NCBI GenBank assembly: GCA_905221615.1
Contig: CAJNDT010002779.1
Span: forward strand, 602,001-666,000
Length of the DNA stretch: 64,000 bases
Source of the DNA: Symbiodinium sp. CCMP2592
Lineage: Eukaryota > Sar > Dinophyceae > Suessiales > Symbiodiniaceae
Direction of reading: 5' to 3'
Every line of letters begins with the position of its first letter. Position 1 is the first letter of the stretch. The translations under genes and the position numbers were made by a program. Of the stretch, positions 1 to 64,000 are shown in pieces. The notes under the pieces were generated by a model, which worked only from the letters and a program-made list of their open reading frames with translations, ran no database searches and was not told where the DNA came from.

Positions 1-2
1 CC

Positions 3-368
3 AAGCAAAAGCGCTGGAAATGCACCTTCAGGGCCATCAAATGCGCCTTCCCTGGAACACGCTCCCGGGACCTCTACGACGAGCTGTGGCTCGTAATGTA
101 CAGCTCGCTGGGGCTACATTTCATGAAACATCACGGCCAGCTTGGCTTATCAACGAACGGCGTGATGACTGAAGTCTCGGGGCATGTGCTGCAAGTGTAT
201 GGGCCGTCCAAGGAAGAGGACAGCAGGGCAGCTGCCCACGTGATATTAGCGAAGCTTTTGCACCGCGGATGCGTTTTACTGGCGACCGTCTGGTGGGACT
301 CGAACATGTCTCACATATTTCCATCCGACTCGAGCTATCAACTGCGGCCCCAACCGGAAAGTCGGTAG
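3..368 (+). CDS. 3' end of an unidentified protein gene (partial)
   Basis: A frame is open from the left edge of the window for 121 codons to TAG at 366-368, so it is the tail of something longer or a terminal exon. The translation is not low-complexity: it has basic stretches (KQKRWK at the edge), aromatic pairs (ELWLVMYSSLG) and a late segment AKLLHRGCVLLATVWWDS. An internal ATG at 96 would give 90 residues, but the open frame continues upstream, so 96 is probably not the start. I recognise no domain. The opposite strand is also open across this stretch (121-966), but that frame runs through a minisatellite and a TA tract and is probably spurious. This is one of the longer non-repetitive frames here and could still be chance. 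Confidence 0.38.
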   Translation, partial: KQKRWKCTFRAIKCAFPGTRSRDLYDELWLVMYSSLGLHFMKHHGQLGLSTNGVMTEVSGHVLQVYGPSKEEDSRAAAHVILAKLLHRGCVLLATVWWDSNMSHIFPSDSSYQLRPQPESR

Positions 369-490
369 AAGGATAAGCATAGACTTGGCATAGACAGGGT
401 TGTAGATCGGTTTGCGGCTGCTTGCGATCGTATGAGGTACAGTATTTATATTGCTGGGTATTGCGATTGGCGGTGCAGTGCGGCTCGATA

Positions 491-632
491 CCAACCACAC
501 CAGTCACACCCCCTCCAGCCACACCGTCGTCAGCCACACCGCCTGCAGTCACACTGTCCGCAGTCACACTGCCTCCAGCATACCCTCTCCAGCCACACAC
601 TTCTCCACCCACACAGCAGCCACACCGCCGTC
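491..632. repeat. Degenerate minisatellite, CAGTCACACYGCC-like
   Basis: About seven imperfect copies of an 18-20 bp CCAGCCACACCGCC / GCAGTCACACTG unit. The array keeps several frames on both strands open, which explains the overlapping long frames at 121-966 (-) and 422-789 (+). Confidence 0.65.
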
Positions 633-695
633 TCCATGTACAGTCTGCATTTATCGTACGATTGTTCCCCAGTGCCCTAGTCTCTCTGTGTGTGA

Positions 696-712
696 GTATA
701 TATATATATATA
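696..712. repeat. TA microsatellite
   Basis: Short (TA)n run followed by TATG-rich sequence. From here to 1637 I see only unremarkable sequence with no confident gene. Confidence 0.7.
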
Positions 713-1637
713 TGCATGTGCGTATGGCGTATGAGTATGTATGTATGCAACAGTCTGTCCTGAGTACTGAGGCCGCTTGCCGAAGCTAAGTGGGGAGGGT
801 TCTGAAACCCAGTAGGGCTGCAAGGGATTAGGGAGGAAGAGAGATCGAGATGGCGGAATAATGAGACAAACAGCAATTTTGTCACTGTAGCATTGAAGTT
901 GTGAGGTTTTGGTTCAGATTCTCCGTTCCTACCTGTTTCAATATGCGCTGTATGGAAATTCCCCACAGCAGACCCAAAACCCGTCGCTCTTCAAGCGCAC
1001 GGGTGCGCACCAACAGTCTCAAGGTCGCAACAACCCGGTCGACAGCTGCGAGCACACGGCGGCGCATCAATCGGTTGTACAAGGTGCAGTTGGGTCTGCT
1101 CTCACGCTTTTGTCCTGATATTCTGTAGATGTAGACCTTCGGCAGTGGAGGATTCAAGTCCCACGAAGCCACGAGCTTCACCGGTTAGCTAAGGGCCTTA
1201 GTTTCGGGTTCGACTGCGGGTTGTTCTTGAACAGGGTCTGATGTGTTCTGGAGTCCGGTGCGAAGCTCCCGGACGCGGCTTCGAAGAGAAACGGTTGAAG
1301 GCCCTTGAGGGGCTCCCTGTGTGGACCTTGAACCCCCGTAGTTCCGGGGTTTATTTCAGCATGTCCAGCATGCACCGCCTCCCTGGAGGAAAAGGAGAGC
1401 GCACCCGAGACCACAAACAGCGAGGAGGACCAGATCGTTGACCCTAGGCCCTAAACTCCTAAACCCGATATTGTCCTCAGCTTTTGAACAGTGGTGATTA
1501 GTTCCTGTATTCGCTGCACTTTGCGGCAGGACATGAAGATTCAGAGTTTCAGTCCCTGCAGCATCTTGTTCGTAACGCATGTGCACCTTGGCTTGCTACT
1601 AACTGCCTGTTGTGACCAGTACTGTCAACTGTTGTCA

Positions 1638-1750
1638 CCTATAGTCTCCATTGTAGTAGTTCCTTTTCATGGTTGACGAGTTTTATGGTTAGGATCCTAT
1701 AATATAGTTTTTGGTTAACCAAAAAATCGAACTACAATGGAGACTAGAGG
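1638..1750. mobile_element. Foldback element, family A (copy 1)
   Basis: Inverted repeat starting CCTATAGTCTCCATTGTAG and ending with its near complement CTACAATGGAGACTAGAGG. The interior carries the shared AGGATCCTATAATAT motif. 113 bp with no coding capacity. Other copies lie at 22310, 34944, 38751, 45140, 53707 and 56501. Confidence 0.85.
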
Positions 1751-1959
1751 TACGGAGATAATGATCCTTTATCAGTTATCATCTTCGCCTCGGTGCATGA
1801 TTTTTGGGACGCGCCCTAATGAGGGCTCTACGGTCCGCATCCAATCCAATCCAAGTCCCCCGACCCCCCAAGTGCGGCACTGTCAAGGTGCTGAACTTGA
1901 GGATTCAGTGTGGCCTTCAGCGTGCAGGTGTCGTTTGACCAACGTCCCCTCAAAACCTT

Positions 1960-2002
1960 CAACCCCTCAAAAGCAGAAAGTTCAGGAGAACCCTTCTCCT
2001 TA
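1960..2002 (+). other. Partial duplicate of the exon candidate at 2391
   Basis: The stretch around 1968-1995 reads AGCAGAAAGTTCAGGAGAAC and is nearly identical to the start of the exon candidate at 2391 (AGCAGAAAGTCCAGGAGAAC), with the same preceding CAAC/CAAA context. A third, shorter echo (GTAGAAAGTTCC) occurs near 2020. It looks like local duplication of an intron-exon junction, later decayed. Confidence 0.45.
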
Positions 2003-2170
2003 AGTCTAAACCCCCCAAAGTAGAAAGTTCCCCAAACCCTAAAGCCATGTAAGCCCTAACGCCTAAAGCCCTAAACCACATTCCCAAACCATAAACCCCT
2101 TAAATTTCAGGCTGTGGTACACGTTTTTACTTTCAGGTTTCTGGGTTCCTATTATAAAACAAGAAGCCCA

Positions 2171-2366
2171 AAAAACCCTAAACCCTAAACCCTAAACCCC
2201 TAAACCCTAAACCCTAAACCCCTAAACCCTAAACCCTAAAACCCTAAACCCTACAACCCTAAACCCTAAACCCTAAACCCCTAAACCCCTAAACCCTAAA
2301 CCCTAAACCCCTAAACCCTAAACCCCTAAACCCTAAACCCTAAACCCCTAAACCCCTAAACCCTTA
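2171..2366. repeat. Telomere-type array, CCCTAAA orientation
   Basis: About 27 copies of CCCTAAA with CCCCTAAA variants, the densest such block in the window, preceded from about 2030 by degenerate copies. It is internal, not a chromosome end, because unique sequence follows on both sides. It sits directly upstream of an exon candidate whose other side carries the opposite orientation. Confidence 0.9.
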
Positions 2367-2390
2367 CTGAACAGCCTAGACTTTCAACAG

Positions 2391-2447
2391 CAGAAAGTCC
2401 AGGAGAACTCTTCGGATCTGGAGGGCTGGGTGGAGGCGCGGCTGTCG
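2391..2447 (+). CDS. Exon candidate, 19 codons, unidentified acidic helix
   Basis: Bounded by CAACAG on the left and GTTTAGGG on the right, exactly 57 nt, phase 0 at both ends. It reads QKVQENSSDLEGWVEARLS, which looks like a charged helix. It lies between a CCCTAAA array (2171-2366) and a TTTAGGG array (2448-2489), the bracketed arrangement seen repeatedly here. No family is recognisable from so short a piece. The partial duplicate at 1960-2002 raises interest but not certainty. Confidence 0.35.
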
Positions 2448-2489
2448 GTTTAGGGTTTAGGGTTTTAGGGTTTAGGGTTTAGGGTTTAG
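2448..2489. repeat. Telomere-type block, TTTAGGG orientation
   Basis: Five to six GTTTAGGG units immediately after the exon candidate, in the opposite orientation to the array upstream. The first unit supplies the GT of a possible splice donor. Confidence 0.85.
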
Positions 2490-2508
2490 GTTTCCAAGAG
2501 GGTCCATA

Positions 2509-2588
2509 CCTGGACCCCAAAAGTATGTAGAATAATAGCCTTTTTTGGGGTTTTGGGCCATTATTTTACCTACTTTTGGGGGGTCTAG
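2509..2588. mobile_element. Foldback element, family G (nested)
   Basis: About 80 bp, CCTGGACCCC... to ...GGGGTCTAG, with the conserved middle AATAATAGCC / GGGCCATTATT. It is preceded by TA and splits the family H repeat arm. Confidence 0.75.
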
Positions 2589-2668
2589 TTAAGTACCACT
2601 ATTATGGAGTTAGGTCCCAAAAGACCCTTGTTCTGGCTTTTTGGATCTCATTCCATAATGGTAGTGTA

Positions 2669-2764
2669 GGAACCTGATTAAGGAACCCTAGCTCAATAAG
2701 CCCAAAACAGTAGGATCCATATTGAGGACCCTAATAAAGACCCAGGGTTACTTAATCAGGTTCC
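2669..2764. mobile_element. Foldback element, family I (nested)
   Basis: Inverted repeat GGAACCTGATTAAGGAACC / CTTAATCAGGTTCC, flanked on both sides by TA. It lies between GGTAGTG and CATAATTT of the family H element. A second copy is at 62666-62762. Confidence 0.8.
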
Positions 2765-2986
2765 TACATAATTTTGATGGATCCTCTGGGTTTGGATTTG
2801 GGTCAAAGAGCCTCCAAGGGCGGAATTAAGGTTCAGGGTTTAGGGTTGAGGTAGTTGGGGTTTGGGGTTTAGGGAGTCCTGAAGGGATCCCTAATCCTAC
2901 CCACCTTCCTCCCACCTTTTGCGGCCTCCAACTGGGGAGTTGTGGCTTAGAGTTTGTGGGTGCAGGCGTTTAGGAGCTTATAGGCT

Positions 2987-3057
2987 CTTGTCAGGTTTCG
3001 GTAGCTGAAGGATTTATAGGATTTTGTCAGGTTTCGGTAGCTGAAGGATTTATAGGG
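2987..3057. repeat. Tandem duplication of about 34 bp
   Basis: TTGTCAGGTTTCGGTAGCTG plus AAGGATTTATAGG occurs twice in succession. The surrounding 2830-3180 is degenerate TTTAGGG-like DNA without a gene. Confidence 0.75.
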
Positions 3058-3371
3058 TTCGGGGTTTACGGTGGTCTTTAAAGATTTGCAGGGTTTGGGG
3101 GATTATAATATAGTGGTTTAGGAGTCTGAAGGTTTCGGGGTTTAGGGTCTAAGGTATAGGAATATGAACATTTAAGTGTGATTTCACGGAAACATATGCT
3201 TTTATGCCGTTATCAAGCCCCTACTGTAAACCTTCTATGTCGATCCTAAATGTCACATATAGGACCCTTACAAGAACCCATACCCCAAACCTAAAGCCTG
3301 AACTAAACACAGACCCGAAGAAGTGCACCTCAACCGAAACCCATAGTCTTCTTCGGTGCAAAGTGCAGGTA

Positions 3372-3571
3372 GGATGCCCAGTAGTACCATTACCTGGACC
3401 CTAAGGAACCTACCTTTTTTTAGGGTTCCCTAATATGATTTCTTTATATAAGTCCTGAGAAGGTAGGTTACGTGGGCTTAAGGTATTCCCTTTTTTGTAG
3501 TCCTAGATTTCTTATACAGTTCGCCAATACCAGAAAGGGAGCCCTTTGTATTTCTAGGCTACTGGGCATCC
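3372..3571. mobile_element. Foldback element, family L, interrupted by family K
   Basis: Ends GGATGCCCAGTAG / CTACTGGGCATCC, flanked by TA on each side. Removing the inner element at 3393-3483 and one TA restores the 21083-21189 layout (CAGTAGTACC..TTATTC). Confidence 0.85.
3393..3483. mobile_element. Foldback element, family K (nested in L)
   Basis: CCTGGACCCTAAGGAACC to TTACGTGGGCTTAAGG, 91 bp, with TA directly repeated at both edges. The empty site is visible in the other family L copy. Confidence 0.85.
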
Positions 3572-3579
3572 TAGTTTGA

Positions 3580-4200
3580 TTAGATTGAATACTGAGAGAC
3601 CGACTGTCCACAGCCTGTATATAGCTTGACATGGGGATTATAGGTTTAGGGCTTCGGGTTCGTTTAGGGTATACTATTCATTGTAGTTCCTGTTGTGGAT
3701 AACTTGTTGGTATATGAAAGGACTCTAGCCATAAAGCTGATTGGCTGTCCGAAAAAAGGAGCTGTAATGCCGACGAAAGGAGGGGCGCCTGATAGAGATT
3801 CTTCTCTCATTTTCGATTTAGGGCCCTGTGAACCACCCAGTCTTTTGACACGAGCCCAAATAAGCAGCTAAGAGTACACTTTGGCAGTACGATCTTCAAA
3901 GCCGGGGGTGTGGGGTGCGCGGAGGGAGGAGGGGGTTCGGTGTCAATACGTGTTGTTTACGAGCTTTCCTTGATCCCTTGAAGTATCGAGGCATTCGTAG
4001 CGAAATTAAAGCGTCAGTTGGTATTCCCTGTACTCCAAGTCCCAGTTAACATCGTTTCACCTTGAGCCCCGCACACCAAATGCATGCCCAATTTTTTTCA
4101 TAAAGTCTACTACGAGTTCCAAAGCCGGACATTGTTTCCCGAAGCCGTTGTAATGTTAGTTTCAAACAACATGGCTCCATGGAAATATCCCAAAACTACT
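3580..4200. other. No recognisable feature
   Basis: Non-repetitive sequence with two short TTTAGGG-like stretches near 3650. No exon candidate with good edges was seen. The following 4205-4654 has a 149-codon minus-strand frame, which is within the chance expectation. Confidence 0.4.
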
Positions 4201-4681
4201 AGAATCACAACTTCAAGCACACCCAATAAGACGGATCCGCTGCCCAAGTAATTTTGTAAACGTTCACAAAGTCGACTGCAAGTTCTAACGTTGGTTTTCC
4301 CCAGGCCGTGGAAATGTCAGTTTCAGACAGCAGGGTCTCATGGAAACAGCCCCTAGCTAGTCGGATCCCGCGCATAAATCGCGCCAATTCAACTGACTCC
4401 TGCTTTAACTCAGCCTTTTCCACATCGGGTAGGGTTCGTATTCGGGATGTCGGTGAGGGGAAGAGGGCTCCATGGGAATATGGGTGGGCCTGCCTGGTAT
4501 GATACGAGTAAGTAGAACCCTTCATGCAATCCCTGTAATTCCAAAAAAGCTTTATTGAGTTGATAAAACACTGACAACACTTCATACTCCGCAGCCTGAT
4601 AGGTATGACCCCGAGCTTAGAGTCCCCCGTTTTGCCGACAGCTCTCAGGCGCAAACGGCCCGGTCGTCTCGTCTAATGCAG

Positions 4682-4708
4682 CTCTTCGAGAAGGTCTGCC
4701 AGCTGGGG
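4682..4708 (+). CDS. Micro-exon candidate, 27 nt
   Basis: Preceded by CTAATGCAG and followed by GTTTGGG, exactly nine codons in phase 0-0: LFEKVCQLG. A related piece, RLFEKLSLIVAQ, follows a strong acceptor at 18281, which suggests duplicated exons. Alone it is too short to be convincing. Confidence 0.28.
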
Positions 4709-4738
4709 GTTTGGGAGGAATTGGGGTTGCTACACTTC

Positions 4739-4967
4739 ACTTACCTTTGGCTAGTACTTGGAGGGTCGGGGGACTTAGTAATTGGTTATTTTAGGGACAT
4801 ATAAGTACCATAACCCCAGTTAGGGTCCCTTTTAGGGTACTTATAAGTCTACTTACTAACTACTTACTAAGTCCCCCGACCCCCCAAGTAGGGAATGGAA
4901 GAATGGTAGTACTAAAGTACTTATAATTGTACCCCATTCCTCCAATCCCTACTAACCAAAGGTAAGT
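4739..4967. mobile_element. Foldback element, family N, interrupted by family C
   Basis: Outer repeat ACTTACCTTTGGCTAG / CTACTAACCAAAGGTAAGT. The intact copy at 27213-27305 is 93 bp. The insert occupies 4757-4888. The right terminus GGTAAGT matches a consensus splice donor. Confidence 0.8.
4757..4888. mobile_element. Foldback element, family C (nested in N)
   Basis: CTTGGAGGGTCGGGGGAC to its complement ending CCCAAG, 132 bp, flanked by TA. The empty site GGCTAG-TA-GGGAATGG can be read from the other family N copy (GGTTAGTAGGGAATGG). Nearly identical to the copy at 58110. Confidence 0.88.
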
Positions 4968-5261
4968 TCATGTTGGGCTGAGGCTTAGTCTTTGCAAATG
5001 TACAGTAGAGCTAGTCGGGATTGCAAGATATAGGGTTCAGGGCGTGCGGATGTGAATCAAAGTTCCGGGTTGCTGTCAACCGTTGCTTTTCAATGCAGTC
5101 GCTGTATAGTATCCGGTTGACTGTCAGCCTTCCAGCCCTTTACAAACTGTTTGTTAATACGAATATAGTGTTGTAATGGACTGCTTCCCTCGTCTTCTGG
5201 CCTCTACTAAACCTTTGTATCATACGGTGTGCAAGTGTGAATATAACTACTTAATGTACAT

Positions 5262-5335
5262 ATGCATACATATGTATATATATATATATATACAAGTGTT
5301 TGTATAATGATTGATTTATGGGATTATACATATGT

Positions 5336-5366
<31 letters not shown>

Positions 5367-5367
5367 C
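5262..5367. repeat. TA/TATG microsatellites
   Basis: Two (TA)n runs separated by about 40 bp. The 132-codon + frame starting here is driven by the repeat. I see no gene in 5368-5960. Confidence 0.75.
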
Positions 5368-5967
5368 GGGGTATCTCTGCTCCAGGTGAGTTTGGTGTGT
5401 GGCTAAGGCCGTTTACCAGAAGACATTGTGGTTTGGCAAGGGACTACAGTGGCATTTCATGCTTGGAGCGGCCACAAACTACGTCCTTTCGCTTTCTGGT
5501 TCAGGGGATTCAGTTTCGGGCCGCGGGCAGCATAGTTGAGCGTTCACCAAATCTGAGCCGTTGTCTTAGTCGAGTTTCCTCGAACTTGCGCCATGCTTGC
5601 ATGGACACGAGGCATGACTTGGCATGCAGCTGCCGTGTCCCACAGACTCCGTCATGCTAGCAGCCAGAACAGATCACCCGAGCCTCCAACCCTAATTACT
5701 CTCAGTTGGTTACAACCTTAAACTTAAATCCTCACAACCATAAGTTCTTCATTGAAATCTTATAGTCGAAACACGCCCGGGCTGTGACCAGCCGAGAACA
5801 CGCCCTTGAGTTGAGGGTTTCAGATTTTTTCAGAGCTGGAAGCTTCGGGGGGGTTTGGGGGTTGGGGTTGGTTTCCAAAGCTTGGGTTTAGGGGTTTCGA
5901 GAATTGGGGGGAATTGAAGTTAGGGATATGGGCGTTCAGGCTTGAGAGTTGAAGATTCACTTTTCTT

Positions 5968-6078
5968 TTAGGGGTTTAGGGGTTTAGGGTTTAGGGTTTA
6001 GGGCTTAGGGGTTTAGGGGTTTAGGGTTTAGGGTTTAGGGGTTTAGGGGTTTAGGGTTTAGGGTTTAGGGTCTAGGGG
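5968..6078. repeat. Telomere-type block, TTTAGGG orientation
   Basis: About 15 units of TTTAGGG and TTTAGGGG, ending in GGTCTAGGGGTC. Confidence 0.88.
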
Positions 6079-6261
6079 TCAACAATGCCCACTAATTACC
6101 CATTACCCACCCAAAGGGTTCTACTGTAGGTATTGTTCTGGGATACTTTCCCATATCATAATAGTAAGGCCAAATATAGAAACCCTGCATTTTGCTATTT
6201 TCTACTATATATATATAGGTAGTTCCCCCAAAACAACGTTCCTTAGAAGGAGCATCGACGC

Positions 6262-6444
6262 ATGAACGCAACCGCCGACAAATTGGCGGACCGGCGCCAG
6301 CTTATCGAGCGTGAGGTCGCGGACGGAGGATTTGGTGTTGGGCTAATTAGTTTTCAGGGTTTAAGGGTGATAGGGCTTTCGGATCTAGCTGGTCGTTTCT
6401 TGCTATTTAGTGTTGGGGACAGAGGTCAGGTCTTTAAGCCTTAA
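6262..6444 (+). CDS. Exon candidate beginning MNATADKLADRRQ
   Basis: An ATG-initiated frame whose first 24 codons are charged and helix-like (ADKLADRRQLIEREVADGG). After about 6330 the sequence turns TTTAGGG-like (TTTCAGGGTTTAAGGG), so the real exon, if any, probably ends near GGATTTG|GTGTTG. The frame runs to TAA at 6444. No family recognised. Confidence 0.25.
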   Translation: MNATADKLADRRQLIEREVADGGFGVGLISFQGLRVIGLSDLAGRFLLFSVGDRGQVFKP

Positions 6445-6449
6445 GGTCA

Positions 6450-6735
6450 TTGCCGCCGATGGAGCATGGAGGCGGAGGACCAGGACGAACTCCTCCAAGG
6501 AAGAATCACCCGCCGCCGGACTTCACCCCTGCAAAAGACATCAAGTCTCAGAGCAGCAGCAGCAGCAGGTGACGTGGTCGGCGTTCCTGACAGCCTTGAT
6601 GATCGAATACCGGCATTTCCTAGAAGACTTCCGCCGTCATCCTGGAAGCCCTTCAATCAGAGCGTCCAGGGAGTGAGCTGGGCCCAGCGCCCCAGCTCGT
6701 CGGACCAGCGCACCTGGCACTGGCACTGACTGAAG
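6450..6735 (+). CDS. Coding-like island with overlapping open frames
   Basis: GC-rich unique sequence with two + frames open throughout. One contains a CAG run coding QQQQQ and then VTWSAFLTALMIEYRHFLED, which looks like an amphipathic helix. The other starts MEAEDQDELLQGR. The downstream piece 6671-6728 also reads well (ELGPAPQLVGPAHLALAL). TTTAGGG-like DNA follows at 6820. Which frame is used, and whether one or two exons are present, cannot be told from the sequence alone. Confidence 0.28.
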
Positions 6736-7369
6736 TTTCCGGGATTAGCCCTTGAGTGCTCTTGACGGCCTCCAGGACCGCGGCCCAAAGTGTCTGTTGT
6801 AGCTACAGGCGTCACGGTTTTGGATTTCGGGTTTTGGGTCTAAATCTATAGACGTCTAGGGTCTATAGGGTTTAGGATTTGTTCTCCCTTGCCTTCTTGT
6901 TTGGGCATGTAACATAGGCTCAACCTCGAAATTTCCGAAGGGGAGTTTTTTCCAAGGCTTCTGCAAACGTAAGGTCCTCCAACATTGGCATGGACGGGTC
7001 TCAAGTTTAATCAGAGCGTTTCCGGATTTGGGATATTGGGGCTTCTGTCTCAGGGGTTTAGAGCTGTTGTGAATCGTTCACTTCTTTCGTTCAAGGCTTC
7101 AGGACTTCTGGGTCCAGTGTTAGTTCTGCCATTTGTTCGTCTTAATTGTTTGAGTACGATTGTTATTATGCATTTATTTTTTAATATATTAACATTACTA
7201 CCAATACGAAGACTAGCAAAATTGGCCTTCAGATGTGGCTCAGCACAGCGTTTATGGTGTAGCATCCCGAAGGATCTGGTCTTGGATTAAGGGTTTATAG
7301 GGTTGTACCCATCAACAATGCATGAGTGGGCTAATAGCAACAGTGTGTTTACCACTTACACACCGATCG

Positions 7370-7516
7370 ACCTTCCTACCTACATCTGTCCCTTACCTAC
7401 TTGCCAACGTACCTACCTACCTAACTACCTACCTGCCTCACTACCTGGCTGCTTACCTGTCTTTCTATCTATCGACAGAGCTAGATATTTGTTTGGATGT
7501 AAGTTATATGTGTATA

Positions 7517-7551
<35 letters not shown>

Positions 7552-7552
7552 G
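7370..7552. repeat. ACCT tetranucleotide tract, then TATG/TA tract
   Basis: Imperfect (CTAC/ACCT)n from 7370 to about 7475, then (TA)n at 7527-7552. The long + frames here are low-complexity artefacts. Confidence 0.8.
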
Positions 7553-7667
7553 TATTTATGTACATATGGACTAGCTACGTGCATCCTTACATTCAGTGCT
7601 TGTCGCGAGTCCCGGTGCATTGACGCTCTGGAAGCTGCTGAGCACGAGCATCAACAAGGCACGAAGG

Positions 7668-7850
7668 GTTCAGGTTTAGGGTTCAGGGTTTAGGCTTCAG
7701 GGCTTAGGTTTAGGGTGCAGAGTTTAGGCTTTAGGGCTTAGGTTTAGGGTTTTGGGCTCAGGGTTTTGGGTTTAGGCTAGGGTTTGGGGTTCAGGGTTAG
7801 GGTTTAGGGATTTCGGGGGTTAGGCTTTAGGTTTAGGGCTCAGGGTAACT
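7668..7850. repeat. Degenerate telomere-type block, TTTAGGG orientation
   Basis: TTTAGGG mixed with TTCAGGG, TTTTGGG and TTTAGGC. It follows a weak coding-like stretch (TLWKLLSTSINKAR in one frame, 7625-7668). Confidence 0.75.
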
Positions 7851-7894
7851 CGGGCCGCTGAGGGTTTCGTTTTTGTTGAGTTTTGTTTCCGCAG

Positions 7895-7921
7895 CAAAAC
7901 TCGAGCCAATTGCCAAATGAG
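7895..7921 (+). CDS. Micro-exon candidate with consensus splice sites
   Basis: Acceptor TTTTGTTTCCGCAG, then 27 nt (QNSSQLPNE), then donor GAG|GTAAGTTT. Both edges match spliceosomal consensus, including a pyrimidine-rich tract, and the phase is 0-0. The best splice-site pair around any tiny segment here, although such pairs also occur by chance in 64 kb. Confidence 0.4.
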
Positions 7922-7942
7922 GTAAGTTTTGCATTCTCTTTT

Positions 7943-8048
7943 GGAACCCAATACCCCTTAATTAAGGAATATACCTTGCATCATATTAGGGATCCCATTA
8001 TAATTTAAGGTATAGTCCTTAGTTAAAGGAGTAATGGGATTTCTGGGC
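7943..8048. mobile_element. Foldback element, family B (copy 1, diverged)
   Basis: GGAACCCAATACCCCTTAAT and its inverse around GGAGTAATGGGATTTCTGGG, with the AAGGAATATACCTT core. It starts about 20 bp after the micro-exon donor, so it would lie within the intron. Confidence 0.75.
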
Positions 8049-8051
8049 CGG

Positions 8052-8245
8052 GTCACATCCGGAGTACCCGGCCAGATCGGCTTTCTCCTTTTGCTGTGCA
8101 CTTCTGGCATAGACTCTGGTGTTGCTCGAAAGCCCTTGGTGAGGTGGAGTTCTTCAAAGCAAACTTCCAGAGCTTCAGTGCTTTCTGTTCGGACAGTTTC
8201 CTGCCACCGCGCTGTCATGGGCAGTTCTGCTGGAAGCATGTACAA
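8052..8245. other. Coding-like island, strand ambiguous
   Basis: Open on the minus strand (ATG at 8245, beginning MYMLPAELPMTARWQETVR) and in two + frames (one containing GEVEFFKANFQSFSAFC). Codon content does not clearly favour any of them. Flanked by the family B element and by CCCTAAA at 8248. Confidence 0.25.
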
Positions 8246-8502
8246 TCCCTAAACCCTAAACAATTGGGGTCAGCCTTACTACGCCTAAACCCTCAGCGGA
8301 AAACTCTGCGACCTCCGGCTTAATGCGCCTTATCATAGCAGCTTTGCGGTTTATCTTTTTGGGGACTTTCATTATTAAGTGACACGAGTCAACTCCAGTG
8401 TTTAGAAATACAACCATATAACACCCTGGCACAGCGTGTAAGAAACCAGGACACCGTGCCAAAAACATAACGAAAATGCTAAAAAACAAAAACGCACGTC
8501 AA

Positions 8503-8544
8503 GACACACACACACACAACACACATACACACACACACATATAG

Positions 8545-8577
<33 letters not shown>

Positions 8578-8620
8578 CACACACACACACACAGACGCTC
8601 ACACGCACGCAAATACGCAC

Positions 8621-8663
<43 letters not shown>
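8503..8663. repeat. CA, TA and GA microsatellites
   Basis: (CA)n at 8503-8540, (TA)n at 8543-8562, (AC)n at 8563-8595 and (GA)n at 8626-8662. Confidence 0.9.
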
Positions 8664-8667
<4 letters not shown>

Positions 8668-8780
8668 CACGCACGTATTGTGTAGGTCACTGGGCTCCAA
8701 TAGTTCGGCACCCCAAACTCTAAACTAAAAGCCTTAAACCCTGAACCTCCGGACCTGGGGCCTTAAACCTTCAACCAGAG

Positions 8781-8842
8781 AAGTTCCAGGGCTGGACAAG
8801 CTCCATGAAGTCGTCGCTCAACTCTCCAGCCGCTGTCGCAAG
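8781..8842 (+). CDS. Exon candidate KFQGWTSSMKSSLNSPAA
   Basis: Preceded by CCCTAAA-like DNA and AACCAGAG, and followed by a strong donor CGCAAG|GTAGGG. The 62 nt read as a basic, serine-rich segment ending SPAAVAR. TTTGAGTCTGAGGGTTTGGG follows, which fits the bracketing pattern. Confidence 0.28.
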
Positions 8843-8926
8843 GTAGGGTGCCGCGTTTGAGTCTGAGGGTTTGGGAGTGCCCAAAGTCTCAAAGTGCCTA
8901 ATCATCAGAGGTTGCAACAAGGGATC

Positions 8927-8994
8927 TATAGTAGGGGTCCATAATTTAGGGGCCTTCAAAATTAGAATAGGGTTTTGGGGCCCATTCTACTATA
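8927..8994. mobile_element. Short foldback sequence
   Basis: TATAGTAGGGGTCC near the left end and CCCATTCTACTATA near the right form an imperfect hairpin. Possibly a decayed relative of the larger families. Confidence 0.45.
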
Positions 8995-9078
8995 CAGAGT
9001 TCTGCAAGGGGCTGGTCGGTTTTATGCGGGTTGTAACGAGGGAGTGTCTGAGCCTGGAGGCTTCAGGCAGCTGCGAAT

Positions 9079-9180
9079 GGGTAGTTGTCAATATTGTGGC
9101 CCCTTTTTGGGCACCCCAAATATTAGGTGCCGTATTCTTAACAAGGACCCAAAAAGGGACCATAATTTCGACAACCACCC
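9079..9180. mobile_element. Foldback element, family J (copy 1)
   Basis: GGGTAGTTGTCAATATTGTGG to CATAATTTCGACAACCACCC. Flanked by the 4-bp direct repeat GAAT (9075-9078 and 9181-9184), unlike the 2-bp duplications of other families. Confidence 0.85.
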
Positions 9181-9859
9181 GAATCGCATACATAGCGTCC
9201 TTCACAGCTGCAAGTATATACAGGATTCCTCATTTTCGATTCCCGGACCTGTCTTTATCCGCCATTGAACCCGCCTGCGGCCGGCAGATTTTATTGGCTG
9301 AATCTGTTATGGTACAATGTGTTCAAAGTCCGAAGGGTTGTCTTCTATGCATTGCACATATTTCGGTTTAGGGTGCAGGGTGCGTGTTGTTTTCCTCGTG
9401 TTTTCGGCTTCAACTTGTTACTGTGTGTTTACATGCTGCCGGAAAAGGCGACCGAACAGATTTGCGCAGAGTATTAACGATTCTCTGAAACTGCTAACCG
9501 CCCGTGTTCCTATAAATATAACACGTTGAAGAAACCTCCTTGCATAAGATGGCTTAGGAAAGGATCCATCTACACACCCACCTAGTAGGTGCTGGACTCT
9601 GGACCCTTGGGGCCTTGGGGGTTAGCTTGAATCCCAAATCATGAAGCCCTTTCTGGCCCCTAGACCCTGAACCCACATATCCCGGAGCCCCTGGACTGGA
9701 AGCCCTTCAGCCGAAAAACCTTCAAGTTTGCCTAGATCCGACAGTATACCCTATCGAACCCCTCATTTAAAAAGGAAGAGGCTTTCTGTAGAACCTCATA
9801 ACACCTTCATGGAACGCTTCAAGCCTTCAGCCCTAAAAACCCTCTTGTCTAAACCCCTG

Positions 9860-10040
9860 AACTTCCTAAACCCCAAAACCCTAAACCCTTAAACCTCCAA
9901 ACCCCTAATCCCTAAGCCCCCAATGCCAACCCCCTATAACTGTAATGCCTATAATCTCTAAGCAGATGAAAAAAAGCCTTACACCCCTAAACCCTAAACT
10001 CCCCACACCCCTAAACCCTAAAACCCTAAACCCCTAAACT
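9860..10040. repeat. Degenerate telomere-type block, CCCTAAA orientation
   Basis: Repeated CCCTAAA, CCCCTAAA and CCCCTAATC units with spacers. Degenerate CCTGAACCC-type sequence extends back to about 9600. 9540-9860 holds no other feature. Confidence 0.8.
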
Positions 10041-10087
10041 GCTGAGAGCGCCGCTGACCATTTGCTCAGGCAGACGATGGGCCGCAG

Positions 10088-10137
10088 TACTTTTACATAG
10101 GGGACTCAGAGGCCCGGCTCTGCCCGGGGCTTCTTGG
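10088..10137 (+). CDS. Exon candidate YFYIGDSEARLCPGLL
   Basis: Acceptor GGGCCGCAG on the left, GG|GTTTAGGG on the right, 50 nt. CCCTAAA DNA precedes it (to 10040) and TTTAGGG DNA follows. The residues between look like a small globular-protein fragment. Unidentified. Confidence 0.3.
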
Positions 10138-10405
10138 GTTTAGGGATGTTTTGGGGGCTTCCTTTAAGGGATCCTTTAAGGGATGTAGAGGGGCTGTAGG
10201 GTGGACTGGGATCTATAAGGGCTGCAGGGTGTTTTGGGGTTTGGGGGGCTTTGGATTTTAGCATTGAGGGTTTGGGTTTGGGGGTGTCGGGTTTAGTGGG
10301 TTAGGGCTTTGGGTTTAGTAGGGTTTTTGGGGTTTAGGGTTATGGGGTTTAGCGGTTGTTCAGCGTTTAGGGGTTTAGGGTTTAGGGGTGTAGGGTTTCG
10401 GGTAT
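10138..10405. repeat. Degenerate telomere-type block, TTTAGGG orientation
   Basis: GTTTAGGGATG, then GGGG/TTTGGG-rich DNA ending in regular TTTAGGG units at 10365-10400. Confidence 0.7.
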
Positions 10406-10781
10406 CCTATTGTTTTGGGGTAGGTATAATCCTACATCAGGACCTACTATTCGGTAGGGTTGTCGGGTGACGGGTCTGAATGTTGCATTACAGGTTTATG
10501 GCGTCTGAGTTTTGTGGCGAGGTTTTATTCATCGCTTCGGTGCCGCTTCAGGATTTCTTGGACAAGGTTCTGGGGCTTTAGGATTTAGTCAAGTTGAGGC
10601 TAACGGTTTAGGGCTCTGGTGTTTAGGGAAAGCCAATGGTTTTTCAAAAAACTTAATTGAAACTAAAGTCGGGCACACAATCGAAAGCATGGTGACCTAT
10701 ATGCTTTATTTGTTCTGATAACCTAAGGCTGTTGTCCTTGTCTTGGTAGCAGCCCGAAGCCGATTCGCTAAACCCTAAAGA

Positions 10782-10890
10782 CCCAGAGACTCCAATATCC
10801 CTTAATTAAGGAATATACCTTAAATCATAACAGGGTCCCTAATATGATTTAAGGAATATTCTTTAATTAAGGGATATTGGAGTCTCTGGG
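10782..10890. mobile_element. Foldback element, family B (copy 2, intact)
   Basis: CCCAGAGACTCCAATATCCC to its complement ending CTCTGGG, 109 bp, almost fully palindromic. Flanked by GA on both sides. Confidence 0.9.
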
Positions 10891-10949
10891 GACAAAACTC
10901 TAGAACCCTAATCCCTCCAGAAAAGCTCCGAACAATGTAGCGATGCAGT

Positions 10950-11062
10950 CCTTATACAAGGGCCTGAGTAATTACCCATACCATTCCGGGTGGTTCCTTA
11001 TCATAATTATAGTGTAATATACCCCAGAACCCTATTCTAATTATTAAGGCCCCTATAGTAGG
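10950..11062. mobile_element. Foldback element, family P (copy 1)
   Basis: ACAAGGGCCTGAGTAATTACC on the left, CTAATTATTAAGGCCCCTAT on the right, with the GGTTCCTTATCATAATTATAG core shared with 55902. Confidence 0.75.
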
Positions 11063-11515
11063 CCTAAACCCTAAACCCCAAACCCTAAATCCTAAACCCT
11101 AAACCCTAAGCCCTAAACCTTGAATCCTAAACCCTAAACCCTAAATCCTAAACCCTAAACCCCAAACCCTAAATCCTAAACCCTAAAACCTAAACCCTAA
11201 ATCGTGACCAGGTTGAGACCCAGGCAGTGTCTCCATCTAGTACGGCTGGCCGCTTCGCTGCATTCTGCGGGATTGGGCTGAGGTCCGCTTAAGCCCCAAA
11301 CCCCTAAACCCCCTAAGCCCGAAACCCTAAACGCCTAAACCCCAAACCCCTAAACCCTAAACCCCTTTAGCCCGAAACCCTAAACGCCTAAACCCCAAAC
11401 CCCTAAACCCTAAACCCCTTTAGCCCGAAACCCTAAACGCCTAAACCCCAAACCCCTAAACCCTAAACCCCTAAACCCTAAAACCCCTAAACCCCTAAGC
11501 CCCTAAACCCCTAAA
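11063..11515. repeat. Telomere-type blocks with a 53-bp higher-order repeat
   Basis: CCCTAAA blocks at 11066-11200 and 11285-11515. In the second, a 53-bp unit starting AGCCCGAAACCCTAAACGCC recurs at 11316, 11369 and 11422. Between the blocks lies a short unique stretch (11215-11275). Confidence 0.85.
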
Positions 11516-11616
11516 CCTGAAGACGGTAAGGTTTCTCAGTTATTAGGGTTTAGGGGCTTCGCACTTAGATTCAGATACTCTGTGTACTTTCCGGGTGTGG
11601 TGTTTTTGAGCTCCAG

Positions 11617-11647
11617 GAGCCTCAGAAGAAGAGTTACCCGCAAAAGG
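11617..11647 (+). CDS. Micro-exon candidate EPQKKSYPQK
   Basis: GAGCTCCAG| on the left, CAAAAGG|GTGCCG on the right, 31 nt. Too short to judge alone. Included because it shows the same edges as its neighbours. Confidence 0.2.
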
Positions 11648-11837
11648 GTGCCGGGGTTTTAGGGGGTTGTACTATCGTTGCCATGGGGTAGTTGACAAGG
11701 GCCGTGGTGCATACTGTCCGAGTACATGGGTAAAGGAGTTCAGCAGCTTTTGGGGTTTCGCGCGACGGTTGTGTCCAGTGTGGTGTAGCATTTGGGTTTA
11801 GGTTGTGGGAGGATTCAACTTGTCTTTATGTCGATCC

Positions 11838-12120
11838 GAACTTGACCCCGCAGATTTGCCAACTTCTTTCCGAGATATTGGCCGACGGCTGCCACAACGA
11901 AAAGACTTTTGCAAAGGCTGACGTTATATGAGCGCTGCTTCCACCAGTGTGGCAGCCCGACACTTAATTGCATGCTTGGAGATCCTCCAAGATGCCCCGG
12001 ACCTGTAGCCCCCAAGGCTGCAGCAGCTCCAGAAAAGCGCGCAGCGTTTCCAGGCGATGCCTGGGAATGTTCCAGGATCGACGCCGGGCAGGTCGAGATG
12101 CAAGCGAGGGAGTGATCAAG
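11838..12120 (+). CDS. Coding-like island, several frames, strong donor at end
   Basis: Starts near acceptor ACCCCGCAG| (11857). One + frame reads ICQLLSEILADGCHNEKTF and stops at 11930. A second contains HLIACLEILQDAPDL. A third contains LQQLQKSAQRFQAMPGN and reaches GATCAAG|GTCAGT near 12120. The good segments lie in different frames, so this could be a decayed gene with frameshifts, or chance. The minus strand is also open (11815-12138). No family recognised. Confidence 0.28.
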
Positions 12121-12185
12121 GTCAGTAGCCACAGTCATCCCTGAGGCCTAGCATGTCCCAGTGTCCCAAACATGAAGCCTAAGCA

Positions 12186-12271
12186 AAGGCTCCAAAGTAG
12201 TTCCTTTTGGGGTTCATGTTTAGAATCCTACAAGGTAATCCCAAAAAGGAACTACTTTGGGGCCTTTGGGT
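12186..12271. mobile_element. Foldback element, family D (copy 1)
   Basis: GGCTCCAAAGTAGTTCC and GGAACTACTTTGGGGCC arms around ATGTTTAGAATCCTACAAGG. The right side reads GGGTAAGCC. Confidence 0.8.
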
Positions 12272-12299
12272 AAGCCCCTTGAGGAACCGAAAACCTCAA

Positions 12300-12389
12300 A
12301 AGGCCCACCCTCGAGTTGTGCACCGAGGCCAGATCACGCCGGCACAGAGTAAGCCTCCGGCCGGGCTGCCACAGGCTTGGATCTCAGAG
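12300..12389 (+). other. Coding-like stretch before the minisatellite
   Basis: A + frame reads HPRVVHRGQITPAQSKPP and ends QAWISES just before TTAGGG DNA. The fragment GGATCTCAGAG also occurs at 13499 in the next exon candidate. Confidence 0.2.
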
Positions 12390-12393
12390 AGTT

Positions 12394-12862
12394 AGGGCCT
12401 TTAGGGTCTAGGGGTTTAGGGTTTAGGGCCTTTGGGGTCTAGGGGTTTAGGGTTTAGGGCCTTTGGGGTCTAGGGGTTTAGGGTTTAGGGCCTTTGGGGT
12501 CTAGGGGTTTAGGGTTTAGGGCCTTTGGGGTCTAGGGGTTTAGGGTTTAGGGCCTTTAGGGTCTAGGGGTTTAGGGTTTAGGGCCTTTAGGGTCTAGAGG
12601 TTTAGGGTTTAGGGCCTTTAGGGTCTAGAGGTTTAGGGTTTAGGGCCTTTAGGGTCTAGGGGTTTAGGGTTTAGGGCCTTTAGGGTCTAGAGGTTTAGGG
12701 TTTAGGGCCTTTAGGGTCTAGAGGTTTAGGGTTTAGGGCCTTTAGGGTCTAGGGGTTTAGGGTTTAGGGCCTTTAGGGTCTAGAGGTTTAGGGTTTAGGG
12801 CCTTTAGGGTCTAGAGGTTTAGGGTTTAGGGCCTTTAGGGTCTAGGGGTTTAGGGTTTAGGG
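12394..12862. repeat. 31-bp minisatellite built from TTTAGGG
   Basis: About 15 copies of GGGCCTTTAGGGTCTAGG plus GGTTTAGGGTTTA. From 12541 on, the variant base (CTAGGGG versus CTAGAGG) follows a strict G-A-A order, giving a 93-bp higher-order unit repeated three times. Earlier units instead carry TTTGGGG. This indicates expansion by unequal exchange or replication slippage of three units at a time. Confidence 0.92.
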
Positions 12863-12937
12863 CCTTCCTTTGTGGGGTTACCTTATAGGGTTCTAAAAAT
12901 GAGAACCCCAAAAAGGAACTACCTTGGGGCCTTAGAT
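12858..12937. mobile_element. Family D element fused to the minisatellite
   Basis: The right arm is complete (CCCCAAAAAGGAACTACCTTGGGGCC). The left arm is reduced to GGCCTTCCTTTGTGGGG and merges with the last minisatellite unit. Confidence 0.6.
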
Positions 12938-13264
12938 TATAGCCATTGCTGAGGCATCGTGTTGGGAGGGTTGGGGCTTCAGACCCCAATGGCCCCGTTA
13001 CCTGCATAGCAGGTAAATGCGATGCCGTTGAAAAAGTGTGTTCATAGAATCATTATGTGCTTGTAGCAACTATAGTTAACTACGGTGGCTTTCGAGAAGT
13101 CCAAAAGGCAGCCTGCTACTCAGGGAACCCTAAACCCTAAACTCTAAAACCTACACCGCCCATGCATTTTTCTGCAACTCCCATGTCCTCAGCGACAGCC
13201 TCGACCCCAAATCCCAAATACAAGCCCTAAAGCCTGTGCATTCTCAAAGCACACAACAACAAAA

Positions 13265-13425
13265 AAAACAACCCCTAAACCCTAAACCCTTAAACCCTTG
13301 AACCCTTAAACCCCTAAACCCCTAAACCCTAATGCGAACCCCTAAGCCTTTAAGCCGTGAACCCTAAACCCTTAAACCCTAAGCCCTGACCCCTTAAAGC
13401 CCTAAACCCTAAACCCTTCATCCCC
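13265..13425. repeat. Degenerate telomere-type block, CCCTAAA orientation
   Basis: CCCTAAA and CCCTTAAA units, upstream of the next exon candidate. Confidence 0.8.
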
Positions 13426-13430
13426 GAAAA

Positions 13431-13517
13431 ATGCAGAAACTTCGGCAGTTGAACCTCAGCGGCTGCCGGGAGAACATCGAGCGCTCCGTGGCGAGCTGGA
13501 TCTCAGAGGGGATCGAG
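13431..13517 (+). CDS. Exon candidate KLRQLNLSGCRENIE
   Basis: ATGCAG| may be an acceptor or a start codon. The frame reads KLRQLNLSGCRENIERSV and then SWISEGIEG to a possible donor GAGG|GTTCC. The LxxLNLSGC string resembles a leucine-rich-repeat core, but one copy is not evidence of that family. Bracketed by CCCTAAA upstream and TTTAGG DNA from 13560. Confidence 0.3.
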
Positions 13518-13559
13518 GGTTCCTTTAATGGGTTCTACGAGGGATCTCACTGTGGTGCT

Positions 13560-14040
13560 TTCGGGTTTAGGTTTTAGGGCTGTAAGGGTTCCTTGAAGGG
13601 TTCTATAAAGAATCTGCTAGGGTTCAGGGTTTTCCGGGCTTTAGGGTGTGGTGCAGGGTTTCCGGTGTTTGGGGTCTGAGGTTTCAGGTTTAGGGTCTTG
13701 TAAGGCTCAAAGCAAGGTGGTAGATTACCTTAACACAAAAATGGGGTGTTCTAGTTGTCTTTGCTTGTGTTTTCATTACCTGGTGTTCCTTTCATTCAAA
13801 CTCTTGCTGTTGAGGGCCTTTCGACAGTATTATGACTAATTTGGATTGTTCGTGGGGATGCCTTCGTCTAGGGTGTTTTCAAACTTGTGATTTATACGCT
13901 AAGAAACGGTTTATACGGTTGCATGCTGTTTTGTAGCGGTCCCTGTTTATACACTATCATTGAACCCTAAACCCTAGACCCCTATCCCCTAACCCGTAGG
14001 TTCGTTCTGTGTTGAGGCGTTACGGGTTTATCATACAAGA
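13560..14040. other. Mixed TTTAGGG-like and unique DNA, no gene seen
   Basis: TTTAGGG-like fragments at 13560-13710 and a short CCCTAAA patch at 13960. A 63-codon + frame (13648) has no supporting edges. Confidence 0.4.
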
Positions 14041-14164
14041 ACCTACTCTCCGAGATTGTGTGGCTTGAGATTGTTTTGGGGATCTCTTGTGTTCTGTGCT
14101 TTCATATGGGGGTTGAGGGGTCCGTACATTCGGACGTTGAACAGGGGTTTTAGGTTTTGCAGGG

Positions 14165-14366
14165 TCCAGTTTGAGGTGTAGCTGCGTTTAGGAGTGGTTG
14201 TGGCCGTTTTGGGGCTTCGGTTTTCCGCCGCAGCACCGAGCAACTGGGTCACAGGGCCTGATTGTTTTTTGCCGTTGTCTTTGGCCACTTTGTCCAGCAG
14301 ATGTGTGGGGAAATCATAGGGCCCTGGGCTTGCAGAGTTCGGGATGTAGTATAGGGGCTTCAACAA
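14165..14366 (-). other. Minus-strand coding-like stretch
   Basis: Read on the minus strand from about 14343: YDFPTHLLDKVAKDNGKKQS, then VTQLLGAAAENRS. Good-looking but without convincing splice edges, and opposite to most candidates here. Confidence 0.18.
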
Positions 14367-14574
14367 TTGGAATAGGGTTATACGGAACCTTAAGAAATAT
14401 GGGTATGAACTTCTTCAGGCGTTTACATTAGGGTCGAGAGTTGCCTCCCATATCACAGGGTGGTACGGGCTTCCCTCGGGACTTCAACCGTTCAGCGGTC
14501 ACGCCGTGCATAGTCCTGTCGGGTTGCATCGGAGTTGAACTTGCAGTATGCTTCTGTAGTTGAAGTGTTGCCTG

Positions 14575-14706
14575 CTTGGAGATTCATGGGACCTATAGTA
14601 AGTACAACTATAAGTGCCTTAACTGGGGATATAACCAATTATAAGTTGTTATAAGTATAGTTACCTTATTTATAACCCTAGTTACTAAGTGCCATGAACC
14701 TCTAAG
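14575..14706. mobile_element. Foldback element, family C (copy 2)
   Basis: CTTGGAGATTCATGGGACC to GTGCCATGAACCTCTAAG, flanked by TG on both sides rather than TA. Confidence 0.87.
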
Positions 14707-14889
14707 TGAGGTGCCGAAGATGCCTGGGAGGAGCGTCGCCGAGCCACTCGGCCCGAGGAATAGTGACAGAAATGCCATCGCGAAGCTCAGCGGCCCCGGA
14801 TCGTGCTAGGAAACCTCTAGACGGCACGACTACACGAGCGACTCGAATTGCAGGCCATAAACATGGGATTGCGCGTCTAGATGTACAAA

Positions 14890-14990
14890 CTATGTTTGTA
14901 TGTATGACGGTGTATGTATGTATGTACGTACGTATGTATGTCTGTCGGTGTGAATGCATGCACGCATGCATGTTGCATACGTTCAGTATG
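14890..14990. repeat. TATG/GTAC tetranucleotide tract
   Basis: Imperfect TGTATGTATG and ACGTACGTATG runs, with GCATGCATGC further on. Confidence 0.75.
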
Positions 14991-15384
14991 CGAATGTATA
15001 TGCATTGTCGCGCATGCCTGGAGAAGTCATCCGAACCCTAACCGCCCTAAACCCTGAACCTGCTACATCGTAAACCTTCAAACCTAAACCACAAGCCCTG
15101 AATCTCTGAACCCTGTGTTTCAGAGAATGCTCTCACATGTGCGTGCGTATTTGTGTTTGTACTTATACCCATGTTTTTACATTTTTATGCGCACACATAC
15201 ATTCGTAGTAATCGCTTCCCCCCAACATTAAGTCCCCCTATAAAATAAAATTAACTCGCCGCCAGGATTTCGCGATTCTGGGCCCACAATTTGAAGTTAA
15301 TTGAAAACATTCGGGGGGGAGCTGCGATTGTATGAGTTTTAATAGAGCCAAAGACTACAGCAGTACTACTTAGACCGAAGAGAC

Positions 15385-15490
15385 CAGAGCTTTAGGTTTA
15401 AGGGTTTAGGGCTCAGGGCTTTATAGAGTTTAGAGCTTTAGGGCTGTGGGGCTTTAGGGTTTAGGGCTTTAGGGCTTTTGGGTTTAGGGC
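15385..15490. repeat. Degenerate telomere-type block, TTTAGGG orientation
   Basis: TTTAGGG mixed with CTTTAGGG and TTTAGAG. Confidence 0.75.
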
Positions 15491-15509
15491 GGGACTGTCT
15501 GCTCTACAG

Positions 15510-15554
15510 CCGGAGCGGCTGCGCGATGGGCGGTCATTGTGTCTGGCTCAGTAG
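15510..15554 (+). CDS. Terminal-exon candidate PERLRDGRSLCLAQ
   Basis: Acceptor CTGCTCTACAG, 14 codons, then TAG. Alternatively the same TAG belongs to a donor CTCA|GTAGCT. It is preceded, unusually, by TTTAGGG-orientation DNA. Confidence 0.22.
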   Translation, partial: PERLRDGRSLCLAQ

Positions 15555-15804
15555 CTCATTGTTACTCTCAATCCGACTCATACGTGGATCCCCCGAAACC
15601 CACCCTAATATTAACATCGAATCATCGAATCCAGGAAATCAAATTTAAAAATGAGGGGGGGGGCGGGGGCCGTTTAATATTAGGGGGAAGGGATTACTTG
15701 TTAAGCTCTTGCTGTGTTTGATTTATCTGTGGCAGTTGCAGACTGTGATGTGTCTCTCTCGCTCCCCCTTGTTTGCGTTCACAAATCTATGGACATGCAC
15801 ACGC

Positions 15805-16022
15805 ATAGACAGAGACACAGGCACATATGCACATACGCACACACACACACATGCGTACATACATACATACATACATACATACATACATACACACATACAT
15901 ACATACATACATACATCCTTGCATGCATACGTGCATACATGCAGACATGCATACACGCGGACAGGCAGACATGCAGACATACATACATACGTACATATGT
16001 ACCTGTACACATATACACATAC
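15805..16022. repeat. ACAT tetranucleotide microsatellite
   Basis: CA-rich start, then (ACAT)n from 15855 to about 15920 and imperfect copies to 16020. Five overlapping frames on both strands here are artefacts of the repeat. Confidence 0.92.
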
Positions 16023-16033
16023 GTGTGTTACAG

Positions 16034-16213
16034 TATTATGCAGAGAAGCTTATCTACCATCGCATCTGCATGAACCTGTGCAGTGGACATGTTGCGACTG
16101 GCGGCTTAGAGTTTAGAACTTCGTTCTTAGGCCAAGAAGCGCGTGGTTCCATTGCCACGACTGTGATGCTCAACGAATGCCTAGTTCGGCACCATCAGCA
16201 CAACAACATCTAA
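16034..16213 (+). CDS. Coding-like island HRICMNLCSGHVATGG
   Basis: After the microsatellite one + frame stays open to TAA at 16211-16213 and has complex composition (FRTSFLGQEARGSIATTVML). A possible acceptor is TATTATGCAG at 16042. Unidentified. Confidence 0.3.
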   Translation, partial: YYAEKLIYHRICMNLCSGHVATGGLEFRTSFLGQEARGSIATTVMLNECLVRHHQHNNI

Positions 16214-16253
16214 CGCAACAGTACAACAGGTTGAACTGAAAGGGTTTCCGCAG

Positions 16254-16409
16254 TGGAAGCACAATTACTGAAAACGACATTAGCACGCTGCACGACATAG
16301 ACTCTAGCAGGCCAAACTACTCTGCAGCACAATCTCTACAAGACCAGCATCATCTTGCATTAAGACTTTGGAGCTTGCCCGCGGCAGACACACACTGTCC
16401 AGAATTTGG
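16254..16409 (+). CDS. Exon candidate STITENDISTLHDIDSS
   Basis: Acceptor GTTTCCGCAG, 156 nt open, then TTTG|GGTTTAAG and TTTAGGG-like DNA. The polar composition (NDISTLHDIDSSRPNYS, later QHHLALRLWSLPAADTH) is unlike repeat-derived frames. Phase 1 at the acceptor, unlike most neighbours. Confidence 0.35.
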
Positions 16410-16479
16410 GTTTAAGATTTAGGGCTTTGGGGTTTCCGGCCTGGCCTTAAGCCTGCAGCCATAGTTCTCTGAATTATGG

Positions 16480-16556
16480 ATCTAAACCCCTCAACCCCTA
16501 AAGCCCTAAAGCCCTAGCCCTAAACCCTAAACCCCTAAACCCTAAACCCTAAGCAA
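16480..16556. repeat. Telomere-type block, CCCTAAA orientation
   Basis: CCCTAAA and CCCCTAAA units. An AT-rich unique stretch (16620-16790) follows and holds no recognised feature. Confidence 0.8.
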
Positions 16557-16792
16557 AGCATCCTGAAACCTGAGGCACTAAAACTGAAAACCCCTGCTCC
16601 TGAAGCCGTAGTTCAAAGCCGAAAGCTCCAAATCTTATACTATGCATTATACCATACTACCAAATCTTGTAGTATACTATGATTTTAGCATAATAATGTA
16701 ATTAAAGTAAGCTAGTTTGTATTGTGTTGCATCATTTTGTTTATCATGTTATATTGGAGTGTATTATGATCTATCATAGCAGATCGCAGCCG

Positions 16793-16863
16793 ATTTCGTG
16801 AAACCCCGTTATCCCCCGAGCTAGGATGGAAGCCCTACACGGTTATGTTTCAGCGAGTTTGTG
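16793..16863 (+). CDS. Exon candidate RETPLSPELGWKPYTV
   Basis: Acceptor CTATCATAGCAG, open for 71 nt to TTTGTG|GTTTGGG. The frame continues MFQRVC before the donor. TTTCAGGGTTTGGGTGTAGG follows, in the bracketed arrangement. Confidence 0.3.
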
Positions 16864-17099
16864 GTTTGGGTTTCAGGGTTTGGGTGTAGGGGTTCGCTTT
16901 TTGACATGCTCGGGCATACTGCGTGCGTCCAAATCGCATGCTAAAAGCTAACATCGGCTGCGAAGAGCTTAAACCCTCACAACAATCTTTTTAAACCCTA
17001 TGCCCTACCGGGTTTATGGGATATTCCCTTAAGCCCTCCGCAAAAACCTATCAAACCCTGGTTCGGGGTTTAGGGCTTGGGTCCCGTCAGGTGCTGCAG

Positions 17100-17174
17100 G
17101 AGCAAGCACAGAGCCGCGAAGCGAGGCGGACCGCCTTTGCCGACTTGCTCACCCTAGCCCAGCTACGTACCCAT
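17100..17174 (+). CDS. Exon candidate, 25 codons, charged helix
   Basis: GTGCTGCAG| to CCCAT|GTAGGG, exactly 75 nt, phase 0-0. EQAQSREARRTAFADLL continues TLAQLRTH, a probable amphipathic helix rich in Ala, Arg and Leu. TTTAGGG DNA follows directly. One of the better-edged candidates. Confidence 0.38.
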
Positions 17175-17221
17175 GTAGGGTTTAGGGGTTTGAACTTAGG
17201 GGTTTAGGGGATTACTTTTTT

Positions 17222-17475
17222 GTAAGTTACTGAGTTAAGGGTACTAGAAACGGTGTATATAATTACGCTTCAAGGGACAGTAACCCGGTATATACCCACA
17301 CCTCCCAATATCCGTCAAGTAAGGACTAGACCTTAAATCATCTTCGTGACCCTACCATAACCTAGGGTATATATTTCTTCATGAACGGAATATTGGAAGG
17401 TCTGGGTAGAAGGTGGGTTACTGTCCCTAGAAGCCTCTGTAGACCTTATATAGTACCCAGAACCCAGTAACTTAC
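17222..17475. mobile_element. Long foldback element (254 bp), single copy here
   Basis: Outer arms GTAAGTTACTGAGTTAAGG / AACCCAGTAACTTAC, middle arms AAGGGACAGTAACCC / GGGTTACTGTCCCT, inner arms CCTCCCAATATCCGT / ACGGAATATTGGAAGG. The three nested hairpins suggest one long cruciform or two elements inserted in each other. The left end starts GTAAGT. Confidence 0.8.
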
Positions 17476-17637
17476 TGCATAGGTACCTGGGCTCCAGAGG
17501 TCTAGCATAGACCGTTTTAAGTGCCTTGTCAAGACCTTACGAAATCCGTGAATAAAATCGTAGTTATCGCACAAAACTCGTAGCTATGAATACCGAAACC
17601 CTGAAATCTCCAAGTCTCAATGCCTCCAACAGCAGGC

Positions 17638-17690
17638 GGGCGGAATTGCCTGCGGCGGAGGATTCAGCCATCCGCAAGGCCATCACCGAG
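17638..17690 (+). CDS. Exon candidate RAELPAAEDSAIRKAITE
   Basis: Follows CCTCCAACAGCAGG and ends GAG|GTATTT. The 18-residue acidic/alanine-rich segment resembles a helix. The same exon read one base over gives a glycine-rich peptide that looks less plausible. Confidence 0.33.
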
Positions 17691-17841
17691 GTATTTTATA
17701 GGCGTTGGGATCCTTAGTATGAATCGAAATTTATCAATCAAGGCTAGAGTCTAGAGTCCTAGTACCGAATTACGTGAGCCGTCATACTGGCGAAGCAACC
17801 TATAAAGTAGGTTTTTCCATGTCGCATATGTAGAAATCTAG

Positions 17842-17980
17842 CACGTTTTGGTTGCGGTTTGGTGAAACCAAGCTCACCCTCACATCTGAGCAGGGAACTA
17901 CATTGCAGGGTCTGTGGGCTCTACATAGCAACAAGCTTAAGACATTCCATTTGTCATGTCCTTCAGGAGACTGGTATTAA
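17842..17980 (+). CDS. Terminal-exon candidate ending FHLSCPSGDWY
   Basis: Open from AAATCTAG| to TAA. It contains RFGETKLTLTSEQGTTLQ and ends SCPSGDWY-stop. If real it would close a gene whose earlier exons are those above. A second frame is also open across part of it. Confidence 0.27.
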
Positions 17981-18138
17981 AGTGTAGTGGGGCTTTGCAT
18001 CGTTTCTTTCTCTATCTGTGTCATGCAGCTTTCACATGTTCTTTATGTTATTGTTAGCTCGTTCTTTTCTGTCTGTCTTTTGCGATTGGCTCCTTCTCTG
18101 TTTATCCCTTTTTCTCACATCCCTGCTCTCCGGCCAAG

Positions 18139-18207
18139 CTGCTGGGCAACACCCGATTCCCTTCACACATGCTTCGCCGAACTTCTGACAACGCGAGACA
18201 TGCTTCG
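18139..18207 (+). CDS. Exon candidate LLGNTRFPSHMLRR
   Basis: A long pyrimidine-rich tract (18060-18130) ends CTCTCCGGCCAAG|, then 69 nt, exactly 23 codons in phase 0-0, then TCG|GTTACGGGTTTAGG. The acceptor context is among the best here. Confidence 0.33.
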
Positions 18208-18280
18208 GTTACGGGTTTAGGTTTTAGTGTTCAGTGCTAGACTTGCGCCACTTTCTGCCTTCCGTCTTGCGTTGTTGCAG

Positions 18281-18336
18281 CGGCTCTTCGAGAAACTCAG
18301 CTTGATTGTTGCCCAGCAGCCATCCCGCCCCCCCCC
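18281..18336 (+). CDS. Exon candidate RLFEKLSLIVAQQPS
   Basis: Strong acceptor TTCCGTCTTGCGTTGTTGCAG. The first codons resemble the micro-exon at 4682 (LFEKVCQLG). A C14 tract follows at 18328 and hides the right edge. Confidence 0.3.
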
Positions 18337-18472
18337 CCCCCGAAGCTCTAAGCTTGCCTCAGAATCACCATAAGCCGGAACCTAAAACCTACATGCGGCA
18401 TTATCACTAGTCACTACCTTACAAAACAGAGTTTATGCTTGGGTTTCTGTGCGTGCATGTAGTGCTTGTCAG

Positions 18473-18617
18473 GATTTGTGGGACAATTTTTACATGGTGC
18501 CACCAGCAACGAACGACCTACTGTCAATTCCATATGGACAGTTCTCTAAATTAGGGGCCAACCTTACAGACGCTTCCTTGTTGCGGGTTTGTGCGTGGTG
18601 TTTATGCTGTCTAAAAG
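18473..18617 (+). CDS. Exon candidate, 48 codons, consensus splice sites
   Basis: AGTGCTTGTCAG| on the left and CTAAAAG|GTAAGTAGG on the right, a near-perfect donor. The frame starts DLWDNFYMVPPATNDLLS, continues through GQFSKLGANLTD, and ends in a cysteine-rich hydrophobic stretch (VCAWCLCCLK). Composition and edges together make it one of the strongest exon candidates. I do not recognise the family. Confidence 0.45.
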
Positions 18618-18865
18618 GTAAGTAGGTTCCTTCAGCCCCCCTGCTCAAACCTCTTTGTGATAGAGACAGCTTGTCTGGCAGGCCGGCTTAAGATTAGTTT
18701 TCGTTGTCGAATAGCTGAATAGCAGAGTTCATAGCAAGAGTTTCGGATGTGCCCCCGAAGTTTGGGCCAGCATGTTCAAATTGACCTTGGCCGGGGTATC
18801 CGGGTGCCTGGACCCGGGCAAGATAGCGAGGTTTGTGATCTCAACGGAGCTGTTGGGCTTTGCAG

Positions 18866-18961
18866 GTCGCTTATGAAGTCTTGTCTGAAACCCTGAGTCG
18901 GCCCGAACATGTAGCCGGCAGGCGGTCCACTATGCCAGTGGCCGGCCAATCCCGAACTTAA
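18866..18961 (+). CDS. Terminal-exon candidate VAYEVLSETLSRPEHV
   Basis: Acceptor TTGGGCTTTGCAG, 31 codons, TAA. AYEVLSE is reminiscent of the helix of J-domain proteins, but the HPD tripeptide and the rest of the domain are absent, so no assignment is made. Another + frame (from about 18730, IDLGRGIRVPGPGQD) and a minus frame are also open here. Confidence 0.25.
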   Translation, partial: VAYEVLSETLSRPEHVAGRRSTMPVAGQSRT

Positions 18962-18979
18962 ACTTCTGTTTCTATGAAG

Positions 18980-19087
18980 ATTCGGGATGCCAAGTTGGCG
19001 CGAAGACAGGCGGGCTTTCACTACGTCACCTGCTGCCAGCTCGTGAACTTCACTGGTGTGCTTGCCACCTACCGGCGCGGAGTAAAG
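18980..19087 (+). CDS. Exon candidate IRDAKLARRQAGFHYV
   Basis: Bounded by TTTCTATGAAG| and GTAAAG|GTACCA, 108 nt, 36 codons, phase 0-0. An ATG at 18974 offers an alternative start. It continues CCQLVNFTGVLATYRRG. Confidence 0.33.
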
Positions 19088-19384
19088 GTACCAAGCTTGT
19101 TGTGTGGCTTGTTTTTTTGGCCTCATCCATGGGCACGGTGCCGCTCATTCACGATGGCAGACTCTTTAGTTGCCCAAAAGAGCACGGCACCCCTACACAA
19201 ATGACCCTACGAGCGACCCTAATTTAGAGAACCACCCTTATAGTACCCTTATAGAAACTCTATAGAAGCCTTTATAGGTCGTTATGGAAATCCTATAGAA
19301 ACCCTATAGACCCTTACAGAAACCTTATAGAAACCCCTATAGATCCCTTTAAGGGGCCCAGCTTCAATCCCACCCTGGTCGCAG

Positions 19385-19453
19385 ACGCCGCTGATGTCCC
19401 CGCGTCGAATGGCGGGGAGTGGGAGGTCCCGCTCCGATTCCCTGCGTTGAGGG
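19385..19453 (+). CDS. Exon candidate DAADVPASNGGEWEV
   Basis: CCTGGTCGCAG| precedes. The alanine/acidic composition recalls the Glu-Pro modules of 26-33 kb, but the phase differs. TTTAGGG-orientation DNA follows at once. Confidence 0.27.
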
Positions 19454-19562
19454 GTTATAGGGTTTAGGGAGTTTAGGGGTTCAGGGGGTTTAGGGGTTTA
19501 GGGTTTAGGGTGTAGGGTTTAGGGGGGTTTGAGGTTTAGGGAGTTTAGGGGTTCAGGGGCTA
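19454..19562. repeat. Telomere-type block, TTTAGGG orientation
   Basis: GTTTAGGGAG and TTTAGGGG units. The preceding 19205-19370 is made of CCCTATAGAAACCC-like short palindromic units. Confidence 0.8.
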
Positions 19563-19599
19563 GGGAGTTCAGCGGCCTTGCCGAAGACGTGCGGTCCGG

Positions 19600-19720
19600 T
19601 AGACCTTAAGACTTGGCGCCTAGGGGTCAAAATACCCAAATGTATGTGCTGTGGCCCCAACGTACCTATGTAGGGATTACTTTGAGGCCACTGTATATAC
19701 CATGTGAGCACATGGACCTT
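19600..19720. repeat. Dispersed repeat, family Z (inverse copy)
   Basis: ACCCAAATGTATGTGCTGTGG and CCTATGTAGGGATTACTTTG match, in reverse complement, the stretch at 23180-23244. A shorter copy lies near 20078-20112. Confidence 0.55.
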
Positions 19721-20150
19721 CAGGGCTGCATACATGTCTTGCTGACCTGTGAAGGGGCAGAGGTTTTGACCGGTCCTTGTAACGAGGATTCTACTGTATA
19801 TGTAATGTCAGGATCACCACGCATGAAGCTCCCCACATCCGAGTGTACTTCAAGACAGCTTTTTTAACATGACGGGATAGGGTCAATGACAGTGTTTCGT
19901 AGGACAACTAGTGACCAGACAACGACATTCGACTCTGAACCCAGGACAAACTCAGATCATGTATCAGAAAAACGGATGACTCTGATCTTCAGCCCGCCCG
20001 TCTTGAGGAACTGTCTGGAATGCAGCATTCCCCCAGGGGTCCATGTAGTATATACAATGGCGTTAAAGCTACGTACCTTGGGGCCAAAGTGTATACTGTT
20101 TGGGCACATGTACCCGTAGCGTTGGTTCAGAGTGTGTTCTGCGTCTGCAG

Positions 20151-20207
20151 GAAGCGACAATCGTCTGGTGGCTCACAGTCCCTGCGCGAGACTCTTGCCG
20201 GCATTGG
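20151..20207 (+). CDS. Exon candidate between CTGCAG and GGTTTAGGG
   Basis: Acceptor TGTTCTGCGTCTGCAG, 57 nt, then TTGG|GTTTAGGG. Two frames are open: RQSSGGSQSLRETLAG, and in phase 0 EATIVWWLTVPARDSC. The first looks more protein-like. Confidence 0.28.
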
Positions 20208-20454
20208 GTTTAGGGTATAGGGCTTCGGGTGTATGGGTGTAGGTTTAGGGCTATACATACTCAGATTATCTCGACCCTCAAACCTCCACGTATCGTTGTG
20301 ATTGCAGTGGCAATATTTGTTTGCTGTCCAAAACACCGGCGTCGACCGAATACCTTTCCTGTTAGGTCCCCAAAGCCAAAACTCCACCGGGCTTCACGAT
20401 CGAGGTTGTCAGATGTTTTTTTGTGCTTTTTGGAGGGGAGGGGGATGTAGGTTT

Positions 20455-20577
20455 TTGACCACCGCCTTACTTATCGAGCAGTTCGCAAACACAAATGTAT
20501 CAGAGGCGCTACGTCGGATGCAAACTGCCTTCAGCACCCTCTCCAGCGGACGAGTCGTTTCGATGGGAGCTGTCCAG
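20455..20577 (+). CDS. Coding-like island FANTNVSEALRRMQTAFS
   Basis: The + frame from upstream reads LIEQFANTNVSEALRRMQ, then STLSSGRVVSMGAVQ. It runs directly into a family B element that begins CCAGAGATCCC. Confidence 0.3.
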
Positions 20578-20666
20578 AGATCCCAATACCGCCAATACCC
20601 CTTAATTAGGGAATATACCTTAGATCATAGTATTAAGGCCCCTATTTTTTTTAAGGTAATCCTTGG
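20574..20666. mobile_element. Family B element, right half lost
   Basis: CCAGAGATCCCAATACC and AGGGAATATACCTTAG are present. The mirrored arm is missing after ATTTTTTTTAAGG. Confidence 0.65.
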
Positions 20667-20814
20667 AGCATATGCTAGGACCTAGAGCAGGCCCTCATTT
20701 TTTAAGGGAGTAGGTTATCTTACGATACCCTTTAAACCAAAAACGGCACCCTTTTTATTCCGATGTTACTCCTGGGTCTAGTATGCTTCTTGGGTGGAGA
20801 ACTTCATGTTTGCA

Positions 20815-21083
20815 ACCAACGTCCCAGTGTGAGGAGATCAAGGCGATCGCGAAGAGCCATAGGTTTGGTCAGGAACCGTTGTTCGACATGCTGCGAAGTT
20901 GACCAGAACCGCTCGGTGATGGACGTCTTGACAGAGACGAGCTACTTGAACATGAGCACTGGCCAGATTAAGGAGCTGTTTCGAGGATTACAAACCATAA
21001 ACTCATCTTTCCAGAAGGGTCCATGTGCCCAAATAGTATATGCTTCGAAAGGCCAACATCGACACTATTCGAGTGCATCCTAG
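20815..21083 (+). CDS. Coding-like island, two good frames in series
   Basis: After AACGTCCCAG| one frame reads EEIKAIAKSHRFGQEPLFDM, then stops at 20900. The neighbouring frame carries on with DVLTETSYLNMSTGQIKELF and QTINSSFQKG to TAG at 21081. The hand-over could be a frameshift in a decaying gene or a short intron. An M-initiated frame (20763, MLLLGLVCFLGG) covers the whole stretch. It ends exactly at a family L element. Confidence 0.33.
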
Positions 21084-21189
21084 GATGCCCAGTAGTACCC
21101 TTATTCTTTTGTTGTAGTCCTAGGTTCCTTATAAAAGTTACCCAATACCAAAAAGGGAGCCTTTTTTATTCTTAGGCTACTGGGCGTCC
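21083..21189. mobile_element. Foldback element, family L (copy 2, uninterrupted)
   Basis: GGATGCCCAGTAG to CTACTGGGCGTCC, 107 bp, flanked by TA. It provides the empty-site reference for the nested copy at 3372. Confidence 0.88.
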
Positions 21190-21231
21190 TAGAATCGACC
21201 CTTAGGGTTGACGCCTAACTCCAATATCTTA

Positions 21232-21351
21232 CTTGAAGGATCATGGGACTTAGTAAGTAGGTTATCATTGGGGTTATAAGTCCCCTAAGTGGGGTTATCT
21301 TAATTATAGCCTACTTATAACCTGACTTACTACGTCCCATGAGCCTTTAAG
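21232..21351. mobile_element. Foldback element, family C (copy 3)
   Basis: CTTGAAGGATCATGGGACTT to its complement ending CCTTTAAG, 120 bp, flanked by TA. Confidence 0.88.
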
Positions 21352-21394
21352 TAAGGCTGTGTGAAGCTTGGGCCCCGAAACCCCAGGCCCTCAG

Positions 21395-21444
21395 CTTTTG
21401 ACCTCAAGCCGCCGAAATCGAAGCCCAGACCACGAGCGCAATGG
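21395..21444 (+). CDS. Exon candidate LLTSSRRNRSPDHERN
   Basis: Preceded by AACCCCAGGCCCTCAG and followed by ATGG|GTTTTGAG. Basic, serine-rich. 21445-22030 holds degenerate CCCTAAA/TTTAGGG fragments and no other candidate I trust. Confidence 0.25.
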
Positions 21445-22034
21445 GTTTTGAGTCTAAAGGGCTGTACGGCTTGGGGTTAGGAGTTTGTCTTTGTTTGTGT
21501 TTTCACAATCAGGGTTATACTGTTCCGACAACTTCCGGGTACCCCTAAAATTGGGGGGTTTTCGGTGCCCCGTACTATACTCCGAATGGTTTCTTGGTGC
21601 TTAAACCTACTGGTTGGTCGCTCAAAAGGTTTGAGTTCAGGGTTGCCCTTCTATCTATGTAATGCAGGTGCATTTAGTGCCCACGGACTCTAATCTGCGA
21701 GACGCCTGAGCCTAAGCCCGTAGACCACAGGCCCAAAGACGTAAAACCCCAACCCCTACCTACCCCTTGTGCCCCGAATACCCTGTATACCTCTTTGTAC
21801 CTCTCCTTGACCCCTTATCCCCCCTTATACTTAGTTCCCCAATACCTAACCTTTAAACTTTGCGGGTTCTTATAGTTTAGTAGGAGTCGGAAAGTTTAGC
21901 CTTTCATTTTTGTGGCTTATTGGTGTAGTAAGGATACCCTAAGGCAAGGAAGCAAGTTACGTTCCCGCCGCTTGAGGGCCCATGGGATGATCCTTCGTCA
22001 GCTCTCGCCACCCAAAGAGCAGGTGCCACTCTGA

Positions 22035-22170
22035 GGGCTCTTATCGGCACGCTGTTTCTTTAAGGGTCGATAAGGGGCTAGCCATACAGAAATATAGCAC
22101 GCTGTTTCTTTAAGGGTCGATAAGGGTTCTAGAAGGTTTTAGGGTTTTGGGGCAGCTGTACAGAAATATA
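22035..22170. repeat. Direct duplication of about 70 bp
   Basis: GCACGCTGTTTCTTTAAGGG followed by TCGATAAGG occurs at 22048 and 22098, each followed by a CTGTACAGAAATATA-like string. Confidence 0.75.
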
Positions 22171-22309
22171 TGGACAAGTAGTCTGCAACCCTTGCAAGGT
22201 TTACGTGGGCTGTTAGGGTTTAGGCTTTGGAGGCTAGGATTCAGGGGTTTTGAGGTCAAATTGAGAGAGCCAGGAGTCCACCAATTCCAGGACTTTTCGA
22301 GGGGTCTTG

Positions 22310-22419
22310 CCTATAGTCTCCATTGTAGTTCCTTTTTTTGGTTATCCAAAATCTCTATTGTAGGTTCCTAACCATAAAACTGGTTAACCAGAAAAAGGAA
22401 CTACAATGGAGACTATAGG
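22310..22419. mobile_element. Foldback element, family A (copy 2, intact)
   Basis: CCTATAGTCTCCATTGTAG to its exact complement CTACAATGGAGACTATAGG, 110 bp. Flanked by TG on both sides. Confidence 0.92.
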
Positions 22420-22430
22420 TGTAATCCTGA

Positions 22431-22631
22431 AGCCGGACCTGTTGGAATCCAAATCAGACACAAGCCTTCAAGACGGAGCTCGAAGAAACAGTAAACAAGG
22501 CACTGTCTTGCAATGCAGCGGTCTGGGGCACTGATACTCAGCAGGGCTGTTTTGTACACGGCTACAACCTTCAAGGATTTTCTTTTCCGGTTGGAGGGTT
22601 TGGTGTTCGCAGCAATCCGAAAACCCACAAC
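22431..22631 (+). CDS. Coding-like island between two foldback elements
   Basis: Open for 73 codons. The part before 22632 reads TELEETVNKALSCNAAVW, then QQGCFVHGYNLQGFSFPVGG, a complex, glycine/aromatic composition unlike repeat-derived frames. It ends CACAAC|GTAATATAC, where the GT is supplied by the left end of the family P element that follows. A minus frame also spans it. Unidentified. Confidence 0.4.
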
Positions 22632-22750
22632 GTAATATACTGGCCTGAATGATTACCAATATTACTAGGGTTTCCTATTCGCATAATATACTCCCAAACC
22701 CTATTAATCTACCCGAAACCCTGTTCTAATTGTTAAGGCCCCTATATTAC
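22632..22750. mobile_element. Foldback element, family P (copy 2)
   Basis: TAATATACTGGCCTGAATG on the left and CTAATTGTTAAGGCCCCTAT plus ATTA on the right. It abuts the coding-like island at a GT, so it may serve as intron sequence. Confidence 0.78.
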
Positions 22751-22761
22751 TTTTTGGCTAG

Positions 22762-22912
22762 ATGCTGTCGCGCGGTCTGCGCGACTTTACACATGCCTTG
22801 AGGGAAGGTTATCCTGAAATCCTTAACTCTAGACGCGACATGGCCGCCATCACTGTGCGCCTGCCCGCCAGAGATACACTGCTTTCGTGCTGCTGTTCGG
22901 CCCTGCTACAAG
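22762..22912 (+). CDS. First-exon candidate MLSRGLRDFTHALREG
   Basis: ATG 12 bp after the family P element. The frame runs through NSRRDMAAITVRLPARDT and a cysteine-rich LLSCCCSALLQ to CTACAAG|GTTTAAATAGG. Read through, it extends to 169 codons at 23271, but the later part enters repeat Z and CCCTAAA DNA, so the donor is the more likely end. Confidence 0.35.
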
Positions 22913-23179
22913 GTTTAAATAGGGGTTTTGCGCCTAACTACATACCAGTACTATTTCGGGCTTCATTATCATTAATTATTGTTGTTACTGCCATTATCGA
23001 AAATCACACCCTAAAGCCCTACAAGACGTTCCGTCGGCTTCACACCAAAGCCCTATTGCAATTATTATGGCACCATTTCTTGCACAGCTCGACTCCGCAA
23101 GTTTCAGTTGCTGTAGCCCTGGCCTTGGGTCCCTACGCCAAGGGTTTCCGATTATTCCAGCCCTGTGCCCCTAAAGCAT

Positions 23180-23244
23180 ATACATCCCTATGTAGGCACT
23201 TTGGGGCCAAAGTACATGTATACGCTGTTTGGGCACATGGACCC
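23180..23244. repeat. Dispersed repeat, family Z
   Basis: CTATGTAGGCACTTTGGGGC then CAAAGTACATGTATACGCTG and GTTTGGGCACATGGACC. Matches 19600-19720 (inverse) and 20078-20112. A CCCTAAA patch follows. Confidence 0.55.
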
Positions 23245-23278
23245 CCTAAAACCCTAAACCCCAAACCCTAAACCCGAT

Positions 23279-23405
23279 GATTCTCGGATCCGTCTTGCCG
23301 GGACCCCAAACACTCTGCCTGCTAACACAGAGCGACAGCACAAATCCAGCACAAACCTTCAAGCTGAGACGCCTGAACATCAAGCACCCCAAGCTCAAAT
23401 TCTAA
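23279..23405 (+). other. Coding-like stretch LLTQSDSTNPAQTFKLRR
   Basis: Follows a CCCTAAA patch and is open to TAA at 23403. Two frames compete (the other contains RQHKSSTNLQAETPEHQ). No clear splice edges. Confidence 0.2.
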
Positions 23406-23507
23406 TTCTTAAGTCTCAAGCCTTACGAATCCAATCCCCGAATAGGCTTAGGGTTTCGACGTGGGCTGGAGTCTGAAACCTCGAACCCTACACCCTACAT
23501 TGGGCAG

Positions 23508-23571
23508 GCACTTCCGGGCGAGACCGAGGACTTTGGGGAGGCCACTGACGAGCTTATTCAGTTTAAACGGG
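23508..23571 (+). CDS. Exon candidate ALPGETEDFGEATDELIQ
   Basis: CCCTACATTGGGCAG| precedes and AAACGGG|GTTCATC follows, 64 nt. Acidic, ending FKRG. Another frame (the 73-codon one starting 23461) is open too. Confidence 0.3.
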
Positions 23572-23895
23572 GTTCATCGGGGACTTGACAAGCGGTTTAC
23601 CCTAAACCCTGAACCGTTAAGCCGGCTAAGAGTTTTTTTTTTGCGGGTGGCTTTTCGGGTTCCCCGTTTATATACGGTTTGAGGATTTCGGGTTGGGTGT
23701 GTCTGAGTTAACGACGTGGGCAGCCTGTGAACATCGGACTTTGACAAGTTGGCCATGGAATGCATCGATATTTCGGAGGGTTTCTTAAGGCTTTTCATAG
23801 GGTTTTGCATGGGATCTAAGCGGTTTTCCATGCCGTTCAGGAGAGAGCACTATCAGCCATATGGTAAGCCCTGACCATGCACAACAACTCTACAG

Positions 23896-24006
23896 GACCG
23901 CCATGAGGAGCTGCAAGGGCTTGTATGCTCCCTGGTGAAATCAAGCCTCATTCATCAGATCACCCTCAGATCCTGCCTACCTACTCGTTCGACTTGCTTT
24001 TACCAG
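23896..24006 (+). CDS. Exon candidate DRHEELQGLVCSLVKSS
   Basis: Acceptor CAACAACTCTACAG, phase 0, continuing LIHQITLRSCLPTRSTC. The frame stays open to 24030, past a C9 tract, with no obvious donor. Confidence 0.33.
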
Positions 24007-24101
24007 CCCCCCCCCCATAGAACAGAAGGCTGAAAACATCACACATAAACTACATGAGCCGAAGAACCTCCAGACTGAGGTGTTCCGGAATCCAAATCCT
24101 T

Positions 24102-24193
24102 ACCTGGGGATCCGAAACCCTACCGTTTTAAGGGTTCTACCCTCTAATTAAGGGGTCATGACCCGCTATTTTGTGGGGTTTGGGGTCACAGGT
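24102..24193. mobile_element. Foldback element, family M (copy 1)
   Basis: ACCTGGGGATCCGAAACCC to GGGGTTTGGGGTCACAGGT, 92 bp, lying in TA. It matches the copy nested at 50568-50659 almost base for base, which implies recent activity or conversion. Confidence 0.85.
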
Positions 24194-24238
24194 ACATCCT
24201 GAACCCCGAAACCCAGGCGACTGCTGGAGTGGAGCCTA

Positions 24239-24434
24239 CCTGGACCCTAAGGAAGCTACATTCTTAGGGCTTCCTTAGGATGATTTCCTTATATGGGGGG
24301 TTGTCAATATTAGGGCCCCTTGTTGGGTCCTTATTATAGTATGGCACTTAATTTTTAGGGTACCCCAAAAGGGGCCATAATTTTGACAACCACCCATCTG
24401 GGTCCTTAACAAGGTAGGTTAGATGGGGTTAAGG
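24239..24434. mobile_element. Foldback element, family K, interrupted by family J
   Basis: CCTGGACCCTAAGGAAGC on the left, TAGATGGGGTTAAGG on the right, flanked by TA. The insert lies at 24295-24395. Confidence 0.82.
24295..24395. mobile_element. Foldback element, family J (nested in K)
   Basis: GGGGGGTTGTCAATATTAGG to ATAATTTTGACAACCACCC. Flanks ATAT and ATCT, a 4-bp duplication with one mismatch. Confidence 0.82.
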
Positions 24435-24458
24435 TAAGCCCTCAACATCGGGTCTCAG

Positions 24459-24547
24459 ACGAGGTGCTTTCGAGAGAGTCCTCGAAGCTCAGTGACGAGG
24501 CATCGCCCAGCGAGACTAGATGTCCGGCTGGCTTCCATGCATTATGG
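24459..24547 (+). CDS. Exon candidate DEVLSRESSKLSDEASPS
   Basis: Acceptor CATCGGGTCTCAG, donor TTATGG|GTTTGATG, 89 nt. Acidic, serine-rich, then RCPAGFHALW. Confidence 0.35.
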
Positions 24548-24595
24548 GTTTGATGTTGAGGGTCGGCATTTAGGTTGGTTCCTCATGCACACATT

Positions 24596-24700
24596 ATATA
24601 CACATACATGCATGCATGCATGCATGCATGCATACGCACATATGTAAGTATGCCCATCTACACATACATATATGTATATGTCCATACACATACATATGTG
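24596..24700. repeat. GCAT/CATA microsatellite
   Basis: (CATG)n at 24606-24632, then CATA and TATG runs. Confidence 0.85.
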
Positions 24701-24807
24701 GGCGGTGCATATATCTGTAAGTGTACAGCGTGTTCTACTGTGCTAGGTTTACAAGGGGTTGATAAGGCTTCTCAACTTGGGCTTTTCTTTTAAGTGAGTC
24801 CTTGCAG

Positions 24808-24873
24808 CAAGGGTCCTGCTACTGTGCAAAGGATTGCCGTCTTGGGGTGATCCCCATCGTCTGCCCAAGATGA
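24808..24873 (+). CDS. Exon candidate QGSCYCAKDCRLGVIP
   Basis: Acceptor GAGTCCTTGCAG, phase 0, cysteine-rich, 21 codons then TGA at 24871. Confidence 0.25.
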   Translation, partial: QGSCYCAKDCRLGVIPIVCPR

Positions 24874-24944
24874 CAAGGCTTCAGGGTGCCGGTTCTATGA
24901 GATTTAAGAAGATGCCGTAGATGGCCAATTGCCAACTGTCCAAA

Positions 24945-25054
24945 CCCAGAGATCCCAATACCCCTTAGTTAAGGAATATACCTTAACTCCTCATAGAAAG
25001 CACCCTATTCTTTAAGGTATATTCCTTAAATTGAGGGGTATTGGTTTCGCTGGG
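24945..25054. mobile_element. Foldback element, family B (copy 4)
   Basis: CCCAGAGATCCCAATACCCC to GAGGGGTATTGGTTTCGCTGGG, 110 bp. Right end slightly diverged. Confidence 0.85.
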
Positions 25055-25072
25055 TTGCTTGTGAGTCAAGCG

Positions 25073-25129
25073 ATGCTTGGCCGGGCGAGGGAGCAGTTGC
25101 ACAGTATCCTTGACCTTGTCATTACGTAG
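25073..25129 (+). CDS. Small frame MLGRAREQLHSILDLVIT
   Basis: 18 codons and TAG, fitted between a family B and a family H element. The TAG is the left end of family H (ACG|TAGAGGC), so the frame may instead continue to a donor GTAGAG there. Confidence 0.22.
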   Translation: MLGRAREQLHSILDLVIT

Positions 25130-25234
25130 AGGCTCCACTTATAGTACCATAATGGAAGTAGGTCCCCAAAGCCATGACATGGATGGTCTTTTGGGACCCA
25201 ATTCCATAATGGTACTACAAATGGAGCCTCTGGG
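25124..25234. mobile_element. Foldback element, family H (copy 2, uninterrupted)
   Basis: GTAGAGGCTCCACTTATAGTACC / GGTACTACAAATGGAGCCTCTGGG, with CCATAATGGAAGTAGGTCCCC and its inverse inside. Confidence 0.82.
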
Positions 25235-25425
25235 TTATAAGTACCCTGAATAATTCGAAAAGTATGGTTTAACGTACTCTAAGTGGCATGATCCTAGTCT
25301 GGTTGTTAGTTCAGCGATACGAAACAATCCGCATAATCGCTATGGAAGCCCCGTAAACCCCGTAGGACCGTGCAAAGCCCAAACTAGGTACCTATACCAA
25401 ATAAATAACCCGAGCCTTCGAGCAG

Positions 25426-25491
25426 GTTCCTTTGTCACTGGATCCTTCAGCAAGTCAACTGGAGATGCTTCAGGCTGTCATACGATTCAGG
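25426..25491 (+). CDS. Exon candidate, 22 codons, phase 0-0
   Basis: CTTCGAGCAG| to TTCAGG|GTCTAAGG, 66 nt: VPLSLDPSASQLEMLQAV, then IRFR. The frame also reads sensibly upstream (RAFEQ). Followed by TTTATGAGGCTTCGG-type DNA. Confidence 0.33.
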
Positions 25492-25605
25492 GTCTAAGGT
25501 TTATGAGGCTTCGGACTTTTGAGTTCATCGGGTTTACGGTTTCGGGAGCTTCAGGAAAGATGCATATTGACCCCAGATAGTAGGTGCCATACATGAGGTG
25601 TTCAG

Positions 25606-25773
25606 GTTAAGATTTGGGCCGCGCCTGCTGTAGTCTTAAAGCACATCGAACCTAGCAGGTCGATCGTAGACACAATGACCCCCGCTTCAACGCCTGACGT
25701 TCAAGAGCGGAACTCTCTAGCCTTTAAACCCCTTAGTCCTAAACTCCCGAATCCTCAACGCCTAAATTTCTAA
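25606..25773 (+). CDS. Terminal-exon candidate, 55 codons
   Basis: After GAGGTGTTCAG| in phase 0: VKIWAAPAVVLKHIEPSR, then DTMTPASTPDVQERNSLAFK, stop TAA at 25771. The last 20 codons merge into CCTAAA-type DNA, so the true end may be earlier. Confidence 0.33.
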   Translation, partial: VKIWAAPAVVLKHIEPSRSIVDTMTPASTPDVQERNSLAFKPLSPKLPNPQRLNF

Positions 25774-26158
25774 AGCCTAATAAACGCTTAATCCTAAGCT
25801 TTAAATTACGCTAAAGCCTGACTCCCTAAAAGCTTAAGCTCCCTATGATTTTCGGAACTCCACCATCTTTGTGCTTTCAGAAAGAAATCATCTGGAGGGA
25901 TCGTAACTGCATCATCCGAGGGTCAGGGCGGCTAGGATTCACATGGTTTAGGCTTCCATCTGGTTTATGGCCAGTGGAGCTTGGAGTTTTTTTGGGCTTT
26001 TGACCCTGCAGGACGTAGTCTTTTTTTGTTTCCCCGGGATGATTTTTTTTTGGTGTTGGGTCCTTCTGCATTTAGTTTAGGTTTCTTCCGGGATTAAGGT
26101 TTCCACAGCATTTAGGACCTAATATAGTATATAGACTCTGAGGGCTCGGTGTTTGCAG

Positions 26159-26241
26159 TATGTTCGTGTCAGTAGGGTTCAGATTTCAATACAGCCCAGA
26201 ATTTGTCGAACTCAGTCTTTGTGCTCTTCTATCGGGCTTGG
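26159..26241 (+). CDS. Exon candidate MFVSVGFRFQYSPEFVEL
   Basis: CGGTGTTTGCAG| on the left, GGCTTG|GGTCAT on the right. Continues SLCALLSGLG. TTTAGGG DNA follows at 26260. The minus frame at 25877-26071 is A-rich and less convincing. Confidence 0.28.
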
Positions 26242-26454
26242 GTCATATAATTAGGGTTTAGGTTAGTCTTGCATCGATAGAAGTGCACATGGTGTCATAG
26301 CATCATAGCATTTCGCCTTAGGGTTCCTGTACTGAGAAGCACAGTCGACAACCCCAGGTGAAAGGCCAAGGCGTCGTTGCCTTGGTGTATAGGTGTAACT
26401 CAGGGCTTCGAGGATTTAGGGGTTTAGGTTTAGGTGCTTCGGCATTATAAGCCA

Positions 26455-26640
26455 AGGCTTTGGTGTCTTCAATCTCCTACATTCGGATGCTTCTGACGTC
26501 TGAAGACGATGTGTTGTGTTACGCCTGCCTCTCAGCACGAAATGCTCCGAACGGAAAGCTCCAGCGGAACCCACAACCACCCTCTTGTCCTCGCTTACAA
26601 CCCATTCGCTGCCGTACTTTACACAATCAGTATGTACATT
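26455..26640. other. Coding-like island, strand ambiguous
   Basis: Plus frame: TSEDDVLCYACLSARNAP. Minus frame: GSEWVVSEDKRVVVGSAG. Both are open over the whole stretch. No edges decide between them. Confidence 0.2.
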
Positions 26641-26891
26641 TACATAATATATATATATAGATGAATGAGTATCCATATATGTATTTACTCATGTATAGCT
26701 CACTATCTCTGTCCCTCTCCATCTAACTTTCTTGCTGTCTCGGTGTACATACAGTATACATATACACAGACCCAAACAAACCTGCCAAAGAGTATAGTGT
26801 TAATGAGCCTGCCATACACGCCCCACGGAGCATGCACGCCAAAATTTCATCCTTTATACCCAGGCCCATGTTGCTGTGGTCCTGTGGTCAG

Positions 26892-26940
26892 GAACCGGAG
26901 CCCACAGCAGAGGAGCCGCTTGAAGCTGTAGAGGCCGCCG
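26892..26940 (+). CDS. Glu-Pro/Ala module 1
   Basis: GTGGTCAG| then EPEPTAEEPLEAVEAA, then GCCG|GTCTGT. First of a series of related modules that start in the same phase after AG and share the x-P-E-x-x-A-E-E-P-L-E-A pattern. Differences from module 3 include third-base changes (GAG/GAA, GCC/GCA), as expected for coding sequence. Function unknown: acidic, low-complexity, probably unstructured linker repeats. Confidence 0.42.
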
Positions 26941-27079
26941 GTCTGTTATGATGCAGGGCCGAGCTTTGTCAGTTTGAGGTTCAAGATCTAGCGTTTCGAG
27001 GTTTTGGGCTGATTTTCAGGATTTCAGAGAAGGTGCGGGTTTGAGGGTGAAGGGTTTAGGATCAAAGGAGTAGTTCCAG

Positions 27080-27211
27080 GCGAAATCCAACGCGCATGAC
27101 TTAGAGTGCAACGATTTGCGGTGCAAGACGTCTGCATCGGCGGAGTGTCACACCACATCTTCTACAATTGGTCGGCTGCGCGTGTGGTGGAATCGTCCTC
27201 GATCCTTGGCT
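27080..27211 (+). CDS. Coding-like island AKSNAHDLECNDLRCKTS
   Basis: GTAGTTCCAG|, phase 0, 44 codons to the left end of a family N element, ending RVWWNRPRSLA. Cysteine-containing and complex. Confidence 0.35.
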
Positions 27212-27212
27212 C

Positions 27213-27305
27213 ACTTACCTTTGGTTAGTAGGGAATGGAGGAATGGGGTACAATTATAACCACAACTACTACCATTCTTCCATTCCCTACCAACCAAACA
27301 TAAGT
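27213..27305. mobile_element. Foldback element, family N (copy 2, uninterrupted)
   Basis: ACTTACCTTTGGTTAGTAGGG to CCCTACCAACCAAACATAAGT, 93 bp. It lies between two coding-like islands, in the position of an intron, and is the reference for the interrupted copy at 4739. Confidence 0.88.
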
Positions 27306-27308
27306 TAG

Positions 27309-27536
27309 GTAAGTTCAAAGGAGTTTGCCGGAACGCTCTCCCCTGAAGAATTTGTGGCACAGCTGGCTGCGCAGGTGGCTGCTGGGTTCAAAAGGATGGT
27401 CTTTGTGAGGCAGCAGTGCCTGCAGGCGTACGGCCACAACTTGGTGCCTGCGAGCTCTTTCGAAAGAGCATGTCCGGCCAACTGTGCTACGATATTTGTT
27501 CCGTCGGGGAGTGAACGGAGCCCCACGCCGCCCTGA
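27309..27536 (+). CDS. Coding-like island, 75 codons, alanine-rich helices
   Basis: After CATAAGTTAG|, phase 0: SSKEFAGTLSPEEFVAQLA, then AAGFKRMVFVRQQCLQAYG, then VPASSFERACPANCATIF, stop TGA at 27534. Composition is balanced and the predicted helices are regular. Two minus frames overlap. Among the most protein-like stretches here, and it follows the island at 27080 across the family N element. Family not recognised. Confidence 0.42.
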   Translation, partial: VSSKEFAGTLSPEEFVAQLAAQVAAGFKRMVFVRQQCLQAYGHNLVPASSFERACPANCATIFVPSGSERSPTPP

Positions 27537-27601
27537 ATCGGTACTGTTCTTCAGAGTGCAGGCTGAGCGTGGGGCAGGAGAGCATGCAAGCCCGTCTCTG
27601 A

Positions 27602-27730
27602 CAGTTTGAAGACCAGAGCAGTGCCAACTGTAGGGTTGATCCACTTTTTGAAGCTTTCGCAGCACCAAGCCCAGTCCAACAGGCCGCAAGCTTTAAAGAG
27701 CAACCCTCTCGACACAGCATGTCACCGCTA
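27602..27730 (+). CDS. Coding-like island QFEDQSSANCRVDPLFEA
   Basis: Open after TGA at 27599, continuing PSPVQQAASFKEQPSRHS before entering a short inverted repeat (27731-27797). The same frame upstream of the TGA also reads well (SSECRLSVGQESMQARL). Confidence 0.33.
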
Positions 27731-27810
27731 AGGTGTCCAAGTAACAGAGATACCTGGTATCTACTGTTAGAATTACCGTACTGACACTTGGACCCTCTGG
27801 ACTGATTAGA

Positions 27811-27916
27811 TGGGAGTTTCCGAAAATAGGGGACCCTACACTAGCACCCTAAATAGTAGGATCCTTATATTATAAGGACCCCACAATAAGGTACCCCTAC
27901 CTTTCGGAAACACCCA
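27811..27916. mobile_element. Foldback element, family E (copy 1)
   Basis: TGGGAGTTTCCGAAAATAGG to CCTTTCGGAAACACCCA, 106 bp, flanked by GA. Confidence 0.87.
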
Positions 27917-28020
27917 GATAGCTTCTTAGTGCCATGGGGCTTTGTATAAGGTCTTAGGGTTTAGGGCTTCGGGTTTATAAGGTCCTACGGTTTAGGGCTT
28001 ACAATCCGGGTATGATTTAA

Positions 28021-28281
28021 ACACCACCAATCTTCGTAGCATGGTGGTATCACTGTGCTCATGTGCTCTCGAAGTCATCGTCATCGCCCGATGCGAATCC
28101 CCCAGTAACAATCCTCCTGTTGCTACGGCGGCCAGCTTTGAACCGAACCTCGACACACGCCCTAGAAGTTCAATTGCCCGTGCAGTGGGTTACTGACTTC
28201 TCGACACCCCTCATAGCCTCAGAAAACCCGTTTGGACAGGTAGCTGGGCTGCTAGGGAACTGCCAGCAGTGTCTGAATTGA
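28021..28281 (+). CDS. Coding-like island, 86 codons
   Basis: Open from after TAA (28018) to TGA at 28279. Contains SKSSSSPDANPPVTILLLLR, then VQLPVQWVTDFSTPLI and ENPFGQVAGLLGNCQQC. It ends 2 bp before a family B element. No ATG near its start, so it would be an internal or terminal exon. Confidence 0.4.
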   Translation, partial: TPPIFVAWWYHCAHVLSKSSSSPDANPPVTILLLLRRPALNRTSTHALEVQLPVQWVTDFSTPLIASENPFGQVAGLLGNCQQCLN

Positions 28282-28283
28282 AA

Positions 28284-28392
28284 CCCAGAGATCCCAATAC
28301 CCCTCAATTAAGGAATATACCCTAAGTCATAATATTAAGGCCTCTATAACTTAGGGTATATTCTCTAATTAAGGGGTCTTGGGTTCTTTGGG
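28284..28392. mobile_element. Foldback element, family B (copy 5)
   Basis: CCCAGAGATCCCAATACCCC to AAGGGGTCTTGGGTTCTTTGGG, 109 bp, flanked by AA. Confidence 0.88.
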
Positions 28393-28405
28393 AAGCTGTG
28401 GCCAG

Positions 28406-28465
28406 GATCCTGAGCCAACAGCTGCGGATCCACTGGCGGCTGCAGAGGCAGCGGCTTGCTTTTTT
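28406..28465 (+). CDS. Glu-Pro/Ala module 2
   Basis: TGTGGCCAG| then DPEPTAADPLAAAEAAAC. Same phase and layout as module 1. It runs into the left end of a family S element (CTTAGTAGC), which could supply a GT. Confidence 0.4.
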
Positions 28466-28568
28466 CTTAGTAGCTGAGTGAGTGCACTTTACACGTTTTG
28501 GGACAATATAACCCACTATAAAGCTGAAAGTGTGCACTTTTTTGGGACTTGTGAACTCAGCAACTAAG
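28466..28568. mobile_element. Foldback element, family S (copy 1)
   Basis: CTTAGTAGCTGAGTGAGTGC to TGTGAACTCAGCAACTAAG, with ACTTTACAC / GTGTGCACTTT inner arms, flanked by TT. Confidence 0.82.
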
Positions 28569-28811
28569 TTTTCTGTTCTTGGATATAGTACGTACCCACA
28601 ATCCATTAACTCAATATGTAAGTGCATAGACTTCAATATTCAATATACCTTACACAAAGAGCAGTTTGAAACCTGTAGGTTTTAGGGGTTTGGGGTTTAG
28701 GGTATGGATCTCCGGCTCCTCTGCCTAAGTCTTGCTGTGGTGAAGTGTAGCTTTGGGGTTTTTGTTCGTGTTGGTGTGTGGGTGGGGGGGAGGGGCGGTG
28801 GGACCATGCAG

Positions 28812-28904
28812 TTGGCCATTTTTGCTCATGCAGAATATGCAGACTACAGTTCAACTGACAGTAACGGCTCAGCAGCAACGGGGAACGCCCGCAGCGAAGC
28901 TTAA
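28812..28904 (+). CDS. Terminal-exon candidate LAIFAHAEYADYSSTDSN
   Basis: GACCATGCAG| in phase 0, 30 codons then TAA. Ends SAATGNARSEA. A second open frame (MQTTVQLTVTAQQQRGTP) is equally tidy. CCCTAAA DNA follows. Confidence 0.3.
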   Translation: MAIFAHAEYADYSSTDSNGSAATGNARSEA

Positions 28905-28914
28905 ATCTAGACCC

Positions 28915-29380
28915 CCGGCCCTAAACCCTAAACCCGGGACTCTCAACACCCACATAGTAATCTAAAACCCCGTGGATTGTCTACGGTTCTGATCTTGAAG
29001 CCAAATTTTAAGCCTTAAATCCTAAACACTATCCAAACCTTAAGGCTTAAATCCTACACCTGAAAACCCTAAACCTCGAACCCCAAACCTTAAACCCCTA
29101 CCCTGAACCGTGAACCCCACACCTTACCTTAAACCCCTAAACCCTAAGCCCCTAAACCCTAAACCTTGAACCCCAACCTTAAACCCTAAACCCTAAGCCC
29201 CTAAACCCTAAACCTTGAACCCCAAACCTTAAACCCTAAACCCTAAAAAAACCTTTAAAGGAACCCTATTAAACCCTTATAGATCCCCTTTGAAGGAGCC
29301 CTATCAAACAAGCCCTTATAGATCCCCTTTAAAGGAACCCAACCCTAAACCCTTATAGATCCCCTTTAAAGGAACCCTAA
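28915..29380. repeat. Degenerate CCCTAAA block, then TTTAAAGG palindromes
   Basis: 29035-29250 repeats a CCCTAAGCCCCTAAACCC / CTTGAACCCCAAACC pattern. 29260-29380 holds three copies of TTATAGATCCCCTTTAAAGG-type short palindromes. Confidence 0.8.
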
Positions 29381-29396
29381 ACCACGAGTTTGTGAG

Positions 29397-29456
29397 GATC
29401 CCGAGGCTTCCGCCGAAGAGCCGCTTGAAGCTGCAGAGGCAGTGGACCTAATTCCG
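29397..29456 (+). CDS. Glu-Pro/Ala module 3
   Basis: GTTTGTGAG| then 60 nt, exactly 20 codons in phase 0-0: DPEASAEEPLEAAEAV then DLIP, donor CCG|GTAGCA. The best preserved module. Its core GAGCCGCTTGAAGCTG is shared with module 1. Confidence 0.43.
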
Positions 29457-29549
29457 GTAGCAGAGTTGAGGTTCTAAGGTTTAGCCCTTAGGGTTCAGGG
29501 TAACAGTGGGTTTAGGGTGTAGGGTTTAGGGTTTAAGGTTTAGCCCTTA

Positions 29550-29639
29550 CCTGTAGCCGAAAAGACCTACCTGTTTAGAGTTCCTCATTAAGGTTTCTGT
29601 ATATAGTTCCTTAAAAAGGTAGGTCTTTTGGGCTACAGG
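29550..29639. mobile_element. Foldback element, family K (variant)
   Basis: CCTGTAGCCGAAAAGACCTAC to GTAGGTCTTTTGGGCTACAGG, 90 bp, flanked by TA. Lies within TTTAGGG-like DNA. Confidence 0.86.
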
Positions 29640-29756
29640 TAGGGTTCAGGGTTCAGGGGCCGTTTAGGGTTCATGGCCGTTTAGGGTTTAAGATTAGGGT
29701 ATATAGATATACTAACTTCCATTACGGAAACGGTTTAGGGCGTAGGGCTGTGTAGG

Positions 29757-29830
29757 ATGCCAGTATCTCGGTGACTCAGGATAATCCTTTCGCTGCTTCT
29801 GAACACCACATACTTACCCTTGTTCACGGA
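29757..29830 (+). other. Coding-like stretch SVTQDNPFAASEHHILTL
   Basis: Open after a TAG. No good acceptor. Followed by the diverged foldback DNA at 29840. Confidence 0.2.
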
Positions 29831-29866
29831 GGGTACCCTAAGGGTCAATGTACCCACATAGTAGAT

Positions 29867-29966
29867 TGGAATTTCCGAAGATTAGGGTACCTTATTTTCA
29901 GGTCCGTATAATAAGGATCCCACTATTTAGGGTACCTTATTTGTGTCCCCATTTTCGGAAACTAAC
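29867..29966. mobile_element. Family E element inside a family F-like remnant
   Basis: TTGGAATTTCCGAAGATTAGG and CCCCATTTTCGGAAACTAAC arms. Outside them, AGGGTCAATGTACCC and ACACATGGACCCTCTT look like the ends of a family F element. Confidence 0.65.
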
Positions 29967-30053
29967 ACATGGACCCTCTTGGGGGGGGTAGGGGTGATTT
30001 AGAGGCTCTTCCAATCCGTGGCCTCTGCATGTATGGCTCCCCGGAACCTGCAC

Positions 30054-30201
30054 TGACAAAAAAATCCTAACAACACACTTCTTTCTCCCTCTGGCCTCAA
30101 ACGAGCAGCCAGAATACGAGGGTTGCGAAATGTTAACTCCACGTGCCCGGCACCATACAAAATCCGAGCTGCAAACTTGGTTGTCCTCACGTCGAAGATA
30201 A
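30054..30201 (+). CDS. Coding-like island NEQPEYEGCEMLTPRARH
   Basis: The plus frame runs to TAA at 30199 and ends SELQTWLSSRRR. The minus strand is also open (29937-30305). Confidence 0.27.
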
Positions 30202-30550
30202 TTCGGTGGTTTCGTTGTCGTCGGCTCGTTTCGGATTTTCCGGCTCAGAGTTTGTAGAATTTCAGAGTTGGGGATCCCTAAACCCGAAACCCTATAAGCC
30301 TTCACGTAAGACGTAAGCTTTAAATGTAAATCCTATAAACCCCAAACACTACAAACCCTGTTTCAGCCCTCAACCCTGTAAAACCTTTAGTAAACCCCAA
30401 AAAGTTGGAAACCGGATTAAGGACAAATCGTGCTGGGATTCCCTATACATTACTCTTAAGGATTGAGGCTATTGGGTTTCCAACTGTTGGGCTTCTACCA
30501 TAAATAGCCCCACAACCCAAACTCAACGACCCTCATGCGGAAAGCGGGAG

Positions 30551-30595
30551 GAGATCGAGACTGCAGCTGACGAGCCACCTGTAGAGGCCTTGAAT
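30551..30595 (+). CDS. Glu-Pro/Ala module 4
   Basis: AGCGGGAG| then exactly 15 codons, EIETAADEPPVEALN, then GTGGGGGC. Same phase at both ends as module 3. The upstream ATGCGGAAAGCGGGAG is unique sequence. Confidence 0.4.
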
Positions 30596-30599
30596 GTGG

Positions 30600-30740
30600 G
30601 GGCTTTTCAGGGTCGGTTGATGGGTTTAGGGCTTAGGGTCGGTTTCGGGGTTTAGTTTCGAGTTTAGGGTTTGGGGTTTAGGGTCGGGTAAGGGGTTTGG
30701 GGTTTCGGGTTCAGGGTCGGTTTGGGTTTAGGGTTTAATG
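30600..30740. repeat. Degenerate telomere-type block, TTTAGGG orientation
   Basis: Units of GGGTTTAGGG, GGTCGGTTTCGGGG and GGGTTTGGGG between modules 4 and 5. Confidence 0.75.
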
Positions 30741-30820
30741 AAGATATCCCCTTTAAAGGAGCCCTTACTAAGTCCCCTAAAGACCCCCCAAGTAATCAGG
30801 AGACTTATTTGAAGCGGCAG

Positions 30821-30886
30821 GCCTGGCCACCGCCGGCTGCGGTCGCAGAACTGCAGGCAGCTGAAGAGGCAGTGTCTGGGTTGGAG
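30821..30886 (+). CDS. Glu-Pro/Ala module 5
   Basis: GAAGCGGCAG| then 66 nt, 22 codons, phase 0-0: AWPPPAAVAELQAAEEAV then SGLE, donor GAG|GTTTTTGG. The C-terminal half aligns with module 3. Confidence 0.4.
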
Positions 30887-31052
30887 GTTTTTGGATCGAG
30901 GGCTTTAGGTTTAGAGTGTCAGCCTTTGGGCTTTTGGTGTTTTCGGGTCTTTTGTTTGTGGTCATATGGCTTCAGGGTTTTGGGGTGGAGGGTGTAGGGC
31001 TGTTTATGAAAAGAACCTGCAGTGCTCCAGGTGAGTTTGAATCTGACCTGCG

Positions 31053-31148
31053 GTTGATGACATAAGTCCTGCATTACCCATATTCAGGCATATACCATTT
31101 TTCCTATAGTTGGGGTCCTTAAGGCAATGCAGGTTTTTAACATTAACA
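31053..31148. mobile_element. Foldback element, family R (copy 1)
   Basis: TTGATGACATAAGTCCTGC and GCAATGCAGGTTTTTAACATT arms. Related to 48731-48907 and 41458-41546. Confidence 0.72.
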
Positions 31149-31301
31149 GTAGGATTTGATGGGTCTGAGCCTGTTGAGTTTGGAGGAGTTCTTGGAAAGG
31201 GTGCATAGGCATGTACGCTTTAGGGCTTCGGGTTTTAGGGTTTAGGGTTTAGGTTTTGACTTACGGTGTTTATCTAATATGTGTTTGTGCTATTCATGTA
31301 G

Positions 31302-31472
31302 GAGACGGATGAAGAAGGCGCTTTTGCAAAGATGTGCCGCACTTTGAAAACAGTTAGAGTTAGAGGATTGCAACATATACTAACCCTCCATCCTGAACTA
31401 ACGCCAACCGAACACCCCCGACGCCCAAATATAAGTGTGGTTCAGAGAGAGAGGGAGATCAGCCTCGTTTGA
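31302..31472 (+). CDS. Terminal-exon candidate, 56 codons, good acceptor
   Basis: CTAATATGTGTTTGTGCTATTCATGTAG| in phase 0, then ETDEEGAFAKMCRTLKTV, QHILTLHPELTPTEHPRR and SVVQREREISLV, stop TGA at 31470. CTAAT about 25 bp upstream could be a branch point. Balanced composition. One of the strongest candidates in this half, but without a recognised family. Confidence 0.43.
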   Translation, partial: ETDEEGAFAKMCRTLKTVRVRGLQHILTLHPELTPTEHPRRPNISVVQREREISLV

Positions 31473-31653
31473 ACAGAATCTGAAGCCTCAAACTTGTTAT
31501 CACATTGCGGTTTATGCTTCTGGCTGCCGTAGATTCCGAAATCCTGATAGGGTTCTGCCCTAAACCCTAAACCGGGGATATTGATTGTTTATGTTATGAA
31601 TACGGTGGAACCCTGAGGAGCTTTTGTTTCACAACTATTTTCAGGCTCCTACA

Positions 31654-31757
31654 TGGGAGTTTCCGAAAATTAGGGATGCCTTCTTTTGGGGTCCTTATAA
31701 TACGGATCCTACTATTTAGGGGACTATATTAGGGTCCCCGATTTTGAGGCTCCTACA
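31654..31757. mobile_element. Foldback element, family E (copy 3, right end altered)
   Basis: TGGGAGTTTCCGAAAATTAGG on the left. The right half keeps GGATCCTACTATTTAGGGG but ends GATTTTGAGGCTCCTACA, a near-repeat of the 15 bp just left of the element (TTCAGGCTCCTACA). Confidence 0.7.
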
Positions 31758-31765
31758 TTGGGGTC

Positions 31766-31853
31766 TTGCAACTAGCTTCTTGTCATACAAACGTTCCACT
31801 TGTCCTGCATGGCCTTTTGGAAATCACGGACAAGCTGTGGGACCTACCCGAAA
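31766..31853 (+). other. Coding-like stretch HTNVPLVLHGLLEITDKL
   Basis: Open to TGA after WDLPET. No clear acceptor. Confidence 0.2.
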
Positions 31854-31988
31854 CCTGAACCCCGTCCCCTCCGCAAGGCTCCGAACTGGTTGATGTAACT
31901 TTCAAGTTCTCCACGCAGTAAGAGTCAGCGCTTCCCTTGCTTGTGCTGTGAACTTATCAGAGATACCTGGTGCAAGAGACGCAAGCAG

Positions 31989-32072
31989 GACCCTCCTTGT
32001 ACCCTCAAATAGGGGTATATGGCCCCAAATAATGGGTACTTAGGGTCTAATTAGAGGGTAGATGGAGGGTCT
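31989..32072. mobile_element. Short foldback element
   Basis: GGACCCTCCTTGTACCCTC and GAGGGTAGATGGAGGGTC arms, about 84 bp. Single copy here. Confidence 0.65.
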
Positions 32073-32252
32073 AGGAACCCAGTCCAGATTTCTCGGACGT
32101 TTAGGGTTTAGCGGGGAGTCACAAGAAGAAGACGTTACGTGATTAGTTTGTTTGAGGTTTCTGGGCCTTAGGGTAATGGTTTCTGGGAACCCTAATATAT
32201 CCACCCTCGGACCCTGTGTTCTGTAGGTGTCTATGTAGGTCCGCATGTTATT

Positions 32253-32432
32253 GACACCAGCTTGGCGGCGAAACTGCGAATCATGAACATGTTCTCGATC
32301 CCTAGACAGCCGTCAAAGATATTTTCTCATGGGGCCAGTGCGCACTTGGGCTCGGCGAAATACCTTAGGTATTCGTTTCGTGTGTCGGCTAGGATTCATG
32401 GTTGCTGCGGTCCATCTTTGCCTAAACTCTAA
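32253..32432 (+). CDS. Coding-like island, 59 codons, basic
   Basis: Open from further upstream to TAA at 32430: SLAAKLRIMNMFSIPRQPS, then GASAHLGSAKYLRYSFRV and RIHGCCGPSLPKL. ATG at 32283. Followed by CCCTAAA. Not recognised. Confidence 0.33.
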   Translation, partial: DTSLAAKLRIMNMFSIPRQPSKIFSHGASAHLGSAKYLRYSFRVSARIHGCCGPSLPKL

Positions 32433-32494
32433 ACCCCTATAACCCTAAACCCTAAAAATTAGCTAAACCCCTCCATGCACAGACAGAATGCCAG

Positions 32495-32560
32495 GCTGCC
32501 GCAGGGCCGGAGGAGCCACCGTGTGCAGAGCCGGCTGCCGTTGTGGAAAAGGCTTGGGAG
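32495..32560 (+). CDS. Glu-Pro/Ala module 6
   Basis: GAATGCCAG| then GPEEPPCAEPAAVVEKAW within 22 codons in the same phase as the other modules. It runs straight into a family E element at 32565, which may hide the donor. Confidence 0.38.
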
Positions 32561-32564
32561 GATT

Positions 32565-32672
32565 TGGGAGTTTCCGAAAATAGGGGACCCTAAAACATAG
32601 TACCCTAAAATAGTAGGGTCCTTATTATAGTAAGGACCCAAACAAGCTTCCCTTAATTTTCGGAAAGTCCCA
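32565..32672. mobile_element. Foldback element, family E (copy 4)
   Basis: TGGGAGTTTCCGAAAATAGG to TTAATTTTCGGAAAGTCCCA, 108 bp. Confidence 0.83.
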
Positions 32673-33194
32673 TCTGAATAATGACGAATAGTAAAGCTCA
32701 GAGAGGCTTCTTGGTACAGTTACTGTATACTACTCGACCTTTTGAAGCACTGAAACACTATTCGCTAGGCTTCCTATATGATAATTGCCGTATGCTATAC
32801 CGCAAGGCCCTATTCAAATGTCGTGGATTTATGGATTCATGTGTGTGCCTAGGGAGCTGGGAAGCCCTGTAGGGCTCCAAGTAGCCGAAGGTGCATCCTA
32901 TTTTGCCGTAGGCCCCCGAAGTATAGGAAAGACGTGCACATTTGTTCTTCATGATTTGTAAGCTCTATTTTGCCACATGGAGGCACCTGAGATGTATACT
33001 GTTAACGTTGTCAGACCCTGTCCGTACACCTTAGAGGCTTGATTGCCGATGCAGCGTTTAGTTCACATGAGCTGTGGTTCACAGGCGCCGCGCAGTGCCA
33101 CGGAAGACTCTGCAGAGGAGTGCCCCAGCTGAACTGAACTTCCTTAGCTTCTTGTCCGTCCGTCCGTCCGACCATTCCTTCGAACATCCATCCA

Positions 33195-33518
33195 CACACA
33201 CGCACACACGCACACACACACACACACACACACTCCCACAATTCCAAACCATAATCATACATACGTGCATGCATACCTGCAAACATACACACAAATGGAC
33301 AGAGGCAGACAAAGACACAGAGACAGGTACAGACACACAGATACACACAGAGACAGACGGAAACAAACAGAGACAGCCAGAGACGGAGACAGAAGACGGA
33401 GACAGACCGAGAGACACGGAGACAGACGGAGACAGACCGAGACGGACAGAGACAGACAGAGAGAGTCAGAGAGAGACAGAGCGAGACAGAGAGAGAGAGA
33501 GAGAGAGAGCGAGAGATC

Positions 33519-33577
<59 letters not shown>

Positions 33578-33660
33578 CGACGTACGGATTTTCAGATAGA
33601 CAGAGACGGAGGTACATGCTCCCTCACATACACTCGGTGTGTGTGTGTGTGTGTGTAGGT
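33195..33660. repeat. CA, GACA and GA microsatellite complex
   Basis: (CA)n at 33195-33232, imperfect GACAGA to 33515, (GA)n at 33490-33509, (GACA)n at 33520-33580, (GT)n at 33638-33657. Frames of 112-248 codons on both strands here are repeat artefacts. Confidence 0.92.
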
Positions 33661-33743
33661 GTGATTCACGAGTCTCAGGAGTTTGTGCCTGTTGAGCCAG
33701 CCGGGTCACTGAGGTTTGAGTGCTCAGAAGCCCGTAGTGTGGA

Positions 33744-33852
33744 CCCAGAGATCCCAATACCCCTTGATTAAGGAATATACCTCAAATCATACTATTAAGC
33801 CCCCCATTATTTAAGGTATATTCCTTCATTAAGGGGTATTGAGTTCACAGGG
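33744..33852. mobile_element. Foldback element, family B (copy 6)
   Basis: CCCAGAGATCCCAATACCCC to AAGGGGTATTGAGTTCACAGGG, 109 bp. Confidence 0.85.
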
Positions 33853-33856
33853 GTGA

Positions 33857-34000
33857 GTTCGCTGGGGTGACTCCCTGTACGAGAAACCAAGTAGTCCCAG
33901 GCACCTGACCTTGATGGGCGAGTCCTCTAATGCGGGCTCCTGGTCCCGGATGGTCAGCGAAGAGGCGGCGCTTTTCTTTGCTTTAGGATTTAGGGTTTAG
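33857..34000 (+). CDS. Coding-like island GDSLYEKPSSPRHLTLMG
   Basis: Open from just after the family B element to TAG at 33998. Continues SSNAGSWSRMVSEEAALFF and ends in TTTAGGG DNA (GGATTTAGGGTTTAGGG), so a donor near 33985 is likelier than the stop. Confidence 0.37.
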   Translation, partial: VRWGDSLYEKPSSPRHLTLMGESSNAGSWSRMVSEEAALFFALGFRV

Positions 34001-34144
34001 GGAGCTCTTGTTTGCTTTGATTGGTTTGGGGGTTTTCTGTTTAGTTCAGAGCTGACGACTTTGACGAGGTTCCGGTGTCGAACTTCTAGAGCAAAGCCTG
34101 GCTTGTACTGCATTTCACAGCAGCAAGCATTGTGTTTCTTGCAG

Positions 34145-34287
34145 ACTTCTCTTCACCAATCCCATTCTTATTGACAGCCATCCTAGATAACAGCTGCGAA
34201 GCTGTTTACATCCTGTGCAAGTCTTGGTTGTTCGGGAAACAGCAAGACCTCATCAGCTGCACACCCTTATTCCACACACTCCGCTGA
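34145..34287 (+). CDS. Terminal-exon candidate with strong acceptor
   Basis: CATTGTGTTTCTTGCAG| is an excellent acceptor. The frame then reads FSSPIPFLLTAILDNSCE, AVYILCKSWLFGKQQDL and SCTPLFHTLR, stop TGA. The TPLxxA-like spacing might suggest ankyrin-type helices, but no full repeat is visible. A second stretch in another frame (EEDVPTDGTLETAVRASL) follows to 34380. Confidence 0.42.
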
Positions 34288-34374
34288 CCCAGAGTCGCTC
34301 ACTGCCCCGAGGAAGATGTGCCGACAGACGGCACTTTGGAGACAGCAGTCAGAGCCTCGTTGCGGGCTCTCTTT

Positions 34375-34469
34375 CTTAATAGTAGCTGAGTGGATACACT
34401 TTACACTTTTGGGGATAATATTCTACCCAAAGTGTACACCTTTTGGGGCTTATGAACTCAGCAACTAAG
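34375..34469. mobile_element. Foldback element, family S (copy 2)
   Basis: CTTAATAGTAGCTGAGTGG and TATGAACTCAGCAACTAAG arms with ACACTTTACACTTTTGGGG inside. Confidence 0.78.
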
Positions 34470-34504
34470 CTTTCGACAGGCAACGTTGGCGGGGTCTTGG
34501 CTTC

Positions 34505-34804
34505 GTGGTTTCTCCCACATGTCCTGACACGACATCTGCTGCACCTTGTCTTTGTGTTGCGGAGCTTGACTTCATTTACAACGTTCCGCATAAGCCTCAT
34601 TCACGGAGTGCAGTGTTTCGCTCGCGCGCGGAGAGAAAGTGTGCAGTTTGGACAGTACGACATGATGCCTCGTCATTGGCGAGTTTTTTCCACAAATTTA
34701 GCATGGCATCCCACCCCAAAAGGATGCCGCGATGGGAGCTGCTTGATCCACCAATCTCCACATTTTCAATGCGCACCAGGGAATATGAGGGGTACCGCAA
34801 GTGA
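34505..34804 (+). CDS. Coding-like island, 99 codons, strand uncertain
   Basis: The plus frame reads CVAELDFIYNVPHKPHSR, ASSLASFFHKFSMASHPK and ISTFSMRTREYEGYRK. The minus strand is open too (34597-34848: GGSSSSHRGILLGWDAML), as is a second plus frame of 132 codons. The region is unique and balanced in composition, so some coding role is plausible, but the frame is not settled. Confidence 0.3.
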   Translation: MVSPTCPDTTSAAPCLCVAELDFIYNVPHKPHSRSAVFRSRAERKCAVWTVRHDASSLASFFHKFSMASHPKRMPRWELLDPPISTFSMRTREYEGYRK

Positions 34805-34943
34805 AGAGGAGACTGACCAACGTAGGGTCCCTGCCGAGTAGTTGCCATGCACTCTTCCCAAAGAGTCCCAGTTCCCGAAGAGTTCCAAGTCGAACCTCCG
34901 ATATTAGTGTCTCGGTCTCCCTTCAGCTCGGAAGCCTAAAGCA

Positions 34944-35053
34944 CCTATAGTCTCCATCGTAGTTCCTTTTTTTGGTTATCCAATTTTACGGTTAGGACCC
35001 TATAATAGAGATTTTTGGATAACCAAAAAAGGCACTACAATGGAGACTATAGG
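34944..35053. mobile_element. Foldback element, family A (copy 3)
   Basis: CCTATAGTCTCCATCGTAG to its complement ending GACTATAGG, 110 bp, flanked by CA on both sides. Confidence 0.9.
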
Positions 35054-35446
35054 CAGTCTGTCATAGAACACTTTCAATAGCCATGCAAGAACCCCAATAT
35101 AGAGCGCTGTCAGTAATCCTTAGAATGACCTGTTTGGAACCCTTTTTATTTCAGTAACCCGCACTTCTGGAACCCTGTCGTAGACACTCTGAAAATACCC
35201 CTTGGGGAACCCTTTAAGTAACCCATATAGCTTGTGGAACCCCTTTTAGGTTACCCATATTCAACCTCTTACCGAACCCTCATTGAACGCTTTCGTGAGC
35301 CTTCTAGAACCCCCAAACCCCAAACTCCTAAACCCCAAATCCTATATTGTAATGAGGGTTCCTATAAAGTACCCTTAGTAGTATAGGGCCCCAAATTAGG
35401 GGATCTACCCTTGGAAAGCGTTAAAGTCCGTTAAAGGACTGTCATA

Positions 35447-35496
35447 CTTGAAGGATCATGGGACTTAGTAAGTAGGTATAATTATAGGTCCCCTAG
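35447..35496. mobile_element. Family C element, left half only
   Basis: CTTGAAGGATCATGGGACTT and AGTAAGTAGG, then abrupt change to CTAGAACCCCCAAACC. Truncated copy. Confidence 0.65.
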
Positions 35497-35551
35497 AACC
35501 CCCAAACCCTAAACTCCTAAACCTTAAATCCTAAACTAGAAAGCATTTAAG

Positions 35552-35602
35552 GACGTAGCCGAGGTTGGAGCAGCAGATTTGGATCCCCTGGTGCTGGCCT
35601 GA
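35552..35602 (+). CDS. Possible Glu/Ala module, isolated
   Basis: GCATTTAAG| then DVAEVGAADLDPLVLA and TGA. Same phase and similar composition to the modules at 26-33 kb, but more diverged. Confidence 0.25.
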   Translation, partial: DVAEVGAADLDPLVLA

Positions 35603-35617
35603 AGATTGGGTTCCTCT

Positions 35618-35726
35618 CCCAAAGGGTCCAAAGTACCTCTATAGTAGAATGTAGGGTTTCTATATTAGGAATTACTATTATGATTTGGGCAGGTATCCCC
35701 CATAACAGTACCTAGGACCCTTTGGG
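35618..35726. mobile_element. Foldback element, family F (copy)
   Basis: CCCAAAGGGTCCAAAGTACC to GTACCTAGGACCCTTTGGG, about 109 bp. Confidence 0.8.
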
Positions 35727-36078
35727 TTTCAAGGGTTGCTCTAAGGGTTCTATAGTAACAGTGCAGTTTTCGGGGTTTTTGGGGGTTTAGACTTTAGGAG
35801 TTTGGGGTCCCACTAGGGTGTAGGATTAGGGTTGTGTGTTCCTCAAGGGTTTTTAGGGCTTCGGGTTTCTGGCTTTAGGGTTTTGGTGCAGGTTTTTCAG
35901 GGTTCAGGCCTTGCGGTTTAGGGTTCGGTGCCTAGGCTACCAGATGCTACCGGTGTGGACCATGGTTTCTTCTGCGAGAGCGACCTTATTCAGGGTGTGG
36001 GTCCCCAGACTCTGGATACGATTACTTAGGGTTCTGTTCTGGCAGTCGACATCGTGTATTCGTGTTGTCGTTTTACAG

Positions 36079-36189
36079 CTAATGTCTGCTGGTGGTCGCA
36101 GTAGTAGTCGTCGTAGCAGCACTCCCACACCCCTACTCTCCGCATTCAGGCCCCATATGCTTAGCAGTTGCAATCCGATACATCCATAA
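36079..36189 (+). CDS. Exon candidate before the GTA tract
   Basis: CGTTTTACAG| in phase 0: MSAGGRSSSRRSSTPTPL, then SAFRPHMLSSC, stop TAA. Serine-rich. Confidence 0.25.
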   Translation, partial: LMSAGGRSSSRRSSTPTPLLSAFRPHMLSSCNPIHP

Positions 36190-36216
36190 GCCCTTGTCTA
36201 ACCACGTCGTCGTCGT

Positions 36217-36590
<374 letters not shown>

Positions 36591-36946
36591 ACAGTTACAT
36601 ACTCCCCAAAGCTAAGTTCCACTAAAAATTGTTCACTCGCTACATGAATAGTAAACTATGGAGAACCGTGTCCAATTATTCAGCCCATCATATACTGTAA
36701 AGATGTAATCTATTCTGCCCGAAACTCGGGTTATTATGCTAATTATTATGATCATTATTGTTGGTTTATTCGTGAATAATGTTCCTCCTTCTTATCATCA
36801 TCATCAAGGTGATCATCACCATTATCCCTGTTAGCATGCTGTTACTCGGGTTCACGGTGTGCAGCCTTCTCCTCTGCATCCGAAGCCGAGGAGAAAGGGT
36901 TCGTGAGGCACAGCTCCACGGAGGACGCTGCCTCACGGGTATTATA

Positions 36947-37058
36947 CTTGGAGGGTCATTGGGTAGTTTCCAGTGGAGTTATACGTCCCAGAATAGGGGT
37001 TAGAATTATGGTTTCCTTACTTAAAAACCCCACTTATAACTACCCATGAACCTCCAAG
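36947..37058. mobile_element. Foldback element, family C (short subtype)
   Basis: CTTGGAGGGTCATTGGGTAG to CTACCCATGAACCTCCAAG, 112 bp. Shares the GGGTAG arm with 47149 and 53528. Confidence 0.83.
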
Positions 37059-37059
37059 A

Positions 37060-37460
37060 AGGGTTCCTTCAAGCGTTTTTCTACAAGGTTTCTCGAGTAA
37101 GAGCTTAGGCTTCGAGTTCTGGGGTTGCAAGTTTCGGTTTTAGGGCTGGTAGCTCTTGGAATGGGGCTCAGGTTTGAGGCGGGTTGAGGGTTTCAGAATG
37201 TCGGTTTTATGGTTTCGCGTTGAGGATTGAGGGTTTCGAGGTGTAGGGTTAAGGAAGGGATCCATTAAGGTTAGTATAGTCTCTATCAGCAGAACAGTAC
37301 AAGTTGTGTCTGGGGGGGCGGTGTTTTTTAGGGTTCATGGGGGCAGGGTAACGTTTGAGGTCTAGGAAACCAACAAATGCATAATTTTGCAACCAGCCCT
37401 CGAATCCTATGAAGCAGCTTGCGGCTGGAATGCTTATATCAGGACAATGAGGATACAGGA
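37060..37460. other. TTTAGGG-like and unique DNA, no gene seen
   Basis: Degenerate GGTTTCGGGGTTT-type stretches. The 72-codon minus frame at 37249 lacks edges. Confidence 0.4.
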
Positions 37461-37464
37461 TACT

Positions 37465-37540
37465 CAACCCTAAACCCTAAACCCCTAAACCCTAAACCCT
37501 AAACCCCTAAACCCCTAAACCCCTAAACCCTAAACCCGAC
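37465..37540. repeat. Telomere-type block, CCCTAAA orientation
   Basis: About 10 CCCTAAA/CCCCTAAA units. Confidence 0.88.
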
Positions 37541-37576
37541 TCTTGCTGCACGGACCCAGGATCATTGCAGCAGGTA

Positions 37577-37724
37577 ACCCCAAGGGTCCAAGTACCTGAT
37601 AATCATATACTCTCCAAAATCCTAACCTATAGAACATGTTCTGCAGACGGAAGAGAGCCCATAAAAAAAAAAAAAAAACTACTATCCTAAAACCGAGTAC
37701 CTTGGGTCCTTTGGACCCTTGGGG
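37577..37724. mobile_element. Foldback element, family F (large copy)
   Basis: ACCCCAAGGGTCCAAGTACC to GAGTACCTTGGGTCC and TTTGGACCCTTGGGG, with TA on both sides. The right arm is partly duplicated. A16 tract inside. Confidence 0.72.
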
Positions 37725-37877
37725 TAAGCCCATGTCAGATAGAAGCCTGATCCCCAAACCTTCAGCCCCTGAACTGTAGACCCAATACTTAAAGGGGGAT
37801 TACCTTATAGGGTTCCCTTAAAGGGGATCTATAGGGGCTTATAGGGTTCCTTTAAAGGGGATCTATAGGGTTCTACT

Positions 37878-37986
37878 TAAAGGGAACTCCAGAAAGTTGG
37901 AATATGGTTTCAGGGTAGGGTACCTTAAATTTACCATAAAGGGCTTAGGATCATCATATTCCAACTTTCTGGCTTTTACCTTAAAG
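37878..37986. mobile_element. Foldback element, family Q (copy 1)
   Basis: CCAGAAAGTTGGAATATGG to TCATATTCCAACTTTCTGG, with AAGGGAACT / GCTTTTACCTT outer parts. 37795-37880 upstream holds TTTAAAGGGGATCTATAGG short palindromes. Confidence 0.82.
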
Positions 37987-38099
37987 GGTCATGGGACTTA
38001 ATAGCTAGGTTTATAGTTAAGGCAACTATACATATAAGTACTTATAACTCCAATTAAGGTACTTATAACCTTACTTACTAAGTCCCATGATCCTCCAAG
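37980..38099. mobile_element. Foldback element, family C, abutting family Q
   Basis: CTTAAAGGGTCATGGGACTT to AGTCCCATGATCCTCCAAG. Its first bases overlap the last bases of family Q. Confidence 0.82.
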
Positions 38100-38237
38100 T
38101 AAGCCACGGATATGCATAGGAGAACCGCAGGGTTGTCCCGAAGAGCCGTGGTAAAAGCCCCGTCTTGTGATAGCCTTGTTCACAAATCGCTGAAGGGATC
38201 CCACTAAAGGGCCCTGAAGTGCAATATAGGCTCCAAA

Positions 38238-38346
38238 CCCAGCGACTCCAATATCCCTTAAGGAATATGCCTTACATCATATTTGGGATCCTGTTATTAT
38301 ATTTTAAGGTATATTCCTCAAGTAAGGGGTTTTTGGAGTCTCTGGG
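38238..38346. mobile_element. Foldback element, family B (copy 7)
   Basis: CCCAGCGACTCCAATATCCC to TTTTTGGAGTCTCTGGG, 109 bp, flanked by AA. Confidence 0.87.
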
Positions 38347-38365
38347 AATACGAGGACCCCCCCTA

Positions 38366-38494
38366 CTTGGAGGTTCATGGGACTTAGTAAGTACAGTAAG
38401 TACAGTTATAAGTACCTCAACTGGGGATATAGCCAAGTATAAGTATAGTAACTTTATTGATAACCCTAGTTATTAAGTACCATGAACCTCTAAG
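38366..38494. mobile_element. Foldback element, family C
   Basis: CTTGGAGGTTCATGGGACTT to AGTACCATGAACCTCTAAG, flanked by TA. Close to the copy at 14575. Confidence 0.87.
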
Positions 38495-38654
38495 TAGACC
38501 CTAAACCCTAAACCCTATAGATCCCATTAAGGAACCCTGTAGATCCCTTTAAGGAGCCCTAAGAAGGGAGCCCGAACTCTGGAGAACCTCAGCCTACCAG
38601 GACGCCGATGCTAAAGCATCTGCGGTGTTCTCAGTTGCATGCTGCCCTACCTAT

Positions 38655-38744
38655 CCCAAAGGGTCCAAGGATCATCCTGGTAGATACTTATAGGGCATTT
38701 TGGGGGTCTAAGTATGTCCCATGATGATACATGGACCCTTTGGG
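38655..38744. mobile_element. Foldback element, family F (short)
   Basis: CCCAAAGGGTCCAAGGATC to ATGATACATGGACCCTTTGGG, 90 bp. It directly precedes a family A copy. Confidence 0.78.
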
Positions 38745-38750
38745 TATTGG

Positions 38751-38854
38751 TATCCATGTTAGTTCCGATTTTTTGGTTCACCAATGCTATGGTTAGGATC
38801 CTATAATACAAATTTGGTGAACCCAAGAACAGGAACTACCATGGAGGCTATAGG
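38751..38854. mobile_element. Foldback element, family A (left arm diverged)
   Basis: The right arm AACTACCATGGAGGCTATAGG is clear. The left arm TATCCATGTTAGTTCC matches only in part. Confidence 0.7.
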
Positions 38855-38944
38855 TAGATGTCGTCCCTATGATAGAAAGGGTTCGTGTGGGTTTGGGTTT
38901 AGAGTTTCGGGTCTGTTCCAGGGCCCGAAAGCCTTTACGCGTGA

Positions 38945-39048
38945 ACAGCAGGTTCCCTAAACCCCAAACCCCCGAAACCCTAAACCCCCTAAACCCTAAA
39001 CCCCCTAAACCCTAAACCCTGAACCCCCTAAACCCTAAACCCTAAACT
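38945..39048. repeat. Telomere-type block, CCCTAAA orientation
   Basis: CCCTAAACCC with CCCCCTAAA variants, immediately before an exon candidate. Confidence 0.88.
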
Positions 39049-39049
39049 A

Positions 39050-39137
39050 CAAGCGGTGCTCCTCAACCCTGAACGCCGACTTGATTGTTGCTTTGAGGCT
39101 TGGGTGTCCAACAAGTCCTTCCCCAAGCCGTTGGGAG
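39050..39137 (+). CDS. Exon candidate AVLLNPERRLDCCFEAW
   Basis: After a CCCTAAA block, frame continuing VSNKSFPKPLG to a donor TTGGGAG|GTCAGC. The left edge is only AACTACAAG. Complex, cysteine-containing. Confidence 0.33.
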
Positions 39138-39734
39138 GTCAGCGGCCTGCTTGAGGTTTACTGGGTTATCAATTCTGGGATTATTTCTCGCTGCCCTCAT
39201 CGTTTCATAGAGAGCCCTGGTTATACGTAGTTTCTGGGGCCGTTGAAATCGACACCTGAGCTCTCACCTACTTTAGGAATTAGGGTTTACGGTTTGGCTT
39301 TGATTTGGCGATTTTCTCCGATGAATAGATAACAACTTAGGGCTCCTGCAGTGCTTTCGGGGCTTTGGATCGAGGGTTGATGGAGGGATCATAGATAGGT
39401 AGGGTTTAGGGTTTAGGGTTTAGGGAGGAATCAAGCGAAATCCTGACGTTTCATTAGCAGCACTATTCCTTCGGGCGCGTTACCATAAGTATATTGTTAC
39501 TCGAGAATACCCAAGGCCCTGTTCTAATTACAGAGGTTACCCAATGGATTGTAGCGCCTATACAATTTTGAAAAGCTTCAGGGAGTTGCGGTTTAACTGC
39601 AAGTTAAACGCCCAAAGAGAACCCGACCCTTCAGGATTTAGGTTTTAGGGTTTTGCAGTCGTAGATTGAGACAATGGCTCAGAGATTAGGTCTCGAGTCG
39701 AGCTGCTGAGTACCAGGGGTGTACAGAGCATGCT

Positions 39735-39819
39735 TTCCGGTATTTGGTCCCAAAAAACCATCCCTATTATGGTTTTGGGGACTTAATTCCATAATGGTAG
39801 TATACATGGACCCTTTGGG
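39735..39819. mobile_element. Family H element, one arm truncated
   Basis: The right arm ATAATGGTAGTATACATGGACCC plus TTTGGG is present. The left arm begins only at GGTATTTGGTCCC. Confidence 0.6.
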
Positions 39820-40003
39820 CTTGTTGTTTTTGACAATCTGGGGTCCCCACAACAAGACCCCAGCTCGGTGATTAGCGAGTTGGGCATATTTCAGCGAGTC
39901 AGACTGTTCAGTATATTGAGATTCATTTTCGGCCTGCAGACGGGTTTCGGGCACGCGTTGTTGATGTGTCTGCTTGACTGTTGCGTTTTCTTCGCACGTG
40001 TAG

Positions 40004-40109
40004 CCCAGTTCGATATGATGAGAAGTCTGCTTCTCAACACCCCCGAAAGCCCAACAGCAATGTCAAAAGCCGCTCGACAAACTCAGACGGAACTTGTCAC
40101 TCCTCGCAC
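40004..40109 (+). CDS. Exon candidate QFDMMRSLLLNTPESPTA
   Basis: TTCTTCGCACGTGTAG| precedes. It continues MSKAARQTQTELVTPR and then enters CCCTAAA DNA. The last codons (ACTTGTCACTCCTCGCA) are repeated at 40218 just before the next exon candidate. Confidence 0.35.
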
Positions 40110-40127
40110 CCTAAACCCCAAACCCTA

Positions 40128-40216
40128 CCCATAGGCCCCATTGCATGTCCTTGTTGGGATTACCTTAGGGGGTTCTAATTTGAACCCCAAATAGGAGCTA
40201 CTTTGGGGCCTTAGGG
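40128..40216. mobile_element. Foldback element, family D (copy 3)
   Basis: CCCATAGGCCCC to GGGGCCTTAGGG, 89 bp, flanked by TA. It sits between the two copies of ACTTGTCACTCCTYGCA. Confidence 0.88.
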
Positions 40217-40235
40217 TACTTGTCACTCCTTGCAG

Positions 40236-40311
40236 GAGAAGCCGGCGAGGAGTGCACGCTGCAGCAGAAGTCTTCCAAAGAGCTTTTGGACCCTTGCGAA
40301 GGCGCTTTCGG
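40236..40311 (+). CDS. Exon candidate, 76 nt
   Basis: Acceptor CTTGTCACTCCTTGCAG, donor TTTCGG|GTATCTTGG. One frame gives EECTLQQKSSKELLDPCEG. In another, VHAAAEVFQRAFGPLRR. Confidence 0.33.
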
Positions 40312-40370
40312 GTATCTTGGTTTGGGGTTCGGGCTCGTGGTTTAGGGTTTATAATAGGGTTCCTTTAAGG

Positions 40371-40459
40371 CTTAGTACACTTTACACTTGTTGGCATAAT
40401 ACTACCCACCATAAAAGTGAAAGGGTACACTTTTGGGGCTTGTGAACTCTGCAACTAAG
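40371..40459. mobile_element. Foldback element, family S (copy 3, left arm shortened)
   Basis: CTTAGTACACTTTACACTTG and TTGTGAACTCTGCAACTAAG. The GCTGAGTGAG part of the left arm is missing. Confidence 0.72.
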
Positions 40460-40547
40460 AAGGGTTCTATAACACGGGTCCTTTAAGGGTTTAGCTTGGG
40501 GTTTGGGCTTGCGAAACTGCCTTAGCTGCTACAGAATCATGCAGTGA

Positions 40548-40964
40548 AAGGCTGAGAGTGCGGGGTTTGCAGTTGTGCATTTGAGGGCCTTTGTGCATCA
40601 ATGCAGCTCGGCTCAGGAGTACAAATTGGAATTATACCTGGCCGAGAAAGAGAGTGGAACCTACAACCCCCAACTCGCAGATCCTAAAACTCTAGGTTTC
40701 TTGCGACGTACAGCACAGGTCCTCTTATACTACCACTCGGACACATAGGACGAACTGCTTGTGGTACTGCTTTATTTTGATTGTCGCACCTGCTCGTACA
40801 CAGGAGTCACAGGAGCAGAGCGAACAGGAACAAGCGCCACCTTGCAGATGCCGCAAATAGTATACCTAGGGACAGCCATCGCAAGAAAGAGGTTTAAGGT
40901 GATGGTCGGGTTACTCTCGGACCTGCTCCAGACTTTGGTCTTGCGTCCTCCTACCTGCACATGA
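40548..40964 (+). CDS. Long coding-like frame with one in-frame TAG
   Basis: A single frame covers 139 codons interrupted only by TAG at 40746-40748. Before it: RAFVHQCSSAQEYKLELYLA, then EKESGTYNPQLADPKTLG and RTAQVLLYYHSDT. After it: DELLVVLLYFDCRTCSY, then TLQMPQIVYLGTAIARKRF and stop TGA. A likely acceptor is GGGGTTTGCAG at 40572. The TAG could mark a terminal exon, a decayed gene, an intron edge (CACATAG|G) or a reassigned codon. Minus frames overlap. No family recognised. Confidence 0.4.
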
Positions 40965-40989
40965 ACACATTGGGCTTCGATGGCATGTC

Positions 40990-41247
40990 ATGACCACGCT
41001 GTCTTGCAGTATTGCCATCGCGAGGTATTGTGTGCTCGACTGGTTCCCAAGTAGCTCAGATGTTTTCGACACTGTTACCATTGAAGAAGCCCCTCTTCCA
41101 GAGACGGAGCCGCACGGAAACATCGGTCAGGTTCCGCTGAGCCTGGAACCATCGCATTTGTGGGGCGCTCGACTTTTCTTCATAGGGTTTCGTCATTTGA
41201 AAACCTCAATAGTGCCAAGCCGCAGTAGCGGAGATGATCACAATATA
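40990..41247 (+). CDS. Coding-like frame starting MTTLSCSIAIARYCV
   Basis: ATG-initiated, continuing WFPSSSDVFDTVTIEEAP, LPETEPHGNIGQVPLSLE and LWGARLFFIGFRHLKT. It ends in a family B element at 41248. The acidic EEAPLPETEP recalls the Glu-Pro modules. A minus frame (40911-41123) competes. Confidence 0.37.
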
Positions 41248-41356
41248 CCCAGAGACTCCAATACCCCTTAATTAAGGAATATTCCTTAAATCATATTAGG
41301 GACCCTATTATGATTTAAGATATATTCCTTAATTAAGGGATGTTGGAGTCTCTGGG
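41248..41356. mobile_element. Foldback element, family B (copy 8, intact)
   Basis: CCCAGAGACTCCAATACCCC to its complement ending CTCTGGG, 109 bp, flanked by TA on both sides. The cleanest family B copy. Confidence 0.92.
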
Positions 41357-41457
41357 TAGGTCCAGGATGCAGGCCACATGCGTGGGCTTAGAGCTTTGGT
41401 GTCGGTGTCACGCGTCAATTCTCCGGCCTGGTTGTGTTCGTTACAGCGACGTACTGT

Positions 41458-41546
41458 TGATGCACAAAATCCTGCATGACCCTAAGGACTCTCAACTATG
41501 CAACTATGGTATATTCCTTATAATAGGTAATGCATGATTTTGTCCA
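41458..41546. mobile_element. Foldback element, family R (copy)
   Basis: GATGCACAAAATCCTGCATG to GGTAATGCATGATTTTGTCC. Confidence 0.72.
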
Positions 41547-41704
41547 TGAGCAGTTGGTTTATCCTCCAGATTCCAGGGCTTCCCGAAGCCGACACTGCAG
41601 TTCCCATGCCCAACCAGCCGAATGCAACGGCCAGAACCCCAATTAATTGCAGACGGGGAGCCGAGGTGATTCCCGAGCCAGCAGGGGGCCCGGATTTGTT
41701 TTGA
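41540..41704 (+). other. Coding-like stretch, including EVIPEPAGGPDLF
   Basis: One frame reads VHEQLVYPPDSRASRSRHC then QPAECNGQNPN and TAA. The next frame gives GAEVIPEPAGGPDLF, a possible diverged Glu-Pro module. Edges are unclear. Confidence 0.25.
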
Positions 41705-41889
41705 GCTGTTGAAGTTTCAGAGGGTCCCCTAAGGCTCTGCAGCGTTAAACAGGTAGTGCAGCATTGTGCTTAAGCATGTCGCATGGAGCTTCTCCGTCTT
41801 CAACTTTTCTGACGACATGCGGGGAATGATTCCGAGACCCTAAACCCTCAACCCCAACCACTACGAGTCCTGATATGTTTTGTGTCTTG

Positions 41890-41932
41890 CCTGGACCCCA
41901 AGTATGTAGAATAATGGCCATTAGTTTACAGT
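41890..41932. mobile_element. Family G element fragment
   Basis: CCTGGACCCCAAGTATGTAG then AATAATGGCCATTAG. The rest is missing. Confidence 0.6.
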
Positions 41933-42343
41933 GTGTTTTGGTGGGGCTTAGGTCATTAAATTAAATCTTACAGTCTTGAAACGAAAGCGTCTGAAGTTGG
42001 AAGGCTTTGCGGTCATGGAGGCCAGGGATTGGAGAGGGCACCCACGACGAGTCTGAGAGTTTAACTAGCGAGTCTGTCAAAACAGTAACATGGCTTCTGG
42101 AACGCAGACCTTGGGTATAAGTTTGGCGATCATGCTTGTCCCGGTCGCGCAGCCTGTCGGCAGTGCAATGCCTCTAGGATCATCTTATCAGCAGTGTCAC
42201 GAATATGAATCCTCAAACCTCAACCATAAGCCCAAATATTGAAGCATGCATTGCCTGAACCCTCAGACTCGAAATTCCAAAGCATCAAACGCTAAACCCT
42301 ACAGCATTGCTCAACCCTGAATCATACCGTCGAGCGCCGGTCA

Positions 42344-42368
42344 GATGCCGGAAGAGCCTGTGGAGGAC
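42344..42368 (+). CDS. Possible Glu-Pro micro-exon MPEEPVED
   Basis: GCCGGTCAG| then MPEEPVED, donor GGACA|GTGAGTTG. Same acceptor phase as the modules at 26-33 kb and a consensus donor. Confidence 0.27.
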
Positions 42369-42619
42369 AGTGAGTTGACGCGGGCTGGGCCCCCGGAGCC
42401 TATGAGTTTATGCTTACCTGGGTTTGGGATTGGAGGGCATAGCACAAGTGTCATAGATTGCAGGGTGTTTTGGGTGCAAATGTTTAGAGCTTTACGGGTT
42501 ATGTATTTTCCTAGCGTGCAGCGTCACCTGATCGAAATGACACGTGGTTACATTCTTGCTTAAGTTCTGCGCGGCCAAGCGCTGATGAGGTTTGCTTCCG
42601 GTTTAAGGTGTTTTGGTTC

Positions 42620-42724
42620 ATGGCTAAGACCGAATACCTGCCGAATCGCAGCTATCATGCTGGCTTGCTCGTAGTATTTCCGCGTGAGGGAAAGACGTAC
42701 CAGAGACGCCAGAACAGCTTGTAG
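42620..42724 (+). CDS. Small frame MAKTEYLPNRSYHAGLLV
   Basis: ATG to TAG, 34 codons, ending VFPREGKTYQRRQNSL. Could be a short protein or part of an exon. Confidence 0.23.
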   Translation: MAKTEYLPNRSYHAGLLVVFPREGKTYQRRQNSL

Positions 42725-42779
42725 TCACAGGCCCCTATCGAGTCAGTCCCCAACTCTATAAGGCCGGGCCTAAATAATC

Positions 42780-43106
42780 ATGTTTTGGGGGGGGAGTCTC
42801 CTTATGCTAGTCATAATATACTTTAATACAGCCCGAAACCCCCTTAGAGTGCTTAGTTACATGCGGCTCTCCGGCACAGTGCCAAACTTCGGCCGTGGAG
42901 TCTTGAGGGAACAACTGAGGATAACGATCGGAGCCCGTCCTAAGCCTTTCGACGGTATGCTCAAATTGATGGTATTCGGTTGTCTTATCTTTGAGAAGTG
43001 TCTTGTGCTGCCCGAACCTCCCAAAGCTCGAATCGAAGCTCCAGCGCCCGACACAGCTATCCACAGAAGCCCAGTTACTTGTCTACCGAGGTTCTGCAAT
43101 GCATAA
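42780..43106 (+). CDS. Coding-like frame, 108 codons
   Basis: ATG at 42780. SLLMLVIIYFNTARNPLR could be a membrane segment, followed by QLRITIGARPKPFDGMLKL, VFGCLIFEKCLVLPEPPK and IEAPAPDTAIHRS. Two minus frames overlap. Preceded by a G9 tract. One of the longer non-repetitive plus frames, though within chance length. Confidence 0.35.
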   Translation: MFWGGSLLMLVIIYFNTARNPLRVLSYMRLSGTVPNFGRGVLREQLRITIGARPKPFDGMLKLMVFGCLIFEKCLVLPEPPKARIEAPAPDTAIHRSPVTCLPRFCNA

Positions 43107-43559
43107 TGCTACGACGCTACTATTCCACGCCCGTATTTAGTCTATGCTTCTGCAATGTGTATACTTCGACCTTCACGGGGGTACCGTGTAATAAAGTTTA
43201 GTGCATAACAGAAACTTACCATCCGGGTAGTCTGAACCGGGCTGCTAGTTTATCTCCTTTGCATGGCTTTTCGTGGCCGAGGCGCTTTCGAAGCGACGAC
43301 AGCAGGCGCCCTTCGTGAGGGTTAAGACTGGTAGCCTAAAGCCAGGAAGCCCAAAACCCTAGATCCTGGAGCCTAAATCCTGAACCCTAAATTCTGAATC
43401 GTGTCTCCTGAACCCTAAATCCAAAAGCCTGAACCCTTGACATCTACACTCTCGGTCTGGTCTTGTCGAGGGTTTATGCAAGCAATCATGTTACGCTGTC
43501 CGCTCCTATCCTCTACGGCGAAACGGCGAAACATATGGCTAGTTCTTCTCTAAACTCTA

Positions 43560-43652
43560 AATTAGGGTCCCGTTTGGGGTCTTTTTGAAAGGCTGCAGTA
43601 TTACTCTGGGGACCTCAAATGCCAAAAGGGATCCTAATTTTGACAACTACCC
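43560..43652. mobile_element. Family J element, left arm damaged
   Basis: The right end ATCCTAATTTTGACAACTACCC is clear. The left side keeps only AATTAGGGTCCCGTTTGGGG. Confidence 0.62.
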
Positions 43653-43975
43653 GTGTAGTGTTTGCTGTGCTGTATTTTTGTGTGTTTGCCGAGCATGTTT
43701 CCAAAAGGCCGTGTTTGAAGCCAGGCGGCTCGTATTGGAAAGATTCTTTGCAGGATGTGAACTTGAGGCTGGGCTTTAGATAGAGCAGTAGAATCCTCAT
43801 CCCCCCACTTAGAATTCGAGGCCTCCTCAACGCTGACCCAAAGCCCTAGCTACATGTGGCGAGAGCATACCCAGACTTAGGATTTCTTGCATGTCTTTCG
43901 TGTAAGAAGTGTAAAGTGAGGTATTCGTCTGAGCATGCAAGGAAGGGCCCCCTCTTGTAAAGAGCTTCTGAACTT

Positions 43976-44164
43976 ATGGTTCCTGTTGATAGTCGACCGC
44001 CATATTCAAGCCCTGCAGTTTCTGCATTGAGTGTGCTTCCCCTGTTTGAGAAAGTGTTATTCTTCAAGGGGTTTTGGGCTGGGATTTCTGACACCTCCTC
44101 GGCACACCCCTTCAGTTTTGCATCCGGTTTGTTGGGATGTCCGAACATAGAGCCTAAGCCCTAA
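43976..44164 (+). other. Coding-like frame, 62 codons
   Basis: RPPYSSPAVSALSVLPLFEK, then GFWAGISDTSSAHPFSFAS. A minus frame of 100 codons (43846-44148) is also open, so neither is trusted. 44150-44290 is degenerate CCTAAACCC. Confidence 0.2.
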
Positions 44165-44615
44165 GGCCTTGAATCCTAAAACACTACGACCTAAGCCCTA
44201 AACACTGAATCCCAAAAACCTGGGACCTATATCCTAAACCCTCAGACCTAAGACCTACATCCTACACCTAAACCGAGCCTCGCCTTGCGGCAGGTGGAGA
44301 ATTCTCACTGCGAGTTCACCAAGGAAGGCCTGGAACAATTCGGATGACCTTTGGGGGTTTAAGCGTAGGATTCCTTCAAGGGTTCTGTAAGGGTTTAGGG
44401 TCTCAAGGGTTTTAGGAGTGGGGGGGGGTTAAGGGTTTGAGGGTCTGAGGGTGCCGAGGTTTATGGGTGCAAGGGGTTTAAAGTTTTTAGTGTTGTTAGG
44501 ATTTGGGGTTCAGGGTGTAAGGTTTGAGGGTTAGGGCCTATCTTAAGGATTTTTGCGTTCAAAAATCCGATTCACAGAGTCCACAAAAGGGGTTCCTACT
44601 AGTTGCAAGGACGAC

Positions 44616-44646
44616 GGGGGGGGGGGGGGGGCTTCGTGAGTGTTGC

Positions 44647-44680
<34 letters not shown>

Positions 44681-44790
44681 AAGAATATATATATATATAT
44701 ATATATACATACACACACACGTACGCACATACATGCATACACACACACATAGATACATATGGATATATACATGAATAAACATATATGTAT
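44616..44790. repeat. G16 tract, then TA and CA/ATAC microsatellites
   Basis: G run at 44616-44631, (TA)n at 44649-44680 and 44687-44706, then ACAC and TATG stretches. Frames here are artefacts. Confidence 0.9.
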
Positions 44791-45139
44791 GAACTGGGCT
44801 CATCTTGCTTATGACTGCAATATTGCAACCTACTGACTGAGTCCCATGATTCGTCAATCAAGGTCCCAACCCCTTGACATCTGAATATTTAGTTCTACTC
44901 TTCCGCGGGTTCCTTGGTATGGCCATCGTACGAGAATACACCCGAAAAGCCTCAAGCCAGTTATTCAGGCCCCCGCGGTGAGCGAAAAGTCCTTCGACAG
45001 GGCGGTGGGTTAACTACCTTGTTCTGCTGTGCCTGAACTGTACTGTAGGGCCTCTGGATGTCTATTGCTTAGGGTTTGGGCTCCTTTTTAACTAAAAGCA
45101 TTAGCTGTGTTTAGGGTTTAGGGGTTAGGGCCCCTAAAC

Positions 45140-45246
45140 CTAGAGTCTCCATTGTAGTTCCCTGTTTGGTTAACCCATTGTAGGGTTAGGATCCTATAAT
45201 ATAAATGATGGTTAGCCCAAAAAGAGAACTACGACGAGACTATAGG
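45140..45246. mobile_element. Foldback element, family A (copy 5)
   Basis: CTAGAGTCTCCATTGTAGTTCC to GAACTACGACGAGACTATAGG, about 107 bp, set in CCTAAA DNA. Confidence 0.8.
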
Positions 45247-45279
45247 TAAACCCTAAACTAAACCCTAAACCCTAAGCCC

Positions 45280-45386
45280 TAAAGGGAACTCCAGAAAGTT
45301 GGAATATGGTTTCAGGGTAGGATACCCTATAATATACCATAAAGGGTTTAGGATAATCATATTCCAACTTGCTGGCTTTTGCTTTA
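45280..45386. mobile_element. Foldback element, family Q (copy 2)
   Basis: AAAGGGAACTCCAGAAAGTTG to CATATTCCAACTTGCTGGC. Nearly identical to 37878-37986. Confidence 0.83.
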
Positions 45387-45642
45387 TACCGTTGAGCCCT
45401 CGAGCTCGGACCTGATGCCCTCCGTGTCGCGAGTCGTGAATCTCCAGGTGTGCCCGTAGCCCGTAAGCCCCGATTTGGGGAACGCCACGCCCTCCAGAAT
45501 GGAACACCAAATCCCAAGATCCTCAAATTAGGAAGGGCTCAATTTTGGTTTAGGGTTTTGGGATTGATTAATAATGAACAAGGTTCTGGGGTAGTATAGT
45601 ATACCACAAGCACAAAACGGAAGCCCAAAATAGTTTTGGTGC

Positions 45643-45830
45643 ATGCTTAGGCCCTTATACCAACCCCGTGACAAGGGCAGCCGTTCAGCGGTTCAGGAGT
45701 TGGGTCAGGGCTTCAGAATCAAGGGTTGTAGTGGGATGCAGAGGCCTCAACAGCCGTGCGGACATGTCCTGGAAACAGTCCGCGAAGGCCGTGCAGGTTT
45801 TACTGGCTGCAGCGGGAATCCGGTAGTTAA
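45643..45830 (+). other. Coding-like stretch QELGQGFRIKGCSGMQRP
   Basis: The plus frame continues GHVLETVREGRAGFTGCSG and stays open into the next exon candidate. CCCTAAA separates them at 45838. Confidence 0.27.
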
Positions 45831-45867
45831 GCCTTGTACCCTAAACCATAAGCCCCCAACACTACAG

Positions 45868-45964
45868 GTAAGCTTCGAAGCGTTGCGGTCGATTTGCGAA
45901 GCTGAAGCATTCAAAGATTTGGGAGTTTGTGCTGGCCTCGGGGGGCGGCTTTCCCGGGCTTCAG
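45868..45964 (+). CDS. Exon candidate SFEALRSICEAEAFKDLG
   Basis: CCCAACACTACAG| in phase 0, 97 nt, then TCAG|GTTTAGCTTAGGG. CCCTAAA upstream and TTTAGGG downstream, the full bracketed arrangement. Continues AGLGGRLSRAS. Confidence 0.37.
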
Positions 45965-46138
45965 GTTTAGCTTAGGGTTTGGGGTTTCGGGGTTTGGAGT
46001 TCAGGGTAACGGTTAGGGTTTAGTACCTTTGGGGAAGGACGTGCCTTGAGACATGGTGTTCTGCCACGGGGGTTCGGGTTGGGTGTTCCTTCGTAAAACA
46101 AATACCAAAGACGGGCATGCATACATAGCAATCCACCT

Positions 46139-46239
46139 GGGTAGTTGTCAAAATTATGGTCCCTATTTGAGTACCCTAAATATTATGTGCCGTATTATAT
46201 TAAGGACCCAAAAAGGGACCCCAATATTGACAGCCACCC
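46139..46239. mobile_element. Foldback element, family J (copy 4, intact)
   Basis: GGGTAGTTGTCAAAATTATGG to AATATTGACAGCCACCC, flanked by the 4-bp repeat ACCT (46135-46138 and 46240-46243). Confidence 0.88.
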
Positions 46240-46379
46240 ACCTAAACCCCAAACCCGAGCCCTCAACCACACACCCTTCCAGCTTCCACAAGCCCAAGAG
46301 CCACTTTTGGAGCTGTGGCAGTGTCGCCGTCCTGTCTGAGCTCTTGTTGTTAAGTCCGGGTTTGCAGCTGTGTAGCATA

Positions 46380-46490
46380 GCGGCCTAAATAATTGCCAGT
46401 ACTATTTTAAGGCAGGGGTTCCTGATTAATAGTTTCAGTTTAATGGGCCCCGAAACCCTATTCTAATCAGTAAGGCCCCCAAGATAGAAC
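46380..46490. mobile_element. Family P element, diverged
   Basis: GCGGCCTAAATAATTGCCAG and CCTATTCTAATCAGTAAGGCC arms. A second right-end fragment follows at 46541-46565. Confidence 0.6.
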
Positions 46491-46569
46491 CCTACTATAG
46501 ATCCCTTATAAAGGATCCCTTTAAAGGGATCCTTTAAAGGGAACCCTATTCTACTTATTAAGGTCCTAT

Positions 46570-47012
46570 TCATTATATGCATATATATATATATATATGC
46601 TATACATATATATATATATATATATATATGTATATGTGTGTGTGTATATATATATATATATATACATATTATATATATATATATACATAGAGGGTCCCTC
46701 CGTTGCGATTTTCAGGTTTGGGGGTTTGGCGTCGCTGGGTCCTTGGCAGGCCTCCACAGGTTCGATAGGCGTCTTCACCAAAGAAGGTGGCGACCTCAGA
46801 TGCCCTAAGCATACGCATACATATATATATATATATATGCATAGATACAGACACATACATACGTACATACAGCATGCATGCCTGTCTGTCTGTATGCATG
46901 TATGTATGTATGTATGTACGTACGTGTGCATGTGAGTATGTGAGTATGCATGTATTGTATTGTATTGTATTGTATGTATGTATGTATGTATGTATGTATG
47001 TATGTATACATG
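46570..47012. repeat. TA, TATG and GTAT microsatellites
   Basis: (TA)n at 46578-46630 and 46645-46686, TA at 46820-46840, (ATGT)n at 46900-46925 and 46972-47010, TGTAT units at 46950-46975. The short unique piece 46690-46810 is open on both strands. Confidence 0.92.
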
Positions 47013-47108
47013 CATGCAAGCTTCCGTGGTTGCGCACATCCCTAACTCCAGCCAAAAGCGGGCTTACGGCGAACTGTCGCAGAAAAGTCGCCCCGACTTC
47101 AGCCTGTA

Positions 47109-47314
47109 CCCATAGGCTCCATAGTAGTTTGATTTTGGGGTTGCCTTACTTGGAGGTTCATGCGTAGTTATGAGTAGAGTTATAAGAAGGGCAACTGTAC
47201 TTATGACCCATAATAGGGGACTTACAATCCTACGTATAACTACCCATTCATGAACCTCCAAGTATAGGACTCTAAGTATGAGTCCCAATAAGGAACTACT
47301 ATAGAGCCTATGGG
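47109..47314. mobile_element. Foldback element, family D, interrupted by family C
   Basis: CCCATAGGCTCCATAGTAG to CTACTATAGAGCCTATGGG, flanked by TA. The insert is at 47149-47262. Confidence 0.88.
47149..47262. mobile_element. Foldback element, family C (nested in D)
   Basis: CTTGGAGGTTCATGCGTAG to CATTCATGAACCTCCAAG, flanked by TA. Removing it and one TA gives GGTTGCCTTATAGGACTC, the usual family D core. Confidence 0.88.
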
Positions 47315-47379
47315 TACACATCGTTTTTTGCAAGGCCCATTACACAGCTCATGAGATTCCGACCTGCTTCAGCCAGACT

Positions 47380-47640
47380 TTGTGTAGCCGCAGCGTGAAG
47401 GGTTTAGGGAGTTCTTGCATTGCGGCATTGCTTTATCCCATCGAGTTGATCCAGGAGTGGGTGGGACAAGTTGGATATCGGTTGTGTATCTTTGTTGAAT
47501 CCCCCGTGTTCAAAAGCAGGGTTCATGTTGAGGTGCGCCTCTTACCACGCACAACAAGGACCCCTGCCCGCAGCTTTAAAAAGAGACGCATTCATAGCAA
47601 AGCTTATCCCATCAAACCGAATGCAAGTCCCCATAATTAA
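47380..47640 (+). CDS. Coding-like frame, 86 codons
   Basis: CIAALLYPIELIQEWVGQVG, then VESPVFKSRVHVEVRLLP and a basic tail KKRRIHSKAYPIKP, stop TAA. An overlapping plus frame (47471-47686) is equally open. Short TTTAGGG element at its start. Confidence 0.3.
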   Translation: MCSRSVKGLGSSCIAALLYPIELIQEWVGQVGYRLCIFVESPVFKSRVHVEVRLLPRTTRTPARSFKKRRIHSKAYPIKPNASPHN

Positions 47641-47800
47641 GTGCTCGAATGCTGTACTACGCTGTGCTCAGAAAGAGCTTCCTTAAACCCTAAACCCCCG
47701 AACCATGACTCCTCTTCTGTCAGTCGCGTCTCAAGGTATCCACAGTCCAGCCGACATCCCACGCTCGTCGCCGCGCTACAGCGCTAGCAAGTTCAGGAGA

Positions 47801-47913
47801 CCCAGAGAACCCAATACCCCTTAAATAAGGAATAGACCTTCAATTATAGAGGCCTTAATATTATCATTTAAGGTATGTTCCTTAATTAAGGGGTATGGTA
47901 TTGGGTTCTCAGG
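47801..47913. mobile_element. Foldback element, family B (copy 9)
   Basis: CCCAGAGAACCCAATACCCC to GGTATTGGGTTCTCAGG. The 7-bp string CAGGAGA stands on both sides. Confidence 0.82.
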
Positions 47914-47996
47914 AGACATCGGAATTCAGGGACGCAGAGATCAGGTGAGGTTCGCGAAGCTTGACATTCTAGCCAGTTTGGGGGCTTGTGGGTCTG

Positions 47997-48119
47997 GTTA
48001 AAGGCTCATGGGACTTAGTAAATAATAAGGTTATAAGTAGGTTATAGTTAGGCTACCCCCACTTAGGGGACTTATAACCCCAGTTATAACCTACTTACTA
48101 AGTCCCATGATCCTTCAAG
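47997..48119. mobile_element. Foldback element, family C
   Basis: GTTAAAGGCTCATGGGACTT to AGTCCCATGATCCTTCAAG, flanked by TG. Confidence 0.85.
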
Positions 48120-48270
48120 TGGTTCTACATGTTCAGAGCTGAGGTCTATTGCGACGAGTCTCAGGTAGTTTTCATGAAATTCCACTGAATTTGGCGTTGC
48201 GAGTTTCGGGATCCCAGTTTAGGGACCAGTCTGGTCACGAAACTTGAGCCCCCTGAGGCCACGAACAACC

Positions 48271-48379
48271 GTACCCGGTCCAAATACCCGAATAGTAGGG
48301 TTTCAGGTCCTAAAATCCATACTCTGAATGGTTTTTGGACCTCGAAACCCTACTATTTGAGTACCTGGACCCTCTGGGG
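48271..48379. mobile_element. Foldback element, family F
   Basis: GTACCCGGTCCAAATACCCG with AATAGTAGGGTTTCAGG, to its inverse ending GGACCCTCTGGGG. Confidence 0.82.
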
Positions 48380-48730
48380 TAATCAACCCCAAACAGTAGA
48401 CGCCGTACACAGCCGACCCGAAAGCCTAACGCCTAAAGCACACCATCAGGGCCAATGCAAGCCGAGGATATTTTTTGCTTTGGGGCTTAAGGTTCGGATC
48501 GGGGGTGCAGTCAGGGTTGTTTTCTTATAATTATGAGAAGTGTGAAACCACACATTTCAAAACCTTTACCCTAGGGCTCAAAATATCCCAACAGCCTTAT
48601 ATAGTATGGTCTTTGGGCCCAAAAGCCTTAAAATATGAGTCCTTAGAGCCTATAGGGGTTATGATACCCTCGTCAAGCGTTCCAACACCCTTTATAGAAG
48701 CCAGAGAGGTCCCCAGTCAATGTACAACGG

Positions 48731-48907
48731 TTGATGATAGAAATCCTGCATTACCCATAATAAGGAATATACCAAGGGGTTCCTTTAAGGGATCTATAGG
48801 GTTAGGGTTTAGGGAGATAAATCCTGCATTAGCTGCCCCATAGTAAGGAATACCATAATTCCCATAGTTTAGGGCCCTTATTGTAATGCAGGATTTATAT
48901 CATCAAC
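48731..48907. mobile_element. Foldback element, family R, with internal insertion
   Basis: TTGATGATAGAAATCCTGC to GCAGGATTTATATCATCAA. The interior holds a duplicated arm (GATAAATCCTGCATTAG) and an inserted TTTAAGGGATCTATAGGG plus TTAGGG piece. Confidence 0.78.
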
Positions 48908-49269
48908 AGAAGTTCAGGCAGAATGGGTGTTGGTGCTGTATGTGCTATAGGGCTTCAGGTTCACGGGTTGCAAGTTTTGCAAGTGTTGTTCGCTTAAGGG
49001 GATGTTGAACGGATGTTGCAGGACGTCTTCAAAGTGAGAGCCGACGTTTCACGGGCCAGCTGAATCACACCAGCGAAGTGTCCCGAGAAATTACTCTTAG
49101 TTTGGGCTGAGGGTTGATGAGGGTTTAGAGCTCTGGTTTGAACGTTGTTCCCCCTGACTGACCATGCACCATCGTATATAAATTCTCCAAAGCAGCATGC
49201 CCCTGAATGATGTCGTCCCTCCAGTCCCCAAACAACTAAAACCGTGAAGCACTGAAGGACAGGGTCATA

Positions 49270-49515
49270 GTGTTTCTAGCTCTGTACGGACTGCGGGCAC
49301 ACTTTGATAATGTCCCAGACCTCTACGTGGCAACCTGGACCCTTCCCCCATGGCTTCGATGGTGTTCTTGTTCACGGTTGAGGGGAGTGGTCGTGTCAAG
49401 ATTGTTTTGGCTGGGTTGGCTTGCAAGCTTTATCGTTGGAGTATGGGCCAGTATGGTGTTTGGGGTTGTGTTGTCTTCGTGTCAGGCTGTAGTCATAGTG
49501 CTTGTTGTAGAGTCG
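49270..49515 (+). CDS. Coding-like frame with hydrophobic segments
   Basis: ALYGLRAHFDNVPDLYVATW, then LFWLGWLASFIVGVWASMV and VVLSSCQAVVIVLVVE. The two hydrophobic runs could be membrane helices, but the T/G-rich base composition alone would produce them. It runs into a family D element. Confidence 0.27.
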
Positions 49516-49522
49516 AGTACTA

Positions 49523-49613
49523 CCCATAGGCCCCAAATAGTTCCTTTGGGATTACGACCTTATGGGATTCTGAATATGAACCCCAAAAAGGAAACAACTG
49601 TGGGGCCTTAGTG
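49523..49613. mobile_element. Foldback element, family D (copy 5)
   Basis: CCCATAGGCCCCAAATAG to ACTGTGGGGCCTTAGTG, 91 bp, flanked by TA. Confidence 0.88.
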
Positions 49614-49897
49614 TAGACCCCGAACCTTGACACGCCGAAACCCCTAAAACCTGCACTGGATCGGATCAAAACCAGTTCCGAGAATTCACAACCAAAAGGC
49701 AGGAGTGATTTCCAGACGCTGGCAATTTTAAGCTTCCGGTCTGTCTGCCCAACTCGCAGACCCTTCTTGTGTGCCGCTTGGTCTGCACGCAGATAAGGTG
49801 CCGATGTTCGGGCATTCGGAAGGCACAGCGGCTTAGGGTTATGGCTTGAATTCATGAGTCCAAGTCAGAACTCGCCGATGGCCAAACAAGTTGACCT

Positions 49898-50233
49898 GTG
49901 GCATGGAGTTGCCTGCGCAAGCTTGTAGTTGTAGATGTGTCACCGCTCACCGGTGCTCACATACAAACACACGGCCTAGACATGCCACTCACACCCGTGC
50001 GAGAAACTTCTTTCAGACGGAGCATCGAACACTGCCACCGCCTCGTAACCCTAAACCCAAACCCTAAACCGTACCCCAGCATGCAGCTTCGAGCTACCGT
50101 CGATACCAGGCCCCTCTGCTTTGATCGATTGATGGCGGAACTACCCCATACGTCTTTCAACCAGCATTCCACGTGGGAAGCCAAGCTTCATGTGCAAAAG
50201 TCCAGCCTCCTCGCCCCTGGCCTCTCAAGATAA
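49898..50233 (+). CDS. Coding-like frame, 111 codons, crossed by telomere-type DNA
   Basis: Begins KLVVVDVSPLTGAHIQTH, then RETSFRRSIEHCHRLV. The middle LNPNPKPYP is simply translated CCCTAAACC (50047-50072). Then CFDRLMAELPHTSFNQHS. The CCCTAAA piece in the middle argues for two exons or for chance. A minus frame overlaps. Confidence 0.27.
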   Translation: MAWSCLRKLVVVDVSPLTGAHIQTHGLDMPLTPVRETSFRRSIEHCHRLVTLNPNPKPYPSMQLRATVDTRPLCFDRLMAELPHTSFNQHSTWEAKLHVQKSSLLAPGLSR

Positions 50234-50470
50234 ACCCTAAATCCCAAAAACCCTAAAACCCTGCAGCCCTAAACCCTAACACCATAGAACCCTAAGGCCC
50301 GAAACCCTAAAACCCTAAAACCCTGAAGCCCTAAAGCCCTAAAACCCCAAAGCCCTAAAAACCTTAAAACCCTAAACCCCTAAACCCCTAAACCCTTATA
50401 CATCCCCTTTAAAGGAACCCTATTAAACCCCTATAGATCCCCTTTAAAGGAGCCCTAAACCCCCCTAAAC
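50232..50470. repeat. Degenerate telomere-type block, CCCTAAA orientation
   Basis: CCCTAAA, CCCTAAAACC and CCCTAAGGCC units, ending with TATAGATCCCCTTTAAAGG palindromes. Confidence 0.85.
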
Positions 50471-50533
50471 CCCCAAGATGGCTCGATCAGCCGAGGCTTG
50501 CCATCATCCGGGCGACTCTCGTTTCAGTTCCGA

Positions 50534-50741
50534 TCCAGAGACTCCATTATCCCATAAATTAAGGAATACCTGGGGATCCGAAACCCTACCGTTTTAAGGG
50601 TTCTACCCTCTAATTAAGGGGTCATGACCTGCTATTTTGTGGGGTTTGGGGTCACAGGTATACCTTAGAATTATAGTAGGGGCCCCCTATATGATTTGAA
50701 TATACATGAAATTATATTAGGGGGTGCCCTATATGATCTGA

Positions 50742-50773
<32 letters not shown>

Positions 50774-50930
50774 CTTAAATTATAGTAAGGGTCCCCTATA
50801 TGATTTGAGTATACCTTAAATTACAGTAAGGGCCCCTTATATGATTTGAATATACCTGAAATTATTGTAGGGGCCCTTAATGGTGATTTAAGGTATATTC
50901 CTTAATTAAGGGGATATTGGAGTCTCTGGG
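50534..50930. mobile_element. Family B element, expanded and carrying family M
   Basis: Ends TCCAGAGACTCCATTATCCC / GGATATTGGAGTCTCTGGG, flanked by GA. It grew to 397 bp by insertion of family M (50568-50659) and by about five tandem copies of a TTAAATTATAGTAAGGGYCC / CCTATATGATTTGAATATAC unit. Confidence 0.88.
50568..50659. mobile_element. Foldback element, family M (nested in B)
   Basis: ACCTGGGGATCCGAAACCC to GGGGTCACAGGT. The family B sequence AAGGAATATACCTT is split as AAGGAAT | ATACCTT, with TA duplicated at the junction. Confidence 0.9.
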
Positions 50931-51019
50931 GAAGGGGATCGGTGCCTCGGAATTCAGGTCCCTCCCCCTGCAGGGGTGTCTAAGGCTAAGCAGAGCCGAC
51001 TCTACAAGAATTAGGGTTT

Positions 51020-51098
51020 CCTAGACCCCCAAAAGTAGTTAAAATAATGGCCCAAAACCTATAAAAGGCTCTTATTCTACATACTTTTGGGGTCCAGG
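51020..51098. mobile_element. Foldback element, family G (79 bp)
   Basis: CCTAGACCCCCAAAAGTAG to ATACTTTTGGGGTCCAGG, flanked by TT. Inverted relative to 2509. Confidence 0.87.
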
Positions 51099-51521
51099 TT
51101 GTTAGGGTTTAGGGTAGCCGACTCTACAAGAGTTTCGCGCCGAGTCGTTCAAAGAGGGGTCGCCTTAGGGTACAAGTTCGAAGATCGGGGGTTCAGGGTT
51201 TAGGCGTATACACACGGTTGTTTTGGCACCAACAGCGTTTGTTCATACTTGTTTAGGGTTCGGGGTACTCGGTTAAGGCCTATAATTTAGTTGTAAGCCC
51301 TAACTCCCTCCCAGCCCTGTACCCTAAACCCTGCACCCAATTCATGGGGGAGCCGGTTTGTCTTTGGAGCTACCTGTTCATGTTTGCTCTGGATATCTGT
51401 CCCCTAATAGAGAGCAGATCCTTCTGGCAGTCTCAAGCGGTTGAGGGTTTGGGGGGTTTAGGGTTTAATACTCTTTAGGACTTAGGGCCAACCTTTTTTA
51501 TCGAGTTGGGTGTAACTTTTA

Positions 51522-51600
51522 CCTAGACCTCAAAAAGTAGGCAAAATAATGGCCCAAAACCTACAACAGGCTATTATTCTACACACTTTTGGGGTCCAGG
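51522..51600. mobile_element. Foldback element, family G (79 bp)
   Basis: CCTAGACCTCAAAAAGTAGG to CACACTTTTGGGGTCCAGG, flanked by TA. Same length as the copies at 51020 and 61898. Confidence 0.88.
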
Positions 51601-51634
51601 TAGGGTCCTGGTCCAAAGCTGTCCCTCTCATTCA

Positions 51635-51735
51635 TATTCATAACAACCATAACAATAACTGTAATGATCATAATAACCATAACAATAACCATAATCATCA
51701 AAATAACCATAATAACAACTGTAACCAAAACTGTG
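51635..51735. repeat. AACCATAATAAC-type minisatellite
   Basis: Imperfect CATAACAATAACCATAATCA units. Translates as Asn/His runs. From 51760 to 52960 I see only short CCCTAAA patches (51960, 52170) and no confident gene. Confidence 0.8.
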
Positions 51736-52976
51736 CAGTTTGCAAGCACATCAACACTAGCATGGTCTTGACAGAGGTTGGACACCCCTGGCCAGGGCTT
51801 TGAGATTGGTTGGTTCATCGAAAGTTGCAGTGGCTTTCAGCAAAGCTGAAGCCGTTTGCACCTCTCGCCCATTGCATTTGCACAGCCAGCAAGACTTGAG
51901 TTTGAACCGGTACGGCATGGTAGTAAGACTGCGCACCCTGTCATCTTCCACGACGTCTTCACCCTAAGCCCTAAACCCTAAACAGAACACCTAAACCCTA
52001 AACCGACAGAAGTGTGGAGTCCAGCCTTCTTGAAACTTTGCCGGTTGAAACGTGGCATGCACCGGTTTTCAGTCGCATGGTGTTTGATTTTCGCTCACGT
52101 GCCAGCAGATGTGTATAGACTGCATCAGTCTTCATCTTGAAAATGCAACATGTTGTCAAGATCCCTAAACCCTAAACCCTAAATCCAGCCAGCTTCACCC
52201 CTGGATTACTTGTTTCAACGAGTCGTCTGACCTTTGCACCACTAGTAATTTGGCACCCTGCAGAGCGTCAGTGCAAACCCTCAGCCCCTAAATTTTCCCA
52301 TGGATCCAAAAGTCTACACCTCAGATCCCTCCGCTGTCGTAGTACCTCAAGCCCACCTGAACCCTCATAAAGCCTAAACCCAAGCTACGCTGGCGTCACC
52401 ATCGAGCACATGCCGTATCGCTCTCTGGTACCTCGGAAGTGCCGGAGCTCTGGCAATTAGGGAATGCGTTGCATGGCCTATAGGACTCGGAGACTTAGCA
52501 TGGTTTCGACGAGACGTCCATGGGGGTCTGTCTTAGGAGAAACGGATATAGCTAGGAGGGTTAAGATAGCTTCACTTACAGCTGCTTGCAGCCCCTTTCA
52601 AGTGTACTTATAAAGTGTCCCGGTGTCAGGGTTTGCAGCGCAGGTCAAAATTGCAAAGATGACACAGTCTTTTGGCAGCCTGCAGGGTTCTGCGAGGGCT
52701 TTCTTAGGAGTTCCATCAGGATTCCATACGGGTCCTTGTAACGGTTGCGGGTTTGGGGCTTGGGGCTCCAAATAGGAACTAGGTTGTATATAATATACTT
52801 GGATGTCCGGGTGCAAGTAGCTAGGTAGTGAGCGGTGAGCGGAGGACTTGCTTCAGAACGATGGAAACAATAGGTTAGCATGAGGGTTTGTCAAGCTGGT
52901 TCGGCAGCTAGGCCCGGGCTGCATGATTTAGCAGGATCTTCAAGTAGGGTCGAGGGCTTCTGATTGAGGGATTTTC

Positions 52977-53355
52977 TTATAGTGCACCGATACACGCAAC
53001 GACTTTGACGTGCGCTTTGGGAGATGCAAACACCAACGCGCATACCCCAACTGAAACATCAATCGCCACGGCATGGTGTGGAAGTCTTGGGGCTTCGATA
53101 CCTGTCATGTCACTCGAAGCTGCGTGCTGCATAATGCCCTTGTAAGAAGTAAGGTCCACAACAAGGGTTTTCGTTGCTGATTGTCAAGACTGCGTTTGTT
53201 TTGGCGTGCACGTCTAGCAACCGAAAGAACCACGCCTGGAGAGCGCGATACATTAAGGCGTAGCCGAAAAGAATCCAGTCTAGGGGTTCCTTTATAAGGT
53301 TGTAGCAGGCAGGGCTTGTTATGGGGGTTATCATAAGCCCAGAAGGTCCAAGCAC
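52977..53355 (-). other. Minus-strand coding-like region
   Basis: Minus frames 53110-53355 (FGYALMYRALQAWFFRLLDV) and 52977-53159 (MQHAASSDMTGIEAPRLPHH) follow each other in different frames. The region is unique and moderately protein-like. If real, it is a rare minus-strand gene piece, possibly frameshifted. Confidence 0.25.
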
Positions 53356-53446
53356 TCAAATAGTAGGGTTTCGAGGTCCAAAAACCATGCAGAGTATGGA
53401 TTTTAGGACCTGAAACCCTACTATTCGGGTACTTGGACCCTCTGGG
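53338..53446. mobile_element. Foldback element, family F
   Basis: CCCAGAAGGTCCAAGCACTC to GGGTACTTGGACCCTCTGGG, 109 bp, flanked by AAG on both sides. Very similar to 48271. Confidence 0.87.
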
Positions 53447-53527
53447 AAGGTCACTGTAAGGGTTTCTGCAGGTTCTTCTTGGGAACCCCGATGAGAACTG
53501 GACTATTCACCGAAGCAGTGTTTACTG

Positions 53528-53641
53528 CTTGGAGGTTCATGGGTAGTCATAAGTAGGGTTATAAGTCCCCTAATATGGGTTATAAGTACAGTTACCCTAT
53601 ATACTTATAACTCTACTTATAACTATCCATGAACCTCCAAG
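53528..53641. mobile_element. Foldback element, family C (short subtype)
   Basis: CTTGGAGGTTCATGGGTAG to CTATCCATGAACCTCCAAG, 114 bp, flanked by TG. Confidence 0.9.
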
Positions 53642-53706
53642 TGGAGGTCAAGACAAGCTTGGAGTTGTTTCAACGTGTACGCCCTGTCCCTGAATGTCTT
53701 AGCCTA

Positions 53707-53805
53707 CCTGTAGTCTCCATTGTAGTTCCTTTTTTGGCTTAACCAGCTACATAGCAAGGATCCCATAAGGTAACACCAAAAAAAGAATTACAATGGAGAC
53801 TATCG
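53707..53805. mobile_element. Foldback element, family A (copy 6)
   Basis: CCTGTAGTCTCCATTGTAG to TTACAATGGAGACTATCG, about 99 bp. Confidence 0.82.
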
Positions 53806-54148
53806 AAAGTTCACAGGTCATCAAAAAGCACTCCAAACCCTGGGCCCAGCTAAACCCTGTTAGCAGTAGTGCAACAGGCCGCAGCAATCTGCAATCCCAG
53901 CACGCGACCTTTTTTGGCGCACTGAGCGTTCTCTCTTGGACGGGGAGGAACCATCCCAGTAATGCAGCCGATATTCGCGATTCCAGGAACACGCTGTAGC
54001 ATGTCACGATGTAGAATGTAGAATAAGCTACAGGGCCGCTCAAGATCTTGAACCAGAATCTGAATTGGTGTGAACACGTTTAAACGGCATCAGACGCCGC
54101 CCAGTTGGTCCTGCACTCGAAAGCTCCTTTGTTCTGATTTGGTGATTA

Positions 54149-54254
54149 ATATAGGGGCCTTAATAAATACCTATACTATTTTGGGTGGGCTTCTTATTAT
54201 AAGTATAGTACAACGGGACCCAAAACCATATTCTACTTATTAAGGCCCCTATAT
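54149..54254. mobile_element. Foldback element, family P (intact)
   Basis: ATATAGGGGCCTTAATAAAT to ACTTATTAAGGCCCCTATAT, 106 bp, flanked by TA. The right flank reads TTAG|TC. Confidence 0.88.
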
Positions 54255-54486
54255 TAGTCATCGCCATCTTGATTCCTAACATGTCTGTGCTGACGCTTCC
54301 CTGCGATGCTTCTTGTTGTTTCTTCTAGCATATCACCGGAGGAGCCCCGCCTCATAAAGACAAAGCTTAACCTAAGCTCTGAGCAACTTATGTAAGGATA
54401 AATCCACATTCCTGGCCCCGAAACGTCCCGAACACCCTCACAACTAGACTCTTTAAGCCTTAGTCGCTAAAGTCTTAGGCCAACAG

Positions 54487-54528
54487 CCTGCAGAGCCTGC
54501 AGCGAATCGGAAGGACATGTGCAAAGGC
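54487..54528 (+). CDS. Possible Glu-Pro/Ala fragment PAEPAANRKDMCK
   Basis: GGCCAACAG| in the same phase as the modules at 26-33 kb. Short, with no clear donor. Confidence 0.22.
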
Positions 54529-54582
54529 TTAGGGCAAGTTGCAGACATAGAGGTATCTGGTCGGATTGCTGGTGCTTATATG

Positions 54583-54711
54583 GTGAGAGAGAGCGAGAGA
54601 GAGAGTCAGAGAGAGTCAGAGAGAGTCAGAGAGAGAGAGAGAGAGACAGACAGATAGAGAGAGACAGATAGAGAGAGAGACAGAGAGAGACAGAGAGAGA
54701 CAGAGAGCGAC

Positions 54712-54764
<53 letters not shown>

Positions 54765-54826
54765 CAGAGGGAGGCAGACGGAGAGAGAGAGAGAGAGAGA
54801 GACAGAGAGAGAGGGAGAGAGAGTGT

Positions 54827-54920
<94 letters not shown>

Positions 54921-54990
54921 CGGAGAGAGAGGGAGAGAGAGACAGGGAGAAAGATAGAAGGAGAAGCAGAAAATGAGAGACTGAGGCAGA
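54583..54990. repeat. GA/GACA microsatellite
   Basis: (GA)n interrupted by GACAGA, GTCAGA and GGCAGA. The 172-codon Ser/Leu minus frame and others are artefacts. Confidence 0.95.
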
Positions 54991-55132
54991 TAAGCGACAG
55001 GAACACAACAAGTATTTATTAGTCGGGTACGGGCATGGAGACGAAAACTGAGAACAAGTGAGCGAGCACGGAGGCGAGCAAAGATGAAAGGCAGTGAGCG
55101 AGAGATGAGGTGAGAAGGAGGCAGAATACTTC

Positions 55133-55303
55133 ATGCTGTGGGCATGTGGAGGCCGTCAGGATTTATTAAGGGCACGTGTGCTGTCCCCACACCTCACCCT
55201 CAAGCATCACTTGGGACAAGTTGACCTAGGATGCACAGACTTTGCAATCATGGATCGCGCGAGCTGCTTGAGGTTGGCATCAGGTCCGGAAACTACGGAC
55301 TAA
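55133..55303 (+). CDS. Small frame, 56 codons, starting MLWACGGRQDLLRARV
   Basis: ATG to TAA with balanced composition: SPHLTLKHHLGQVDLGC, then FAIMDRASCLRLASGPE. It begins 140 bp after the GA tract. Could be an exon or a chance frame. 55304-55880 shows nothing else I can support. Confidence 0.28.
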   Translation: MLWACGGRQDLLRARVLSPHLTLKHHLGQVDLGCTDFAIMDRASCLRLASGPETTD

Positions 55304-55901
55304 AGATCCTCCTTTGTGTAATTCGGGAGCCGATGGCGTAGTTCTGCATTTCTACACAAGCCGGGAGTTAATCTGGCACGTGGGCCACCAAACGGGGTAA
55401 TTACGTACTGGAGAGATGTTTGTGTCTGCTGAATCATCTGTTTCATTTTGCGGGCACCACCAGACTAAGTGCGTCATCAACATGTGCATGCGCTTTGATG
55501 AACTTCCCTGTGTCTTTCACCCGAACCCTGACCAGTACACCTCTATCGGGAACCCACATGGGTGACGTATGCACAGAGGGCTTAGTTTTCTGACAAGCAA
55601 TACGGCTAAAGCTTAGGGTTTAGGGGCTTGGGGTTTCTGGGCGAAGCTCTTGTTTTGATAGACAGTGACGTGATCTGCTTCACAAAACAAACACTAACAC
55701 CCTTCGTGCAAGGACCTGCACAACCGAACTCCTAATCGCAAGAAGCCTCGCATAGTATGCTGCTATCAGCCCTGGAGATCGTTTTGAGGGTAACCCAGAC
55801 GATTACCGAAAGCCGCCGACGTTTAAGAGGGCTGTTGCTTGTCTGTTTGGAAGTGAAGGCTTTCCGGTTTAGGGCGCCAGGGTTCCTGTACGGGTTGTAT
55901 A

Positions 55902-56003
55902 ATATAGGATTCTAAATAGTTACCTATGCTATTTTGGTGGTTCCTTATCATAAATACAGTATAATATCCCCAAAACCTCATCTAATTATGAAGGCCCCTA
56001 TAT
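55902..56003. mobile_element. Foldback element, family P
   Basis: ATATAGGATTCTAAATAG to CTAATTATGAAGGCCCCTATAT, flanked by TA. The right flank again gives TTAG|TC. Confidence 0.83.
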
Positions 56004-56019
56004 TAGTCTGAGGGTCACC

Positions 56020-56340
56020 GGTTACCATGCGAGTCGTCACACCTCCTGACATTGGTGAAATGCCATCGCGCCCCTTGTAGAAGTCAAGCAGCTGGCGCCC
56101 GCGCCCCAGTTGAATTTAGATGAGCTTCTAGTATAAATTTGTACGTAAAGCTGGCCGTGGGTGCCGATGCTGCCTGTGGCAGATGATTTTCATCTGAGGG
56201 GGCGTGACTTTGCAGGCACCTTCGTGCCAAAAGCAAACCCTATAAACTCTAATAGGAGAGAGAACAGCCTTTCATTCACCCAAATCCTCCTAAACCCTAC
56301 TCCGCCTACTCCCTAACCCAAGGTTGTGCATATTCGAGAC
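56020..56340. other. No recognisable feature
   Basis: Unique DNA with a weak CCTAAACCC patch at 56285. A family J right-end fragment (AAAGGGACC, AGAACTACCC) lies at 56417-56450. Confidence 0.4.
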
Positions 56341-56500
56341 AAGTAAATGGGTGGTTCACTAAGTTGGAGTGCCTTGTTGTGTCCGTTTTATAAGCGTGCC
56401 GCCTTTCTTATGTGTTGCAAAAAAGGGACCCTGATGTAGAGAACTACCCGTATACGTAGGCCAGTGATTCGGAACTTTTAAAGCCGGAGAAGCAAAACTA

Positions 56501-56558
56501 CCTATAGTTTCCATTGTAGATTTGGTTAAGCAAAGCACGAAAAAACAATGGAGACTGT
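56501..56558. mobile_element. Family A element, internal deletion (58 bp)
   Basis: CCTATAGTTTCCATTGTAG and ACAATGGAGACTGTA arms with almost no interior. Confidence 0.75.
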
Positions 56559-56907
56559 AAATAAACTGGATGCACAAGCACTTAGACTACTTAGACTTAA
56601 ATCGGGTCAACTGGTAAAACCTAGTAAATGCGTCTTCGGGAGCCTTACAGGCAAAGGAACAATAATGCTGGTGATTTTTTTCGGTCGATCATGAGATAAA
56701 ACCAGTTTGCCGGAGGGTCTAGGGTTCTTCTTGGCTGGGGTCTAGGGTTTCCGGGGTTCAGGCTGTGGCGGTTCCTAGTTCGCAAGCGCTAGGAAAAGGC
56801 TTGTTGCCAATTCTGTCCGCCCCCTATCATCGCGGCAACTTGCTTTGTCACCCGTTGTTGATGGGCGCCGCCCATGCTTTCCACGTGGGGTTTGCCAGCG
56901 GAAAGTA

Positions 56908-56999
56908 GGCATAGGCCCCAAAGTAGATTTTTTTGGGATTACCTTACAGGATTCTAAACATGAACCCCAAAGAAAAAAACCACCGTGGGCCTATATGGG
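56908..56999. mobile_element. Foldback element, family D (copy 6)
   Basis: GGCATAGGCCCCAAAGTAG to CACCGTGGGCCTATATGGG, flanked by TA. Confidence 0.85.
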
Positions 57000-57106
57000 T
57001 AAGCATAAGCAGAGCCCTGCGACCTTAACCTCGCCAGCGCCACACCGTAATAACCCTAAGCGCCGAGACCCCCTGATCCCCTTCTAAGCCATAAAAACCC
57101 TAAAGC

Positions 57107-57150
57107 CCCGGGTTTAGGGTTTAAGGGTTTAGGGGTTTAGGGGTGTAGGG
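57107..57150. repeat. Telomere-type block, TTTAGGG orientation
   Basis: About five units. 57160-57640 has a family P-like right-end fragment (57440-57467) and no confident gene. Confidence 0.8.
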
Positions 57151-57641
57151 TTCCGTATAAGGCTTTGGGCTTAGAATTTCGTCTTCCGGCGGCTTGGAGG
57201 TTTAGGGATTGGGTTTCCGGAAGCAAGCACCCTTGCTAATCGCGCGGAATGAGCTGTTTGGAGGAAACCATTGAAGTTGCCAACATAAGCCCCCCGTCGT
57301 ATTCACATTCTACACCTTTTGGGGTGACTTACTGTATCAATATACTGAATATACTTGAAGCAATTCGCATTCATCTTCTATCCCTTTTACATAGCATTCC
57401 CTCATGGCCCCCAATGTATCTATAGTATAGTAGTCCCAATAACCCCATTCTAATTGTCAAGCCCCTACACCCTAAACCCTATTGGTACATTGTGGTACCT
57501 TGTAAGGAACCCCTTAAAGGAAACCTATGAAACTCTCTTCTAATTACCGAGACCCCAGTCCAAGACAGCAGTCCCACGCTGGAAGTTTGACAAGGCTTGG
57601 GCAGCAGGCTTTGGCGAAAAAGGAGTTCCTGGCTCACGGTA

Positions 57642-57751
57642 CCTGTAGGCTCATACCCTACCCCTTTTTTAGGATGCCGTGCTTTGTGGTTAGGATCTGT
57701 TGTATGGAAAATTAGATACCCTAAAAAAGCGGTAGGGTATGAGCCTACAGG
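57642..57751. mobile_element. Foldback element, single-copy family (O)
   Basis: CCTGTAGGCTCATACCCTAC to its complement ending CTACAGG, 110 bp, flanked by TA. Confidence 0.87.
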
Positions 57752-57814
57752 TAGACTGACAAGACCCATCATGATGAAGCAAACTCCTACAGAACTACAG
57801 GATCTATCTGTCTA

Positions 57815-57960
57815 TCTCTCTCTATATATATATACATATATATATATATATGTCTTTGTGTACACTTGTACATACATATGTATATATACAGAGATATGTA
57901 TATGTATATATGGAGTTATGTATGTATATTGGCAAAGATAAAGATAGATATATGGATCTA
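57815..57960. repeat. TA/TATG microsatellite
   Basis: (TA)n at 57823-57850, then GTATATATAC and AGATAGATAT stretches. Confidence 0.88.
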
Positions 57961-58109
57961 CCATGAAATGCCGAACACCTTTCTTTCATAACTGTTTTGA
58001 GCATCTCCCAGCCTAGAAGCACCGGGCAACTGCAAAATAGCTTCAAAACCGTAGCCCCAGTCCCGAAGCCCCACCAGACTGGAGGGTATTTGGGGTAGTT
58101 AGGGATTTA

Positions 58110-58242
58110 CTTGGAGGGTCGGGGGACTTAGTAACTGATTATTTTAGGGACTTAATAAGTACCATAACCCCAATTAGGGTCCCTTTTAGGGTACTTATAA
58201 GTCTACTAACTAACTACTTACTAAGTCCCCCAACCCCCCAAG
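58110..58242. mobile_element. Foldback element, family C
   Basis: CTTGGAGGGTCGGGGGACTT to AGTCCCCCAACCCCCCAAG, 133 bp, flanked by TA. Nearly identical to 4757-4888. Confidence 0.9.
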
Positions 58243-58429
58243 TACAAGTGGTTTCTAGGCTTCCGGATTCAGGCATTCGGTTTGAGTTGCACCCGTGGCC
58301 AAACTGGTGGGGGGGGGTGGCCTGAGAGCCAACCCTTGATAAGGGCCAGCGCTCCAGTTAGGCATGCCCTAGTTTACACCCTGCAGCATGGGCTGCTTCT
58401 TGTAGTTCGAGGGTGCGCTTCAAGTAGCC

Positions 58430-58600
58430 TTAAGGTACCGGTGTCCGCCTAAACCCCAAAACCCCCAAACCTAAACCTCAATAGAAGCCCTTATCGACAC
58501 CCTTAAAGGAGGAACCCAGAGCCCTTAATAGAAGCCCTTAAAGGAGGAAGCCCTTGAAGGAGGAACCTCTAAACCTTCCACCCCGGACCGACTCAACAAA
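58430..58600. repeat. Short CCTTAAAGGAGGAA repeats
   Basis: GAAGCCCTTA plus AAGGAGGAACC occurs three times. No gene seen. Confidence 0.6.
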
Positions 58601-58641
58601 TTTCTGATCTAGCGCGCGAGGCCCCAAGACCTTTGGCTCTA

Positions 58642-58761
58642 CTTGGAGGATAAGGGGACTTAGTAAGTACAACCATAAGTACCTTAACTGGGGATATAAC
58701 CAAAACTAAGTATAGTTACCTTAATTATAACCCTAGTTCCCAAGTCCCATGATCCTCCAAG
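58642..58761. mobile_element. Foldback element, family C
   Basis: CTTGGAGGATAAGGGGACTT to AAGTCCCATGATCCTCCAAG, flanked by TA. Confidence 0.88.
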
Positions 58762-58935
58762 TAGGGTTTCGGATTCAGGGTCTATAGGGTTTTAGTGTTT
58801 TAGCATGTTTCAGGGTTCAGGGTTGCAGGTTTAGGATCAAGGCTTTAGGGTTTAAAGTTCAGGTTTTAGGGTCTCGGCTTTAGGGTTCTAGGGTCTAGGG
58901 TTCAGAGTTTTAGCGGCTAGGGTTTGGGGTTTTGC
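58762..58935. repeat. Degenerate TTTAGGG/TTCAGGG block
   Basis: GGTTTCAGGGTTCAGGGTTGC and TTTAGGGTTTAAAGTTCAGG-type units. Confidence 0.78.
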
Positions 58936-59137
58936 CGTGCCGGCCGGAACGCGAAGAAAAGACACGAGCATTTGTGTGTTTCTGGTCTGCTTGAAAAGGC
59001 TTCTAAAACGGGACTATGCTACACACGGGGTTCAGAGCTGGGTGGTTTTATCTTTGCAGGTAGGTTTGTGTGCATATATTTATATACATATATATATACA
59101 CATTATTAAATATAGTTGCATATAATAAGTAGACTGA

Positions 59138-59175
59138 TAGATAGATCGATCGATCGATCGTCAGGTAGATAGATA
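59138..59175. repeat. GATA/GATC microsatellite
   Basis: TAGATAGATCGATCGATCGA, then AGATAGATAAAG. Confidence 0.8.
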
Positions 59176-59283
59176 AAGTAGAGGATGCCCAGAACCGTAA
59201 GTCTTGTTATTGACTCCCTTAAATTTGCCACTAGGTAGTTGGTAACATTGTCTCCGGAGCCGGTGATAGCAAGCAGCCCCAGA

Positions 59284-59374
59284 TGGGAGTTTCCGAGAAT
59301 AGAGGGTACCTTATGTTGGGGTCCGTAGAATAAGGATCGTACTATTTAGGGTGCCCTCTTTTCGGAAACTCCCA
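59284..59374. mobile_element. Foldback element, family E
   Basis: TGGGAGTTTCCGAGAATAGAG to CTCTTTTCGGAAACTCCCA, 91 bp, flanked by GA as in copy 1. Confidence 0.88.
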
Positions 59375-59433
59375 GATCCCATTGATCTACCTATGCTTTA
59401 CATGTCAAGCTGTGCCCCAGAATGCTAACTTGA

Positions 59434-59625
59434 TTGAGATTCCAGCTCAGCATGAGGGCATGCAACCTCTTGCACTCGTGCCTGCAGCCGTGCCACTCAG
59501 ATTCTGTTGAGATTTTGCCCCTGTCGGAATCCCCCGGCAAGACATCTAGCAGCAATCTACTGGCACGGCAAAAGCAAGGATTCAAAGCCCCCGATCCCAA
59601 GGAGACCAAGCGCTCTTTACTCTAG
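59434..59625 (+). CDS. Coding-like frame, 63 codons
   Basis: FQLSMRACNLLHSCLQPCHS, then SVEILPLSESPGKTSSSN and a basic end KQGFKAPDPKETKRSLL, stop TAG. First of several consecutive plus frames in a repeat-poor 1.7-kb stretch. The minus strand is open too. Confidence 0.37.
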   Translation: MRFQLSMRACNLLHSCLQPCHSDSVEILPLSESPGKTSSSNLLARQKQGFKAPDPKETKRSLL

Positions 59626-59639
59626 GGCTTAGGTTTTGC

Positions 59640-59834
59640 TTGGGTTTCCCCAGTTCTGCCCCGATTCATCCCCGGGGCTGCACATCGGTGTGCTATTGTC
59701 AGCAGCGCAGTGGAGGAGGTGCGGAGATGTCGGATAGGGCTGAGCATGTAGGGTCTAGGGTTGTGCGTGTGGCTGAGTATGAGGCGTCGGTGGAGTTAGC
59801 ACTAGTATTCCTGAGGCTGCGTTGGCATCTGTAA
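59640..59834 (+). CDS. Coding-like frame, 64 codons
   Basis: Contains CTSVCYCQQRSGGGAEMS, then EHVGSRVVRVAEYEASVE and ALVFLRLRWHL. CTATTGTCAGCAG near 59697 could be an acceptor for the second part. Confidence 0.35.
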   Translation: MGFPSSAPIHPRGCTSVCYCQQRSGGGAEMSDRAEHVGSRVVRVAEYEASVELALVFLRLRWHL

Positions 59835-59841
59835 GATATAG

Positions 59842-59909
59842 ACCACACTAGAATAACAGCCTTTGATAGGTCTTGGGCCATTAGTTCACCTACTTTTCGG
59901 AGTTTAGGT
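59842..59909. mobile_element. Family G element, decayed
   Basis: AGAATAACAGCC and GGGCCATTAGTTCACCTACT are recognisable. The ends are diverged. Confidence 0.55.
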
Positions 59910-60018
59910 AACGCCCCTCGAAGAGGATGGGTCCGGAACTTGCTTTGGGGCCCACACCGGTTCGGGCTTCTACCGGTGCGAAACAGGGTCAGAAGCAGAA
60001 CCGTAAGAATACCAGCAT

Positions 60019-60213
60019 TTGGCTGCTCACTGTAACTATATGTTTATGCCGCAAGATGAGAATCGAGAGGAGGTAACAGCAGAATCAGTAGAAGTACCGG
60101 CACGGTGGGAGAGTGATAGCACGACACGGACGCGATCAAACGGGCAGTTTAGTCCTAGTCAAGAAAAGCATGGGAATCCCACGAAGGCACCTGCTTACAC
60201 TGAGTCACTGTGA
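60019..60213 (+). CDS. Coding-like frame, 64 codons, acidic and serine-rich
   Basis: YMFMPQDENREEVTAESVE, then RWESDSTTRTRSNGQFSPS and KHGNPTKAPAYTESL, stop TGA. The composition resembles a disordered protein segment, not a repeat translation, and no minus frame of similar length overlaps. Confidence 0.4.
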   Translation: MAAHCNYMFMPQDENREEVTAESVEVPARWESDSTTRTRSNGQFSPSQEKHGNPTKAPAYTESL

Positions 60214-60363
60214 GCAACATGCATGCTAGTAATTAGAGCTTCGGGGATTGCATCAACGGCAGTGGAGTCCTCCGTAATGGCAGATACGCCAAGATGTCTT
60301 GCAAGCCTCCGACCAATCGCCCTGCGGTCAAGAGACTTCCAGCAAACCGCGCTCTAGTAGTGC

Positions 60364-60621
60364 TTGCTTCTTGCTTGCAAAAAAGCAACGAAAGTAGCAG
60401 TCGGTGTGAGAAGTAACAGAAACAGTGCCAGTGCCAGCGCCAGCGTCAGCACCAGCAGCACCCACAACCGCATCCGCACCAGCACCATCCAGCTCCAGCA
60501 GCAGGGTACTTCGGCAATACAGCAAGCTGCTGATTCTTGCATCTCACAGAGCAATCTGCAATTTATCTTCCCTAAACGTGCAAATATCTGTGCTCAAGTC
60601 CTGCCTGGAGTGGACATGTAA
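60364..60621 (+). CDS. Coding-like frame, 85 codons
   Basis: KKATKVAVGVRSNRNSASAS, then THNRIRTSTIQLQQQGTSAI and NLQFIFPKRANICAQVLPG. A CAGTGCCAGCGCCAG-type short repeat lies in the middle. An overlapping plus frame (60425-60673) and two minus frames are also open. Confidence 0.33.
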   Translation: MLLACKKATKVAVGVRSNRNSASASASVSTSSTHNRIRTSTIQLQQQGTSAIQQAADSCISQSNLQFIFPKRANICAQVLPGVDM

Positions 60622-60682
60622 ACCTGTGATAATTGGCAGAGAGTTGCAAGAAGAATCCTCTCGCTCGCTATGAGGACAAACG

Positions 60683-61097
60683 ATGGATCCGTGCTTTTGC
60701 CTGAAGGGCATAAGCAGTTGGGTCTATGTCGCCCGGATCCTCAGAATCACTGCGCTGTGGTATGGTTGGGCAAGGGTGGAATGCTGGGATGATCAGACAA
60801 AAGACGACTTGGGTGCTCCAGGCTACACGAGATCAGGGTCGAGGGTTCCCGGATGGCCCAAAGAGTGGTGTGTTGCATAGAAACCTGATGCCCCAAATCC
60901 CTGGAACGCCGGAAACTCCTAGCCACTCAACCGCCTCAACCCTAAATCCTCGAACCCCCAAGCCCCAAATGCTGCTGAGGCCAAAAGTCCGACGCCGCCC
61001 CCTCCACTTCCAATCGCAGGCCAGTGTTGAAAGTTTCTTCATGATACGAGTGATGGACAGTATCCCGCATTACATGAAGATTCCTCCTAAACTTTGA
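60683..61097 (+). CDS. Coding-like region, two overlapping plus frames
   Basis: Frame 60683-60880: SSWVYVARILRITALWYGW, then DDQTKDDLGAPGYTRSGS. Frame 60726-61097: QATRDQGRGFPDGPKSGV and later QSQASVESFFMIRVMDSIP. CCCTAAA-like codons (LNPRTPKPQ) lie at 60930-60970. Confidence 0.3.
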
Positions 61098-61149
61098 GAA
61101 ATGTTTCAGTTTATTTGGACCATGCAGATTTGTCCATCAGCTGATGACG

Positions 61150-61340
61150 ACGACTACTACAACTTGTACTACTACTACTACTACTACTCCTCCTCCTCCT
61201 CCTCCGCCTCCTCCTCCTCCTCCTACTACTACTACTACTACTACTGCTATTACTGCTGCTGCTACTGGTGCTGCTACTACCACTACTAGTATCATAACTA
61301 TTAGCACCACCACGACGACTACATTCACTATCACTATCTG
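61150..61340. repeat. TAC/TCC trinucleotide microsatellite
   Basis: ACTACTACAACTTGTACTAC, then (TAC)n, (CTC)n and (TGC)n. Reverse-complement type of the GTA tract at 36217. Confidence 0.93.
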
Positions 61341-61835
61341 GAGACCTCAGTCCTAGCTCTCAGATGAAAGTCTCTTGAGATAGCAACAGTGCCTGCAGCG
61401 TCCGGAACAAAACGGTGCTTGGCAAGTGCTTGACAGTAGAAGACTCGACGCAATAGCTCTGCTTGGCTTTCTGTCGATGCATCTTTGCATTTATAGTCGG
61501 ATCAAAAGAGCAAGGTAGGAAAAGTCAAGAGCTGCGGTATGTAGACCGGTCAAGCCACTGCAACCGCAGACTGAACACGGAGTCCTAGCTTGTCAACAGC
61601 ACACCCGAAGCCTCCAACGTCTCCTAAACATCCGGCACCCTTAACAGCAATAGTATTATGTTAGTTATGGTCCCCTTATAACTATACTTTCCTATGTCCC
61701 AAAACACGAATATACTTCTTGAGCCCCCTGTTTAAACCCTGAACCCGGAACCCTGAAGCCTCAAAGTTCCCTAGCCCGAAGCCCTAAGCCCAAGTACCCT
61801 GACGTGCACATGCAACCTTCTTCCCGAAGCTTAAA

Positions 61836-61897
61836 TGTGAGTTTCCTAAAATTTCGGGTACCTCATTTCGGGGTCCTTATTATAAGGATCCTACTAA
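61836..61897. mobile_element. Family E element, left half, cut by family G
   Basis: GTGAGTTTCCTAAAATTTCGG to AAGGATCCTACTA, where the family G element begins. The right half of E is absent. Confidence 0.65.
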
Positions 61898-61976
61898 CCT
61901 GGACCCCACAAGTATGCAGAATAACAGCCTTTTATAGGTTTTGGGCCATTATTTTACCTACTTTTGGGGGTCTAGG
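61898..61976. mobile_element. Foldback element, family G (79 bp)
   Basis: CCTGGACCCCACAAGTATGC to ACTTTTGGGGGTCTAGG. Confidence 0.86.
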
Positions 61977-62079
61977 TAAATGCTAGACATCATACACAAC
62001 CCCAAACCTTTTGCCTCCTACACATTATTCCGCCCAAACACACTTCAACCCTAAACATCTCGAAGCCTACCAGACGCTA

Positions 62080-62168
62080 CCCAGAGGCCCCAAAGTAGTT
62101 CCTTTTTGGGATTACCCATAGGATTCTATATATGAACCCCAAAAAGGAACTACTGTGGGGCCTTTGGG
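62080..62168. mobile_element. Foldback element, family D (copy 7)
   Basis: CCCAGAGGCCCCAAAGTAG to CTACTGTGGGGCCTTTGGG, 89 bp, flanked by TA. Confidence 0.9.
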
Positions 62169-62343
62169 TAAAGCCCAGCGACGGCAGGCCCGGGTGCTCT
62201 GAAATCCACCACTCCGGCTCCTGTGGTACCGCCGAACATGCCAGGGCACCGAGCTAGAGGATTCCCCAGCCACTACAGTGTCCTTAGGTTCCTTTAAAGG
62301 GATCTATAGGCTTTAGGGCCCCTTTTAGGGCTTCTTTAGGGGT

Positions 62344-62615
62344 CTACCCATAGTGTCCTTAGAATTTTTAAGTTTTGGTTCATATAAAACCAAGAGAATC
62401 TTGAAGATATTATCAAAAAGGTTTTGCACTTAGGATCTCCTATACTATACCCACAGGCCCCAAATGTAGTTCCTTTTGGGGGTTACCTTATAGAAGTCTA
62501 AATATCGACCCCAAAAAGGAACTACTTTGAGGCCTTAGGGTAGTGTCCTTAGGAATTATTTTAATTTGTGTTCATATAAAACCCAAGAGAATATTGAACA
62601 TATTATCATTATTAT
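62344..62615. repeat. 75-bp direct duplication around a family D element
   Basis: TAGTGTCCTTAGAATTTTTA with GTTCATATAAAACCAAGAG (62350-62425) recurs as TAGTGTCCTTAGGAATTATT with GTTCATATAAAACCCAAGAG (62541-62615). Confidence 0.85.
62450..62540. mobile_element. Foldback element, family D (copy 8)
   Basis: CCCACAGGCCCCAAATGTAG to CTACTTTGAGGCCTTAGGG, 91 bp, flanked by TA, between the two duplicated segments. Confidence 0.88.
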
Positions 62616-62665
62616 GGTTCTAAGGGGGATTCCCCCAGAAAGGGTTCATGTTCCCACATGATGCA

Positions 62666-62762
62666 AGAACCTGATTAAGAAACCCTGGGCCTATAACCCC
62701 AAACTGGTAGGATCCATACAAGGAGCCCTGATAAAGGCCCAACGTTCCTTAATCAGGTTCCT
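62666..62762. mobile_element. Foldback element, family I (copy 2)
   Basis: AGAACCTGATTAAGAAACCC to CGTTCCTTAATCAGGTTCC. Outside it, AGAAAGGGTTCATGTTCCC and ATACTTCGGACCCTTTAGG look like arms of a host F/H-type element. Confidence 0.78.
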
Positions 62763-62799
62763 ACATTAGTGGATACTTCGGACCCTTTAGGGATCGTGG

Positions 62800-63170
62800 T
62801 TGAAGGGTCCTGAATCTCTGAATAGCCAGAAATGTCAACAGTATTCCTTCAAAAGGGCTGCTTTGAAGGGCAATCTTTATGGGTGTTATAGTTGATATAC
62901 GGGTCCAGTGGAAAAGTACAGTAAGGTAAGGGATGATTTAGGAAGAACAGATGTACATTTTTTGGATTCGGTGGGAAAGAGTTAGGGCAGCTTTTCAGTT
63001 CGGCGTGCCAGATTTAGCAATGTAAGCCTGTGCTCCTTCATGCCGGGTTTGGGTTTAGGGTACTGTAGTATATGTAAATAGCAATCACTTTTCGCCTAGG
63101 CTGTTTGTAGCGGTGCTGGACTCTAGAGTAGCTTTCGAGCCTCCCGGGTTTTGGCTGCAGTCTTTTCGTT
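62800..63170. other. Unique DNA, no gene seen
   Basis: No frame with supporting edges. A short TTTAGGG patch at 63050. Confidence 0.4.
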
Positions 63171-63180
63171 AGGGCTCTGT

Positions 63181-63262
63181 GGGGGTTTCCGACAATAGGG
63201 GACTCTAATATAGCACCCTAAATAGTAGGATCCTTATTCTGAGGACCCCCAAAATTAGGGGT
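63181..63262. mobile_element. Family E element, right arm lost
   Basis: GGGGGTTTCCGACAATAGGG with AAATAGTAGGATCCTTATTC. The mirrored GGAAACTCCC end is missing. Confidence 0.65.
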
Positions 63263-63556
63263 TGTGTTGAGGGTGTTTCCAAGGGTAAAAGGAGGGACCG
63301 TTACTAAGGACCCCTAGGTATATACCCTTAATAGAGCCATTATATACCCATTCTATAGCCCATTATATCATAAACCCTAAACCCTAAACCCTCAATATAG
63401 CCCCTTATACTAGTCCTTATAGACCCCTTTAAAGGAACCCTCTTCCCTCTGGGGTAGGGGTCCCCATTAAGGGTCCCTCCTTTTCCCCTGTGGGTCTTTG
63501 TGTTTAGGAGCTCTTGAGTTCGAGGGCTTCCTCGCTGTGGGATCTTCGGCCTTTTT

Positions 63557-63690
63557 GGGGGGGGGGGGGGGGGGGGCCTAAACCCTAAACTCTAAAACCC
63601 TAAACCCTAAACCCTAAAACCCTAAACCCTAAACTCTAAAACCCTAAACCCTAAACCCTAAACTCTCAAACCCTAAACCCTAAACCCTAA
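63557..63690. repeat. G20 tract joined to a CCCTAAA array
   Basis: G run at 63557-63576, then CCCTAAA with CTCTAAAACCC variants to 63690, ending AAAGGGGGGG. A smaller CCCTAAA patch lies at 63369-63392. The remainder to 64000 shows no supported gene. Confidence 0.9.
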
Positions 63691-64000
63691 AGGGGGGGGT
63701 CGGAGTGCGACATCACTTTGGCGGAATTGGGCTGTTTCCGGTTATTGGGTTTAGGGTTTAGGTCGGAATTCGGCAAAGCTGTTGGGCAAATCAATGAGGA
63801 GGCCAGCCAGTTTGTAAGTTTTAGGGACCAGGACACGCAGGACGTTTGTTCGTTTTTGCTCTCGTAAAGCAAAACCTGCGCATAAATACAGTTTGTTTCA
63901 GACTATCTACATATAATGTGTGTGTATATATAAGTATATACACGCACACATGCGGATCCCTGAGGAACAGTATTGTTACTCACTGTATGGTGCCGGCAAG

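Follow-up and report, generated by a model that had tools for sequence, protein, structure and literature searches.

Miniature inverted-repeat transposable elements (MITEs; Stowaway- or Tourist-like) are known in plants, animals and fungi. Tc1/mariner elements are strict for a TA target, and CACTA/EnSpm elements carry CACTA/CACTG termini and duplicate 2-4 bp of their target. The foldback elements found in the window (i.e., the 64-kb stretch of Symbiodinium sp. CCMP2592 DNA analysed here) resemble MITEs in general in that they are short, bounded by terminal inverted repeats (TIRs), gene-less, present in high copy number, flanked by target site duplications (TSDs) and in places nested. They differ from MITEs in general in being palindromes over nearly their whole length and in that the 2-bp duplication of one family (family C) is not fixed to TA. 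The window families themselves are new, and they are of a kind already known.

Dinoflagellates are rich in introners (i.e., intron-creating transposable elements), and the repeats of Amoebophrya are described, in excerpts of the original report, as mostly unclassified (PMC7789003). As portrayed in excerpts of the papers on Amoebophrya (PMC7789003), S. microadriaticum (PMC9860276) and Prorocentrum (PMC10666404), dinoflagellate introners share with the window elements inverted repeats, direct duplications, many families and dinoflagellate hosts, and introners of S. microadriaticum have TSDs of the same reported length as our 4-bp class. The window elements, in contrast, lie in DNA without recognised genes, and they are likened to introners by description, not by sequence. 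Part of the literature matches on dinoflagellate MITEs and foldbacks, represented by titles and the starts of abstracts and including few subscription papers, contained no account of a photosynthetic dinoflagellate in which MITE families with duplications of this kind lie between genes. PCP genes in the assembly (1.098 Gb) mark the host as a peridinin dinoflagellate.

Foldback elements in the window and in the genome

A gapped fold-back search of the window recovered 93, 78, 62, 55 and 43 non-simple hairpins at scores of at least 13, 14, 16, 17 and 20, and five dinucleotide-shuffled controls gave 10-15, 4-9, 0-4, 0-1 and 0 at the same cut-offs. An earlier scan with laxer filters yielded 55 hairpins at scores of at least 20 and none in three shuffles. 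The abundance of foldbacks is real and far above chance; chance palindromes as their source are ruled out by the shuffle controls, and hairpins derived from simple repeats or telomeres (telomere-like arms occurred in 8 of the 55 hairpins of the first scan) were filtered out. The final set comprises 60 clear hairpins, 44 of which span 79-135 bp, the range that the preliminary description had given for most elements. Its figure of roughly 70 elements is close if decayed or one-armed relatives detected by blast in the window are added, a list that includes low-complexity matches to five poor queries. By span, hairpins take up 10.7% of the window, which is therefore not "filled" by foldbacks as had been stated. 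The 39 curated elements (79-206 bp) are short and have TIRs, as MITEs do. The region delimited at the outset begins at a genuine element and ends at a decayed copy, the first and last of the following features (window positions; a strand is assigned to the last only).

1638-1750: CCTATAG family, 2-bp class; TIR; flanks CA/TA, no exact TSD
4739-4967: host element of ACTTACCTTTGG...CCAAAGGTAAGT type by sequence, split by 4757-4888; intact relative in L009
4757-4888: CTTGGAGG family, 2-bp class, nested; TSD TA; empty site in L009
7947-8038: decayed family-C-like hairpin; score 24
9079-9180: GGGTAGTTGTC family, 4-bp class; TSD GAAT
10782-10890: family C (CCCAGAGACTCC), 2-bp class; TSD GA; genome copies
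12182-12270: CCCAAAGGCCCC family, 2-bp class; TSD TA
14575-14706: CTTGGAGG family, 2-bp class; TSD TG
17265-17436: composite hairpin, score 33; nested CCC..GGG-type element by eye
21232-21351: CTTGAAGG, 2-bp class; TSD TA
22310-22419: CCTATAG family, 2-bp class; TSD TG
24295-24395: GGGGGGTTGTC, 4-bp class; flanks ATAT/ATCT, one mismatch; empty site in L010
24945-25054: family-C-like, 2-bp class; flanks AA/TT, no exact TSD
25125-25234: related (CGTAGAGGCTCC), 2-bp class; 3-bp flank match TTA
27812-27915: GGGAGTTTCCG family, 4-bp class; TSD AGAT
28284-28392: family-C-like, 2-bp class; TSD AA
29550-29639: CCTGTAGCC, 2-bp class; TSD TA
32566-32671: GGGAGTTTCCG family, 4-bp class; flanks ATTT/ATCT, one mismatch
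33744-33852: family-C-like, 2-bp class; flanks GA/GT, no exact TSD
34944-35053: CCTATAG family, 2-bp class; TSD CA
35618-35726: CCCAAAGGGTCC, 2-bp class; flank match of 1 bp only
36947-37058: CTTGGAGG family, 2-bp class; flanks TA/AA, no exact TSD
37876-37986: AGAAAGTTGGAATAT family hairpin; second copy at 45280-45386
38238-38346: family C, 2-bp class; TSD AA
38366-38494: CTTGGAGG family, 2-bp class; TSD TA
38655-38744: CCCAAAGGGTCC, 2-bp class; flank match TAT; by eye nested within a CCTATAG-type element, in its left end (host right part 38753-38845)
40128-40216: CCCAAAGGCCCC family, 2-bp class; TSD TA
41248-41356: family C, 2-bp class; TSD TA
41454-41553: CTGTTGATG family hairpin; no exact TSD
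45280-45386: AGAAAGTTGGAATAT family hairpin; clusters with 37876-37986
46139-46239: GGGTAGTTGTC family, 4-bp class; TSD ACCT
47109-47314: CCCATAGGCTCC, 2-bp class, long form; TSD TA
47801-47913: family-C-like, 2-bp class; flank match AGA
47997-48119: CTTGAAGG, 2-bp class; TSD TG
48274-48378: CCCAGAAGGTCC family, 2-bp class, one damaged end; flank match GTA
48728-48909: CTGTTGATG family; TSD AA
51020-51098: CCTAGACC family, 2-bp class; TSD TT
51522-51600: CCTAGACC family, 2-bp class; TSD TA
53338-53446: CCCAGAAGGTCC family, 2-bp class; flank match AAG
53528-53641: CTTGGAGG family, 2-bp class; TSD TG
53711-53802: CCTATAG-family hairpin, damaged ends; score 24
54141-54262: TTAATATAGGGGCCTTAAT family hairpin
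57642-57751: CCTGTAGGCTC, 2-bp class; TSD TA
58110-58242: CTTGGAGG family, 2-bp class; TSD TA
58642-58761: CTTGGAGG family, 2-bp class; TSD TA
59285-59373: GGGAGTTTCCG family, 4-bp class; TSD AGAT
62080-62168: CCCAAAGGCCCC family, 2-bp class; TSD TA
62450-62540: CCCAAAGGCCCC family, 2-bp class; TSD TA
63181-63259, + strand: decayed GGGAGTTTCCG-family copy; 84% in an alignment of 81 columns with 27812-27915

Depending on stringency, 31-45 clusters had a window member, and 11-13 were multi-copy in the window plus 200 kb. The window foldbacks are accordingly 11-13 multi-copy families plus many singletons, and the original count of more than 15 families stands only when singletons are included. 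By blast (1e-8), 46 of 54 window elements had matches in 20 other 10-kb stretches with five low-complexity queries dropped (48 of 59 with them kept), on contigs picked among those having family-C matches. With the same queries dropped, the matches fell at 88 non-overlapping places in 195 kb (i.e., the elements are dispersed and of high copy number). The TTAATATAGGGGCCTTAAT family was the commonest best match in the 20 loci (14 matches). Family C was found at no fewer than 40 near-full-length places with 93-96% identity (better strand), plus one partial, when 40 of 1317 candidates were scored; the 40 include the query itself (100%), and two of them are in the window. The families thus have ends in common at other genome sites, as proposed, and neither of the refuting outcomes named beforehand, arms confined to the window or copies without common ends, occurred.

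Relatives of the window families cover ~4.2% of the sampled genome and foldbacks ~4-7% of the sampled DNA, and a rough extrapolation puts the genomic copy number at ~0.5 million. Seven of the 20 loci (L004, L005, L008, L013, L014, L017 and L018) had no window-family match, including the five GC-richest (L004, L005, L008, L017 and L018; GC of at least 0.513). The expectation that such elements would dominate the non-coding DNA is not supported.

Target site duplications of the two classes

Among the genome copies of family C, 20 were fetched and 19 had both ends; an exact 2-bp duplication flanked 18 of the 19 and a 3-bp one none (permutation mean 3.4). The identical flanks of L034 and L039 represent one insertion, which makes the independent count 17 of 18. 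The duplicated dinucleotides were TT (5), TA (4), AA (3), GA (2), GG (2), AT (1) and TG (1), i.e., not fixed. The CTTGGAGG family showed exact 2-bp matches in 14 of 17 copies (permutation mean 8.3, p 0.004), all of them TA (9) or TG (5). Taken alone, the CTGTTGATG (4/8, p 0.14), CCTATAG (4/6, p 0.07) and CCCAAAGGCCCC (7/10, p 0.14) families gave no significant signal; the permutation has little power for the latter two because TA is so common there. Boundaries were fixed by motif in the family-C genome test and in the per-family tests, which reuse window elements; those of the curated elements followed TIR symmetry and were set after the flanks had been inspected by eye. Ten of the 33 curated C-class window elements lacked an exact 2-bp match, five showing 3 bp and five neither. 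An automated scan of the 20 loci found 2-bp duplications at 31 of 60 C-start hairpins (permutation mean 7.1).

The C-end class might be Tc1/mariner (Stowaway-like) MITEs with TA targets, given that 2 bp are duplicated and TA is preferred in several window families: it is the commonest duplication, at 14 of the 33 curated elements, and the matching CTTGGAGG copies use only TA or TG. We regard this assignment as unlikely, as family C uses the other dinucleotides listed above, where strict TA would be expected, and even among window flank pairs other than TA a match is seen in 9 of 19 vs. 2.3 expected. CACTA/EnSpm non-autonomous elements likewise have short target duplications, but the C-class elements start with CCC, CCT or CTT, not CACTA/CACTG, and none of the 36 distinct terminal 8-mers at 108 ends, themselves preselected for C-type starts, begins with CACT. 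The terminal consensus was built on the 33 window elements and 21 scan elements that had been chosen because a 2-bp match was present; selection thus accounts in part for its leading C. The 2-bp class fits no known superfamily cleanly.

Elements with GGG...CCC ends form the 4-bp class: exact 4-bp duplications flanked 10 of 14 GGGAGTTTCCG-family copies (permutation mean 1.95) and 6 of 8 GGGTGGTTGTC-family copies (mean 0.87), and 14 of the combined 16 (in 22 copies) were ANNT. At 30 GGG-start hairpins of the 20 loci, the automated scan found 4 bp in 4 (mean 0.23) and 2 bp in 13 (mean 3.1), the latter because the scan rule also fell in satellites and other families' arms. TSDs of fixed length, as in MITEs, are therefore present at 2 bp (family C) and at 4 bp (two families), next to the five C-class elements with 3 bp.

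The elements could also be introners, with the window copies as their intergenic portion. In excerpts of the literature, dinoflagellate introners form hairpins and have inverted repeats with direct repeats of 3-5 nt (PMC7789003), those of S. microadriaticum have TIRs and 4-bp TSDs similar to our 4-bp class (PMC9860276), and many introner families per genome were reported (Roy et al., 2023, as summarised in PMC11453091). Weighed against the window's lack of any Pfam family at E<=0.01 and the seven loci devoid of matches, five of them with the high GC noted above, this reading appears doubtful.

Insertion, decay and proposed transposition

For one element per insertion mode, joining the two flanks gives a sequence that aligns cleanly with an empty site: the site for 4757-4888 is in L009, where an intact relative of its host lies at 1466-1538, and the site for 24295-24395 is L010:1861-1954. 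Comparison of the arms in 24 copies and 50 pairs, omitting two of the 20 fetched family-C copies (L028, one end missing; L039, a duplicate of L034), revealed 65 one-arm changes, 2 compensatory changes and 1 non-complementary double change. Once an element has inserted, each arm decays independently of the other, which gives no indication of a maintained hairpin; arm homogenisation is likewise unsupported. Predicted single-strand folding of all eight folded elements surpassed every one of 200 shuffles, as would suit conserved functional RNA or DNA structures that are not mobile (e.g., small-RNA precursors or chromatin anchors). The target duplications, empty sites, nesting and preponderance of one-arm changes, together with the lack of any Rfam match at gathering score, render such a role very improbable.

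A six-frame Pfam scan of the window detected no family at E<=0.01, with one sub-threshold match to DUF2633 (E 0.033), in line with the earlier remark that no transposase frame was seen. In gene-rich loci (12 frames in two loci; 10 long frames in seven), Pfam found no transposase, only kinase, RVT_2, weak mucin-like, C1 and FAST matches. The window and the 20 loci were also searched for pairs of C-ended inverted repeats separated by 0.4-9.5 kb and bordered by equal 2-bp sequences; of the seven candidate autonomous elements obtained, none had ends like the known ones and none was convincing. The proposal that the foldbacks are probably non-autonomous agrees with their many separate families, their common ends elsewhere and the absence of a Pfam-recognisable transposase frame from the window. 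It is very likely that they constitute many families of MITE-like non-autonomous transposons, mobilised by at least two transposition systems.

One system would cut at C-type ends (roughly CYYRGAGGCTCCA) and duplicate 2 bp of target; the other would act on GGG...CCC ends and duplicate 4 bp, mostly ANNT. In both, the common ends may be bound by a transposase that moves the elements by a cut-and-paste mechanism, in the form of double-stranded DNA. Each family was presumably born as a near-perfect palindrome that decayed after insertion. A bolder and quite unlikely extension is that an undescribed DNA-transposase superfamily, with relaxed 2-bp duplication and CYYRGAGGCTCCA-type ends, moves dozens of dinoflagellate families that are palindromic over their whole length and repeatedly founds new families as near-perfect palindromes, forming with the 4-bp ANNT system an intergenic reservoir of introners. 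The defined ends, fixed target duplications and rough copy number provide a handle for the transposase hunt, and it can now be tested whether a common machinery moves introners and the MITEs of gene-poor DNA.

Foldback elements in the window and across the assembly

In the 64-kb window (C2779:602001–666000), a gapped fold-back search identified 55 non-simple hairpins with scores of at least 17 and 43 with scores of at least 20, while five dinucleotide shuffles yielded 0–1 and 0, respectively. Because these counts are far above those of the shuffles and the final set comprises 60 hairpins, 44 of which are 79–135 bp long, the preliminary description, in which ~70 foldback elements were noted from the sequence alone, is upheld: the window contains ~60 clear elements plus decayed relatives. 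In single-strand folding, each of the eight elements tested was better than all 200 shuffles. No Pfam match at E ≤ 0.01 was found in the window (six frames, introns disregarded), the sole entry in two window scans run to E 0.1 being DUF2633 (E 0.033, below its cut-off); nor were any tRNA genes, or any Rfam matches at gathering score, found there. A 121-residue open frame without Pfam match (3–365, + strand) enters from the left edge, ends at a stop, and may represent a gene's 3′ end.

When the assembly (1,098,105,373 bases, 5383 contigs) was searched with a copy of the element family C (window 10782–10890), there were 1317 candidates, of which 40 were scored. Among the matches listed, 40 nearly full-length places, two of them inside the window, had 93–96% identity on the better strand (100% for the query itself), and one further place was partial. 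In a sample of 20 stretches of 10 kb (195 kb without N), 101 hairpins scored at least 17, and 48 of 59 window elements were matched at 1e-8 (46 of 54 after five low-complexity queries were dropped). Without these five, the matches formed 88 non-overlapping places, or 4.2% of the sample, a density possibly biased upward since the stretches were at arbitrary positions but all on contigs known to carry family C; extrapolation gives roughly 0.5 million copies genome-wide. All hairpins together covered 7.3% of the sample, satellites in the stretches L002 and L014 included, vs. 10.7% of the window. The elements are abundant, and their proposed dominance of the non-coding DNA was not borne out.

Across the 20 stretches, with low-complexity queries dropped, element cover correlated positively with TTTAGGG-type 7-mers (Spearman 0.83) and negatively with GC (−0.62). 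Degenerate TTTAGGG/CCCTAAA arrays (173 and 189 exact 7-mers) are scattered through the window (e.g., at 2173–2364 and 12392–12866), and such 7-mers number 24–85 per 10 kb in 14 of the 20 stretches and 0–6 in the other six. Satellite-like arrays with long perfect or near-perfect palindromes were found at L002 6560–8176 and L014 1702–4042 (TTCAATTATTTCAATT type; AAATCTGGCGGAAGTGATCCGCC type). Copia-type retrotransposon pieces at L007 1–3099 (− strand) and L008 268–3060 (− strand) have an RVT_2 match (1.6e-13) and, by eye, a long gag/protease-like frame without Pfam match. The assembly also has 143 domain matches to PF02429 (peridinin-chlorophyll protein), many tandem and many full-domain, compared to none in 14 control genomes; large tandem arrays of these genes lie on contigs C1035, C722, C2391, and C784. 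Taken with the TTTAGGG-type repeats, these matches indicate that the host is a photosynthetic peridinin dinoflagellate.

Two modes of insertion

Class I elements start with CCC, CCT, or CTT and share the approximate terminal consensus CYYRGAGGCTCCA, with conservation of 97% at C1, 84% at A6, 81% at G7, and 80% at C11 among distinct ends (54 elements, 108 ends) in a set that was selected for C-type starts and in which 6 of 108 ends are of the off-consensus CTGTTGATG type. Equal 2-bp flanks were found in 23 of 33 curated class I elements of the window (permutation mean 9.4), 3 bp in five and neither in five; without TA/TA pairs, 9 of 19 matched vs. 2.3 expected. For family C, 20 copies were retrieved together with their flanking DNA. 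Both ends were present in 19, and an exact 2-bp duplication was seen in 18 of the 19 (TT5, TA4, AA3, GA2, GG2, AT1, TG1; permutation mean 3.4), with no 3-bp duplication among them; as copies L034 and L039 represent one insertion, the independent count is 17/18. The 2-bp duplication was also found in the CTTGGAGG family (14/17; permutation mean 8.3, p 0.004; TA 9, TG 5) and, not significantly for any of the three alone, in the CCTATAG family (4/6, p 0.07), the CCCAAAGGCCCC family (7/10, p 0.14), and the CTGTTGATG family (4/8). An automated scan of the 20 stretches gave 2-bp matches for 31 of 60 C-start hairpins (permutation mean 7.1), satellites included.

Class II elements, with GGG...CCC ends, had an exact 4-bp duplication in 4 of 6 cases in the window (permutation mean 1.0). 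In the window plus the 20 stretches, the same was true for 10/14 copies of the GGGAGTTTCCG family and 6/8 of the GGGTGGTTGTC family, 14 of these 16 duplicated 4-mers being ANNT. The automated GGG scan of the 20 stretches found 4 bp in 4/30 (mean 0.23) and 2 bp in 13/30 (mean 3.1), the latter mostly within satellites or arms of other families.

When flanks were joined, 22 of 178 elements matched across the junction, most being satellites or TTTAGGG-type repeats, and some matches were gapped and equivocal (e.g., L012:896–1003 and L016:4274–4367). Two empty sites were clean, each in a target that is itself repeated: window 4757–4888 (TA duplication) vs. L009:1466–1538, and window 24295–24395 (4 bp removed) vs. 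L010:1861–1954. By eye, 38655–38744 apparently lies within the end of a CCTATAG-type element. Also by eye, the AGAAAGTTGGAATAT hairpin at 37876–37986 has apparent 9-bp direct-repeat flanks (CTTAAAGGG), possibly a third insertion mode; a second copy at 45280–45386 is without this flanking repeat.

Life history and affinities

The mean divergence of 22 family-C copies from their consensus is 4.0% (range 0.9–7.3%). In the arms of family C, the one family so examined (24 copies, 50 complementary pairs), one-arm changes account for 65 cells, compared to two complementary and one non-complementary two-arm changes, with about one double change expected under independence. Decay of the two arms is therefore largely independent, and nothing in this family indicates fold maintenance or homogenisation. 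As the families are each near-palindromic yet differ in their arms, a near-perfect palindrome was probably the founder of each.

Introners of Amoebophrya are described with inverted repeats of 8–20 nt and direct repeats of 3–5 nt (PMC7789003), and those of Prorocentrum were found by the same pattern (PMC10666404). Those of S. microadriaticum have TIRs and 4-bp TSDs (PMC9860276), and many introner families per genome are reported by Roy et al. (2023), as summarised in PMC11453091. The present elements sit in lower-GC, TTTAGGG-rich stretches. One family with ACTTACCTTTGG...CCAAAGGTAAGT-like ends has, by eye, the splice-donor-like GTAAG on both strands and is a candidate introner on its sequence. 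Its copies are:

window 4739–4967
L009 1466–1556
L009 3389–3461
L009 4878–5017
L015 7213–7308
L016 3952–4066

A search of 264 kb (window plus 20 stretches) yielded no full-length relative bearing C-type ends. Judged by their defining features, Tc1/mariner is argued against by the unspecific 2-bp duplication of family C, and CACTA by the class I ends. In Repbase, non-autonomous elements are assigned to the same superfamily when they have TSDs of equal length and match over the first 11 terminal bases, one mismatch allowed (PMC4455052). By this rule, the two classes would stay apart and so would the CCC- and CTT-ended families, so that a single enzyme for all of class I is a guess. The elements are MITE-like non-autonomous transposons of many families with two insertion modes; the families are new, and this kind of transposon is already known.
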